Positions 1-64,000 of a stretch of 64,000 nucleotides of DNA are shown in pieces. This DNA is from Undaria pinnatifida. Taxonomy: Eukaryota > Sar > Phaeophyceae > Laminariales > Alariaceae. Below the pieces are notes generated by a model, which did no database searches, was not told the DNA's origin, and saw nothing but the letters and a program-made list of their open reading frames with translations. Location of the stretch: NCBI GenBank assembly GCA_012845835.1, contig JABAKD010000019.1, forward strand, positions 14,867,420 to 14,931,419. Direction: 5' to 3'. Position numbers and translations under genes: made by a program. Each line of letters begins with the position of its first letter. Positions within the stretch are counted from its first letter, which is position 1.

Positions 1-860
1 AGGTATTGTTAGAACGATAGCCTATTGGGAGTCATTTTCAAATTAGACTGGTGCCCAAGATACCTATCGATATATACCTTCGCACACATATCAGTTGCAC
101 AATAGGCTATTGTGGCCACTGCCCTAACCCTATTGTTGCCTACAATACCTATCGATAGGCCCCAAAGCCAAGCTATTGCGCCCTGCGATAGGTATCGATC
201 CTCATACATGCCGACCTAATGTTGGCCCAATAGCCTATTGGATAGGGTATTATCCAGGGTATAAGAAGGAACTGAACGGCACACAAACAGGTCGCTCTAA
301 AACACTGAAGGCTTGAGCTTCGCATCGAACACACATATATACGTAGTAATCACCACCTTGTTGAGACCATCCACCTTTAGCTTCTTAGGGCACAACAACG
401 ACAGCCAGCGTCGTTTTCGGGGATTCTCCGCTGGGCTGGAGGGGCGTGCGGCGTGGATAATGAATGGCGAACTATGAGTTGATTGTATACCGAGACGGGC
501 TGTCTTCGAGCGCCTTTGCTCTCCAACGCTGAAACGATAAAATGACGAAAGGTCTACATACGGAGGCCTATAATCCGAAACATTAAAATGGTGAAAGTTC
601 TGTCGATACCTATCGTCCGAAACAATATAATTGTGAAAGTAAATCGATACCTATTTCCCGAAACAAAAGATTTGGTGAAAGGTCTATCGATACCTATCGT
701 CCCAAACAACAGGTTTGATGAAAGATATATCGATACCTATCGTTAGAAACCATAGGTTTCGTCTCGCAGTCCCAAAAGTAATAGTATATCGCCCCAACAA
801 GAATGCTCTGTAAATTCCTATCGATAGCTCTCTGAATCAACGATAGGATCCTCTCGATTG
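1..860. repeat. Dispersed and tandem CGATACCTATCG repeats
   Basis: The palindrome-like core TATCGATACCTATCG recurs across the region in both orientations. Between about 545 and 780 it forms a tandem array with core copies near 604, 644, 688 and 731, so the period is 40-44 bp. Each unit also carries CCGAAACA and GTGAAAG. I see no coding exon here; the region lies 3' of the Josephin gene. Confidence 0.75.
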
Positions 861-960
861 CCTATTGACCTGGAACCCATTGTCCAGGGTGTGATACATA
901 CCGTAGTGCGCGTCGTACCAAAATATAACGATACGGGCTGCGTTTGGATCGATGCATCAA

Positions 961-1015
961 CCCCTCCTATTCGCCTCCAGCAAGTCCTCTACGCGGTACC
1001 AGCGGCGTCAACCGC
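961..1015 (-). pseudogene. Copy of the 3' part of Josephin exon 6
   Basis: The minus strand reads WYRVEDLLEANRRG followed by TGA, a near copy of the WYRVKDLLEANRGG segment encoded at about 1185-1140. It lies downstream of the modelled stop. Confidence 0.75.
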
Positions 1016-1065
1016 AAGACATGCGGTGTCGATGCGGAAACAAAAAAAGACGGAGAGTGGTTCCA

Positions 1066-1313
1066 TTAATTATGTCCCCAAGACAAAATAAAGCACCCAG
1101 ACAAAAATGACGATGAGGAGAGCGGTTGAAGGGATGTATCACCTCCCCTATTCGCCTCCAGCAGGTCCTTGACGCGGTACCAGCAGTCTCGCGCGCCATC
1201 CCCAGGCTCGCTAGCCGGCGGCGGCATGTCCTTTCCCCTTACGACGAAGACAGAGTACCCATCGTTTCGAAGCTGGTGGAGGGTCGCCTCCAGAGCGAAT
1301 GTTGTGATGCGTG
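1066..1313 (-). CDS. Josephin gene exon 6 (last exon as modelled)
   Basis: The acceptor is GATATCATAG. The exon encodes RITTFALEATLHQLRNDGYS, then VFVVRGKD and WYRVKDLLEAN, matching the end of the Josephin fold. Read through, it stops at 1068-1066 after a serine-rich tail. Decayed copies of this junction lie just upstream in the intron, and a copy of its 3' end lies at 961-1015. Confidence 0.85.
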
Positions 1314-4300
1314 CTATGATATCACAAAAAAAGGCAAAAAACAATGGAGGGTATCCGCGTGGCAGGAGGCATGCGAAAGGCAAGGGGATCAGAATAAGTA
1401 GGAATGGTAGTAGTGGGTGTATCAATATTAGTAGCAGTGTGGGAGGCAAGGGAATCAAGTTGATAACACGATTAATAGTGTAGTGTTCGGGAGGGTTTCC
1501 GCACGGCAGGAGGCGTGTTTGTTCGTTTTGAAGATGGTGAAGCGTCGCATCCAAAGTCACTGTTGTGATGCGCGCTGTCACGTTAACAAACAGCAGTAGT
1601 ATAAGTAGCATACACGCACAAGGGGAGAGACAAGAGGCGTGCATAGGGCAAGAGGCAAATATGTTCGTCACGAAGCAGAGTATCCATCGTTTTCAAGGTG
1701 GCGGAAGGTCGCCTCCAGAAGGAATGTTGTGATGCGCGCTACCACATGCCCTGGTAAACAAATACGAACCAACAGTAGTATGCAGGAGGGTTTCCGCAAG
1801 ACAGGAGGCGTGTGGGGGACAAGGGGCAAGGGTTCTCGTCAGGAAGTACACAGGCATCGGCCATAGGGTTTTCACAGAAAGTCGGCGACGAAGAGACTAC
1901 TGACTCACAAGGATAATCCAGCGTTGAGTTGAGGTCCCAGTACACCCCTCCGATTTTTCGGATGGCCACCCAATGAGCGTGCCTGTTCAGCACGAACGCT
2001 TCCTCTACTCCATACCTGCGCCAGTGGTCCGCGAAAAAAAGACAAACACGACAGCACAATTCCAAAAGGTGAGAACCAAAAGGTGAGAATGAGAATAGTA
2101 AGCAAACGAGAGGGGTGTGATTCCGCACGAAATATGGATAACATTCAGGTCATTTTCACACAGCTAGTATCACCAACTTTGTCTACATTTCAGAAAGAGG
2201 GGTGTGTTTTCGATCTTTTACTTTTCGGATACCCTCGCCTGCACCGCGAATATCATGCCATCATATATACAACACACAGCCGTCTCCTATAGTAGCCAGT
2301 CCGGGAACATAACATAGCACCAACAAATCAGACATCCACGGATCCTAGGAATCCTATGCAATGCCAGATATATCTATCAGTCGTCAAAAGCACCTCTGAA
2401 CCGCAACGAGGGGTTGGTCGCTCGTCGTGCTCACGTTCTTCACCATCTACCAACTAGCCAGACACTCAACAATTATGGGAGTCCTATACCGGCGCCACAT
2501 AACATCAATCATTCAACAATGGCTGCTCATTCCGAACAGTAACAGCATTGGTCGCTTCTTGTACTGCCAGTCTTTGCCTTCCACCAACATTCACCAACAA
2601 ACACTCAATAATTATACTGGTAGAATCGTATCATAGAACGAACCACATGCGATAGACTGTTTATCAAGCCGCATGCCATACATTGGAATGCCTGTGTTCC
2701 GGCTTTTCAACTCAAGACAACCCCGGGATTTCAAGTCAAGCACAGCAGTCCCAAGGGGAAAACCGTTCACACGTCGGACAGATCATAAATACCATCTAGA
2801 TCATGTAGATCATGCAGATCATATAGATCATGTAGATCCTTACATCTGTCGTAATTATGTATTGTGCAGGACCAATGTACTACAAATCCAACCGCGGAAA
2901 CGTGTGTCAGATTTTTTAGAGCATCCGGTTCTCACCTAGGAACACCAGGTATAGGTCATGCATATAATATAGTATAAACCAGGGATATCCCTGCCCTGGA
3001 AGACACAGATCATCAGCAGATCATCAACAGATCATTGATAAAGGTCTAATCTGATCGGTCCCATGTGTGTAGCCTTAACCTTTTCGTCATACCAGGTAGT
3101 ACCGTAGTACCAAAAGTATCCGCCACTCGACATTCTGAACCGACGGAGAAGGCGTGCTCACCCGGTGGTGTTCATTTTTCAGCCAACACTCTCGCTGCCT
3201 GCCGATACCAGGCGCAGTCCGTACAGTCTCTCCAGGGCAATATAAAATAGCAACACATTCACCAGCTAATCAGACACTCAGAATCATACACAGGAATTAT
3301 ATCGCCTGTGCGAAACAAGTACATCACTCGACAACTGCCGGCTCTCGGAGGCAATTCTGAGCCACAACAAAGTTGGTCGGTTGTTGTACTGCAAATTCTT
3401 AGGCGCAGCACTCAAGAGTAGTACTTCAGCCAATCACAACCCCGCGCGCAGCGCATAAGCCACTCCACCGTATCGGCACAACTACAAACCCTCGCCGCCT
3501 GCTGATACCTGGTGTAACCCGTGCACTCACTTCAAGGCAACCCGGGAAAATAGCAACAGCCTAACCAGCTAATCAAATAGTCATGAATAATCGGGGATAA
3601 CATACAGCGCCAAATACATCCATCACTAGATAGCTGGAGGCTACACAAATCCGCCAATTAACCAAATACCTCGCCACACATCATCCCAAATAGGCATCAT
3701 AGAAAATCGCCAAACATATCAATCACGCGACAACTTCCCGCTGACGAGGCAATTCCGAACCGGCAAGAACGCGTGCTCACCCGGTGGTGTTCATTTTTCC
3801 TCCAACGCTCTCGCTGCCTGCCGATACCAGGTGCAGCCCGTACAGTCGATTCAGCGCCGTGCTAAGGACCTGCCGAATCAAGGTGTCCACGAGTGAGCCA
3901 TGAAAGCTCATTGTGCTTGTCTCATTCGTCTCAATGGCAGAAGTCAATACAAAGCATGTGACGCTTATTACAGTATAGCACACCTGACCGTAGATTACGA
4001 TGCGAAAAATTGCAAGTTCATCAATAAATCCATACCTACTGTGCATGAGCTCCAGCGTGTTGAAGACGGGCACGAAGCCACAAGCAGCAGCATGCTTTCC
4101 GATCCGACGGACGATCTGCACCAACCCTATCCATATCAACACCTGGTAGTCTTCAACTACGAAGTAGTACCTTATTAGCATATTAATAGTATAATAGTAG
4201 TATCTTCATCGTATCATAAACGTATATTGATAGTGTCATAATAGAATTCTAACAGTATGTTAATGTTATCTTAATAATATATGAATCGTATCTTAATAGT

Positions 4301-7300
4301 ACTTCGAAGTGTTACTAGTATCCCTGCAGTATCATAGTCGCATTCGTCGGCCGGACGAGAGCACGCCGCCACCCACCTGGATAGAGAAATTTCCGGCAGC
4401 ATCCACATTCCCGGATTCCTCCGCGAGAAACCTGTGTCGCCCAAAAACGATAGCGATAATGGTCACGATGACGGATTTTATAGTTTCTGTGCGCAGATAG
4501 ACCAACATCACCCTGTTGACCCTGGTACAAGCTACACTGTAGTTATTAGGGGAGCTACCGACCAATCTTCTCAATGAGGACACGCCCCCAGTAATAGGCG
4601 CGATCGGAGTATCACACACACAGCTTGCAAACATGAGTTTTGACGAAATCTTCGATCTCACAACTGTAGTGTGTTTTAACTTTTAATTATGTTGGGCTGT
4701 GAGTTGGTTGGACTTGGCAACTATTTGACAGTAATAGTATTAATGGTACGGGAGAACATGATAGTCAGGAGCCAATATGGTTAGGAACGACAAGAGATTG
4801 GATAGGTTTTGGTGTATAGCGTGGGTCCTAGTTACTATGGTCCTACGTAATACTCGGGCGGTGAAGTAAAAGCACAAATGAGCTACCGCTGTAGGCTTTA
4901 TGGTCCTGTTCTAGTCTTACACAACTGCACCTACCTTACCGCATCCCCATCCTGGCCTGCACCTGCCATGGCGCCTACTACTGTAGCTACAGTAGCTACA
5001 GTCTTTGTAATTGCAGCGTGGGACCATATCACCCATCAGACGCCAACTAACTGCGAGTTCCAGCAGCACTACCGCCATGTAACGATGTACACAACAGCCA
5101 TAGTCATGTACCATGGTGTACATGGGTAGTTTTAAATAATCAGTAATAGTGTTTGTTGTTGATTTCACATTGGCGGATTGCCATAAAGTAACCCGCGGTC
5201 ACCAAGACGCCCACGGAGTCTGTAGTCTACATGCCTATATGCTGTGTACAGAAAGGCAGGAAAACAAAGCCAAGCGAAAAAAAGCAAGGGTACAAGGATG
5301 GCAGTCAGTCCCACCTAATGGGCTAGTCTCTGGCAGTATTAAAACGTCCTAGAGTACTAAATTCCTGTTGTATACTAGATACAATATACTATATACTATA
5401 TATGTCCAGAGAAGAGTCCCACGGCCTATTGTGCAGGTACTACTAATAGCCGTACGATACAAGAGTAAATTCTAGTATCAAATAAATAGCATACAAAAAT
5501 ATATGGGCACAGCAGTTGTAGTCGTTCATTAGGGCGTTGCCTTGTAATACCTTGCAATACCTTGCAATACCTTGCAACACTTTGCAATACCTTGCAACAC
5601 CTTGCAATACCTTGCAATACCTTGCAATACCTTGCAGCACCTTGAAATACCTTGCAACATCCACCCTTAAGTAGCACTAAAGTAGCACTAAACCGATACC
5701 CCCAAGTATGGTGGGATGGTACAGGCTGGTTCAAGTTAAACGACGGAAGTTTATTCCCCGGTGAATGTTATGCCGTTTCGTCGATTCAAACCGTGAAATG
5801 TTGCACACGTCTTCGATGTGCCGTTGCGAAGATCTTTACATGTCATTTATTTACTTTTTTTTCACTGATTTTTCCTCTGTGAAGATTTTTGGACAATTTG
5901 GACCACCTTAGACAAAACATTTTCGGCGAAAATAACAGAAAATAAAAAAACGCCCTTAGGTCAGGCCCTGGGATGGGCATATAGAACACGTGCGAAAAAT
6001 ATCAGGGTCTGTAGCTCAAAAACGGCGTGGACCTTGGATTTTTGTGCGAAAAAATGAATAATATACCTTATTTCCTTGAAATGACTTGGTTTTAGTGGAC
6101 GATCCAGTGTTTTCGTCATGTTCTGCGTAATATTGAACATAGGCCGGTCAGATCTTCGTTTTTTTCCGCCAAGCGTTCTACAGACATGCCTTGGAGTTGT
6201 AGTTGTAATTGTAGTTGTAGTGGTAGTAGTAGTTGAATTTGAAGTTGAAGGTGAAGTTGAAGTTGTTGTTGATGCTGCTGTTCTCACTTAAAATCGCATA
6301 ATCAAGTCCGTGGTCACAGGACAGGCTTCAGTCACTCCGGATTGGAGGAATGCCCCAAGAATAAAACACAAAAAAAAACAAAAGTGGTACACGCATATGT
6401 CATAGCTGACGCAATTCATGCCTCCGCCAGAAAACAATAAAAAGTTAAATCGGGAGTCAGCCAACGATGTGCCAGATCCATACTGGTAGATACGTCGCAC
6501 TACTCGCGCCTTAAAAAACCGACTACACCGGTTGCGACCCAGAAAAGACGATCAGGTATACGTTACACGTGGTACCTATCACTACGCTTACGCACGTCAG
6601 ACTCAAGCCAATTGAAAGAAAAGGAGAAAAAACAGGAGAGAAGAGTAAGCGCAAAAGGAAGGAAAAGAAAAGATAAGATGAGAAGAGTAAGCAAGGGAAG
6701 GAAAGGAAAAGAATGCCATACAGGCAGACCCTAAGAACTGACTAAAGATGGACATTGGGCTCATAGAGGGTATGTATCAACTGCATCATCAATGACAGTC
6801 GGGGGAGAGCGCAACAAGGCGAAGAAGTCAGGGCGGTGTTACGCTAACTTGTGACGGCCATTGGAAGGCCCACGAAGCTCAAGACGATGATGGCCAGACC
6901 CAGACTGCAGTCTCTTGGGCAGGACGCCCCCCTCCCCCCCCCCCCCCCCCCGCCTCCATCCCCCCGGCCGCTTAGAGATGCGACGGTGGATGGCGCTGCC
7001 GCGGCCTTTGCGTGTCGCTCTCTGCATCTCTCCGTGGTAGGCCACTTCCGCATGAATGACTCTGCTCCCTCCTTTACCCGTCGAAACCATCTGCCGGCCT
7101 TCTGTGCATCATTTCGCCACCCTTCGAACTTCATTCCAAAGGCCGACACATCCTCCTTCAGGTGCACCATCCAGTCTTTCTCTTGCCCCCCTGAGTAGCC
7201 CTTACCCCCAACAAGCTCCCCAAACATCACCCTCTGTGGCAGACGCTCCTCCCCCATACGTGCTACGAATCCCGCAAACAATGTCCTCCGTTTGCTCACT

Positions 7301-10011
7301 ATCGCCTCTATGCTCTCGGAAGCTGTCTTGGCAAGCGCGTCAGCGTATTACAGCATGTGGCTGTCGCGCTTCCGTTTCCGCCATCCGAGGCATCGGAGGA
7401 GCATGGAGTGTTGAACCCGTCGTAGACTGTCATGGTCAGGCTTGTTCGGGCTCCACGTCATGCAGCCGTAGAGTATTGTCTCGATCACCTCGACTTTCAG
7501 CAACCGAACCTTCAACCGTAAGCGCACACCCGGGCGATCATAGATTTCTATCTTGTACCGCTGGAAGCACGCCCAGGCTCTCTGAAGACGCCGCGCTATC
7601 TCGATGCTGAGGTGTTTGTTCGCTCTAATAGCCCCGCCCAAGTACACAAACTCAATCGTTTGTTTGAATTCCTGGCCGGCTGCATTGATGGCGAACGACA
7701 AGTTCCCGCCATCTTTAGTCTACAGGCACATGATCTCCGTTTTGGCCTCGGAGACCGTAAGCCCGAACGCCGAGCACCCAGTCACGATCACCGTCAACAT
7801 CCTCTCCAACCCTTCTGATGATGCCGATACGATGCCCGCATTACCTCCTACTGAGTCGCGCAAAATGCAGCGCAATCATTTTTTTCACCCCCGTTCGGAA
7901 AGAGCGTAATTATTATTGCAAAAATTGAAGGCCTGGCGTTGGTCGATTGCGAGTTTCGCTCCTAGAGACAGCCCGGGGGAATCATAAAAAAAATTGCCAT
8001 GTCACCCTCTTCCACTGGTCAAGGGGGTCCGCATGATACCAAATACTCCGGAGTATGATACAGGCTGATTCACGTAAAAAAACAAAATTGTTCCCCGGCG
8101 AATGCCCAAGCCGTTTTTTCGATTCAGACCGTGAAATTTTGCACACGTCTTCTGTGTGCCATTGCGAAGAATTCACCTGTCGTTTGTTTTTTTGTTCTTT
8201 GTCTGTTCTTTGTCTGATTTTTCGCCAGTTAAGATTCTTTGGAAACTGTGGCCCACCTTGGACCAAACGTTTCGGCGAAAAGAAAAAAAAATACCCGGAG
8301 GTCAGGCCTCGGGATGGGCATGTAGAACACGACGTGTGCAAAAATTCCTGCTCTATCTCTCAGAAACGGCGTGGTCATTTGAACTTTTGTGCATAAAAAT
8401 GAGTAAGGTACGTTATTTCCTTCAAATTACTTGGTTTTAGTATAGAATCCAGTTTCTTCGCTAGATTCTGCTAAATGTTGAACACAGGCAGGTCAGACAT
8501 TCGATTTTTTATGCGAAAAATTTATACAGACATGCCTTGGCGTACCTCCAACCGGTTCGTACAAAATGCGGCGCAATTGTTTTTCTCGCCTACGCTTTGC
8601 AAACGGCTGAACAATATCGAAGACTATTAAGGCCTGTCATTGCTTGATACGAGTTTTGCTCCTAGAGATAGCCGTCTGGCCATTAAAAACAAAGTGGCCA
8701 TGTCACCCTTTTCTATTGGTCATGGGTCAGTATGATACCAAATATTCACCCTTTGACTGGATATTGCGAGCAGCATTCGCCGGGGAGAGAAGTTGGGGTT
8801 TTAAACCAGCCTGTATTCACCCTTAGACTAGGTAAATGCGAGCGGCATTCGTGGGGGAGAGATTTTCCGCCGTTTAACTTGAATCAGCTCGTATTCATAG
8901 CAAAATGCTCTTCAAGACGAGGTCGTGTCGAGCGATTTTCACATTGTCACATCACTGATATTAATAATAAGCACCAAACTACGTCGGGCCCACTAAACCG
9001 GGGTATCGCACGAACACTAACGTGGGGCCACGTCTGATAACAATGATGTGTATGATTGGTATTACACTAACCTCAAGGCGTCCGGCGTATTGGCCCCCTC
9101 CGAGAGCATGTGTTGTCGTTCCTGCTCGTCCAGTTCGTGGGCGATGTCCGCGAGGTCAGGGGCCGAATAGCGACACCCTTGCACCAGGTTATTGATGCAA
9201 TGCTGCCCACAGAGGCTCGACACTTGTTTCTACCAAAGACAACGTCAAGGGGTCAAGCAGCGACGAAGGTGGCGGGCGCGAGGATCGATCTGACTGAATG
9301 AATCCTTTGGGAAAATGCTTGGAAATGGGACTGGGTATTTTCGCGGTGGTAGTAAAAGTGTTATCGCAGAAACTCTACCAGTAAAATTGTTGTCGCAGAA
9401 ACTCTTGCGTTGACATGTTGGCGAAGTATACGTGCCGGTCATCTCCATCAAGACCAGCCACGAGCACAGGCAGCAGACAGCAAATATTGCCAGACAAGGA
9501 CAAATCTTCAAGGCTCTCGGCTCCGGTCTGCGACAATCTGAACATCCGAATCCCAATTCCCATGGGTGATACTTGGGCGATACAAGAGACAGGCATTATA
9601 GACTATAATAGCGGTAAATCGACAATTCTCCATTGCCGTACTGTCCAGATCTCTGCTCTGCGACTACGTCGGTGATGCAGCGACTCGCCCTGCGACATAA
9701 ATACAGTATCATGTGATGCTTCTAGGCAGAAATACCTTTGGTTGTTGGTTGAGCCTTGGACTGGTCTTATCTGCAACATGGCTATCGCTGCTTAGGCTAA
9801 GGCTGTGATACGTACCAGTATTGGACTACCTGTAGACTACAGATGTAGGTATACTACACGGCAGCTTTGCTCTCGGAAAAAAGGCACAGAACACACAGAA
9901 TATTTCACTAAAAATAAGCGTACGGAGGGTTGGTGCTCTTGCGGAAAATGGCCACTGCACCTCATGGTACACCCACAGGTCATCGCTTCCATTGGAGCTC
10001 GACCCCTCCAT
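1066..10011 (-). CDS. Josephin-domain (ataxin-3-like) deubiquitinase, six-exon gene
   Basis: The exons on the minus strand are 10011-9961, 9229-9072, 4431-4377, 4115-4036, 2015-1909 and 1313-1066. Every joint keeps phase and every intron has GT-AG ends. The product is about 232 residues and covers a whole Josephin domain, the cysteine-protease fold that removes ubiquitin chains. The ataxin-3 catalytic residues are all present: Gln and Cys in exon 2 (KQVSSLCGQHC), His in exon 5 (HAHW) and Asn in exon 5 (WDLNS). The ends of the domain also match (GYSVFVV, DLLEAN). I see no UIM ubiquitin-binding motifs or polyQ, so it may be a Josephin-only protein. The 3' end is the least certain part: a possible donor at 1142 could lead to another exon. 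Intron 2 is about 4.6 kb and holds a LINE relic and dispersed repeats. Confidence 0.92.
1512..1574 (-). pseudogene. Copy B of Josephin exon 6 start
   Basis: After TTAACGTGACAG the DNA reads RITTVTLDATLHHLQNEQTR in the same phase. It loses the NDGYSVFVV block and drifts into the intron repeat. It has its own branchpoint-like TTAAC and AG. Confidence 0.82.
1668..1738 (-). pseudogene. Copy A of Josephin exon 6 start
   Basis: After GTGGTAG, in the same splice phase as the real exon 6, the DNA encodes RITTFLLEATFRHLENDGYS and then reaches TGA at 1670-1668. Splicing to this acceptor would cut off the last Josephin strand. It is a tandem copy of the intron end plus exon start, not a separate gene. 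Confidence 0.85.
1909..2015 (-). CDS. Josephin gene exon 5 (catalytic His and Asn)
   Basis: A T-rich tract and GGCGCAG precede the exon and the strong donor GTGAGT follows it. It encodes AFVLNRHAHWVAIRK and VYWDLNS. The His before Trp (codon 1975-1973) and the Asn of DLNS (codon 1930-1928) align with ataxin-3 His119 and Asn134. Confidence 0.93.
2400..3870. repeat. Loose ~320-bp tandem repeat in Josephin intron 4
   Basis: Blocks at about 3135-3245, 3445-3545 and 3765-3860 share CTCGCCGCCTGCYGATACC and flanking text, with weaker copies near 2410-2600. The first and third share a 40-bp stretch around GCTCACCCGGTGGTGTTCA. I find no exon inside. Confidence 0.6.
2765..2935 (-). repeat. GATCTAGATCAT dispersed element, copy 1
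   Basis: In reverse complement this block matches the blocks at about 40440-40640 and 46310-46580: TTGGATTTGT, a run of GATC-rich words, then GATCTAGAT and a final CTGTCCGA. All three are AT/GATC-rich and lack coding character. Confidence 0.65.
4036..4115 (-). CDS. Josephin gene exon 4
   Basis: This 80-nt exon follows GGTTGGTGCAG and precedes GTATGG. It encodes the segment between FSIQ and the catalytic His region, ending NTLELMHS plus two bases. It is less conserved than its neighbours, as expected here, but its phases fit both sides exactly. Confidence 0.82.
4377..4431 (-). CDS. Josephin gene exon 3
   Basis: This 55-nt exon lies between CGACACAG and GTGGGT. It encodes FLAEESGNVDAAGNFSIQ, matching the SGN-D-G-FSIQ block that follows the helical arm in ataxin-3. 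Its first base completes the Arg codon begun in exon 2. Confidence 0.9.
5539..5657. repeat. 11-bp minisatellite CTTGCAATACC
   Basis: About eleven copies of an 11-bp unit with A/G and T/C variants lie in Josephin intron 2. The long minus-strand reading frame here (repeating KVLQGIARYC) is a product of the repeat, not evidence of a gene. Confidence 0.9.
5707..6195 (+). repeat. Dispersed ~480-bp element Q, copy 1
   Basis: It aligns along its whole length with 8050-8548. Shared anchors include GTACAGGCTGGTTCA-like starts, TTCCCCGG, GCACACGTCTTC, ACTTGGTTTTAGT and ACAGACATGCCTTGG. The two copies have many substitutions and small gaps, so the family is old. It encodes no recognisable protein and may be a non-autonomous transposon. 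Confidence 0.8.
6839..7855 (-). mobile_element. Non-LTR retrotransposon (LINE) reverse-transcriptase relic
   Basis: Read on the minus strand from about 7850, the DNA encodes AGIVSASSEGLE, CSAFGLTVSEAKTEIMCL, then a stop, then FVYLGGAIRANKHLSIEI, LYGCMTW, and in another frame RRTLFAGFVARMGEERLP and VMFGELVGGKGYSGGQ. This is the usual order of the reverse-transcriptase thumb and tail in LINEs. One nonsense codon, at least one frameshift and the missing N-terminal part show it is dead. A C-run at about 6926-6950 lies in its 3' part. It sits in Josephin intron 2. Confidence 0.9.
7858..8050 (+). repeat. Module P, direct repeat copy 1
   Basis: About 195 bp here match 8556-8755: GCAAAATGC-GCGCAAT, TTTYGCTCCTAGAGA, CATGTCACCC and GATACCAAATA occur in the same order. 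It abuts the 5' end of the LINE relic on one side and element Q on the other. Confidence 0.75.
8050..8548 (+). repeat. Dispersed ~480-bp element Q, copy 2
   Basis: This is the second copy of the element at 5707-6195, in the same orientation on the other side of the LINE relic. Its first 60 bases also recur inverted at 8762-8905, giving terminal-inverted-repeat geometry over about 850 bp. Confidence 0.8.
8556..8755 (+). repeat. Module P, direct repeat copy 2
   Basis: This is the second direct copy of module P, placed after element Q copy 2. The P-Q-P order followed by inverted Q ends points to nested or tandem insertion. Confidence 0.75.
8762..8905 (-). repeat. Two inverted copies of the element Q terminus
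   Basis: In reverse complement this contains two successive copies of the Q start: CAGGCTGGTTTAAAAC and GAGCTGATTCAAGTTAAAC, each followed by CTCTCCCC and CGAATGC. They oppose the terminus at 8050. Confidence 0.7.
9072..9229 (-). CDS. Josephin gene exon 2 (catalytic Gln and Cys)
   Basis: The acceptor is TTTGGTAG and the donor is GAG|GTTAGTG. The exon encodes SLCGQHCINNLVQG followed by DLADIAHELDEQER, the hallmark Josephin N-terminal block. The catalytic Cys codon is at 9211-9209 and the Gln codon at 9226-9224. It ends after two bases of a codon, completed by exon 3 to give Arg. Confidence 0.93.
9961..10011 (-). CDS. Josephin gene exon 1 (start codon)
   Basis: The exon has 17 codons, begins ATG at 10011 and ends VYHE before the donor GTGCAG. 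It joins in phase 0 to KQ of exon 2, giving the YHE-KQ context usual just before the catalytic Cys. An in-frame ATG further upstream is possible. Confidence 0.82.
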
Positions 10012-10326
10012 CGAGCTACTTCGCTGTTTGCGTGTTCGTTGCGTGTTGCGTCGCGTTGTTTTTCGCCTGGTTTTATAAAGATGAGATGTAGACTTCGATG
10101 ATGGGGGAACGAGATCTGACAACCCCAAAATTGACCCCGTTATCAAAACGCAACAGAATAACTATATAAAACGTTTTTTTTTTTTAAACCAAAAATCTTA
10201 ATCTCGCCGCGTTTTCATATTCAACGACAACCGAGCACCACAGCATTGTGTCAGCACTGACCGTGCTGAGCTAGCTCGTCGGTTGCGAGCCCCTGCAGCC
10301 AACGTGGCTTCAACGCATTGTGGGGG
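10012..10326. promoter_or_regulatory. Possible bidirectional promoter interval
   Basis: This 315-bp gap separates the Josephin ATG (10011, minus) from the ATG of the mitochondrial-presequence exon (10327, plus). It holds an A/T-rich tract near 10150-10200 with a T run. No core promoter element is clear. The call rests on head-to-head geometry only. Confidence 0.35.
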
Positions 10327-10614
10327 ATGCATAAACGGCTCGTGCGCGCCGCGCGCGGAGCGCTTCCGTGCCTTGTCAGGGCCGGGAGTTCGGTTGCCGG
10401 GCAGCTAGGACTCCGATCGCTGCCAACGGTGACACCCTCGTGGAGGGAGCAACGACACTCGTCGGGGTCGAGTGCCGTAAATGCATCGTCTGTTGCAGCT
10501 GCCGCCACGATTGCCTGCCTGAATATGTTCGATCGTGCCCCTGTCAGCGGTGACAGCGATGGTGACAAGGAAGCAGGAGAGGTCTTGAAGGTTCCGGCCC
10601 ATAGTAGGGAAAAG
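10327..10614 (+). CDS. First exon encoding a mitochondrial presequence (candidate AIF exon 1)
   Basis: The ATG at 10327 opens 96 codons ending at the strong donor AAAAG|GTGAGA. The protein starts MHKRLVRAARGALPCLVRAG, rich in Arg and Ala and lacking acids, as in matrix-targeting presequences. An Ala-rich hydrophobic patch (VAAAATIACL) and an acidic linker follow. AIF has the same order: presequence, membrane segment, linker, FAD domain. The next plus-strand coding exon I can identify is AIF exon 25181-25820. This exon ends in phase 0 whereas that exon needs two preceding bases, so a further exon of 3n+2 nt must exist if they belong together. It could instead start a different mitochondrial gene. 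Confidence 0.5.
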
Positions 10615-11369
10615 GTGAGAGCTTGCTTGTTCATGTAATAGTCTACGGCTGGTCGCGTCCCGACTCCGTTGGGATCGGTGCATCCGTCTGTAGCGAGCAA
10701 CACAGGAGACGGCATTTTCCCCCTTGACCAGGCAGCATTTCGGCAAAGTTTGTTTCGACTGGCAGTGGGCTGCTAGATTTCGGCATGTAATACTTGGTCC
10801 TACACCCTTGACATCACACGTTTTCCCGTGCTTGACATGTCTCCCTAAATCTTTGAGCACCGCCACCATCGGCCACACCGTTGGTATGTACGGTCTTCGC
10901 CGTACAGCGTATGTCCCCTACCCTGTCCCCACCCTCGCCTCCTCTCGCCATTACCGCAACTGCTGTTGGCGCCGCAGCTGCCAACACCGCCTGCTCTGTT
11001 AGCTTCCTCTGCTACTGTCACGCCCCGTAGTTAGCGACTTTCTCGACTCCTCCTACCTCTGTTTTGGGATCGATGTATGATATCATACATCGAACTACCA
11101 GCACAACAGAACAGCAGTATAGACTAGGTTCCACTACAGCAAAAAACGATCCCCCTCTATTAATAGTGCCAAGTATTAATAGTTTGTCCTCCATAAAGTT
11201 GGTGCAGCGCGAAAACTTAGCAGGTACATAATACCTCATGAAGGAATGTACGATCTTGTCTGCTGAGTGCTGACGTGCTGACACAGAAGCACAACGCGAG
11301 CTTGAGCGTTGTGGTGTTGGAATACCGATAGTCTAGTATGCCTCGCGTGTGCCAGGTTTATCCATGACG

Positions 11370-11550
11370 GTATTTGTGATACTGCTGCTGTTGCTTCTAG
11401 CCAGCATCTCGGTAATTTTGTGATACTGCTGCTGTTGCCTCTAGCCAGCATCTCGGTATTTTGGTGATACTGCTGCTGTTGCCTCTAGCCAGCATCTCGG
11501 CATTTTTGTGATACTGCTGCTGTTGCCTCTAGCCAGCATCTCTATGTTTC
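11370..11550. repeat. 44-45-bp minisatellite, four copies
   Basis: Starts at about 11372, 11417, 11461 and 11505 share TTTGTGATACTGCTGCTGTT and CTAGCCAGCATCTC, with few differences, suggesting a recent array. Confidence 0.9.
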
Positions 11551-11873
11551 ATCCGCAAGCAACCCGCATGAACATTCCCCAAGATTTACAACGAAGCAAC
11601 CTCGTCAGGTCAGGTTAGTGCTTCGAAGAAATAACTTCGTCCTTCAGAATACACCCACGGTTTTGACGATGACGACAAACTTCTTGAAATTTCAGTGAAA
11701 TATAATATGGTTTGCAGTAGGGCTAGGATTGAGGTTACTATTAATACTATAGTATCACAGAACTCAAGAGCAAAGATGGCGCCGGGACCTCCCTTCCCGA
11801 TGTGTAAGTCGCCTGTCCTGTTATCCCTGGCAGCATCCAGGGGCATTGTCGACCTAAATAATATGACCATGAT

Positions 11874-11965
11874 GCCATCACACCTTGATGCCATGATACC
11901 ATGATACCATGATACCATGATGCCATCATACCATCATACCATCATACCATCATACCCTTCACCAG
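11874..11965. repeat. 10-bp repeats CCATGATACC and CCATCATACC
   Basis: This is a short tandem run with two unit variants in succession. It is non-coding. Confidence 0.85.
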
Positions 11966-12184
11966 GTATGCACATAGAACACGTGCGGCCAACATGCCGC
12001 ATAGCTTGCAAAACCGATAACCGACTGTACAAGCGGTCGAACTCACAGCTGTTATGCGCTGACACTGATACTGATACTCCGATACCAACGATATCGACGC
12101 GGTCGAGTCAACTAGTTTTCAATTCGCCATCACACCAATTAGACTATACAAAATGTAGTATTGCTAGTTGAATCTCGTCCCTAC

Positions 12185-12450
12185 TATAACAGAACCAGCA
12201 ATGAGGTTTCGAATCCTCCCAATCAATTTAATGGTACATTCATAGCGCACACTCGTGCCTGTTCAGACTTTTTCTTGGGTAATGATTGGCGAGCGGAAAG
12301 CGCGAGGGCATGGATTAGCAAAATTCTAGGAAAATCGACGAGCGTAAAACAACTGAAAAGGGGAAATTTATGCTGAACCCTATGTGCGATAAAAGAAGGC
12401 ATGTGCCAGGGGGGGGGATGGAAGAGACCTGTGAAAACGGCTATAACCCT
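12185..12450 (+). mobile_element. tRNA-derived SINE-like element, copy 1 (5' truncated)
   Basis: It carries the B-box-like GGTTTCGAATCCTCC and the family body: GCGGAAAGCGCGAG, GCTGAACCCTATG-GCGATAAA and a G-run before GACCTGTGA. The same body occurs at 48066-48390 and, inverted, at 27411-27707. The A-box half is degraded here. Confidence 0.7.
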
Positions 12451-12626
12451 AAGAAGGTCGCTGAGGGTAAAACTTGTTTGGGGAGTACAGGTGATGATAA
12501 AGATAAGAAAATGCAACGGACCAGTATCTATCTGCTAACCTGAGAAGGTCGCTGAGGGTACTGGAGCGAAAAGGCGATGATAAATATTTTGAAAAAATGC
12601 AACATACCAGTATCTGCTATTGATCA
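12445..12626. repeat. ~92-bp tandem duplication
   Basis: Two copies of AAGGTCGCTGAGGGTA followed by GATGATAAA and ATGCAAC-ACCAGTATCT lie side by side, directly after the SINE-like body. Confidence 0.8.
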
Positions 12627-13212
12627 TGCACTTACGGGACAACGAAAACGGTGGTACAAACCAGCACAGAGCAAATCAAAATGGCTCACTTTCGCACGAA
12701 ACGCAAGAAATCATGTTTTATACCAGCATATATTTTATACACTGAAAAATATTTTAGACACACCCTGCTTCACATACGAATCTGAACCTGGCCCAAACTA
12801 AAATATTTCTTGAGTGGTGTCGCGTACAGTAAGTATATGTATTGCATCGTACACAGTACAGTACAGCATAAGGGTACAATGCAAAGTTTTTCGTCCTGCT
12901 GTATATTGCTATGTTGCAGACACACACACAATAATTCGGTTGCCCCCTTTGTGGTGCCCGCAACCAGCACGAGTTCATACATACTGGTGTAAGGCGTCCG
13001 CAAATTGTGTCCGAATCGCCCCTGGTGCTGCTTGATGCTGTTTCTTCTGCTTGCAGCCCCAAATTCGACCTTCTGGGCCTTGAAAAAAAACGGAAAAATA
13101 CGACCAAAACCAATGACCAGTAGTGGTACTGGGCGTCAGTAGGGGAAAGGACCAGCGCCTGCACGAAGCAGCCCGTGTTGCGAGAGTAGTAGGTAGGGGA
13201 TGTGTCCACACT

Positions 13213-13275
13213 GTTTTGACTACAGCAGTGTACAGCAGTGTACAGCAGTGTACAGCAGTGTACAGCAGTACAGCA
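13213..13275. repeat. 10-bp microsatellite TACAGCAGTG
   Basis: About five copies plus a partial copy. It is non-coding. Confidence 0.9.
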
Positions 13276-16200
13276 GTACCGGGGTCAGGCCACTGGAGTG
13301 TTCGGCCGTGGTCCTGTACCTCGATTAAAAACGCGAGCGCGACTAACGGTTAACCAGTTAAGCAGGAAAACTAAACAGTCCACCATGGCCGCTAAATAAA
13401 GGTGTATGTCGGGAAGCGAAAGCATAGCACAAAAACATACCGGCTCTCGGATTTAGACTCAAGCAGGGTATTTAGACACGCTCTCGCGACATAATCCAGA
13501 GCCACTGAAATGAGAGATCTCAAACGTGACCATAGTAGTAACTATCATGGCGACTACTGTACTACGATTAATGCAATACTCGACTGCTGCCGTACGATAG
13601 CCTTGGTCTGTCCGGAGTCCACCGGCGAGAGATATTCGATACGTGCGAACACTGGGTGACGGTATTTGTTTATGTGCTTCACGCTCTTCTAGTCGGCTGG
13701 TACAAATGCACTTCTCGTTGCCCTTCCCATTCAATACTATGTACGCAGATGTTTTATGTTATGCGCCTCAGTCCCAACGACTTACGTCCCTTTTAATCAG
13801 GAAAACAAACTATCTAAACGGTAAGCACGGCGATTTTGTTAACCGTCTGCCATGGCCATGAGAACGTTTTTGGTGCATTTTCCAGCTATACTTTGAAGTA
13901 GGCTGAACGGCAATTTCACGAGTAAGCACCATTCATCAGGATGGATTCCTGCTGTGGTACAGCACCGTGCGTCGTGTATAAATTGAACGCTCTAGTTTTG
14001 ACGTTATACCACCCCCTTTCGCACAATCCAATTCAGCACTGCTGTAGAAAAGCTGCTTTGTTCGTCGAAGCTATATCAATTCAGTACTGTAGAAAAGCTG
14101 CTTTGTTTGTCGGCGCTATATCGGCAAACTGCACCGCCGTTTTTGTTTGTTTTGTTTCGTTTGTTTTGCTTTATTTTCCCGTTGACTTGGGTCTGTCGTA
14201 TGCATGCGTAATGGTAGCGTTGGCTGGTTGGTTGGCTGGTTTTTTTTTGCCACCTTCCCCTGCAAGCGAGATGACGTACCTTATGTATTCACATCTTCAC
14301 TTACTACGTGCAGTTGGGCGTGGCTGTTTCGTTCCATTTTGGTCGGCTTAGACCGGACGTGTATTTATGGTTGATTTTTTTTCTTATCGCTGCACATGTG
14401 CAGAAGTAGCTTGCTTCACCTCGCTACACCCCCTCTGCCGGCGAATCCACGCAACTTATTACATCTACCTGGTAGTTATTATTTTCCTTGCTTCGTTTTC
14501 CGTTTCTCTCGTGTTTCTTTTCTTCATTCCTTAATATTTTACTTCAGTCTTCTCCTCGCATTTGTACATTGGTTCGTTTTCTTGAGTGACACGTGCGGTG
14601 CAGTCGGTTTCAGCTGCGGTTCTTAAAACGTGCGTAGCAGTATGAGTCTAGCACGTACGTGCGCTGACTTCCGATATTCATTTTTGTCTTTTTTGGTGGG
14701 TGTATGATTTGCCTCAGTTATGATATATACGTATACCACGTGTTGGTTTGCTTGTGTTTTTTCCCTGGGGTATTCTTCCACCTCACATGTCCATAGTGAC
14801 TGGAGCCTGTCCTGCAACCACGAACTCGGTTATGCGAGTTAATGTGAGAACAACAACAACTGCATACGTCATACTCTTCGTTGTTTCCGTCACTCACTAG
14901 ACTATATTATAATATATTATAGTCTATGCCGACATCAAGTCCCAAGGGAGTGTGTATGAGTAGTCTAGTCTAGTGCTCCACTTCAAACATCTACCATCAT
15001 GGTATAATCTGTATAAGAACCAGAAACAACTTAGCACATCATGATAAGCGTACTCGTATATACTAGGTAGGGGTACCTGGGGATACGCCGCGAAGTCCAG
15101 GCATGCCTTTGGCTGCTTCTTATGGTGTTTTTCCTGGGGTCATCGACATGCGTCACATTTAGGGGAAGTTAATGGCAACAAAAAATGAAGAACAAGGGAC
15201 AGAAGACACTTAACGCAGACGTCCGTGTTCGTGTTCGTGACGACGGTGGCACCAGTAAGTAAGTGTGAGTGAACCAGGAGAACTTTTAAATGCCAAAACC
15301 AAAACCGAACTCATGATAAGTTTGTGTTATTAACAATAATCTACCGGGTAGTTCGTACCACCAGTAGCAGCAGTAGTTCTTCTTCTCCATAACGGGAATG
15401 CTGTGCTAAAAAGGTGAAACGTTACGAGATAGGGCTGCCTCGGACTCGTCGGAGTACTGGCTTACTCAATGGACTAAATGGGCTGCGAGACGGTCAAAAC
15501 GATTCTCATGCACAGGCAAAGAAGGTAAACTTTTACAATTAAATAGATAAATAGAAACATACTACGCCTCACCATATCATCCCGGTACCGCAACCGCTGT
15601 TTTTGCAATTGGAAGACTATAAAAAAATCTCGCGCTTCGCGCTGGAGCACTTCGCTGTATTATGTTGATGATGTACTGCATGCTACCCGTTCCTTGTGTG
15701 TTGTTCACAACTTTGCCCAGCTTTGATAAGATTCGCTGAAGTTTGTTTGACTTTTCCTAACTTTAATCCTAACCCTAATTCCTACCTTCTGAGAAATTTC
15801 TCGGAATGAATATGTCCGACCTACTGGGAAACTTCTGGAAATGATTATGCAATGAGGAGAAAATTTGGACTAATACCACTGTGCTTGTCCTAGCTGGGCC
15901 AAGCCGTATTCCCTCAATACTGACAGCGCTCGTTATCAGCGCCCTATGTGCGCGTGCTTTGGTGGAGAACACGCCTAATGGGCTGTCTCCTTGCGCACAA
16001 CGAAAATTCAACCCTCTAGACTAGAGCTTCTCCTCCTGGCGCATGATGCAGTACCTTCGTGACCCCCGCCGGTGTGGAAAGGCATGATTTTATCATTTAG
16101 ATTGTCCAGTCACCATTTCAACCATACATTCTAGTTTGATCATGTGTCATTTATCCACCCTATCACCATTTCAACCACCATGTATGTCATGATCTAAACC

Positions 16201-16300
16201 AACCAAACTGTCACCCTTTCCACCATCTTCTCGCTACTTCCTTCGGGACATAATCTTTACCTTACCGCTTTTTCGACAACATGGCGGACATACTCTTTAA
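13276..16300. other. Region without a supportable gene
   Basis: I see no exon with good borders and conserved protein content. There is a 58-bp duplication at 14023-14120 (GTAGAAAAGCTGCTTTGTT), T-rich text at 14140-14620 and an A/T palindromic stretch near 14900-14930. If the 10.3-kb exon belongs to the AIF gene, this is intron. Confidence 0.5.
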
Positions 16301-16315
16301 ACTATACTCTATATA

Positions 16316-16352
16316 TTCTAACGCTAACCGTAACCGTAACCGTAACCCTAGC
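16316..16352. repeat. Degenerate telomere-like CTAACC repeats
   Basis: The run CTAACGCTAACCGTAACC, then CGTAACCGTAACCCTA, resembles CCCTAA repeats. Similar short runs occur at 15763-15782 and, as TTAGGG, at 37356-37380. Confidence 0.6.
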
Positions 16353-17038
16353 CAATGAAACGCAACTAACCAATGTAGGGTGAACCTCCTTCGTCTCGTA
16401 CACAGCGTGCGTCGACCATCGCCTCGAAAAAGTGGTAAGCTCTACTGACTTCCTTCACTCTTTCACCGTTTCAACCTCCCTTTCAATCTCCCTTTCAGCC
16501 ATGATCTCATCGTCTTGATCATGATTTCAACTTTCTCATCCGTCCTTTCTCCCTTTCGCCAACCCAATCACCATATCATGATTTCAACTTTCTCAACCGT
16601 TCTTTCTCCCATTCGACAGCCCAATCACCATTTCAATCATCATATATATGATGTATATATATATCATCATTTTCAACTTTTCTCACCACTGCAACCACCC
16701 TTTAAAGGACCGCACAAACCATACTGCAACTAACTCCGTACTTGATATAGTCTATATATAACATATAATGTTGGTTTTCTATAGTACTAGCGGCGTTTTT
16801 TTTTTTATCCAGAGCACGGTAGGGGGTTTGTGTTCATGTTATTGTGTTGGCTAGGAGTCCCTCTCTCGCGAGTGAGTCCCCTGTTCCTTTTGCGGCCCCT
16901 AGTAAGCTGTCGTGCTGCTAAATTATGCGACAGAACTCCGCCATACTAGTAGAATGATAAGTTAAACTAAAACATTGGGGTAGCCCTTCTACCTATGCAC
17001 CGTAGCCTTGTTTTTTGGGTAGAGACTGATTCTACGAT

Positions 17039-17063
17039 ACCCCCCCCCCCCCCCCCCCCCCCC
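17039..17063. repeat. Poly-C tract
   Basis: An uninterrupted run of about 23 C. Similar runs occur at 6930-6950, 41213-41230, 41352-41367 and 55085-55112. Such runs are prone to length error in sequencing. Confidence 0.9.
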
Positions 17064-18774
17064 AAACCCAGCGATTTTGTTTAACGAACGGTTCACGGCT
17101 GCTCGACACAAGAAAGGATACCATTATTGGAAAAAACGTATCCATATATTTTCTCGTGTTCAGGGGTCTAGTAGTACTAACGATCGACGACGTCGGGGAG
17201 GGTGTCGAGGGACACCGTATTTCAGGATATACGACCGGTATCATAGGAGCTGGTTTGGAAACCGGCATTTGTTTTACACAAAGGTTGGGGGGGCTAGCGT
17301 AGAACGACTCTAAAATTAGTATTTTCTGCAGCAGATTCTGCACCATGTTTTTTTCCAGTACAATGATAGCGGCCTAAGAAACACGCCCTATACACAGCGC
17401 CACACCTCCTGAACCAAACACTTTCTCCTAGTTCCGGCCCGATTTATGAAGAAACCTTTCGTCCAGCTCAATTTTTTGTGGTTCAACTACCACATCATCT
17501 AAAAAGAGGGCTTTGTTGTGCTTGCATCCCGTAAAGATATGCCTACATTTTGGTCATTCTGCAGCCCCTAGCCGGTACACGTACGTTGCGGTGTTCGTGC
17601 TGCAAGGAAACGCTGGGTTCCGTTAGAGGTTAGCGTCGGGCGGTATGCCATTGGTTGGCATTGCCGCCGAAGCTCAATGTGAAACAGCATCGGTGGTGCG
17701 AGAACTCGTGCTCTTTTTAACGTCGACCAACACCCATCGATGGCAGAGTCATGTGTATAGCGTTAGTTTTCGAGGCGTTGTTTCAGGTTGAAGAATGCCT
17801 CGGAGTGATCTGGCAGCAGCACCAAAAACGATTACGGTGGATGTAATGTTTCTTCGCATATAATGAAATCGGTCTTGCAACGTTTTGCTTGGGAGGTATA
17901 ACGCTTTCCGTGAGGCGTGTTTCCTGCCGCTAGAATGTATGTATGTTAGCAATAGTACAGTACAGCATCCGCTTCCTGAGCTGTTTCTTTACGGATCTTT
18001 TTACTCCAACAATCAACAATCAACAAATACACGAAAAAAAAAAAAAAAAAACTCAATGGAAGCATAATCGGAAACGTCATTGGAACCATCGTTGAAAACA
18101 ACATTGGAAACAGCATTGAGAACAGCATTGAGAACATCGTTCGGAACATAGTTGAAAACATCGTTTTATCATCTCAACCTTTTCTTAGCGTCCAAACACA
18201 TGCTGTCTGCCCTTTTCGCGCGTGTCCTGGCCTTGGCCTTGCGGTCGTGTCGCTCTCTAGGATGGGTGCGGTCGTGATCGTCAACAGGTGTCCGTTAACG
18301 ACAACAAATCCGGTTCTCAACGAGAAGCGGCCGAGCCGGACACCACCAAGTTGGAGAGGTGAATACACCATTAAAAGTAATAGTGAACATAGTATAGCTG
18401 CCGCTACAGTAGGAACTCGCGCAGCAGGATAGTATTGATACTTCTTATAGTGTAGCTGTCGTCAAGTTTAGTGCGTTGGTTCTTTCCGATCGGTGGTAGG
18501 TGATCGGTGATCGGCGATCGTACCAGCCAGTTCGAAAGGGGTCCTCGCGTTTTGGCGGGGTGTAATCGGTTTCGTGCACTTGGGTGCATGCGATTTTCCA
18601 CCTCGGTTGGGGAAAAAAAAAGGGTACTGCGAAACTGAAACCGTCGAACACCATAACAAAACGCTGAACAACCCACAAAAAAATAGAGTAGGTTAGAAAA
18701 TATGAAAATGATACTTGAGTTGGATTGGCCAAGGCCAGCTTTTGAGCAGGACAGTTCACGGGTTAGGTCAAAAC

Positions 18775-19100
18775 TCACGGGTCGGGTCGGGTCGGGTCAA
18801 GATGTCAGCTGAACCGATCCGACCCGCACAAATTTCGAGATATCTTGACCCGACCCGACCCGATCCGATCCGATCCGACCGGAGATGTTTTGAAACCCCC
18901 TGACCTGACCTGACCTGACCCGACCCGACCGGACCCGCGATATTTTAAAACCTCTTGACCCGACTCGATTCCACCCGACCCGACCCGCGAGATTTTGAAA
19001 GCCTGTTCACTCGACCCGACCCGACCCACCACAATCAAATCCGAGTGACCCGTGAGGTGCGGGTTTTATGCGGGTCGGGTCGACTGGACCCGCGATATAT
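18775..19100. repeat. GACCCG-rich minisatellite array 1
   Basis: Runs of GACCC with G/T/A variants are broken about every 60 bp by CGCGAGATTTTGAAACCTC-like spacers. The left edge (18779-18800) has the motif as GGGTC, so orientation switches within the array. Confidence 0.88.
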
Positions 19101-19522
19101 CTCACGTGCCAAAGTCGCAAAGTCACGGGATAAACATGTCTGGATATATACCTTGGTCGGCTGGTTGGTTCTTGGTCCCTCGTACTCTTCCCAGGGTGTT
19201 GCGCTCTCTTGGCTCTCTGTTTTTTTACCGGTATTCTTTGCAGTATTTCGTGGTGTGCGCGCAAAAAATGCTAAAAGACCGCACACCAAACATCCGCACT
19301 TTCAGCTGTGCACGTGGCGCTAGACCCCCGGATCGACCCGACAGCTTTAACCCGATGACATCTGCTTCCACCCCTACGAGTGAGCTAGCTATGCAGTCTC
19401 CGGCCCCGGGAAGCCCAGCTGGGCCGCCTCCGGCAGCAAGCCCACAACTGGGGCGGTGGATCTGTCGGCAGGGGCTGCGATCCGCGAGGATCCGGGGTCT
19501 GCTGCTGGCGCTGATGCTTTGA
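19052..19522 (+). other. Pro/Ala-rich open frame, doubtful
   Basis: The frame ends in a stretch such as PAPGSPAGPPPAASPQLGRW before a stop at 19520-19522. A second frame in the same DNA also looks coding. It could be a fragment of a retroelement structural protein or chance in GC-rich DNA. It lies between the two GACCCG arrays. Confidence 0.2.
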
Positions 19523-19904
19523 CGAGTGCTCTTGCCTTTTTACGTTTGGTCATATTTTGTACTGACTGGTATGTTGGTTCTTACTAGATATTTAATGTGG
19601 AAGTACGTCCGACATGGGTTCTTGCACCCTGTCCCCTGTCCCATGCATGTGTCGTTTTCGTTATGGTACCTTGTACACCTCAAGAGTGTGTGGCCTGGCT
19701 TGTGTTATATAATTAGTGGACTTGGATTATACTACACCTGAATGATTCCTACGGCTTCATCCGACACGAGGTTCGCCTAGTAATACTAATACTTTATGCC
19801 TGGCATGCTTGTTTTGCACGCCGTGATAGCGATAACATGCGATCGGAATATCGGGCACGAGAGAGGCTTTCGTGCAGGAAGCGGTAAAAGTTTCGTATCA
19901 TTTT

Positions 19905-20425
19905 CGGACCCGCAGGTCGGATCCGCGGGTCCGGTCCGCGGGTCGCCGGCAAGACAAGGGCTCTCCGGCAGACAGCTGTAAGCTTGCAAAAGACGAATCC
20001 GCAGGTCAGATCCGCGGATCCGACCCGCGGGCCAGCCAAAAACTACCGGCGGGGCATGGTGGCTTGACCCGCGAGTAACCCATATGAGTTACTCGCGAGT
20101 CATGACCCGACCCGACCCGCGAGATTTCCAAGCCTCTTGACCCGACTCGACCCGACTCGACCCGACCGGACCGGACCCAACCCTCGAGATTTCAAAACCT
20201 CTTCGTCCGACTCGACCCGACCCGACCCCCGAGGTGTTAAAAAGTCTTGATCGGCCCGACGCGACCAGCGAGATATCACAACCTTTTGAACCGATGCGAC
20301 GCGACCCGACCCGACCGGACCCGTGAGGTTTTATGACATAACGGCCCGATCAGAACCGACCGGCGACATTTGGAACCCCCCCTGATCCGACCCTAGGATC
20401 GGGTCATGACTCGTCAAAACCCCTG
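19905..20425. repeat. GACCCG-rich minisatellite array 2
   Basis: This has the same motif and spacer text as array 1 (CGAGATTTCAAAACCTCTT). It begins with reversed or degraded units (GGATCCGCGGGTC) and ends near GGATCGGGTCATGACTCG. Confidence 0.85.
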
Positions 20426-21717
20426 CCTTTTAGTTGGTCGCGCACATTCTCGGTCCGGGTTTGCGATTTTTGAGCTGAAACCTTGACACGTGATGCATTA
20501 TAGCCTCCGCAAGGGAATGCTTACTGCAACTTTCTCCTTCTTTTTTTCGGGAACTAAGACACGTTCAATTTAACCGAAAATTGTTTTTGACCAATAGTGA
20601 TGAAGAATATATAACAATAAAGTGGTGCAGTAGGGATCCCTTTGGTTTGCCCGTAAGAAGGGCGCATACCAGTTCCAGGCCAAAACAATACGAATTGGTG
20701 AGACAATCCCACCACATTCGCACATTTTATTGACGATTACCTCCGAAACTGGGGGTTTCCTCGGGTTTGCTGAATTTGTATTCCGCCGCATAAAGAAACG
20801 GTTTCAAAACCCTTCCGCTGAAAAAGGTAAGAGAAAAGCTTAACCACGGAAAGCGCGAACGTGCCCAAGCAGCAGACAGCAGACACCATCGGCGTGCGTG
20901 CGTGGCCGCTTTGATTGGCTGATCAACAGGAAGTATATGCTCAGCTCCGACTAATTCGCTGTCGTTCACGAGAGAGACATGAAATGGACCAATTGACGAA
21001 CTCAAAGCTGATCTTGGCCAGCCCAGCTCGTAGGAAAACGATATTTCGACATAATTTTTCGCTGATTTTTCGTGGGTTGCGTTTGTTTTCGCCTTGGATT
21101 GTGGCGCCCGATGGTTCCCGTCCTATGTATAACCCTGCTAAATACTAAGGCTAAATACTAAGTTCGGTCAACTTGCTCTTCATGTTTTCGCTATCTTGTC
21201 ATTATTCACATCTTGAGGTCAGCATTCTGAAAACTGGAAATTTAGCAAGGCTGCATTCGACGTCGATGCGCCGGCAATTTTTTTAATTCGTTCATCGTTT
21301 AAAATTTTCTGCCATCGAAGTTGCAATAATATAGCATGTGGCCCCAACCCTAAGTTCCATTCTGATCGATGAACCAGGCGAGGGGTGCAGCCGCAAGCAC
21401 AAACCAACACATCCGTCTTTTTTCGTTTTTCGCTTTTGTTTCTCATTTGTTTATTTATTCATTCGGATTGCGTATTGCCGCCAAAGTTTGTTTTGTGGGT
21501 ACTATTAATAGGTACATCCGATTGATTAAGTATACAGCAGGTACGAAGTATCGTATGGCGGCCCCTCTATGGTCCCGGTTGCCTGCACTTTCTTCTGCGG
21601 CGTAAGGCCGCCCGGACTTGTTCGCCTTGCTGTATTCTCCCCTCAGCGCCCTTTGTCGCTTCATGCCCTACCCCCTGCATATGCGCCCAACGCCTTTTTT
21701 CTGTCAGTCCCTAGGAT

Positions 21718-22615
21718 AATCTGCTACTATTATGATGTGATATGATCTGTTATGACGTCTTATGATGTGTTATGATCTGTTATGATCTGTTATGATCTGT
21801 TATGATCTGTTATCATGATCTATTATCATGTGTTTTTATGATGCCTTGTTATGATGTGTTATTATGATGTGTTATTTACTATGATGCGTTATTATGATGT
21901 ATGATGTATGATGTGTTATGATGGATGATGTGTTATGATGTATGATGTGTCATGATGAGTGATGTCTTATGATGTATGATGTATGATGTCTTATGATCTT
22001 ATTAATAGTATTATCTTATTAACAGTGTGTATGATGTATGATGTGTTATGATCTTATTAATGGAATGTATGATGTATGATGTGTGATGTGTAATGTATGA
22101 TATGTTATGATGACCAAGCCTACGGTACTACGGTAGGGGAGGTGTTATGAGAATCATCTTGGTAAAAATATCATGACCTTATTAATGTTAATAGTATCAT
22201 AATCTTAGTATAATAATGTTATGATGATGTTATGACGATGCTATGATGATGTAATTATGTTGTTATGGTGATGTTACGAGGATGTTATGATGATGTTATG
22301 ATGATGTTATGATGATGTTATGATGATGTTATTATGATGATGTTATGATGATGTTATGATGATGTTATGATGATGTTATGATGGTGTTATGACGATGTTA
22401 TGATGATGTTATGATGATATTGTGATGATGATGTTATGATGATGCTATAACGATGTTATGATGATGTTATGATGATGTTGTGATGATGTTATGACGATGC
22501 TATGACGATGTTATGATGATGTTATGATGATGCTATGATGATATTGTGATGCTGATGTTATGATGATGTTATTATGATGATGTTATGATAATGTTATTAT
22601 GATGAGGTTATGATA
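21718..22615. repeat. ATGATGTT-type satellite, about 0.9 kb
   Basis: The left half is made of TATGATCTGT and TATGATGTG words. The right half (22200-22615) is a more regular GATGTTATGAT array. There are almost no stops in some frames, but the composition is purely repetitive. Confidence 0.93.
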
Positions 22616-22736
22616 TAACCCCTTTTTGACTACCGGGTTTGAGGCACTTCATTCACTTTATTCGCCACTCGCACGAGTGACTCCGTAGCTATTTTAACCT
22701 CACGGAAAAAAGTATGCGATAAGTTTTTTTCTCGCA

Positions 22737-22792
22737 GCCTAGCGGTAGTGGTAGTGGTAGTGGTAGTGGTGGTGGTAGTGGTAGTGGTATAG
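22737..22792. repeat. GGTAGT hexamer microsatellite
   Basis: About nine GGTAGT or GGTGGT units. It is non-coding. Confidence 0.9.
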
Positions 22793-22982
22793 GACTAGCT
22801 TACATCCCGTCGCGGGTTCATAGTACAACGTTAAGACACCACAAAACCTTGAGACCGACAAGAAACAGGGGTGTCACTCGAGCCACTCGCGCGAGTGACC
22901 CCGAGCCAACCCCCCAAAGTGCCCGAAAATAAAATCAAATCAAATAAATAACAACACACCAGGTACATTCAAGCTAACCCCC

Positions 22983-23292
22983 CGTTCGTATAGTACCGTA
23001 GTCTTGGTCTCTTCCTTGCTTGTTTTTTATTTTTTAGTTTTTTTTCGCGTGTTCATTTGCTTTGGGTCTTTCGTGTGCGTTGGTACTAATAATTCCTACC
23101 GAAGCCTTGGTCTCTTCCTTGCGTTATACTAGTATTATTTTTTCACATGTTCATTTGCTTTGGGTCTTTCATGTGCATGGGTACCAGTAATTGCTACCGT
23201 AGCCTTGATCTTTTCCTCCCGTTATACTATTATTATTTTTTCACATGTTCCTTTGCTTTGGGTCTTTCATGTGCATGGGTACCATTGTTATT
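22983..23292. repeat. ~95-bp tandem repeat, three copies
   Basis: Each copy has CCTTGGTCTCTTCCTT-like text, a T-rich block, TTCATTTGCTTTGGGTCTTTC and ATGTGCATGGGTAC. Short minus-strand frames inside are by-products. Confidence 0.85.
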
Positions 23293-23519
23293 ATGTTTTC
23301 CCTCCTACAACATAGCGTACATGCCGTTCCGATAAGAAAGCGAATATCGTTCGAACATGCTTCCGTAAATCAGTAGTATCTCCCCTATATGACCCTTTGC
23401 CAATATTGTCCCAATTTCCCTTCGCCACATATTTTCATTTTTAGCTACCAGTAACCGTTAGGCTTCGTTTCTCTGTATTCGGTACGGGGTCGACGACGAC
23501 AGTATAAGAAGCGGTGCGC

Positions 23520-23635
23520 AGATGATAGACATGATAATAGACCATGATATACATTATAGACATGATGATAGACCATGATAGACATGATAGACATGATAGA
23601 CATGATAGACATGACAGACATGACAGACCATGCGG
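23520..23635. repeat. GACATGATA microsatellite
   Basis: Tandem AGACATGAT units with C/T variants at the right end. Confidence 0.9.
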
Positions 23636-23639
23636 CAAT

Positions 23640-25020
23640 GCTCCTACAGTAGGCTCAATCGAAATCCACTATGTACGGTTGCTGAGCCCCGATGTTGGTT
23701 GGGTGGCGTCATCGGCTGTGTTGCTGCTAATACTTGCTGGCTGGCTGTTGTGCTTTGACTTTCTTTTTTGTCGTGCCGTCCTGTTCCCTCTTTTTTTCCA
23801 TCTGCTTTGTACTGTTGCCTTTCTTATTCATATTTATTTTCCGTTTCTTTTTTACTGCCGATAGTCTGGTATGCTGGATAGCATTTTTTTTTTTTTCGCC
23901 CGCGTGCTGATTGCGGTTGGCATTGCATGCTGTCCTGGCCAAAACACCTTGCTGTACTCGTTTGCAACATGCGTATCTCTGTGTCTCGTAGATTGGGACC
24001 ACAGCAGTCAGAGCTCGTCTCTCGAACATGAGGCATCAGCACGGACACGGACAGTGCTTTGTTGGCTGGATGTATGTACGGGTAGAAATATCGGCTAAAC
24101 TTGAAGAACAAGCACACCTGTACAGTTTGTCTTATTCCTCATCATCAATATTCCACCCCCAGGCCATTGCCCGCAGTCCCCTGGCTTGTTCCTCTCTTCC
24201 CCTCGCATGGGTAGTGATTGCTAATAATCACAGCGCTGGTTGGTTGGTTGGTTGGTTGGTTGATATTTTTCGTAACCCCCCCCCTGCTGGCGAGCGCACG
24301 TATTCACTTCTGCCACGTGTGTGCCCTTCGCAACAAACTGACCTCTCCACCCCTCTGTTATACAACCAGTGTCCGTGCCGATGCCTCCTGCAGTCAAGAA
24401 GCGAGCTCTGTGGTCACAACTCACGAGACAGAAATACACGTTGCAAATACAGCAACGTAACTTGGCCATGATACTGTCTGATGGAAAATACGTTACTAAC
24501 ACAGCTTTTATTTTTATTTTTGCGTTCCGGCGTCAGCCGTCAGCCTTGTTACGTACATACATAAGCACCAGGTTTTAATTCAGGGCTGAAAAATCTTGGG
24601 AAAAAACCCCGCTTCAAGCGATCCTTCGTCTGTCCAATGATCTTGGAATCGCGTCGACTTAGCGTTGAGTGTCAGCGCAGATCCCTTGCAATTTTTTTAG
24701 ACTTTCCTATCCAGCGCCTACCCAACCAAACTTGGTGGCATCGATAACACGCTATTCGCTCGCAAAAATGGTTGCGCGACGTCCTATCACTGCTTGCTGA
24801 TGCTGTTGATGCGATTCCATCGTGTCGTGATGGGCTCCCTAGACCAAACCGGAACACACGCAACAGTATGTGGGGCAATGCGCTTCGCAGAAGAGTCTCG
24901 TGGCGGCAACGGTGAACACAAACATGACCCCTCCTCAATACAAAACCCGAAAGTCGGCAGAGCCTGAATGCCGCGACGGTCCGTTAAGTGCACGACAGCA
25001 GTATTTAGCGTACTAACCAG
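23640..25020. other. Region upstream of the AIF exons, no certain exon
   Basis: I looked here for the missing AIF linker exon. One short ATG frame near 24827-24895 ends by a GGTGAAC donor-like site, but it has no AIF similarity. A TTGG microsatellite lies at 24238-24262. Confidence 0.35.
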
Positions 25021-25022
25021 CA

Positions 25023-25130
25023 CAACCCCCCTCCCCACCACCACCACCACCACCACCACCACCACCGCCACCATCGCCGCCACCACCACCACCACCACCA
25101 CCACCACCACCACCACCACCACCACCACCA
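25023..25130. repeat. ACC trinucleotide microsatellite
   Basis: About 34 ACC units with a GCC-rich interruption, 50 bp before the AIF exon acceptor. The long poly-Val and poly-Trp frames on the minus strand are repeat artefacts. Confidence 0.93.
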
Positions 25131-25180
25131 ACTCATAACTCGTGCTCCGAACTCGTCCGCACGCCTGCTTAACCAAACAG

Positions 25181-25820
25181 GCGATTTTTCCCTAACGTGA
25201 TCGTTGGCTTCGGCGTAGCTGGACAAGCGGCCTTTCGAGCGCTCTTGACAGCCCAACCAGGAGCACGAGTCCTGGTTATCGACGACAGCACCGACCTAGC
25301 CGAGTCGAGGGCGAACGCCTCCCCGTCCGGATGCCCGCCCACTAAGAAGCCCCAGTGGGAAGGGGGCGGTATCGCGGGAGTCGGTGCAGCATGGGCTGCT
25401 ATTGCTGGAAGTCAGGTGGAATATATGATGGGCTCTCGAGCGACGACCCTCGATTCAGACCGTCACACAATTACCGTGACGAGGAGTCGCGAGTTGGAAG
25501 AAGGGGGGGAAGGAAGGAAGGAGGTGGGAGGGGGGAAGGAGGAGGGGGGAGAAGACGTAGCCATGACTCAGATTGAATTCGAACGATGTGTGTTAGCGAC
25601 AGGGTCGCGGCCTCGACCGCCACCACCGGGGTATGTCGACCCCAGGGTGTGGGGAGGCGTGTCGGTGCTGAGGTCGGGAGGCGAAGGCAGACAAGACCGA
25701 GAGGAGCTGTCGCGGGAGGTGGCCGCTGGAAGGTCCGTGACCGTCATCGGTTCGTCCTTTCAGGCTCTGGAGCTGGCGTGCTCGCTCCAAGAAAAAAGGA
25801 ACGCTTCTTCTCAAAAGAAG
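25181..25820 (+). CDS. AIF-like gene exon with FAD- and NAD-binding fingerprints
   Basis: The likely acceptor is CTTAACCAAACAG|G, after an in-frame stop at 25170-25172. The exon supplies one base and then 213 codons. A Gly/Glu/Lys-rich stretch (about 25497-25560) is a low-complexity insert. The exon ends at AAG, 25820. Confidence 0.88.
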
Positions 25821-28800
25821 GTGAAGTGGCGCAAGGTGTCAAGCTACTGAGCTAAAGAATGCGCGGTTTGACCCCATGGCATAATTATTTTTGACTGACC
25901 GCCTTGACTGACCGCCCTCTACACTAAACATAATTCCTTAATCAGAGGATGGGCCGCTTCGGTGAGGTGACGATTTGACTGACCGCGGTTTGACCCCTTG
26001 ACCGCCCGCCCCCCTACACTAATATTGTCACATTTAGGCCAAGTGAAACCTCCACGCGCCCAAAACAACCTACAGGAAAGGTGTCAAGCACGTAACGTTG
26101 TCATAGAAGACAGACGTTTGACCCCTGACGTGACCGCTCGCTTGTGCTAAACCTCTTAATAGCACATCAATTAAGCCCAGGCCTTTTTCTCAGAATAGAA
26201 GGCGAAACAATGTTGAGCGTCAAGCACCAAGCACATATGCTAATACAAATAGGGTGTTTGCGAGACAACAACTTTGGTTGTGTAGGAATGAAAATAAGTG
26301 ATAATAATACTGAAACCGACTATTAACAGCGTCATAACCCAAGGCCAACCTAACCCACGGAACTTTAGGCTAGAAGCGCAATTTTGGCCCGTTTTCGATG
26401 GTTTTTTCGTGGGTTGGGTTGGCCTTGGTGTTGTTGTTGTTGTTGTTTGTTGTTGTCGTTGTTGTTATTAATATATTATATATCTTCCAACACAACTAAC
26501 TTTGGTGGACATCCGGCGAACATCCTATTGTGAAGGCCGCTATTTAACCTCTTGACTGACCCCCCCTAAACAACATTGCTATATTTATTTGCGCCGAACC
26601 GCTTCTACGGAGGAGGTGAACTAGCGTGAAGCGTGAAGAAATGATGTTAGGAGATTGCTGTTTGACCGTTTTGACTGACCGTCTTGACTGACCGTCTTGA
26701 CTGACCGCCTTCACTGACCGCAACCCTACACCAAATATAGTGGAATAATGGATTGCTGACCGCTTCTCCGGGAAAAGTGAAGTGAATTGACTTGAGACCT
26801 CCACCAAAGATGCCACGGATGATAGAGTAAACCGCGACTTGACCCCGTGAATGACCGCCCCTACATTAATTGCGGTATATTACTTGTGGCCGGACACCTT
26901 CTCGGCGAAGTGAAGTGACGCATTGACTAACCGAGAATGGACTTTCTTGTCTGACCCTCAACTTAAAAAAAAACGAGTATATATTCATAGAGGACAGACT
27001 GCTTCTGCGGAGAAGGTGAAGTAGCGTGACTCTTTGACTGGCCGTGGTTTGATCTCTTGACTGACCCCCTTGACTGACCGCTCCCTACACTAAAAAAAGG
27101 ATGCTGATTAGGGGTGGGCCGCTTCTACGGAGAAGGTGACGTCTCCTGACGCCAATCGTCACGACAATAAGCATAGGAACCCTTTGACCGATCGATCCCC
27201 AACCTCAATCTGTGTTGCTAATAATGTTCGGACCGCTTCTTTGGAGAAAGTGAACTGACGCCTTGACTGACGGCGGCATGTACCTTTGACTGACCGCCAC
27301 GTACACTATAAATAAAACTAGATTTTTAGTTAGGGCGGACTGTTTCTCCAGAGAAGGTGAAATGAACTGACGCCTTGACTGGCTGTGTTTTTTTTTTGTT
27401 TTTTTTAGCACACGTTCACTTTCCAGCTTCTGGACAAGCCGTGGTCACAGGTGTCATCCCTTCTCCTCCCCGGTTCTTGCCTTCAATTTTTATCGCGCAC
27501 AGGGTTCAGCAATCCCACTGCTCATCGATTGTTCATCGAATGTTGCCAACTCACGCTCTCGCGCTTTCCGCAAGTCAATTTGTCCACAAGAAAAATTCCC
27601 AACGAATTTATACGAGTATGCACTCGGCGGGGCTCGAACTCACGAAACTGACCTATACCAGGCTCGAAGATTACCTGATACGCCACCGGGGCGACCGATA
27701 TTGTGGTATATAACCCCTTGACTGAGCGCACGTATACTAAAAACTGTACATTAATGAAGGCCGGATCACTTATCTGGAGAAGGTGAGTTGACGTCAACCG
27801 CACAAGGACTTGTGATTGGAGACTGCATTTTGTCCCCTCGACTACGCGCCTTGACTGACCACCCCCCGCACTAGAGTTGGCATAGTATAGTTTTGAAGGG
27901 TAGGCCGCTTCTCCGGGGAAGGTGAAGTGATAGTAGGCGTTCAAAAAATGCGCTAAATAGGACGCCGCGGGTTGAACCAGGGATGTGTATTTCCTCTCGT
28001 GCAACCTAAAAACACCCGAAAAGCCCTTTTCCAGTCTTTTCAATGCATTTCCCTAACTTGCCTTTCGTCCAACGACAGAAATACGTCATTGAGAGGCGGG
28101 GACAAAAACGGCCATCCCCGAATGGCCCGTGTACCACATGAAGCAGTGATGTACCATTCGTAGATGGATATTCTATAGATTTGATGTGAAAACCATAACA
28201 CATAGTCGACGTGAGACCATCATAGCTTTCTGATGGCTGGTATAGAATGTGGCGCCTTGGCCGCCATTATAGTTGGGCGATAATATAAAGGATAGTGCTA
28301 ATCCTACATATGGAAGCATCTCGTCGCCCCCTCTCACTGTTCTTACTGTTCCTTAGAACTGTTCCTTAGAGTATCCGACTGTCTTCTGCCTTCTGTCTAA
28401 GCTGTGAGCCAACGCGGAGCCGAATGGCCAAAGCCTCACGAATCATGACGAGACAGCCACCCAGCGCCGTCCACCCTTCTTGTGTCCCCACGGTGACACT
28501 CTATTAATAGTACAGCAGGCCTTGGGGCATCCGCCTACTTACTGCGTTTTCGCTCTACGTGGTAGTATCTGAGTATGACAACCATGTTTTATCAAATCCG
28601 GTTGGTGTTTACTGGATGCCCCCAAGGCTTCGTTGCCGTCTTCGACTTGTAGAAAAAAGCGCCCCCCCTCTCCGCATTGGCGCTGTCACCCATAAGCAAG
28701 AAAGCGTGCACAAGGTGCCGAAGTGCGTCTTACGAGCGGTTCTTGGAAGGATGCAGTGCATCCTTCATGCGACTCGCCGAATATCTCACAGCGCTTCGCG

Positions 28801-30348
28801 CTTGGTGCAAGCAATGTCTGTCTGGTTGGTGAAAACCCAACGTGCCCCGTCCCGGCATAGTAGGGATGCGAGGGTCTATGATCATGCGAGCCCGGCCATG
28901 CACTAACTGAGTACCCCTCCCCCCCCCGCGCCGCCAACGGCGTCTTCGTGCACGGCCTCACCGCACCACAGCAGAGCAAGGGAAGAAAAGGAGCTAGTCG
29001 CATGGTATTTGCTGAATACGCCCCCCTGGGACATATTCTGCCACAGTACTTAGCGATGGCACTACAACGGCGCTTAAACCATAAACAGGTCGAAACTATC
29101 CCCAACAACTCACTCCGCTGGGTGGGGCTTTCCAGCCGAACTCTTCCGGAACTAGCATCATCGCAATCTCTCCGGCATGTTGTGGACGGCACCGATTCGG
29201 CGAAGACAACCGTACCAACGGCCGAGCCAGAGTCGTGTGGCTGTTTTCCGGCCTATTCGACGGCGGAAGCTGATGCCCTCGCTAGAGGGATAACGCCCGA
29301 GCCAAAAGTTTCAGCGAGTCGCCAACGATTGCACGTCATCACCGCGCACTGGTCCGATTCGCGCGATACCGCGATGCACACCACGGACAGGGTGGTGCTA
29401 GCCGGCGCGGACGTAGCGCCACTGTCTTTAACCCTCGACCTTCCTGGTAAGGATGAACCTAGCCTTGACGCCGCTGCGACACCCATCGCGGGGAGGAAGA
29501 AGGCCGGCACTTTGGAGGTAGACGCCGAGACCGGCGCTGTCGTCGTTAACGATGAGCTGGCCGCGACGTCCTGCATATGGGTTGCGGGGGATATGGCGTA
29601 CTTTCCGTCGCGAGCGCACGGGGGGAAGCGGCTCGTCCTTCACTCGGAAGACCACGCGTTCCACAGTGGGACCCTTGCTGGGACGAACATGGCGGTGGCA
29701 GCGATGCAGACCATGACGGCGGGAGGAGGGGGGGCGGTAGGAGCGGGGCGGATGTACCGTCACTCCCCGGCGTTTATCGGGCAGGCGCCGCTGGCCGGCG
29801 TGAGAATGGCGACTGTCGGGGATTGCAGCGCCGCGATGCCCTCGTACGGGTTCTGGTGGACCAACGGAGCCACCGGCCTAACCCGCAAGACCACAGCCGC
29901 CAGCGTGAAGCGGGATCTCACTCGATTTCCACCCGCCGAGGATGGCGAGCGCGCCGGAGGGGTTACTCTGAGGAACCGCCAGACCGCGCGCAGACAGTTT
30001 ACCCCTGTGTTTGGAACCGGCGTGGTTTTCTACACCGATGGAGCTAAGGTGAAGGGTGCCATGCTGTGGGGATTTCCCGGGGAAGCTACGACGGCGGCGT
30101 CAATGACCCATGGGGGGTTTGACATGGACAGAAGCGGTGTGGAGGTGATGACACCGGCGGATGTCGCGTCGGGCATTTCGGCCCGGGCGCTAGACGTCCT
30201 CCGGGATGTTATAGAGCGGAGCATGGATACCGACGTGGATTTCTCTGACCAGAGGGCGAAAATCGCTTGGGTCCAGGGGTTATCGGACGCGGCCAAGGTG
30301 GTGGTCCGGGAGACGGGCGTTGGGCACCTGCAGCCGACGAGGAAGTGA
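25181..30348 (+). CDS. AIF-like FAD/NAD(P)H oxidoreductase (exons 25181-25820 and 28972-30348)
   Basis: Two exons give about 671 residues of an apoptosis-inducing-factor-like flavoprotein. The first holds the FAD fingerprint VGFGVAGQAA followed by PGARVLVIDD, the CVLATGSRP block and the NAD fingerprint VTVIGSSFQALELA. The second continues the NAD domain (VFAEYAPLGHILPQYLA), then has the second FAD motif WVAGDMAYF with HAFHSGTLAGTNMA, and a C-terminal domain with GTGVVFYTDGAKVKGAMLWG as in AIF. The 3151-bp intron is phase 0: donor AAGAAG|GTGAAG, acceptor CACCACAG with branchpoint-like CTAAC at 28903-28907 and a C-rich tract. Human AIF is a mitochondrial intermembrane NADH oxidase linked to respiratory-chain assembly. 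Ser/Ala-rich inserts make this copy longer than human AIF in the NAD domain. The N-terminus is missing here; see 10327-10614. Confidence 0.9.
26428..26466. repeat. GTT microsatellite
   Basis: GTTGTTGTT run in the AIF intron. Confidence 0.85.
27385..27707 (-). mobile_element. tRNA-derived SINE-like element, copy 2
   Basis: On the minus strand an A-box-like TGGCGTATCAGG (27685-27674) and a B-box-like GAGTTCGAGCCCC (around 27640) lie at tRNA spacing. The shared body follows, ending with an A-rich tail (T-run at 27389-27409 on plus). It is inserted in the AIF intron in antisense orientation. Confidence 0.82.
28680..28920 (+). repeat. Dispersed element R, copy 1, ending at the AIF splice acceptor
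   Basis: It shares with 38060-38420 and (inverted) 42130-42440 the order CACAAGGTGCCGAAG, GCGCTTCGCG, GGTGAAAACCCAACGTGC, GATGCGAGGGT and a final ATGCA-GAGTA followed by a C/T-rich run. Here that C/T-rich end supplies the branchpoint and pyrimidine tract of the AIF terminal exon. Confidence 0.8.
28972..30348 (+). CDS. AIF-like gene terminal exon
   Basis: 458 codons and TGA at 30346-30348, with no further intron. An acceptor three bases later (28975) would keep the frame, so one Gln may be optional. The WVAGD motif is encoded from 29578. Confidence 0.9.
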   Translation, partial: QSKGRKGASRMVFAEYAPLGHILPQYLAMALQRRLNHKQVETIPNNSLRWVGLSSRTLPELASSQSLRHVVDGTDSAKTTVPTAEPESCGCFPAYSTAEADALARGITPEPKVSASRQRLHVITAHWSDSRDTAMHTTDRVVLAGADVAPLSLTLDLPGKDEPSLDAAATPIAGRKKAGTLEVDAETGAVVVNDELAATSCIWVAGDMAYFPSRAHGGKRLVLHSEDHAFHSGTLAGTNMAVAAMQTMTAGGGGAVGAGRMYRHSPAFIGQAPLAGVRMATVGDCSAAMPSYGFWWTNGATGLTRKTTAASVKRDLTRFPPAEDGERAGGVTLRNRQTARRQFTPVFGTGVVFYTDGAKVKGAMLWGFPGEATTAASMTHGGFDMDRSGVEVMTPADVASGISARALDVLRDVIERSMDTDVDFSDQRAKIAWVQGLSDAAKVVVRETGVGHLQPTRK

Positions 30349-30597
30349 GAATTAAAATACGAAATAATGTTGGCATTTACTCCTTTGACAGAAAGAAGCA
30401 TTGTCGGTTACCTGGTATACATAGCCAGAGCAAATTCGTCCAATTCGGGTTATTGTGTATAAAACCATGTTTTCTACTGCAAAAACATAGAGATCCATCC
30501 CACTCCATGTTTTAACGCAGTTTTTTAACATAACTTGGGATGAAGGATACGGTATTGTAGTATCATTGTAGTATCATACCCCTTTACACTACCGGGT

Positions 30598-31200
30598 TTG
30601 ATCTATCATATCATATCGTATCATATCGTATCATATCGTATCATACCATATCATACCATATCATATCATATCATATCATATCATATCATATCATACCATA
30701 TCATATCGTATCATATCAGATCATAACATATCATATCGTATCATATCGTATCGTATCATATTATACCATATCACATCATATCATATCATATCATACCATA
30801 TCATATCATATCATATTATATCATATCATACAATATCATACCGTGTCATATCATATCATACCATATCGTATCATATCGTATCATACCATATCATACCATA
30901 TCATACCATATCATATCATATCATATCATATCATATCATATCATATCATATCATACCATATCATATCGTATCATATCATATCATAACATATCATATCGTA
31001 TCATATCGTATCGTATCATATCATACCATATCACATCATATCATATCATATCATACCATATCATATCATATTATATCATATCATACAATATCATACCGTG
31101 TCATATCATATCATACCATACCATATCATACCATATCATATCATATCATGTCATATCATATCATATCATACAATTTCATACCATATCATACCATCTCATA
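30598..31200. repeat. TCATA pentamer satellite, about 0.6 kb
   Basis: A near-continuous array of TCATA with variants TCGTA and CCATA. A longer internal duplication is visible: the order of variants at about 30690-30850 recurs at about 30945-31110, so the array grew by copying blocks of about 255 bp. Confidence 0.93.
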
Positions 31201-32340
31201 CTCGCACGATTGACCCTGTACCTCACCGACCAAAACACTTTTAGGCGATCTGCTTGGCGCGTCGTGGCTACCCACTCCATTGCGGATTCATATCGACAAA
31301 ATAAAACAGCACGAAAGCCTTAGACTTCAAAGGAACAGCGGGGTCGCGCGCGCGAGTGATCCCGAGCTACCGCAAAAAAAGGTCCCGTATAGTGGGACAA
31401 AAGTCACCCCCCTAGCGTGGCCTGGGTGTTGTGTTTTGTTAAGGACGTTCTAGAGGGGCTAAGACACCTCGGCGTGCTTTTTTTTCTATGTACGAGCTCC
31501 AAGAATCTCCAAATTTGTGTGCGCTGAATCGCGACAATCGCGACAGTGCACCAACGTTGCAACCGCCCCGGCGGCCTGCGCGTTCCCACCCAAATTGTCT
31601 TTAACCCTTGCACTATCGCGATAAAAATACCTGATGCAGTCTGATAGCAAAATTTTTGTCCTTTAAAATACTGGCACATTTCTGTAAATATTGAAATATC
31701 CTGCTTCTTTGAGCGCTATTATTCGCGAAGCCGTAGCCGATAAGTCCAGGAAAGCACCTTTTTTCCCGCCCTACGCGTTGACCTCGACAGCGTACGGCAA
31801 CACTGTTCCACCGTTTCGGCAATGAAATATTTACCACGGTCAACGTGCTGAGAATTGCGCCCACGCTCTTCGAGACGAACTACCTACCTGGTGGAATTTT
31901 CACGCATCTATTCATGTGGTAGAGTAGAAAAAAAGGTTAGTGCGCCTATCGGATCGCAACGTTTCGTAACCCGCCCCCCGCCTCGCTCTTCCCCTCGCTG
32001 TCTCCTCCTTCCTTTTGTTTTTCTCTCTTTCTACCCCCCCCCTTCAACCCCCCCCCCCCCCCCTCATTTCGCTCACCCCTTGCCACACTCTATCGTATCT
32101 TTCTCCTGCCCTCCCCGTCCCTTTCTTCCCCTCTGAAGATTTGATGCAGGGAGGCGGATTTCTTCCGCTCGTGGCACCCCGGACAAATTCATGTATCAAC
32201 CCCGCCGATGCCGCTAGGATGAGGGACGCCGTTTCACCCTCATTGCCTTGCGTGCTTTGCCCCTCCTCCTACGGAACTAGTAGTACTGTAGCACTGTGGC
32301 ACTGTAGCACTGTACCACTGTAGCACCACGGACAACGTCT
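31200..32340. other. Spacer with no supportable gene
   Basis: Mixed DNA with C-rich runs at 32030-32065 and no exon I can support. Confidence 0.5.
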
Positions 32341-33900
32341 TTGGCCCAGATATTATAGGCGTTTCGGGCTACGGAGGCGGAGGGGAGGAGGGGTGGTGAG
32401 GGCTCCAACAATCCGTGAACAATGTATTGTTGTTTCGCGTTCCTGTTGAGACAGGAGGGTTCTCTTGGTGTGTCGTTGATCGGTCTTCTGAGCGCGTGTA
32501 TAGCACTCTCGTACTCGAAGCCTGGGCGATACGCTGAGTTTGACCTGGACGATGATGGAGTTATTCGGGTACGGAGGCGGGGGGTGCAATGGGAAGAGAG
32601 GGGGTGGTGTGGGTTTGGACAGTGCGCGAACAAATTAATATATCATGCTCGTGCTTCGGCTTCGACCGAAGGAATGTCTCGGTGTTTTGTTGATGGGCCT
32701 TCTGAGTGCGGAGTGGTGCTCTCGAACCTGAAGCCTGGGCGATTCGCTGAGCATAACCCCCGAGATGATACATTTCTTGAGATGTACCAATCCGGGCAAA
32801 AATTTAAGGACCGTTGGGTTATTACGATGTATACAAAATGTTACCTAAATTCCGCCCAGAGTGGTAGGGCAGGGATTTCGATGGGCAGGAAGGGGGTGCT
32901 GCGGGTGGGGATACTACGTGGACAATATCATACTGTTGATTCGTGTTCGTGCTGTGACTGGAGACATGTATCTGTGAGTTTTGTTGATCGGTCTTCTGAG
33001 TGCGGAGCAGGACTCTCGTACCCTAAGCCTGGGCGATACGTAGAGCACCCCCCCCCGAGATGTTGGAGTTTTTGGAGTACAGAGGCGGAGGGTGGATGGG
33101 AAGGAAGGTGTTCGATCACTCCACAAGAACAACTCCTCGTTTCGTGTTCGTGTTTGAACCCCAGGAAAACATTGCTCGGCATTTCGTTGATTGGTCTTTT
33201 CAGTGAACGGCAGTACTCTGGTGCTAGAAGCCAGGGCGATACGCTGAGCACGATCCCTCCATGTGGTTGGGTTCATGGGATATACCACTCTGGGTGGAAA
33301 TTTAAGGACCGTTGGGCTATGGGTATGAATACAACATGATCCCTACAGTTTCATCCAGAGCGGTAGATGCGGGGGCTTCGATGGATAGAAAGGCGGTGGT
33401 ATTGGATTGGACAGTCCATGGATGATTTACGGTTGCGTGTTCGTGCTTTCACCGAAGGACGGTGTGTTTCAGAGTTTCGTTGGCCAGTCCTCTCGGTGCA
33501 GAGTAGTACTCTCGCGCTAGAAGCCTGAGTGATCCGCAGAGCACCACCTCCGAACTGACGAAGGTTTTGGCGAACACCACTCTGGGTAGGACTTTAAGGA
33601 CCTTTGGGGTATTAACATGAATATGAAATGGTCCTTACGGCTCCGCCCAAAGTGCCAGGGGCGGGGGGTTCGATGTGTAGGAACGCGGTGGTGCTGGTTC
33701 CGACAGTTCGTAAGAACAATGCATCGTTTTCCGTTCATGCTTCGACTGAACGTGCAATGACGTCTCGGTGCCGTCTGGCGTTGGCTTGGTTTGTCTTCTA
33801 AGGGCGAAGGTTTCTTGTATTGTACAACTATTACTAGCAGGAGCCTGGGCAAAATAAGCTCGGGGCTACGATCGAGCCTTGTATCGTAGGTTTTACTCAA
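32340..33900. repeat. Degenerate ~250-300-bp tandem repeat, about five copies
   Basis: Each copy has TCGGTCTTCTGAGTGCGGAG-like text, CTCGNACCNTAAGCCTGGGCGATACGCTGAGCA, a G-rich stretch and usually a TTTAAGGACCGTTGGG...GGTCCTTA hairpin. A 305-codon open frame (32422-33339) crosses three copies, with a recurring SKPGRYAE-like peptide, but it has no outside similarity that I recognise. I treat it as a product of the repeat. Confidence 0.8.
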
Positions 33901-34311
33901 AACGCGAGTTCTCGATAGGCCAAGGCTCGTCGATTCAATATTCTTGCTCTGTGTCACGGTAAATACAGAGTATTAATAGCGGTCTTCGAAGCATGGCTGA
34001 AATAATCTGCAGGCACGTTTGGCACTGCTTGTCGGGTTCATTGGCTAGTTTTTGCCCTTGCCAGACACGACTATGGACGTCAATATAGGGATCGTTTGGA
34101 TGTTTTAATGGATATCAGACGGCCCTTAAATTTACGTCCGTAGTAGTATAGCCGCTGACGATTAAGGACGAGATATCAGCGTGCTTAATAAGTTATTGGA
34201 GTAGGTACAGTATCGAGTGAGCCATTTGGCCGAGAGTGCGTGAGGTGGGGCTGAGACGCGATCGCTGTGTTGATAGGCGCGATTGGCTCCCTTAAATCCT
34301 TTTGATCCAGA

Positions 34312-34552
34312 AAGGAGCGGAGAAAATCTTGTACATACCTCATACAGGTTGGGCTCCGGTGATCCTGAGAAAAGAGTGCAGAAAAAACTTGTACATCTCA
34401 TACACGTTTGGCTCCGGCGATCCTGTTGATTCGGGAAAAGCGGAGCAAAACTTGTGTTGGTACATATCGTTCACATTGGGCTGTGGTGGTCGTGTCCTTC
34501 AGGAAAGAGCGGAGAAAAGTTTGTACATGTCATATACATTGGGTTTGCCTGC
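34312..34552. repeat. ~65-bp tandem repeat, four copies
   Basis: Units share GGAGAAAANCTTGTACAT, CTCATACANGTTGGGCT and CCGGNGATCCTG. It is non-coding. Confidence 0.82.
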
Positions 34553-34689
34553 GTAAGAAATACTTGATAACTGAGAGCCGCGGTGGTGGTGGGCGAAAAA
34601 TCTGTAGCATGTGGGCGAAAAACAGTAGCATTAGGAGCTAGGTTTGTCGGGTTGCCAAATAACGCCCCGAAAACCCGGTAGCTTTGGGC

Positions 34690-35545
34690 GCTGAATCTGT
34701 TGAGTGCCCTTGTGGACCGAGAGATCGATATAATGGGGAGCTGGGCCTCTTGGATGGTCTGGTGGGCCAAAATACCGGTAGCATCGGGACCTATGTCTCC
34801 TGGGTGGCCTAGTTGGTCGAAAAGCTCAAGCATTGGGTGCTGGGTCTATTGAGTGGCCTAGTGGATCGAAAAATCGGTAGCATCGGGCGCTGGATCTCTC
34901 GGATGGCCTAGTGGACCGAACAATCGGTAGCATCGGGCACTGGGTCTCCTGAGTGGCCTAGTGGATCGAGCTATCGATAGGATTGGGCGCCGGGCCTCTG
35001 GGATGGTCTAGTGGACTAAACCATCCGTAGCGTTGAGAACTGGGCCTCTTGGATGGCCTGGTGGACCGAGAAACCGGTAGCATTGGGAGCTGGGCCTCTT
35101 GGATGACGTGGTAGACCGAAGAACCTGTAGCATTGGGCGCTGGGTCTGTTGGGTGGCCTAGTGGACGGAACCATCGCTAGCATTGGGCGCCGGGTCTCTT
35201 GGGCGTCCTAGTGGATCGAAACGTCGGCAGCATTGAGTGTTGGGTTTGTTGAGCGGCCAGGTAGACCGAAAAATCGGGAGTTGGGTCTCTTGGGTAGTCT
35301 AATGGGCCAAACACTCGATAGGATTGGGCGCTGGGTCTCTTTTTTGGATGGCCTAATGGACCAAAACGTTGATAGCATCGGGTGCTGGGCGTCTTGGGTG
35401 TCCTATCAATGGTGCACCAATACATCGGTAGCATTGGAAGTTGCGCCTCTTGGGTGGCCTATTGGACAAAAAAATCGATAGCATTGGGAGCTGGGCCCCT
35501 TGGGTGGCCTAGTAGACCGAAAAACCGATAGCACCGGGCGTTGGG
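34690..35545. repeat. 50-bp minisatellite block 1
   Basis: The unit GTGGACCGAACAATCGGTAG continues as CATTGGGCGCTGGGTCTCTTGGGTGGCCTA. Starts at 34861, 34911 and 34961 show an exact 50-bp period. Because 50 is not a multiple of 3, the reading frame rotates and the frames here are not genes. Confidence 0.92.
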
Positions 35546-35554
35546 TCCCTTGGG

Positions 35555-35815
35555 TACCCTCGCCTCGGTGGGTGGAAAAAAACATGCGCATATCGTACTG
35601 TATACACGTTTGGCCTGTCCCTGTCCGATTTCCCATGCTAGAAGAAAATTCGCTAAGCGTTTGGCGCGGGGGTCCCTTGGGTCACTTCGCCTTGATGCCG
35701 ACTGCTAATGTGGGGTTGGGTTGGGTTGGGTTGGGTTGGGTTAGGTTTGGTTGGGTTGAGATTCATTGGAAGCTGCAGCTTATTCCGTTGTGGACGGCGG
35801 AGCAGCTGATACTTG
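35555..35815. repeat. Higher-order module after 50-bp block 1
   Basis: Starts GGGTACCCTCGCCTCGGTGG, passes TGTCCGATTTCCCATG and GCCGACTG, and includes a GGGTT run at 35714-35740. It is repeated at 36420-36640. Confidence 0.85.
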
Positions 35816-35839
35816 GTGACTGAAAGCCGCGGTGGTGGG

Positions 35840-36420
35840 CGAAAAATCGGTAGCATTGGGAGCTAGGTTTCTCGGGTGGCCTAAAACCGGCCTGAACACC
35901 CGGTGGCTTTGAGCATTGGGCCTGTTAAGTGGCCTCGTCGACCGAGAAATCGGTAGCATTGGAAGCGGGGCCTCTGGGATGGTCTAATGGACCGAAAAGC
36001 TGGCAGATTGGGCGCTGGGTCTGTTGGGTGGTCTAATGGACCGCAATTCGCTGGCATTGGGCGCCGGGTCTCTTGGGTGGTCTAGTGGATCTAAGAATCG
36101 GTAAAACTAGGAGTTGGATTTCTTGGATGATCTAGTCCACCGATACATCGGTAGTATTGGGCGCTGGGTCTCTTGGGTGGCCTCGTTGACCGAACAATCG
36201 ATAGGATTGGGAGCTGGGCCTCTTGGATGGCCTAGTGGGCCAAAATATTGGTAGCATCGGATGCTGGGTCTCTTAGGTGGCCTAATGGAGTGAACAATAG
36301 GTAGCATTGGGTGTTGGGTCTGTTGGGTAGCCCAGGGGACCGAGCATTCGGTGGCAGTCGGAGATGGTCCCCTTGGGTGGCCTAGTGGACCGAAAATCGG
36401 TAGGACTGGGCGCTGGCCTA
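35840..36420. repeat. 50-bp minisatellite block 2
   Basis: Same unit as block 1. Each block is followed by the same 220-260-bp module, so the two together form a higher-order repeat. Confidence 0.9.
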
Positions 36421-36640
36421 GGGTACCCTCGCCTCGGTGGGTGGAACGAAACTTGCGCATATCGTGATGTAACGCGTTTGGTCTGTCCTCGTCCGATTTC
36501 CCATGGCAGAAGAAAACTTGCGCATTTGGCGTGGGGCTCCGTGGGTCGCATCGCCTTCATGCCGACTGTAAATGTGGAGTTGGGTTGGGATTGATGGGAA
36601 GCTGGAGCTTATTCCGTGGTGGACGGCGAAGCAGGAACAC
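36420..36640. repeat. Higher-order module after 50-bp block 2
   Basis: Second copy of the module at 35555-35815. It ends GGAGCTTATTCCGTGGTGGA as the first does and lacks most of the GGGTT run. Confidence 0.85.
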
Positions 36641-36699
36641 CTCACTTTGCGTAAACTATGCATATCCTTGCAATAGTTTAACGTGTCACCCTACTATTG

Positions 36700-37315
36700 C
36701 TATTTCTTTCTGTACGTGGGCTGGTGGCGGTGGGCTATCGTACGCAATGGTTTTCCTTGAGCTTGGCACAGGGTAACGTGAGTTGCAGCGTCGGTCATCT
36801 TGTATTCTCAAGCCAAGGGTTGGCAGTAGGTCGAGAGTGCCAAGCCCATTATATTTGCGAAAAAAATGTAATTATTTATAATAAAGCGCAACATCGTTTT
36901 CCTCGGATGCGGCGATGCACTCATATATCAAACTACTGCAGTATTAATTATGAACTATCAGGTGAAGAAGTTATGCTTGCCTGGACACAACCGTGCTGAG
37001 CTGCCCGCAGTGCAAGTTATTGTATGTCGCAGGGCGTCGTGGGAAACTTGGTTCGTGAATCACACCTCGGTCGGCCGGTGCGATAGTATCGCAGCGAATG
37101 GCGCTGCGGGTGAGATGCTTTTCTTTTTTTGTTCGTAAGCTGGCAGCGGTGAGTTGTCATGGACATTGCCGCAAAGGTTTGCCTTGGGCAGAAACATATT
37201 ATAAATATCTTATGATCCATATACATTGTCCGCAGCGTCGGTGACATTGTAATCTCAAACCAAGGGCTGACAGTAGCTCGGGAGAGTCAAGACCATTGTG
37301 TTTGCGACGAAAATA
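36700..37315. repeat. Direct duplication of ~175 bp (36700-36870 and 37135-37315)
   Basis: The shared order is GGTTTNCCTTG, GCAGCGTCGGT, TTGTANTCTCAA, CCAAGGG and TTTGCGA-AAAAT. The second copy has an inserted AT-rich segment. Confidence 0.7.
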
Positions 37316-37355
37316 CCGCTATAGTGCAATATCATCTCCCTCATAGGTAGAAATT

Positions 37356-37400
37356 AGGGTTAGGGTTAGTGTTAGCGTTAGGGGACGGACGGACGGACAA
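37356..37400. repeat. Interstitial telomere-like TTAGGG run
   Basis: Two and a half TTAGGG units and variants are followed by GACG repeats. It is too short to mark a telomere. Confidence 0.7.
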
Positions 37401-37611
37401 CCGAAATTAAGTTTCCCACTGTCAATGGAAACCCCAGCTACACTGGGGAATGGTCGCATGCTGCATGGGTCACTTTAAAGGAGGAGTTGACGCAGACGTC
37501 TGTGCTTCATTCTGCTGAAAAACACGTGGCACGAACAAAATTTCGACAAGTATGCCACGAGCCGGGTGCATCACATAGTACCAACACGTACACTTCCAAG
37601 TACAAACACAT

Positions 37612-37675
37612 CCTGAACACAAGGTTCCCCTCGGGGATGTGGTTGGTTTCAAGTCCCGAGGGTGTCTCAAGCGTT
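37612..37675. repeat. Hairpin element, copy 1
   Basis: CCCTCGGG and CCCGAGGG form an inverted pair about 20 bp apart, flanked by ACAAGGTTC and TGTCTCAAG. A diverged copy lies at 61588-61655. Confidence 0.65.
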
Positions 37676-38059
37676 TCTATGAGCTATAAATTATCCAGAT
37701 AATATATACTAAAAATGAAAACTAAAAAAACATAGTAACCCACCGCGCAAGTACCCGGGCCAAGTAAACCGACTGTTCAAAGCTAAAACGAGTTTTTGTT
37801 AACTTTGCAATCATTCATCGGCGACAGCTATAGTACCCTTAGTGTCCACGTGGGTGTTACGATTGGCTGCAATCATGCACTATTAAAACGTTTGGCCAGA
37901 ATCGCGCCTGGTAACAACGTTTTTTAATGATGGTGGACACGTACACACACGTTTTTCGAACATCGGTGTGGGAAGCCCTTTGAGGTTAAGCCTCTAACGG
38001 TTTTTTTTTCAACAATAAGTCATGCCAAGGAAGCAACAATACCTGTGCTTTACGACTCG

Positions 38060-38455
38060 CCGCTTCCGGAAGCAGGAGCGATCGCCCACATGCATTTGTG
38101 TTGCTGCAGTTCCCAGCGTGCAGGACATGGCATGCAGGATGCAGAAGCAATTACCAGTCGCGACGCCCCCCCCCCCTCATACGACTACGGCAATGCCTGG
38201 AATGCGTACTCCACCCCCCCGCCCCTCGCCGCCAGACTCGCCGAACACCTCACGGCACTTCGCGCTTGATGTGCGCGCTGTCTGCCTGGTCGGTGAAAAC
38301 CCAACGTGCGCCGCCTCGGCGTTGTCCGGGTGCGAGGGTCAAAGGTCATACGACTACGGCTATGCATGAAACGAGTGATCCTCCTTAATCTCCCCTCCGG
38401 CAACGGCTATGCATGAAACGAGTGATCCTCCTTAATCCCCCCTCCGGCATGTAAA
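38060..38455 (+). repeat. Dispersed element R, copy 2
   Basis: Matches 28680-28920 through GGTCGGTGAAAACCCAACGTGC and the C/T-rich end. The last ~50 bp (CAACGGCTATGCATGAAACG) are tandemly duplicated. Confidence 0.78.
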
Positions 38456-39539
38456 CCCTCCATGCTTCCTTTTCTTCCTCTCGCTCTACCCCCTTCGTAC
38501 TCTACTTCGTACTAACCAACCCCCGCCTCCAGCCCCCCTGCGGCGAAATGGAACTCCTTGCGGATGGCACACTATGGCACAACAACCACGGCATGGACAC
38601 GCTACTTTTCCGACCCATCCGAAAGCTCAAAACATGTAATCGAAAAACGGTTCCTCCGTTTGTCCGTGCCTCCATCGAAAAACTACACCAAACCTACTCC
38701 AAGAGTTTCGTACGTACAAACGTGTAAAGCCAGCGGAAACGCAACAGCCGTTTGTGTAACAATATCAATATTCCAACGGCACTTGTATTTCCGTCCAGAG
38801 CGGTATGGAATATAGACAAGATAAACATATACCCTCTAAAACGAGCTACAGCAATCTTACTGTTGTCCTCATGGACATGGTTTCCCGTGTTATGCCCTAG
38901 TAAAAAACTTGCCGCTTGCAGCACGACAGCGCTATGAAATGCTCCTGAAATTAAGATTCACCCTCACATGCGTTCATTAAAAAAACAGATCCTATACTGT
39001 CGTGGGCTCCTCTACACTACCGGCCCTTTTCTACGAATGTTTCTAAGAACGCCGACAAGAAACTTACGCGTTACCCTTCCGTGAAAGAAAACATCGGGAT
39101 CGGTTATACTGAATTTAGTACCAAACACACGCTACCCCCACGAGATCTAGCGTCCGCCAGCATCCCGCGTCCTTATGAGATGGATGGTACTGTGCTCTCC
39201 TATGAAAGAGCCCGACAAGTAAAACAAATTCATATTCTGGGGGAAAACAAGCAATTCGAGCGCGGGAATGCTCAATATAGTGTGGAACACACCCTATCTA
39301 AAAAAAAGATGAAATCTACCCTCGGGCAGTATCCAGAACAGTTTCTTATTCAAGAGCCGGTGCTGTTCACTTGTGCCCAATCGATACACGATACACTTCT
39401 TCTACTCGTACAGCCGCAGGCAGCGTTGTTCAAATCCAGAAAATATTGGCACCCAGTGCCCTCATAAACGAAGGTGGGCGTGAATACGGCCACTACCCAC
39501 TAAGAAGGCGGCTTCACCCAAGCCCAACGACGGGTGTAT

Positions 39540-39775
39540 ACAGAACCAAACAACCGACCGAATCACCGATTCGATCATCGACCGAACCATTGAACGAATC
39601 ATCGACCGAACCACCGACGGAATCATCAACTGAATCATCGACCGATATATCGGCTGAATCATGGACCAAAATCATCAACCGAATCATCAACTGAATAATT
39701 TTAGACCGAATCTCAACCGAATGTTGACGGAATCATAAACGGAATCATCGACCGAATCACTAAACGAACCATCGA
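39540..39775. repeat. ATCATCGACCGA short tandem repeat
   Basis: Variable 12-15-bp units of CGAATCATCGACCGAA. The Thr/Glu/Ser-rich frame here is repeat-derived. Confidence 0.85.
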
Positions 39776-40439
39776 CACACTATACGTTATGCGCACGAAC
39801 TACTACTGCAAGGCCAACAAAGTACAGTAACCCAGCGCAACATTGGCCATGCTAATCATGTTCTTATTGTTGTATTAACAATACGATAATACCAGGGTAT
39901 GTTTCATCGTCCATGGCTCACGACATTGAATGCATGCGGGCCCTGCAACGGTATGCCAGAACGGAAACCAATACGCAAAAACGAATACGTCTATCCTATT
40001 GGGTCGCCACAAAAAAATAACGAGAAAAGGGCTACACCGAATGAGGACTGCTATTACCAGTTACGCCTACTGCTATTATACCAGGATAAACCATACGGTT
40101 ACCGGACAGAAATGTAAGGACCGTTGGTAAATAACAAACACGAAATATCCAAACGGTCCTTATATTCCCGACTGGTTATCCAAACAGTCCTTAAAAGCTG
40201 CGCCTATGAATGGAAACCCGTTCCTGCGCGAAGCGCTCGCCACACGAGACTTAAAACCAATGGATTCCTCACTACAGCAAAATATTTTTTCGAGAAGCAC
40301 GGCCAACCGCAAGAACTTAATGATAAGGAACGAAAGTCAGTACACTCCATGCCATGTGATTTCATCCACACGACGGACAGATCAGTTCAGATCAGATCCT
40401 CATTCATCTGTTGATGATGTCTGTCTTTGGGGGGAGACA

Positions 40440-40640
40440 TATCCCTGGTCTACATGATCTGCACTGCCGATGGATAGATCATGTTGCCGATTGATCTGAA
40501 TGATCTAGCACATCATGTCATGTTATGTCATCATTCCTTGGTTGGATTTGTTCTACACGCATCCTGCACAACATGCCACAACAACAGACACAGGGTCCAG
40601 ATGATCTAGATCACCATCTGTCAGATGTGCGGTTTTGTTC
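40440..40640 (+). repeat. GATCTAGATCAT dispersed element, copy 2
   Basis: Same family as 2765-2935 and 46310-46580. Shared text includes TTGGATTTGT, CTACACGCAT and GATGATCTAGATC. Confidence 0.65.
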
Positions 40641-41179
40641 TTTTTCAGCGCGGTGGTAGAATAAGCCCTCGCATCGATGGACCGATGGACGCGGTAGCCA
40701 TCAGGCGACAGCGCCAACAAACTCAGCGTCAGCCCCTAAGAGCACAAGACACCATTGATCCTTATGAGACTAATATATGGTGACAAAAACAACGACGAGT
40801 GCGATCTTACCACGAGTCTAGGAAGAGTGTACACCAATGCCATTATCACCGTGCTGCAAGCGTTTGCAGAGGCCATTAAGTTGCAGTTCGAGCGCGTTCC
40901 CTACCCCGGCGAGTAGGGCTGCTTCGTGCGGTCCATGTTGTGATGCTCAGTTTCTTTCGACACTCTCCCTCTGAACTCCCAAACTATTTGAGCACCAAAC
41001 GCCAGGAGACAACCAACCAACCTCTAGCCTGGCGCCCAAAGAGTACGTGTGTCACGGTCTCAAACTCCCACCAAATTTTACCGCCACACACGTACACGCC
41101 CACAGTAAACCGATCGCTACGCGTACAGCTCCAGCCGCCCTATGTTTACAGCAGACAGCAGCAAAGGGGTGTACCGCTC

Positions 41180-41440
41180 CCCCATCATAGCCCCCCCGCG
41201 CTCCGCTCCCCCCCCCCCCCCCCCCCCCCCAACAAAACTCCCCTCGACCCCCTCTCCCTCCTCTTCTCCCTCGGTGACAAAAAGCCCGTCGACCCTCGTC
41301 TCCCTCCGATCTCCTATACCCCCCGCCCCGCCAACAAAAACTATTTTCGCCCCCCCCCCCCCCCCCCTCCTTAACAAAACTCCCGCCGTCCCCCTTCGCT
41401 ACTCTCCACCTTCCCCCCCGACTCGAATGCAGCCAGCCGT
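41180..41440. repeat. C-rich low-complexity tract
   Basis: Several poly-C runs with CTCC-rich text between. The proline- and glycine-rich frames on both strands reflect composition. Confidence 0.8.
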
Positions 41441-41559
41441 CGACACGTGCGACGAGGCAATCGAACAAAACCCCCCCACAAAAAATAAGTTATGTAGCTG
41501 TTTCAGGAGGCAATGAGGCAGCCAATAACTACCACCCCGTTACCGCTTTTGCAGTACAC

Positions 41560-41740
41560 CAGTGGTCCTCCCACAGTGCCGTTATGTGCACTATAGAGGG
41601 AAATAACGGCACCGTAGCGGAAGCCGGCACTACCCCGCATACCGCCACTCCTGGTTGTTCCCACCTGTGCCAAGCGATTTCACAAGCATTATAGAGGGCA
41701 ACCGGCACTGCTCAACCTGCGCTTTAGAGGGGCCTCCATA
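41560..41740 (+). repeat. MITE-like element M, copy 1
   Basis: Shares TGCACTATAGAGGGAAATAACGGCA, CGATTTCACA, ATAGNGGGCAACCGGCACT and GAGGGG-CTYC with 55420-55595 and, inverted, with 54850-55030. No protein is encoded. Confidence 0.8.
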
Positions 41741-42129
41741 GCACTATCGGCCCACGAATGAGAAATACACTACAGCAACAAGAACCTAAGGCTCGCGGCT
41801 TGGGGTAAGCTACGAAATATGGAGAAATAGATCGCGCTTAGCAGCGAGAGCTACCCCCAACCTTGTATAATCGCCTAAGCTCAAGGTTTCTCGAGGTGAT
41901 GTTACATCAACCCTAAAAACGCTGCAAAATTTATCTCACACTACTCGTACATGCAAGTACTTTCCCCCCCCAAAAAAGCGCGTGCACCTCCAAGCACCTC
42001 CAAAAAAGTTGAGATTTCACGCCTTGCTCAGATCAAGCGCTACTTCTTCGCGAGCCCGTGCTGCTGTAGCGTTATTACCGTTATTACCGTAACTAGTCTT
42101 ATTGGCACTACCCTACCCGTGGGGGGTGG

Positions 42130-42440
42130 GGGTGTACTCATTTTGCGCATAGCCATAGCCGTATGGCCACAGACACTCGCATCCCGAAGGGAGCACGTCG
42201 GGTTTTCCCAGACCAGGCAGCCATCGTGTGCACCCAAAAACGCGAAGCGCCTACCCTGGCATCCCTACAGTGCCGTGCCGGGTTAGGGCAAGTTGGCCTC
42301 TCACCGGCCAGGAAGACGCCGCATGCACCAAGAACGCGAAGCGCCTTGAGGTGTTTGGCAAGTTCCATGGAGGGTGAGCTGCATCCTCTTAACAACCATT
42401 TGTGAGGCGGACTTCGGCACCTTGTGCGTACTCTCTTGCA
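42130..42440 (-). repeat. Dispersed element R, copy 3, just 3' of the GARP gene
   Basis: The inverted copy of element R begins 14 bp beyond the GARP stop codon, so it probably forms the 3' UTR. The GCGCTTCGCG segment is duplicated inside this copy. Confidence 0.78.
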
Positions 42441-42453
42441 CATGGGAGGGCAG

Positions 42454-42837
42454 CTACCCGTGTGGGGGGGTATCCAACAAAAAGCTGAACAATTGAAGAT
42501 CCAACGTGTCATCATCCCAATACAAGTCGTTGCTGAGCAAAGGTTGGGGTGCATCCACGTCGGTCGCTAGTATGGCCGACGGAGACAAGCCTTCCGGACC
42601 ACCACCACCACCACCGCCACCAATACCACTTACGCTGTTACCCATACCAGGGTCTAGCTCCCCCGCGTTCGGCATAGGTGGGTGCGCGGCTAGTAGCGGA
42701 GCCCCAGGCCCAGTAGCGCCGCTAGGGCTTCTGCCCGGAGTGCTGGGACTTCTGGCGGAGGTTGGTGGTCTGTTGAAGAGGGAATTTTCAGTCGTGCTAG
42801 CTTGCGAAGACGCATCTGCATCGGACGGCTGCTGCTG
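42454..42837 (-). CDS. GARP gene terminal exon k
   Basis: A long pyrimidine tract and ACCAACAG precede a CAG run. The 127 residues are Ser/Pro-rich with a Gly8 run and end in DDDTLDLQLFSFLLD before TPPHG and TAG (42456-42454). The acidic-hydrophobic end looks like a transactivation segment. Confidence 0.85.
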   Translation of the reverse strand, partial: QQQPSDADASSQASTTENSLFNRPPTSARSPSTPGRSPSGATGPGAPLLAAHPPMPNAGELDPGMGNSVSGIGGGGGGGGPEGLSPSAILATDVDAPQPLLSNDLYWDDDTLDLQLFSFLLDTPPHG

Positions 42838-45800
42838 CTGTTGGTGTGGGGGGTGGGCGGGGGTGGGGGGAGGGGAGAGGTACGGTGGGGGCGATGAAGG
42901 GAAGGAGTAAGGGCCAGGGCGTCTACAGCTGACGGTAAGTTAGGTGCGATCATCAAGGAAACGAGTCAGGTGAGGAGGTCTACCTGAAGGCGTCGTATGT
43001 TGCCCAACTAATAATTATCTGCAGCTGTCAGCTGCTGTGTTGGGTGGGTGACGTTAAGGGAATTAATTACGCGAGGTGGTCTGAAGATGACGGCTGCTGC
43101 TGCAGCGGCGGTGGCGGCGGGCGGGTGGGGTTGGATGGGTGCGAGTAAGCGATTCGTTGTCAAGCAGGAATTTCTCCGCTTCCTTTTCGTCATATCTTCC
43201 CTTCTTCTCTAAAGTCCCGAAAGAAGGTATTAATAACACCGTGAGCCGTTCGCAAACAGGCAGTCCTCCACTTATTTTCTCAACACCTGTTCCTGTTCCT
43301 TCTCCAGCCCCAAATGGATTAACGTGAAACGCGCAAAAATGACTCCACGCGAATTCCGACAAGTTTTCGCCACAAACGAGGGTTAAGCTCTGAAGGGGCT
43401 GAACCAAAAGTGTGACAAGAAGTTAACGCCGTCGGTCCTGTCCAAACAGGCAATTCCCCGCTTCTTGTTTTTGAAGAGTGTTTCCTCTCAGGTCCCGAAC
43501 GGGCTAGAAAACGACGGCGATAACGACCCTCACCTTGGCCGTTGGGCCCTCTGGGCCCGGGGTAAGCCCGAACGGACCAGAAGAGCCAACGAGGGCTTTT
43601 CCTTTCCCCTTTCCTTCCTCTTTTCCGTGCTGTTCCTGCCGCTGTTGTTGCTCTAGCTCTTGCTGTGCGTGAAGCTGCAACTGATCCTGGGGGAACGAGG
43701 GAGAGAAAGGTCATCGCAATGTTGTGGGTGTGGTTGTTGTGGTGGTGGTGGCTGTTGTCGTAGTGATTTTTCTCACACCAACTCATCTCCGCACCCTGCT
43801 CCGTCGTCACAAGACAAGCTCCAACACAACCCCATCAGCCAATCCAGGGACAATGATCAAGCCAGTAGTATTACCACGGTGGTTAAAGGAAATTGCCGAC
43901 GCCAATCCCCCCCCCAACAACACCCTGAGACCCGCGCCGTCACCGCAAGCCGCCGCGGCTGCATGTACCGCGCACCTGCTGCCTGAGACGCATGAGTCGG
44001 TGAATGTCCATGCTCGTCTTCATTTCCATCCTCAGGCTCGTCTCGTCTATCCCCTCCTTCGCCCCGTCCAACATAGCCGCCTCCCATTCAAGATGCTCGA
44101 GCGGGAACACGCCGGCCTCGCGAACCGACATCAGTTGCCCCGCACTCGATTGTCCCGAACCTGAATGTCCCGCGCCCAAATATCCCGCGCCCAAAAGCCC
44201 CGCACTAATCGGCAGCATGGGCGTGCTCGGCGTGTGCATAGGGGGGGCAGAGAAGGCAGACAGCCCCGCCAAAGCTGCCGCTCGAAGGGGCCCGTAAGAT
44301 GGGCTACCTGCAGCCCTTAAGCTTCCAGCAACCACACCAACACCACCCCCATCACTACCCCCCCCCCCCCCCACCACCACTACCTCCGCCACCAGAAACA
44401 GCAGCAGCACCACGACCAGCCCGACCAGCACCAGCAGCATGCCCACCACCACCACTCACCCCCCCACTACGACCAGAACCATCAGCAGCACCACTGCCGC
44501 CAGCACCGCCACCATCACCCCCCCCACCACCATCACCGCCACCACCATCACCCCCACCACCGCCAGCACCACCACCACCATCATCCCCACCACCACCGCC
44601 ACCCCCCCCACCACCGTCACCAACGCCCGCACCACCAGCACCAACACCCCCCCCCCCTTCACCACCGCGACTATCCCCACTACCACCAACACCAGCAGCA
44701 GCAGCAACACCAGCACCAGCACCAACCGTAGCAGCGGGCGCAGCGGTATATCTTTCGGGGGCAGGTAGAGAACTCGCGGTTGGCCGAAAGGAGAAGAGGT
44801 TAGGCGTGCCTTCGAGGCCTCTCGGCGGAAGGCCCAACTTTAGGGAGGACGCTCGAAGCATGTCGGCGATATCGGCTGTGGCAGCAGCAGCAGCCATCCT
44901 TTGCTGCGTTTGGGAAATTTGCGGCAGGAATCGGGGGGGGGGGGAGGGGGGGGGATAGGACAGAGGATGGCTAGTTATTTAGAATACAGCTTAAGCACAG
45001 AAACAGCACCTTGCAGCCGTGGATGGTAGCAGCACTAGTAGCAATTTTTCTTTCAGCATCAGTCTCAGTAATGGAGTCAGAGTATCAGTGTCCGTACTAG
45101 TATCCCAGTATCATTGGCAGCAAGCAGCAGCAGCGCCAGTATAAGTGGCAGCAGATAGAGTACTACTGTACCAAGTACCAGCAGCACTAGCAGAGTGGCA
45201 ATATGGCATCAGTATGAGCATCAGCACCAGTATCAGTATCAGTATCGATATCCTTCATCATCAAAATCATCATAAGCATTATACAGTAGAATATACAGTT
45301 GTAGCAAAACGAAGTACGGTGCAGCAGTAGCAGTATGAGTACGATTGATATTAATAACACCACTATCACAATAAGAGATGCCTCACCGCAGACGCTCGTG
45401 GCGGCAGGTAGCTGCTGTCCTTTCCACCACTTGTGCCTACGGTACTTCTGCCGGAGGCAGGCAGAGAGGACTGCCTGCTGCCCTCGCGGCTGGTGTTATC
45501 CTTGTTGCTGTTGTCCCTGCTGCTGCTGTCCTTGCGGCTGCGGTCCTTGCTGCTGCTGTCCTTGCTGCTGCTGTCCTTGCTGCTGCTGTCCTTGCTGCTG
45601 CTGTCCCTGCTGCTGCTGTCCTTGCTGCTGCTGTCCTTGCTGCTGCTGTCCCTGCTGTTGCTATCCTTTCGAGGAAGCGACTGAGCCGGATTAACATTAA
45701 TTGTCTTCGGCCAAGCCCCGGCGCCGCTGACTTGAACAGAACCTGTTGGCCACACGCCTGAGGTTCCCATGGCATCAGAATTATGTGAAAACAGTCGGAT

Positions 45801-48800
45801 AAGTCATATTCTCTAGGCCAAACAGTAACCAGATACCTTGGAAGTTGATGAACCTCAGCGGCAGCTTCAATATCACTACGCATGGAATGAAGTGTTTCGC
45901 AGTTGGCACTTAGGCCATACTCTTTGATGCAATGTTACAGTATCCCAGTTCAATTCCAATCGGTTTGTTGGTGAAACGAATGCAGTCGTAGATTAATACC
46001 TGGTGTATTAGTGATTATAGCACCACGCGCATTTCGTAACTGACTTGTGCCTTCAAAATGACAACGTACTCATAGGCTAGACTAGTGGGCCATCTCTTCT
46101 GGCCAATAGCGCAAAACTTTGCTATGTGCTGCGCCTCCGGCGTGAATACTATTTATACCATTCTGTCTCAAACTACTGCTGTGTAGGAAAAAGGTTTGCC
46201 GTTTATGGTTTCCTCCAACAGCATAAGCTACTATTAACAACAACTACCAGGTAACAACCTTTCACACGTCGAACATACCAGATCCCGACTGATGATCTAT
46301 TGATGATCTGTATATTCAGGGCACATAAATCCTTGGTATATACGATGTACATGAGATATAGATAGATCATGTTACCCGGTGAGAGCCGGACGATCTGAAT
46401 GATCCGAATGATCTGAATGATATAACACATGTTCACTGCTGTGCCCTGGCTTGGATCTGTGCTACACGTATTCTTCACGGCATGCCATGCCGACATTACG
46501 ACATCTATTTCGAAGTATAGGGTTAATTCATACGTGATGCAGATGATCTAGATCGTGACCTGTCCGATGCGTGTAGTTGTTGGGATTATTGGGGAGCCAT
46601 GTCTAGCGGCCAAAGGCACGATGAACGCGAGCATATCCACCTTCGAGGAAGAGCGTCCAGCAGTACGGCTACCACACTGTAAATAGCATTATGCTACCAC
46701 AATGCTGCGCTGATGACCCCTTGCCCCCGCGGCTAACAGCAGCTAACAGCGGCTAACAGCAGCAGGCAGTAGCTAACAGCGGCTAACAGCAGCACACAGC
46801 GGCTGCCAGCGGCTAACAACTAGCAGCGGCTAGCAGCACGCTAACTGCAGCTAACAGCGGCTAGCAGCAGCTATTAACAAGAGCAGAAAGGGCTGCTTCG
46901 TGTGTCTGACAATCTTTTCTTGTTTCTATAACTTCAGTTCCACGTTTTCTTTTTCTCTGACTTTTCAAAGGGGTTAAAATAACTGCTGCAAATTTAATGC
47001 CACACGCACCTCCCACGCCGCTTGAAGTCTCGCTCCCCGCTCGAGGTTCCTCATCACCCGACACCGGCAGTCCCATCTTCCTCACCTGTCACAGTGTTGA
47101 TTACGCAATTGACACGCCAGCCGAGGATAAGCTTGACAGCTATAGACTAGACTACACTTACCGATATGGTAGGGGGTTGACTACAACTCCATCGATACGG
47201 AAGGGTACTGTGTTGAACAGAGGACAGCACAGAAGAGCTCAGGGCAGCACTAAAAGAGAGCACTGCAAAAAGCACAGCACAGCACAAAACGCATCAGGAT
47301 AAAAAACTATTGCATATTTATAGGACAGCATCAAGTGGACTAGTCATGCGCGACACTGCAGCCACCAGGTCATCTCCAAGAGGCAGCATCTTGAGAGGCG
47401 CAAGAAACAGGTACCAGGTACAGGATAACCTGCTTATTTGATTCTTCAAACACTCAAGCTTCTGCATACAATACACTCACCACATTCCCTTGTACATGGC
47501 GTGCGTCAATTAAAGGAGCCGCTCCGCGCATTCTCTGGTGTGCTTTGGTTGATGTTTCGAGTAAACATTCTGTTATGTTTTTCCTTCAGCATAAGCCCCA
47601 CTATTTCTAGTATATAATATTCTTGCGGTAATAATGAAGTGTTACGGAAAACGCCATATATCTTTAATCACAGCTTCATTCTCTACGCATATGACATGCG
47701 AAGAAAACTTACATTCGAGGCAGTATTTTCGCACTACTGCTAGTTCACTCGGACGCATGCTTTAGCCCGAAAAACGCCTGAGAAGCTAATGAATGCTGTA
47801 TGTATCACTCTGCTATCCATTGGCCATCTGAACAACGTACGAGCTCTCGAGCCACCAATTTCGTTTAACATTGAACTTCGGCGACATGCCAACCACTTGC
47901 ACACCGGCCGATGCCAGCCTCGAACGGAACCCCGCGCTCCTTACGGCACGAGCGCCGCAATGTAGTTGTACGGGTTAGGGGTTGCAGAATGACCAAACTT
48001 CAGGCATATCTGTACGGGATGCAAACACAACAAGGCGTAAGTTTTAGTGATATGCTGATAGTTGACCGGTCGCCCCGGTGGCGTATCAGGTTATCCTCGA
48101 GCCTGGTATAGGTCAGTTTCGTGAGTTCGAGCCCCGCCGAGTGCATACTCGTATAAATTCGTTGGGACTTTTTCTTGTGCACAAATTGACTTGCGGAAAG
48201 CGCGAGAGCGTGAGTTAGCATCATTCGATCGAAAGATCGACGATCAGTGGGATTGCTGAACCCTATGCGCGATAAAAATTGAAGGCAAGCACCGGGGGGG
48301 AGAAGGGACGACACCTGTGACCACGGCTTGTCCCGAAGGATGAAAGCAAAAGTGTGAGAAAAAAAAAAAAAAAACTTGAAAAAAAATTTGGGCTGAACGT
48401 AAGCTTCCTTCACATATCATATAAAGAGACAACGAAGGTGTTGTTCGGGAGGCGTGCCGCTTTCCGTGAGGCGTTTATCATAGGAAACTAGTATATCGGA
48501 ATCCATATAGCTGCTGCGGAAAAGACAAAACATAACAAAAAACAACGAAAAAAATAGACTTACAACTGTAGTATGGCCAGCATAGGTAGCCGGAACAACA
48601 AGATAAGAGGTCAGCAAGCTGCCGTCAGGTTAGCTGGGCTGCCGAAATAAGTGCTGTAGATACAGGGCTACAGAAATAACTACCTGGTATATACCAGTAC
48701 AGGTATACCAGTACAGGTCCTGGCGTCTTTTTACCTGTATTGAATACCAGTACAGGTATACCAGTACAGGTCCTGGCGTCTTTTTACCTGTATTGTCGAA

Positions 48801-51800
48801 AATTACTATTAATAGATACAGCTCAATACTCTTGGAGTATCACAACACGCACTGCACCTTCTCCATGATGGCAGCTTTGAGCGCCTCCTGGGTCTGTATC
48901 GCCTGCAGCAGGACTCCGTGCGCGCTCTTCTGGATCTGAAGAAGCATTTCAAAAGCAACATCTCATCAGACCAACGAGTCTCCACATAATCATACAGTTC
49001 ATGGCGCAGAGGAACTAAATGATGGCAACATACTCTCAAGCAATCACAATTTATTAACGATGAGCAAGAAGTGAATCGCAAAGCAAATACACTGCGATAC
49101 GTATCAATTTAACAATCAATTTAAAATACAACTAAACCTATTTCGGAGGGGGAACTATTGGACACAAAATGACCATGACACGATTACACCATTAGTCGGT
49201 TACAGCATCGGCTACACCAGGCAGCGCGAGCTTTTGGGGCAAGTTGCGTGTCCGAACAGCTACAACCTGCACGCATTGCCACATGACTCACACCGCGCAC
49301 CAAACAAACATCATATCGCTCGTGTTGCACACATAAATCCCAGCTGCTGTATTCACCATTAACAGTCAACCAATCAATCAAGCCTCCACGTGGGCAATAA
49401 TCACCCACACTTGTCCTACACATTGCCGCCTCTCACACGAGTAGCTCGGTCGGTTATTGTCCCATATGCCGCACATACAAGGGTTCCACACCGTGTGCAC
49501 CCTAAATCATACAAGTATGAACGCCAGGTTCCTGGACCAGCATGCCTACTCATATTGCAGGAAACCCCTCGCCACCCCCCCTAACTCTTAACCCTTTGAA
49601 TACTTCTGAAAACGCCATCCCACTCCAATTGCAAGTAGTTTTTCTCCAAAAAACGTGGGCGCAGTGCTTGAGAGGATAACACAGCAACGAAATAGACACT
49701 CCACGTGGCGCACCTGCACGCACTGGCCCATGAGCTCCACGCTCCGCTTGACCTGAGGGGCATCGAGCCGTTCCATAGCATTGACAAACTCTACAGGCAT
49801 TTCGAAAGGCATCTCGAATGCCTCGCTTAGTTGGCCCGCCTCACACTCTAATCTTCTACCGTCTCCTTGTTCCAAAATGCCTCTGTGAAACAAAAACAGT
49901 ACCGGTATCAGCGTCAGTGTCGGCACCAATGTCAGTCTCAGTAATAGTCTCAAGAGTGTCAGTACCAGTACCAGTATCAGTGCCAGTATCAGTACCAGTG
50001 TCAGTATAGTACTCAGTACCAGTATCAGTATCAGCTTCTACAAGCCTCTCGAATGCCTCGCTTAAGGGCCAGACTTACACTCCAATTGAAAACAGTAGCA
50101 TGTCCTTGTTCCAAACTGTCTGTCCGGGATTGGTGGCAGCGCCAGTGTCAGCATCACTACCAGAGACAGCCACAGCAGTCTCAGAATCATACAAATTACA
50201 AGGGTTCCCTCCGGGAAGTGCCTAGGGGAGTGGCGCAAAGACACACGATTATCACATTATGATCACTACCGGACGCGATGAATGATAATGGCCATTGCAT
50301 TTGTTTTGTACATACAAAAAAAATTGCCCGGAAAAATAAATAATTCGCATTTTACCCGCCGTACTTCTTGGGTGTACACAATAGCAGTAGTACTTTTAGC
50401 ACTTTTTGGGTACTCGAGACAGACGTGCCCACGACCGACCTGTTGTTGAGAAAATACACACAACACAAAAAACTTTTACACCGTATGATATGCATGATTT
50501 CGAGAAGAGCGTCACACTTCGACCTCCAGGTTAGGGACCACCAGGAAGCGAGAAGGGGCACGTGTGGCGTGGGATGCGGCTTACTGTAGAATATTACGTA
50601 AAGAGCACCTGTTGACAAGAGGGAGCAAGAGGACAATACGTGACAGGCTATGACAAAAGCAACTCGCCGCCGTAAGGAGAGGATACGGCACGCGCACATG
50701 GTCCTACCACGATAGTAGCGTTTTGCTCTCCGCATGTTGTCTGCTGCTGTCTGTCAATTTGCAAAAAAAAAAACAGAAAAAATACTCGTTAAAAAACTGC
50801 CTCTGTGGACGTCAATATATAAGGATGGGTTGGTTGGTATCTAAATTACTACTATTTTTAAAGGTTCCTATGTTTCCGCATCGATGGATACGCGCACCCA
50901 GAGCGGTAGCACAGCAGAAACGTGACAAATGACAGGCTCCGACATAAGCAACTCGCCGCAGCATAGCGGGGACACGCCACGCGCACATAGACGGTCTGCT
51001 GCTGTGCGACAGGGTTGTAGCGTTGTGCTCTCCGCATGTTGTCTGCTGTCTGTCAACTGCGATCTTACATTAATGGTGTTGCCTACCGCTGCTGCAGTGC
51101 GGCAGAGCTGTAGCGTTGTGCTCTCTTGGTATGGTACGATATCATATACGAAGCACACCAACCTGGGCACAAAACATAATGACCGTTTGAGTACTAATAT
51201 GATATTCAAAACGATCCTTACACTTTACGCCGGCATGTCACTTGGCACTTGACAGGAGCATCAGTAGCAGCAGCAGCAGCGAGAGGTGGCGTAGAGGCGG
51301 ATAGAGCATCGAGGCTCCGACCAAAGCAATCAGCTACTACAACAGCAGCCACACGCGCGGAGAGTTGCATGCTGCTGCTAGGGGGCTGCACTGCTGCTGG
51401 GCGGCAGGATCGTAGCGTGGTGCTCTGTGCCAAAATAGGGAAATGTACGTGTACGAAGCACACCAACCTGAACATAAATATAATTACCGTTTGAGTACTA
51501 ATATGATATTCAAACGATCCATACACTTTACGCCGGCATGCCACTTGACACTTGACAGAAGCAGCAGTAGCAGCAGCAGCAACGAGAGGTAGAGGCGTAT
51601 AGCGGGTAGAGCATCGCAGGCTCCGATCAAAGCAATCAGCTACTACAACAGCAGCCACACGCGCAGAGAGTTGCAGGCTGCTGCTGCTAGCGGGCTGGAC
51701 TGCTGCTGGGCGGCAGGATCGTAGCGTGGTGCTCTGTGCCGAAATAGGGAAAAGTACGTGTACCCGCTACGAGCTAGCGAGCAGAAAAATCCGGTTTGCA

Positions 51801-54800
51801 TCCAAATATTACGTGCGCACACGGGGATAGGGGATGCAGAAACCCAATCCCCGGGGATGTCGCGGAAACCCGGGGGTTTGCCTCAAGTGTGCCCTAACCC
51901 AAAATAATTAAAAAGGCTTGCCACGTGCGACACGCTGCACGGATCGCGCCCAAACCTCCGACAACGTGTCCCCAACGGTGGAATTGTGCCCACCTCATCC
52001 GACGTTTCGGACAAAGGTGCGAGCATGAAGAGATGTGTCCGAAGAATAACAAAAAATGATAATTTTACGTATACATATATCATATTTGGACATATATTCA
52101 AAGCGACGCGAAGCAAAACAAGAAACAAAAAAAATCCCACCCAGCTCCCACCCCAGCTCCACCTACGGAGAGATTCGCCGCGCGGCCCAACTCTCGATCC
52201 TCAAGCTGCAGAAAACACATCTGCATCCTTGACCGGCGGGGGAATGAGTGGCAAACTATCAACGTCTTCAGAGCCCCTCCTCCTCCCGTCCCGCCCCCCC
52301 ACTCTGTCGACAGCATTACCCACCTCGTGAGCGCCGTCGGTTCAGCTCCATTGCGGCGGTGCCCATACCCAATGCCTAGTCTTAGATCGCGGTTATGGCC
52401 AATCCCCTTTTGCGCCATTTCTTCGGGGGTATCAAGATTGTCCCCACCCAAAGAGTTGCGCATCTGGTACCGAAAGCTGCGAAGCTTCTGCAGACAACTC
52501 TTCATCGCCTCCGGGTCTAAGGACCTGGGAGTTAATATACAACACGTCCTCATGTTATGAAAGGAATGTCATGCAAGGATTGCTAACGTTATGGAAGAAG
52601 AGTCAGGAAAGAAAGGTCATGCAATGAACGCCATGGAAGGCGTGTCATGCCGGTATGTTATATCGGCAAGGCATGTCAGCACGGCATGTCAGCATGGCAT
52701 GTCAGCTCTTCATCTCGGCCGGGTCTAAATATACCCTAAAGACCTGATGAAGACCTGCTAGAGACCTGTGAAACACTTGCTCTTGTCATGGCAGCACCAG
52801 GTCTAAATATGTGCTATTGATAGAGACCTGTGAGTGACACTTGCTCTTGTCATGACAGCATGGTGGTAGCATGTCGGCCCTGTACCGAAAGAAGATTGAG
52901 CAGATAATAACACATGGAGAGTCCAAGAACCAACGCCACGCCAAGTGTGGAACCCCTGTACAATAGATGCAACTGCAATAGATGCAACTGCAATAGATGC
53001 AACTGCAACAGATGCAACTGCAATATTAATAGGTGCAATTGCATCCACATCACTCCTGAAATCACGATTGGACACTTCACGCAGCGATACAAGGGTTCAA
53101 GTGGAGCAGCGACCGGTATAAGCGACCGCCAGCGAGCAAGGTTGTGGCCATCGAACAAACAGCCACGAGCATTCAGTACCATACAAAAAAAAGAGTAGCA
53201 ATGGCGACAACACTTGCCTTTGACACATGTTGCTAACAGCATTACTAGCAGTAATGGTGTTATCGATAGTAGTATTAACGTGGTATTAATAGTAATACTA
53301 CGACAGTTAGTGCGTGCAGTGGGTGCACATCATTATCCTCAGGCTCCTGATTTGAGGATCTACGTACCTTTCATACATAATACGGGTACATTATACAAAT
53401 AGTACACACATAATATAATATACACATGATATACCCGTAATAACCACAATATAATATAATATGTACATAATATGTGCCTAATATATACGAAGTACCTAAT
53501 AATATAAAAATAAAAAACACTCCAGCTGTGAGATCCAATATTCTGCCGAAACTCACCTATATACCTAACATTGTAACAATAAAATTCGCTCCAGCTGTGA
53601 GATCGAAGATTTTGTAATATATACCTAATATGTACCTGGTACATATTATACACCCATTTTTTGTACCTACTATATGCCTATTATATACCTATTATACCTA
53701 TTAACAGCCCAAATCATGGTTTTGAGAAAAACAGAAAGTGCTATCATACCCGATGAACACCTGCGCCTACACCTGCAGTATAACCAAGGTACAGGTACAG
53801 GTACAGGTACAGGTACAGCAGTATACAACCAATACTTCGAAGTACTTTGGAAAACCCCAAAGGAGATCCAAACACTATTGGTCAGTTCTTCATTATAATT
53901 GTTGTTTTCTTGGCCCCATCAATCGCACACCTTTGCAGCGAAAAAGTGCTACTATAAATATAAACACTATCAATACTATCAACGCATTATTAGTAATATA
54001 CCCGTATGGCAGCAGGCGTCCCTTACTATTACCAACGCGACTTACTAAAGGTGTATCGAAGCGGGCTCCGCCGCACTCATGGCGGACGTACCTGCCACAA
54101 GCTACAACGTTAGTGCTAGCAACCCTTAGCCCTGACCCTTTCGCCAATGCAAAATCTACAAAAAAGAAACAAGATTCCAACAGACCAGCCCCAAAAACGA
54201 GAGTACAAGACTAAAAGGAGTTCATCCCAATCCCATAGATAAGAGACGCCTCAAGAGATAAACAGATAGATAATAAATAACAGAACAGAGATTCCAATGA
54301 ACGAACGGCATGTACTTAGACCGCACAGGCTATGCACGAAGTATACAGTAGTTTGTTTGACGGTAGTGCGGCAGCGGCGAACACCATACCCCTCGGCCTG
54401 CGGAATCTAACCTGTCCTTCTTCGGCATAATGTCCTTCAAGCGAGACGGGTCAGCCTTCTTTAGTCCCATGTCGAACACTGCGGCGATGAAGTCTCGATG
54501 CAGCTCCTGTAAAATTGCGCCATGCCGTCAAAACACGCCATTAAAAAACAAAATCAACAACAACAACAGCAGCAGCACGTGTCGAAAGGTGGGACTCTTA
54601 TCAATAATTCGTAGAGCTATAACCTACCGGTATAACTTATACGGTGTAAACACGAATACCTCAAAACGAGCAATGCGGCAATGCGGACTTACAAGACCTC
54701 AGTTGGCAAATCTCGCATACGCGTGGCAACCGCAAAATGTCATGACGCTGTTTGTGTTTGGTGCTGCCCTTACTTTAGCCCATGCATCGGCAGTGGTCAT

Positions 54801-55761
54801 AGGAAGGATCGCGCACATGACACGCCACGACAGCACTTCCCCACTACAGTAGACATCCCTCTATAGTGCCGGTTGAGCAGTGCCGCAGTGCCGGTTGCCT
54901 GCTAGAGTGCTTGTACAACCGCTTGACACAGACGGGAACAACCAGTAGTGGCAGTGTGCCGGTTGCCTCTATACTGCCGGTATTTCCCTCTATAGTGCAC
55001 ATACCGGCACTGTAGAGGTGGCACTACTGCCGTGCTGCACGTCTGATGATCGCACAGCTCCTTATATTGCAGTTATTGATACGACCCCCCCCCCCCCCCC
55101 CCCCCCCCCCCCGCGCTAACTAGCTACGTGTGGCCGATGCTGTATTGTTGTAATCAAGTAGTTTCTCTCCGTGTTCCCTCCTCTCAAGTCCCAAAGTTGT
55201 GAATATCATACTATACGTGAAAAGGAAAAAGTTGCCGCACTCCAGCCAGTGGGGGGTCCCCAATAGTGACAATGGTATGTGCCATTCATGGATTCATACT
55301 CGTAGCCCAATGTACCGACACCATTCAAGACACCGTCACTAATGATAATAATGATAATAATGATAACAGGGATGACGTAGATAGCTATGATACCACAGGG
55401 AGCCTCCCACTGTATATACTACAGTAGTGCCGGTGTGTGCACTATAGAGGGAAATAACGGCAGTATAGAGGCAACTGGCACTGCTCCGCAAACTGCCACT
55501 ATGTAGTGGCTGTTCCTATGTGTGCCAAACGATTTCACAGGCCCTATAGCGGGCAACCGGCACTACTCTACCGGTGCTACAGAGGGACTTCTACTGTACA
55601 ACATACCCATACCTCTGGCCATAGGAATCGCTTCTTCGGCCGGGAGGAGGCCCGCTCATCGGCCGACCCACCCGAATCGCTCTCCGCACTGTCCTCGTTG
55701 TCATTGCTGCATGCCACCTTATCATTGCTGCATCCCACCTTGTCCCTGCCGCGCTTTTTTC
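42454..55761 (-). CDS. GARP-family (Myb-like) transcription factor, eleven exons, 5' end missing
   Basis: The exons are 55761-55613, 54506-54412, 52524-52324, 49882-49714, 48935-48858, 47085-47010, 45921-45837, 45726-45387, 44903-43976, 43686-43534 and 42837-42454. All have AG-GT borders. Every joint keeps phase, except that exon nine (44903-43976) carries one base too many in a C15 run. The DNA-binding domain spans the first three exons: KKRFLWPE, then ELHRDFIAAVFDMGLKKADP, then MKSCLQKLRSFR. This matches the Trp, LHR-F--AV--LG and SHLQKYR marks of GARP proteins; the His of SHLQK is Cys here. The rest is a Glu/Gln-rich helical part, an SSSKD tract, a Gly tract, a Gln-rich coil and a C-terminus with DDDTLDLQLFSFLLD. 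It is probably a nuclear DNA-binding regulator. The length is about 760 residues without the missing start. Confidence 0.85.
43534..43686 (-). CDS. GARP gene exon j (Gln-rich coil)
   Basis: The very strong acceptor CTCGTTCCCCCAG and donor GCCAAG|GTGAGG bound 51 codons. They encode DQLQLHAQQELEQQQRQEQ, then a Lys/Gly and Pro/Gly stretch. With the end of exon i it makes a continuous coil. Confidence 0.9.
43976..44903 (-). CDS. GARP gene exon i with Gly tract and apparent frameshift
   Basis: The acceptor is CCCAAACGCAG and the donor is CAGCAG|GTGCGC. The 5' part reads DIADMLRASSLKLGLPPRG, the middle is a Gly-rich tract, and the 3' part reads LEWEAAMLDGAKEGIDETSL and then a helical MDIHRLMRLRQQ. 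The two ends are in different frames. The length is 3n+1, and the switch falls at the C15 run 44358-44372. Confidence 0.8.
45387..45726 (-). CDS. GARP gene exon h with a 15-bp minisatellite (SSSKD repeats)
   Basis: The acceptor is GTTCAAGTCAG and the donor is TCTGCG|GTGAGG. A 15-bp unit repeated about twelve times (45487-45660) encodes Ser-Ser-Ser-Lys/Arg-Asp. All six frames are nearly open through it. Only this frame links to both neighbouring exons in phase; the Gln-Gly frame is bounded by stops. Confidence 0.7.
45837..45921 (-). CDS. GARP gene exon g
   Basis: It encodes YGLSANCETLHSMRSDIEAA and AEVHQLP before GTATCT. The acceptor (CATCAAAG) is weak, but the phases (two bases in, two bases out) fit both neighbours. 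Confidence 0.65.
46310..46580 (+). repeat. GATCTAGATCAT dispersed element, copy 3
   Basis: It lies in GARP intron f-g. It shares GGCTTGGATCTGTGCTACACG and GATGATCTAGATC with the other two copies. Confidence 0.65.
46732..46872. repeat. GCTAACAGCG/GCTAGCAGCA repeats
   Basis: About a dozen imperfect 10-bp units in the GARP intron just 3' of exon f. Confidence 0.88.
47010..47085 (-). CDS. GARP gene exon f
   Basis: The acceptor is ACACTGTGACAG and the donor is GGGAG|GTGCGT. It encodes MGLPVSGDEEPRAGSETSSG after VRK. It could be mistaken for a first exon because of the internal ATG. Confidence 0.7.
48066..48390 (+). mobile_element. tRNA-derived SINE-like element, copy 3 (most complete)
   Basis: An A-box-like TGGCGTATCAGG at 48079-48090 and a B-box-like GAGTTCGAGCCCC at 48123-48135 suit a Pol III promoter. 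The body (GCGGAAAGCGCGAGAGCG; GCTGAACCCTATGCGCGATA) follows, and an A17 tail ends at about 48375. It lies in a GARP intron, antisense to the gene. Confidence 0.85.
48689..48800. repeat. ~58-bp tandem duplication
   Basis: Two copies of ACCAGTACAGGTATACCAGT followed by CCTGGCGTCTTTTTACCTGT. Confidence 0.9.
48858..48935 (-). CDS. GARP gene exon e
   Basis: The acceptor is ATGCTTCTTCAG and the donor is GAGAAG|GTGCAG. It has 26 codons of helix-forming sequence (GVLLQAIQTQEALKAAIMEK), phase 0 at both ends. Confidence 0.85.
49714..49882 (-). CDS. GARP gene exon d
   Basis: The acceptor is TTTGTTTCACAG and the donor is GTGCAG|GTGCGC. It encodes an acidic helical segment with EAFEMPFEMPVEFVNAMERL. Its first base completes the Arg codon left open by exon c. 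A decayed copy of its first half lies upstream at 50047-50120. Confidence 0.85.
49900..50035. repeat. CAGTRY hexamer array
   Basis: A degenerate CAGTACCAGTATCAGTGTCAGT run just upstream (minus sense) of GARP exon d. Similar text occurs at 45060-45250. Confidence 0.8.
50047..50120 (-). pseudogene. Decayed copy of GARP exon d with its acceptor
   Basis: On the minus strand GACAG is followed by TTTGGAACAAGGA, TTGGAGTGTAAG and TTAAGCGAGGCATTCGAGA, which align with the start of exon d. The copy has an in-frame TAA and an altered middle. It lies about 240 bp upstream of the real exon. Confidence 0.78.
50930..51770. repeat. ~300-bp tandem repeat, three copies
   Basis: Copies at about 50935-51240 (diverged), 51241-51545 and 51546-51770 share GAGAGGTGGCGTAGAGGCG, CAATCAGCTACTACAACAGC, GGCAGGATCGTAGCGTGGTG and a GACCGTTTGAGTACTAATATG hairpin arm. 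The array lies in the GARP intron c-d. Confidence 0.88.
52324..52524 (-). CDS. GARP gene exon c (recognition helix)
   Basis: After TTAACTCCCAG the single base G completes Arg, then LDPEAMKSCLQKLRSFRYQM forms the helix equivalent to SHLQKYR. The basic RRNGAEPTALT end precedes donor GTGGGT. Confidence 0.9.
52965..53035. repeat. 15-bp repeat GCAACTGCAATAGAT
   Basis: About five copies in the GARP intron b-c. Confidence 0.9.
54412..54506 (-). CDS. GARP gene exon b (helices 1-2)
   Basis: After AATTTTACAG it encodes ELHRDFIAAVFDMGLKKADP and then SRLKDIMPKKD, the core of the GARP domain. It ends with two bases before GTTAGA. Confidence 0.92.
54850..55030 (-). repeat. MITE-like element M, copy 2 (inverted)
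   Basis: The reverse complement matches 55420-55595 and 41560-41740. With the next copy it makes a large inverted repeat inside GARP intron a-b. Confidence 0.8.
55085..55112. repeat. Poly-C tract of about 28
   Basis: The longest homopolymer in the window. It lies between the two inverted element M copies. Confidence 0.9.
55420..55595 (+). repeat. MITE-like element M, copy 3
   Basis: Ends 18 bp beyond the donor of GARP exon a. Shared words are CACTATAGAGGGAAATAACG, CGATTTCACA and GGCAACCGGCACTACTC. Confidence 0.8.
55613..55761 (-). CDS. GARP gene exon a (basic region and first Trp)
   Basis: The acceptor is GGGCTCTACAG and the donor is GAG|GTATGG. The exon starts with two bases of a codon. 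It has a KKRGRD basic patch that may act in nuclear import, a duplicated CSNDKV/CSND motif, an acidic Ser/Asp/Glu stretch and KKRFLWPE, the start of the DNA-binding domain. Confidence 0.88.
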
Positions 55762-55984
55762 CTGTAGAGCCCGCCGTCTTACAAGTACTTAAAATTAAAG
55801 CACTGCGTGTGGCTCTATTAATAGCTGTTTTTTTTAATACACGGTATTAAAAAAAACAATAGTATGTAAGACTGCAACTACGAACGTCTCTAGACTGGAA
55901 TACAAGTCCGTTGCCAGCTGCCGTCTCTACTGGTTATACAAATCATAGAGTTGGATACACAGTAGGTACCGGTACAATGCAGCA

Positions 55985-56180
55985 GCAATGGTGGTGGTGG
56001 TGGTGGTGGCAGTGGTGGTGGTGGTGGTGGTGGGGGTGGCGGTGGTGGTGGTGGCGGTGGTGGTGGCGGCGGTAGTGGTTGTGGTGGTGGTGGTGATGGT
56101 GGTGGTGGCAATGGTGGTGGTGGGGGTGGCAATGGTGGTGGTGGGTGGTGGTAGCAGTGGTGGTGGCAGTGGTGGAAGTG
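55985..56180. repeat. GGT trinucleotide microsatellite
   Basis: About 190 bp of GGT with GGC and AGT variants. The poly-Pro, poly-His and poly-Val frames are repeat artefacts, although an upstream GARP exon with such a run cannot be excluded. Confidence 0.9.
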
Positions 56181-57020
56181 GCAGTGGTGGAAGTGGCAGA
56201 GGCGGCAGCAAGAAGAGTGGCAATCGAAGCGCGACAGGCACACGCAAGCAGGCACCAACGCAAGGGAAAGGAAGGATGTCAAAATATAAGAAAGTCAAAT
56301 TACAACTGAACCTCGATTGAACTGCGGTCTGTACAAAATACAACTTGCGTTTTCTATTAACGCCGTCAGTGGACGGCACTAAAAAAATCATACCGGTACC
56401 AAATACGTGCGGGTTTCAACTGTATCAAGGCGTCAGTAGACTGCATTAAAAAAAACAAAAAAACATACCGGTATCAAATACGTGCAGGTTTCATTTTGCT
56501 TTGGCCTTGTCAGTCACACCATGTATGTGGAGAATGGAGAATAACAAAAATGAGAATCACAATAACAAAGTAGATTTAGTACTACCAGGAAATAAAAACA
56601 GAGCCAAATACCTCAGTATTGTTACGAATAGGTGAACCAAGGGCACTAATAGTTACCAGTACCAGGTAGCATATAATACGGGTATTTGTTTTCATCGTGG
56701 GTTTAATAAACCCGTTAATAGTATTAAAATTACGTTACGTCAAGACCGCCGTTCGTCACATGCTTAATCTGCCGTCTCCTGTCCGCACATTTTTGGCTTG
56801 CAGTATACAGTTCAGAACTGACATCGAAGGCCGAGCGAAGGAATAACAAAACCGCAATAGCATACCAGGTACCAGGTATAAGCTCTCTTGTGTCGACGGC
56901 TCTCTAATGTGAGGAAAACAACACCTGGTAGGGTGTTTGCGGGGCATCAAGTTTGGTTGGGTAGGAAAACACATAATACTAGTAGACTAAATGTATATGT
57001 AAAATATGATCTTCGTGGTA
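56181..57020. other. Gap upstream of the GARP exons
   Basis: The GARP start exon should be here or beyond, because exon a opens with two bases of a split codon. I see a short minus-strand ATG frame at about 56820-56756, but nothing convincing. Confidence 0.3.
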
Positions 57021-57021
57021 G

Positions 57022-57126
57022 TTTGTGAGATGGGCGCTCGAAGAGCTTGAGGATCAAGTGTGCACCGCCCGACGCCTGATGCAGGACGCCAGATCTCACT
57101 CGTCGGTCTTTATTCGATCAATACAG
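57022..57126 (+). CDS. Candidate exon of a plus-strand helical protein
   Basis: Between TTCGTGGTAG and ATACAG|GTGTAT lie 35 codons encoding FVRWALEELEDQVCTARRLM and a polar tail. The borders are good and the composition is protein-like, but I recognise no family. Confidence 0.4.
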
Positions 57127-57776
57127 GTGTATGAGTGTGCCTTTGCATTACATCAAGAGCAGAAGAGAGATCACTTCGGAGCAGTAGCGATCGGCGTCCA
57201 CCGCATGTTCCATCATGACTCGATATAAAAAAACCCGAGCATCAAGCCTGGGCTGGACCTCCGATGGCTTGCCACATATACAGGGAGTATACAGGAACTT
57301 GCGTACAAACCCGCTAGACCCAAGTAGCCCATTCCAAAATCTAACTCACACTACGACTGCTGTATTGCACTTATTGTTTCATGCATACTGAATTCTACAG
57401 CCGTGTGGTTTCGTCCCCCTCAACGCGGGTTATACAGTTTCCGCGCGCAGAACAAGGCTGGACGACTTAGTCCTGTTGGCCCTGGCATTAGCAGGGGAGT
57501 CACCGACCTGCATCCTTCACGAGGGTACACACCCCGTAACTTGAGCGATCGATGCATGACACGCAGCTTCCAAAGCTGAGTTTTGATAAAAAAAATGTTT
57601 TTGGTCGATCTCACAGCTCAAGTGTACTTACTGTTCATTTTCAAAACATTTTCATCATACATGAAACAGATCTCAAGTACCACGCAGCTTTCAAAGTTGA
57701 GTTTCAACCGTTTAATCGGTCATACTCACAGCTGACGTTTTTCAATTTTTTACGTATGAAATATTTTCATCATTAA

Positions 57777-58584
57777 GGCCGTTTCTTATAGCATTGGATT
57801 CTCATCTTCGATTCCGCCAGAATCCGATTCGGGCCCATTTCCGCCTTCTTATAGACACGGATTTTGGCACAATCCAACTCGGAAAAATCCGATTTCAGCT
57901 TTTCGAGTTGCGGCCACTCGGATTCCTGACCAAAATCCGAGACGCTGCCCAACCCGGATTTCTGTCTCGGATTATTTGAAACTCTCTGGTTGCGCCGCGC
58001 GCGCGCACACACACACACACACATCGGGCTACCCCACATGCGTGCTGCAGTGCCGGCGCTGTTAGGGCTGCTGGGCGTCGCCCGTGGGCTAGCCTACGAA
58101 CTTGGCTTGCCCTCGGGACGCGTGGTGCACCATCAAATGGCCGCGACAGCGAGAGAAAAAGCTGGTGTCGACGTTTCTGCTGTCTTTGCCACCACGCTAG
58201 CTGCCTTCCATCTGCAGCAGCAGCACTCTGCAAAATGCTCTATAGCTGCTTCCGCCAGGCTGTTGTAGCTTAGCAACAGCGACTCTGGTGCCTCTTGGTC
58301 CGGCATGTTTGCAACGTCTGTGTGGTCTGCTGCGTGTGGTCTGCTGCCTCTGCGCTGCGTCTGTATGTCTGTATCGGTCTGCTGTGTGCTGCTGCTGCTG
58401 CTGCTGCTGTGTGGTGTTGGGTTTTGCGCGCGCTGTTTTCAAAAAAAATTGACAGTCCTGCTGAAATCCGTCTGACAAAATCCGTTCGCTATAAGAAAGG
58501 TCGGGCTTTCTTCTCCGCCCGAATTTTGCCGAATCGGATTCTGGCGGAATCGAAGATGAGAATCCAATGCTATAAGAAACGGCC
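57777..58584. mobile_element. PIF/Harbinger-type MITE with 56-bp perfect terminal inverted repeats
   Basis: The ends 57777-57832 and 58529-58584 are exact inverted repeats beginning GGCCGTTTCTTATAGCATTG. TAA at 57774-57776 and 58585-58587 is a 3-bp target-site duplication. TWA duplications and GG-C-rich ends are typical of the PIF/Harbinger superfamily. The inner sequence has many AATCCGA subterminal motifs, an AC dinucleotide run at 58003-58022, CTG runs and a 92-codon open frame (57990-58268) with no transposase marks. The perfect repeats imply recent insertion. Confidence 0.93.
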
Positions 58585-58852
58585 TAAATGTCACGATTCG
58601 GGAAAACGTCACGTTTTTTAGCGCCGATTCCTTTCATTCCTCGTAGTGTTCGCTCTTACCGTTAACCCAATTGTAAATACACATCAGATCTAACTGCTCG
58701 TACCAACTACTGCTGTACCAGGTATGCTGATACCAGGTATGCTGATACCAGTGCGCCGGTATGATAGCAAGACAGCAAGGGCAAGATATACCAGAGACCA
58801 GAGCTACGTGTGACCATTATCTACTCTAAGAGCAGTACGATACGAGTACGAG

Positions 58853-58912
58853 AATGCTCAAGTGCGTACTGGTACACAGCAGCCATGAGGTGGCTGATTT
58901 GATTCAAGACAT
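58853..58912 (+). CDS. Candidate short exon of the same plus-strand gene
   Basis: After TACGAG it encodes MLKCVLVHSSHEVADLIQD and ends before GTAGCT. It suggests a helix of a HEAT/ARM-like array. Its phase relative to 57022-57126 is not explained, so another exon may be missing. Confidence 0.3.
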
Positions 58913-59082
58913 GTAGCTACTGGGCATTCTTCACGCCCCTGACTGCCACTTTCCTACCAGTGTACCTTATCGCCTCGTACCTACCAGGTATGATACTGCT
59001 GTACTTAGAACCTCACCACATGATGCTTCACAGACGAGGCGTAGGCTACAAGTTATATGACTACTGCTGTCCAAACTGAAGA

Positions 59083-59500
59083 ATCCAAGTGTGGCCATTC
59101 ATGCATTGGAGCAGCTCCTCGCTTTCCAGGAGCTATATAACGGAACAAACCAGTACGTAGTGTTGCACCGTTGTTGTATTTGGTTCAGCAGTTGGTATAA
59201 ACGACCCAAGACATCCGAAGACACTCTCTTATCATTTGAGCTTGCGCCGGAACCCCCACTTGACAGAGGAAGCACTTTGCAAGCTATTGCAAGCACTAAT
59301 CATCCAGACAGCGTTGACAACACTGGTTACGACAGGGAGCAAAGGATTGGTAAGCACGCTTTTGGGTAAATGCCGCAACGAAACCGACGCGTTGGGGACG
59401 CTAGCTCTGAGCTGTGTCAGTACTGCAACCGAACATGCTCGTGAGAGACGGATGGCACGCACACTGCTGCTGCTGACTACCGCTGTTACATACCATTCTG
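59083..59500 (+). CDS. Candidate helical-repeat exons
   Basis: Two stretches look like HEAT/ARM helices: NPSVAIHALEQLLAFQELYN (59083-59156, before a GTAGTG donor) and ALCKLLQALIIQTALTTLVT (from about 59267, with AG before GAAGCACTT). The second can run on through a possible donor at about 59350 to LGTLALSCVSTATEHARERR. No named family is evident. They may form one gene with 57022-57126. Confidence 0.4.
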
Positions 59501-60244
59501 TTTCGAAATACAACGAATGTTTGTATACCAGGTATCAATATCAAGATAAAATGGTCCCTGACTATGGTACCACAGGGTGCACAATTCCAAGTACGTCGTA
59601 CCACTGCTGTTGTAGTTTGTTCCCAAGAGTGTGTGGCGTCCCTTACACTGGTTCAAAAAATATATAACACTAATTTCAAGTAGTTTTTTCCCAAAAACGT
59701 GGGTGCAATCCATACGTACTCGAATACTGACTGCTGTGTGTGAGAGGTGGTACTCCGTGATTCAGATACTTCAGCTGTAGAACAGGTATCATACACGAGC
59801 TGAAAGCAAGAGGCAAGTGGCTAAGGGCACAGGGCATGGTGACACGTAGGCGAGGAGGCAAAACAACAAGGAGCTATCCAGCGACCGACACAAAGCGACG
59901 ACTTAATAAATCAATGCCACACTTGCACCTTGATAAGTTCCAAATACCCTCGTTGTCCCTGGGTGCCCGTTGATAGAGCAGGACAGCAACAGCAGGTCGA
60001 CGGCCGGTCTTGGAAACGAATGTTGAGGTTGTGGAGATTCGATTTATTACCAACTGTTAAATATTGGCAGGCGTTTCGTAAGAGGGGTTGAAGACCTCCT
60101 CAACTTCCTCAGCCAGGCGGCTGTGCGGCAAAACCGCACCGCCGTGCAAGGCGCTACGCGGCCAGGGGCGCGCGGAGGAAGGGAGATACTCTGCGTTAGC
60201 ATAAAGCACGCTCTACTGCAGGATATTTTTTTCTCTCGAGCTCC

Positions 60245-60490
60245 TGGCTGGGGCACAGAGGCTCTGAGAACGGAGCAAGCTCTCCTGCGGTACCAGAGGC
60301 ACGGAGCACGGACCAAGCTGCACTGCTGCTGCAGTACGTACAGGCTAGGCACGGAGCACAGAGCGAACTCTACTGCAGTAGTACTTGACAGCCTGGGCGA
60401 GGAACCGAGTACAGAGTAAGCTCTACTGCAGCAGTCCTGGCCCAGGCAGAGGCACTGAACACAGAGCAATCTCTACTCCAGTGTTGGCGA
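60245..60490. repeat. ~60-bp tandem repeat, about four copies
   Basis: Units share GAGGCACNGAGCACAGAGCAAGCTCTACTGCAG-like text. It is GC-rich with several open frames, none convincing. Confidence 0.75.
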
Positions 60491-60615
60491 AACACACGGC
60501 AAGCCTGGGCGCATCTCCTGCAAGTATGATGCCGCTTGTAGGGCGGCTATTTTCTACTTCTTCTCCGCCAAGACTTTTCCAACGCGTTGCACCAGTGGCT
60601 ATCAGGGCATCGACG
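60490..60615. other. Ambiguous open segment, strand undecided
   Basis: At least three frames are open across 60490-60615: plus frames reading ISCKYDAACRAAIFYFFSAK or PLVGRLFSTSSPPRLFQRVA, and a minus frame. A donor-like GTATGAG follows at 60621. I cannot choose between them. Confidence 0.25.
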
Positions 60616-61119
60616 TCAAGCATCGTGCTCCACAAATCGGTATGAGTGTACGACTACATGCCGCAGTAACACAGTACGGACCCCCTGACAAGAAGCCGGG
60701 ATATTGGGGACGGAGTCGTTACACTGAAGTTAGTGTAGAGTGCGCCCTTTCTCTCGAAATAGTAATAAATCCAGCTTGCGCCGGCATTCCTGTTTCTCAC
60801 CAGGTACGAGAGACAGTTTCTTACCAGGTAAAGCATAAGAAACAGGAACAGGCACTCAGAAAGGCCTGCAGGCTGAGATTTATACGTACATTGCGTAGCA
60901 ATATAAAAAATCCGGGACATACGTTGTACTGGTTGTGTAGAACGTAGCCTTTCTCAAATAGAAATGCAGTAAATGCAGCATGAGGCCTGTTGCTTATTTT
61001 TTAGTGTTATTATTGGGGTAGAACTTGGGTAGAACGCCCCAGTTTCTCAAACATGAAATCGAGCCTGAGCGAGCATTCCCGTTCATTATCGTGTGTAGGT
61101 GTCATGTGCTCTAGGGAGC

Positions 61120-61353
61120 AGCACTCTTACTAGGACCATTTTCGCGACCTCATCAGCATGGAAAGGCAGAAAAGGCGGCTCGTCGGTGCTCAGACCGAAG
61201 CCTGCAAGACCAAGTGCCGGTGCGAGAAAAAAGAAGTCCAAGATGCATGGGGCACCGTTTTCAAGGATAGCTAAGGACAAGAAAATCGAAGCGAAGGGGA
61301 AGAGAGACCTGGAGGCCCTGAAGACCCTCAAGCTGCCGGAGGGCATAGTGTAA
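61120..61353 (+). CDS. Candidate terminal exon, Lys-rich
   Basis: The frame ends IAKDKKIEAKGKRDLEALKT, then LKLPEGIV and TAA at 61351-61353. G/C-ending codons near the end support coding. The acceptor could be GTGCTCTAG at 61116. Two other frames are also open here. The family is not recognised. Confidence 0.35.
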   Translation, partial: STLTRTIFATSSAWKGRKGGSSVLRPKPARPSAGARKKKSKMHGAPFSRIAKDKKIEAKGKRDLEALKTLKLPEGIV

Positions 61354-61587
61354 GCAGCAAGCAGTGCTACCGCCATATATTCTGCTGTACATATCATACA
61401 CGACCGCCCCTGTCATATACAAGAGCCCCGCACGACACCTAAAAAATACGGGTAAGTAAGAACTTGTTTAGCTGTTAATACTGAAGTTGGTGTAAAACAC
61501 ACCTTTTCTAAAGATAAGAAACCTAGCCTAAAACCAACATCTCGGTTTCTCATCTGAGGGCCGGTACTAACTGTATCTGGTATCAAA

Positions 61588-61655
61588 TACAAGGTTCCCG
61601 TTCGGGATGGGGTTAACTCCACATACTTGACATCCCGGGGGCGTCTTAAGTCGAA
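61588..61655. repeat. Hairpin element, copy 2
   Basis: CCCGTTCGGGATG and CATCCCGGGGGCG flank a short loop, preceded by TACAAGGTTC as in the copy at 37612-37675. Confidence 0.6.
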
Positions 61656-61659
61656 AAGG

Positions 61660-63120
61660 GGACACACAGCCGTTCCAATGACATGTATGGGCTGCTGCTT
61701 GTGTTGCTGCTGCCTTATGCTTCGCTTACCTGTTATGAGGCCCATTGATGTGTGTTTCATTATTAGTGCATTATAGTGCTTGCCATCTGACAATGTGCAG
61801 TATTAGGACAGTCCCCAAGGAAGAGGGTTTCATTGTTGTTGCGTTGGAGGTCTGAAAACGTTATCGTCGTGATCATATTCGGTAGCATTGCTGGAGAGCC
61901 TTGTGTAAAGCTTTTGTGGTCGATGGAAGTGGTGGTCACGATTATTCTTTGTCGCAGCGGAAACAAAATCCCCGCGATAAACTTGACCCGCAACGCCTTG
62001 GAACTCCTACGAACGAACGTACAATGTCTACTCGTACATGCGAACTGCGTACTGTACGGTCTTTTTCGTGCTTTTATGGTATTAGGCGCTCTAAGACAAC
62101 GTTTCTCAACCGCGCATGTGTCCCATCACCGTTTCACGGCTCTGTCCAGGTACGAATTCTAGAGACGGCGTCACTGATTTACCCTCAGATCACGTGTCAA
62201 CGTGGGCCCTACGCGAGGTCTAGCTGCCTGTGGGCAAGACGTGAATGCCTGCTGTTCCAGCTCCCAAAAACTTAGCGGAGAGAAATAGGCCTGTATGGAG
62301 AACAACCTGCTGGCTGGTGAACAAGTCTACTGTAAGGGAGGTATTTTTTTTGGCTTTTAGGGTCTATCATTTCAGCGGCCCAGGACCACAGGACCACTGG
62401 CGCGAGTACCTACCCTGTTGTCTAGCATCTCAGGACTGTTTCTGGGCCATTCAATCGAGTGATGACCTGACTACCCTGTTGTCTTGTGCGCCTTTGTTTC
62501 GCGCACTATGTCGATGTCGAATGATTGATGACCAAGGGTGCGGTACTATTGTATGTTGTACTAATAATATTAATAGTCGCCATTAGTAGTCGCCTTGGGG
62601 CTAGTTTTTTCAGCGGTTCAGAGCTACTCGCGGGAATCGCTGCCCTAGTTCTTTGTTCCTGTTGGATTCGCGATGCGCACGCACGGCCATGGAATTGTTT
62701 TTCGAGACCCCCTCCCCCCTGTAGCCGTAGTGTGATACGCTGGTCGCAATGGAATATGAAGGTATACTGGCATAATAGCATAATAGCATGATGGTATAAT
62801 ACCGTAGCCTTGGTCGGGTTGAAGTCCAACGGCCGGGATGGGGTAAGCGGGAGATATTTTGCCCGGGTTCACCGGGGCCCTCAACATCCAATCCTGAGGC
62901 ACGCGGACAATGTGTGCCATGCCGCCGCGCCCTGATCAGGTTTGCAAGGTGCGCTGGTCTACTGTGTAACATGTGCTCAAATTTGGTCGGCCAGAAGTGT
63001 TTGTCTTCTCTGTCGGCGCCAGGAGATTTAATACGACACGGGTGAACATACTTGCTGGTCTCTGCTATCACGGCCAGGCATCGCCCTGCAATCGTCTGAG
63101 TGCGCGGACTAAGATATATT
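61660..63120. other. Region with overlapping open frames but no assigned gene
   Basis: Frames such as plus 61901-62275 and minus 63128-62830 read like protein in places, but they overlap others and show no known motif. They could be remnants of the element that left the Fanzor-like fragment. Confidence 0.3.
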
Positions 63121-63127
63121 AGATCCA

Positions 63128-63385
63128 TTGTTTTCGACAGCGCTTGGTGGAGGAGTACGCAGTATAAAGTTCAGGGAGGTGGACGAGGACTGCACGCCCA
63201 AGGTGTGGTCGAAGTGCAATGAGGTGCTCGAGCCGATGCGGGACAAGCGCAACAAACCGATCTACGCTGTACGCCGTTGCCTCACAACGAGCTGTGTGCG
63301 CCTGTGGCATCGGGATGTCAACGCTCCTCGCAACATCTTCGCCGTATTTACCAACGAGAAGTCGCGCAGGGGTCAGACACCCTAG
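63128..63385 (+). pseudogene. TnpB/Fanzor-like C-terminal fragment
   Basis: The frame reads FREVDEDCTPKVWSKCNEVL, then AVRRCLTTSC and LWHRDVNAPRNIF, and stops at TAG 63383-63385. TnpB and its eukaryotic relatives (Fanzors) end with VDE-(T)SK-C-C, a second Cys pair and RD-NA--NI, which carries the last RuvC Asp. Here the first zinc-ribbon Cys is Trp (KVWSKC). No start or upstream RuvC part is joined to it. It is probably a truncated, inactive remnant. Identification rests on short motifs. Confidence 0.5.
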
Positions 63386-64000
63386 AAGTTCAGGCGCAGG
63401 CATTAACAGGCCACAAACGCGCAGTAGCGGAATGAGCTAGGTCCCTGTATCCTATTTCGGTCATAGCATGCCACGTAACTTCAGGTTATAAATGTTGAAC
63501 GAAGGTGGGGGAAGCGCTCGAATGGCCAGACGGACCTGGCAATGGTGGGTTTCCACTTTCTTCCACGAAGAGTTCGTTATACTTCGTACTAGGTGTAACT
63601 CTACCAAATAGGTCCTATGTGTGAGGATCTGTTCAGTGTATTCCACCGTGATATATTTATTAAGACTGTAGTGCAGCGACATTGAATGACCCTGCTTTTC
63701 CCTAGGTGTCATCTTAGAACTGCGAAAAGTATCTCCATTTCCGAGTAGAGTGTGTCACCCAAAAAACGTGGGTGCAGTTTTAAAGGGGTTGAGGTTAGAT
63801 GTAGGCGTTCATCAAGGGCTGGATACGGTTGAACCCAGGGTTGAGACTTATTTGCTTTCTTCGAGAACTTACTCAAGCGCCAGAGGAATGCCATCCAGTA
63901 CGAGCGCCACCGCCTCCTGTTAATCACTTGGCTGTGATGGCCGCACTATTAATAGGTGGAATGGGTGCACCAGTTGCTGCTGGCAAGCGGGCGACTTGGG

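Follow-up and report, generated by a model that had tools for sequence, protein, structure and literature searches.

Direct copies of exon–intron junctions and short-range duplication in introns of the kelp Undaria pinnatifida

We observed direct copies of exon–intron junctions inside the adjacent introns of unrelated genes of Undaria pinnatifida, and very probably frequent short-range direct duplication, together with selection, explains them ('frequent' is judged here within this genome alone). The stretch of DNA analysed (the window; 64,000 nucleotides, positions 14,867,420 to 14,931,419 of contig JABAKD010000019.1) holds three genes for which an initial annotation had noted such copies and had suggested a common mechanism, either acting near splice sites or creating introns. 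That one process recurs across unrelated genes is borne out, as 12 of 118 junctions sampled from other genes have a direct copy; the parts of the suggestion concerning splice sites and intron gain found no support. A mechanism special to junctions does not stand on present evidence.

Junction copies in three genes of the window

Each junction (±60 bp) was compared with its own intron by Smith-Waterman alignment, with 1000 dinucleotide shuffles as the null. Among the eight window junctions tested, five have a clear copy, one has a weak copy and two are negative; this share says nothing about the overall rate, because the genes had been picked by eye. The features are listed in Table 1.

Table 1. 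Exons of three window genes and intronic copies of their edges (positions in the window; a slash marks an exon–intron border)
Feature	Position	Strand	Details
Josephin-gene exon (HW...STLDYP)	1909..2015	-	donor 1909/1908; predicted acceptor 2016/2015; sequence reading and Pfam Josephin, E 5.5e-9 for the ORF
Josephin exon C, predicted true copy	1143..1313	-	acceptor 1314/1313; candidate donor 1143/1142; Josephin, 66.9 bits for the joined peptide
Intronic copy A of Josephin acceptor edge	1676..1741	-	86%; AG kept
Intronic copy B of Josephin acceptor edge	1512..1577	-	67%; AG kept
Josephin donor edge 3781/3780	3752..3857	-	putative choice of exon between the two copies
Copy of Josephin donor edge 3781/3780	3132..3238	-	620 bp downstream in the gene
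Copy of exon C 3' end (1103-1184)	921..1003	-	pair 78%
AIF-like gene exon	25173..25820	+	donor AAG/GTGAAG at 25820/25821; the exon start given is provisional; Pyr_redox_2, E 1.9e-15
AIF intron	25821..28974	+	ten degenerate donor-junction copies within about 25948-27928
Next AIF-like exon	28975..30348	+	acceptor 28974/28975; aligned with the paralogue's exon; P0001, 100% over 67% of query
'GARP' exon d	49714..49882	-	acceptor 49883/49882; predicted donor 49714/49713; without Pfam match
Copy of 'GARP' exon d acceptor edge	50036..50121	-	repeat pairs of 86% over 29 nt and 81% over 26 nt

Three copies of an acceptor edge are found on the minus strand of the Josephin gene (1741-1676, 1577-1512 and 1316-1251), in agreement with the initial annotation: the junction scores 55 against its intron, and the best of 1000 shuffles scores 23. 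The lowest copy is predicted to be the true exon, because the peptide joined at 1909 and 1313 scores 66.9 bits, versus 36.5 bits for the upstream ORF alone; this match to PF02099 (cut-off 26 bits) covers only positions 99-157 of the 157 in the profile. Two further pairs in this gene, at the donor edge (86.9% over 107 bp; score 69) and at the candidate donor end of exon C (1184-1103 with 1003-921; score 47), were each equalled by 0 of 1000 shuffles; both had gone unreported. The donor at 1909 has no copy in its own intron (score 11).

For the AIF-like gene, whose exon 25173..25820 has a Laminaria digitata homologue (55%), about ten copies of the donor side had been described, and these too are real: by tool, a 31-nt segment spanning the junction was located eight times within the intron (nine times including the exon itself), and two degraded copies (25948 and 26892) were chosen by eye. 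The donor junction scores 24 against its own intron (best of 1000 shuffles, 20), and the acceptor at 28974 has no intronic copy (score 12). GT is kept in eight of the ten copies. The consensus of the copies agrees with the junction of a paralogue at 43 of 53 sites versus 32 of 53 for the window's own junction, which would be expected if the copies are ancient duplicates of a genuine edge. No exon-containing copy is among those listed for the paralogue's intron. A genome search with the array gave at least four matches. Two of these lie at the locus itself, the two outside matches among those listed are weak, and the unit was rejected as a genome-wide family.

The acceptor-side copy in the third gene, which had been placed at 50047-50120, is confirmed at about 50121-50036: against the preceding stretch of about 680 bp the junction scores 28, and no shuffle among 1000 exceeds 19. 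A previously unreported donor copy is weak (score 18, reached by 6 of 1000 shuffles). The label 'GARP' (a transcription factor family) given to this gene is unsupported: the joined two-exon peptide has no Pfam family even at E ≤ 10, and a search of 41-52.5 kb with loose parts of the signature did not find the whole motif, yielding only fragments of it at 45450 (QKYR) and 42447 (SHVQ).

Junctions compared with intron interiors

We sampled kinesin and CCT genes, which are unrelated to the window genes and were picked regardless of repeats. From 78 candidate introns (49 kinesin, 29 CCT) 76 were taken in; 11 of these were excluded because their splice sites were weak or unresolved, and six of the remaining 65 for a length below 400 bp, leaving 59 introns with 118 junctions. 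A junction-spanning direct copy was found in the adjacent intron for six of 59 donors and six of 59 acceptors. Thus about 10% of the sampled junctions carry the pattern, and chance similarity is not its source, as inverted copies were found in the adjacent intron for 0 of 118 junctions and copies in introns of other contigs in 0 of 590 tests.

Junctions are no special target of the duplications, since their copy rate does not exceed that of the intron interior. 207 of 1507 interior windows of the same introns (13.7%) have a direct copy (15 have an inverted one), so that 16.3 junction hits are expected and 12 (10.2%) are seen (P of a simulated count at or above the observed one, 0.94), although two gene families and 59 introns make a small sample that leaves room for a modest junction excess. 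By the test that the initial annotation had set, exon edges of the sample are copied no more commonly than intron segments, contrary to the theme first proposed. At a looser threshold (22) junctions are slightly depleted (12 versus 18.2 expected, P = 0.04), and border-crossing copies are perhaps not wholly free of cost. Local direct pairs cover 12-18% of the DNA across the first 450 nt of the intron; on the exon side coverage is 13% in the first 30 nt and then 7.6, 2.7, 1.0 and 0.4% in successive 30-nt steps, and in the sampled introns this profile does not peak at the border. If duplication were aimed at splice sites (e.g. through R-loop or transcription-linked template switching at borders), junctions would be copied preferentially; this would account for the copies in three window genes and at 12 of 118 sampled junctions, and several arrays do begin in the exon. 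Given the lack of enrichment over the interior and the coverage profile, we consider such a mechanism very unlikely.

Arrays of several junction copies, like that of the AIF intron, recur in the CCT and kinesin introns (with seven BLAST alignment offsets in cct47, five in cct58, four in kin20 and three in cct50). The 11 blocks that cross a junction reach 13-96 nt into the exon: a depth above 120 nt is expected for 40% of randomly placed interior blocks and is seen in none of the 11. This shallow depth may reflect selection, or merged arrays that inflate the model. A geometric model of exon overlap fitted poorly.

The copies might also be duplicated alternative exons, remnant or functioning. 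In the Josephin gene both A and B retain the AG and some 20 codons in a similar frame, and copy B, joined to the upstream exon, stays open across the stretch read. Copy A so joined runs into a stop after about 22 codons, however, and only the exon edge is copied (of the 171 nt of the Josephin exon, roughly the first 70; in the sample, the depths above), so the second splice site is missing; we regard this explanation as extremely improbable. Mutually exclusive exon duplication was considered and rejected, whole-exon copies with both splice sites being absent from the 11 blocks and the Josephin gene.

Equally improbable in our view is that dispersed elements with splice sites of their own, whether mobile and introner-like or of another kind, inserted at exon edges. 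Two dispersed families are indeed present in the gene regions examined, but they occur in both orientations, whereas junction copies are direct only, and they match 0 of 130 junction windows; the sampled junctions match their own intron only, and the AIF array has at least two weak matches of 40-45 bp elsewhere in 511 Mb.

A further possibility is that tandem duplication of exon sequence created the introns themselves (the AGGT model). There are precedents (PMC4974935 and PMC2891723, as far as the available text of each goes), and the copies do include exon sequence and a splice site. Yet among the first 61 of the 65 introns there were 0 in which the donor edge was homologous to the acceptor edge of that intron (score ≥ 18), and the AIF paralogue, from the only gene so compared, has an intron at the same position. 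We judge intron gain to be very unlikely.

Local direct duplication and its possible consequences

Pairs less than 700 bp apart with a score of at least 30 are nearly all direct, both at 12 other loci (161 kb; 121 direct versus one inverted) and in the window (52 versus three). At the 12 non-window loci 135 pairs lie within 2.5 kb, with a median offset of 286 bp; the aligned length exceeds 0.8 of the offset in just 30% of them, so a strict head-to-tail origin is unsupported for most pairs. Some pairs abut exactly and the remainder are spaced or eroded. The excess of direct over inverted copies, their short range, a junction rate not above the interior rate and the lack of a junction peak are all seen directly in the sample.

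We propose that the genome is prone to short direct duplications, with typical offsets of 100-700 bp, that often grow into degenerate arrays and whose target would be intron DNA in general. Break repair or errors of replication would give rise to them, and within arrays slippage or unequal exchange would then follow. If by chance a block extends over an exon edge, the outermost edge would preserve the reading frame and go on serving as the splice site, and the inner copies would become intron and then drift; such copies would be tolerated since the outer site continues to work. With selection presumably removing duplications that alter coding sequence, the apparent preference for junctions would be what remains of an undirected, frequent process.

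A broader reading, which we put forward tentatively and with rather less than even confidence, is that kelp introns lengthen largely via repeated direct duplication, their own exon edges included, with little penalty at the border. If so, pseudo-donors or pseudo-acceptors derived from the intron's own junction would be present in about one intron in five (12 of 59 sampled introns); the continued choice of the outermost site would amount to a natural genome-wide experiment, both on splice-site choice among near-identical copies and on the material from which new introns may arise. Should the sample be representative, local direct duplicates make up 12-18% of the intron DNA close to exons and take in about 10% of exon edges, and local duplication would provide a substantial share of intron growth in a large-intron lineage (average introns are given as 1,057 bp in Saccharina versus 703 bp in Ectocarpus in the available text of PMC4421812). 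By extrapolation, the sites used would have a great many copies of genuine splice sites beside them, which would allow direct tests of splice-site choice and serve as a warning to gene annotators about false exon edges.

Comparison with known systems

Our literature search found neither exon-edge copies described as a genome-wide feature of brown algae nor an estimate of their prevalence in kelp. Introners (PMC9860276) resemble the kelp copies in being repeated sequence tied to introns, but, in the text available, they spread into many genes, whereas the kelp copies match their own intron only in the tests made; a word search of that text did not find brown alga, Phaeophy, stramenopile, tandem, Ectocarpus or Undaria. 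Fill-in of broken ends by Pol alpha-primase/CST, followed by end joining, yields small tandem duplications (PMC8355091, available text) and is a general source of short direct duplications such as those in kelp; it is described there for experimentally broken DNA, human and mouse cells being named, and the link to kelp is one of analogy.

In Drosophila, tandemly duplicated coding sequence has given rise to novel introns (PMC2891723). There, too, duplicated exon sequence ends up in introns, but in the text available the case is defined by new intron positions, a signature that the kelp introns tested lack. The tandem duplication across an intron–exon boundary in potato RdRp (PMC4974935) likewise spans the border and takes the splice signals along. 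According to the available text it produced a new intron in one gene, whereas the kelp copies give no sign of having made the introns in which they lie, often form degenerate multi-copy arrays, and accompany about one in ten of the sampled junctions.

Exon-edge copies in the window genes

The copies of exon-intron borders described for three genes in the initial annotation are real. When ±60 bp around each junction was aligned with its own intron (or, for the gene labelled 'GARP', a name without Pfam support, with ∼680 bp upstream), every junction scored above the best of 1000 dinucleotide shuffles: 55 versus 23 for the Josephin acceptor, 24 versus 20 for the AIF donor and 28 versus 19 for the 'GARP' acceptor. 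Additional duplicated edges lie at Josephin donor 3781 (score 69) and candidate donor 1143 (score 47); a weak copy at a 'GARP' exon (score 18) was matched by 6 of 1000 shuffles, and two further window-gene junctions gave no copy by the same scoring. Use of the outer splice site is taken from the gene models rather than from RNA. Once arrays with periods of 25 bp or less are masked, the window holds 121 direct pairs at most 3 kb apart, and 17.5% of it is inside such a pair.

Junctions and intron interiors in sampled genes

Introns picked without regard to repeats were collected from exon-level matches in this genome (130 rows for kinesin, 57 for CCT/Cpn60). Pairing consecutive exons gave 49 kinesin and 29 CCT introns (76 of 78 fetched); splice sites were settled from GT-AG, reading frame and lack of stop codons, 65 introns were kept (38 kinesin, 27 CCT) and 59 of these, each 400 bp or longer, were used. 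A junction copy has at least 12 nt on each side of the junction and a score of at least 24; copies were looked for in introns only.

Direct copies were found in the adjacent intron for 6/59 donors and 6/59 acceptors, spread over 12 introns and 10 of about 35 gene loci; there were no inverted copies in the own intron (0/118) and no copies of junctions in introns on other contigs (0/590). Among interior windows of the same introns, which are not independent within an intron, 207 out of 1507 had a direct copy and 15 an inverted one. Each intron's interior rate predicts 16.3 junction copies versus the 12 seen (simulated P = 0.94 for at least 12, 0.12 for at most 12); the lower-tail P is 0.04 at threshold 22 (12 versus 18.2) and 0.32 at threshold 28 (11 versus 13.0). 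In a previous run with 55 introns, the counts were 6/55 and 5/55 at junctions and 213/1621 in interiors. Since junction counts do not exceed the interior expectation, junctions are not shown to be duplication hot spots, and the proposed junction preference was not supported in the 59 introns of these two protein families; junctions may be slightly under-represented. Exon edges evolve slowly, so old copies are more readily detected there than inside introns, a bias that would raise, not lower, the junction rate. Intron gain by duplication, also proposed, had its signature in 0/61 introns.

Local direct-pair coverage has no peak at the border: it is 0.4, 1.0, 2.7, 7.6 and 13.2% in 30-nt steps through the exon towards the junction and 12.1–18.2% across the 450 nt of intron nearest the junction. 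Junction-crossing blocks reach 13–96 nt into the exon (11 blocks), shallower than a simple placement model expects, and exon-centred windows 62 bp off the junction gave centre-spanning copies in 3/55 cases on the donor side and 1/55 on the acceptor side (score 24).

The AIF-like gene and its paralogue

A protein search with the AIF-like gene gave 12 hits, and the five organisms named among them are all brown algae (Laminaria digitata, 55%; two Ectocarpus; Scytosiphon; Hapterophycus). The same contig carries, at a distance of 718 kb, a paralogue that shares the intron position. The two have diverged, the window copy matching the Laminaria protein at 59–70% per piece and the paralogue at 62–75%. 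The window repeat unit contains roughly 20 nt from the end of the exon; the paralogue intron has three 68-nt copies (spacings 74 and 98) and five 25-nt copies, and its repeat listing shows no unit containing the exon edge. The consensus of the ten intronic window copies agrees with the paralogue junction at 43/53 sites and with the window's own junction at 32/53. Because the consensus is closer to the paralogue junction and the paralogue intron is at the same place, the copies look as if an ancestral exon edge gave rise to them, and, from these alignments, the intron appears to predate its exon-containing copies. Searching the genome (511,146,479 bp, 68 contigs) with 441 bp of the array gave at least two weak matches outside its own locus. 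Similar arrays occur in sampled CCT and kinesin introns, with BLAST donor-edge alignments at seven offsets in one CCT intron and five, four and three in others.

Local duplication and dispersed elements

In 161 kb covering 12 loci outside the window, 121 of the pairs separated by under 700 bp are direct and 1 is inverted; for the direct pairs up to 2.5 kb apart in these loci (n = 135), the median offset is 286 bp and the median identity 75.7%. As the pairs are almost all direct, whereas two dispersed families in gene regions each show both orientations, the direct-pair excess is characteristic of local duplication rather than of dispersed elements.

Repeats and duplicated regions (window coordinates unless a locus or contig is named; the window is C25:14867420-14931419; L numbers are gene-region loci from the same genome)
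Feature	Location	Orientation	Remarks
∼250-bp dispersed element	28675-28925, 38235-38384, 42253-42446; many gene-region loci	both	copies 72–88% alike; one stops about 50 bp before AIF acceptor, another immediately precedes first homologous block of AIF paralogue
∼300-bp dispersed element	27400-27720, 48067-48365; L037, L025, L023, L032	both	89–96% identity; looks tRNA-derived (SINE-like), as we presume from box motifs
Degenerate array	34667-36416 and 30604-31200		large, ∼50-bp units, two blocks, plus decamer array TATCATATCA
Josephin region	531-3857		rich in local direct pairs
AIF-like gene	25173-30348	plus
AIF-like paralogue	G000:C25:14174015-14184145
Direct pair, locus B (L024 + L025)	L025 3856-4094 and 4226-4464	direct	239 bp, 98.7% identical, 131 bp between; young duplication, of use for reading mechanism
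Kinesin gene pair	G000:C2:16034374-16037637 and 16063521-16066784		exon scores and spacing identical, 29,147 bp apart; either very recent segmental duplication or assembly duplicate

The edge copies were correctly seen and are recurrent, but the emphasis on the border was wrong: on this evidence, the exon-intron border is simply caught up in the local direct duplication that is frequent in introns. In Ectocarpus, tandem repeats are reported as fairly evenly distributed over site classes (PMC12477816), which fits a process blind to borders.
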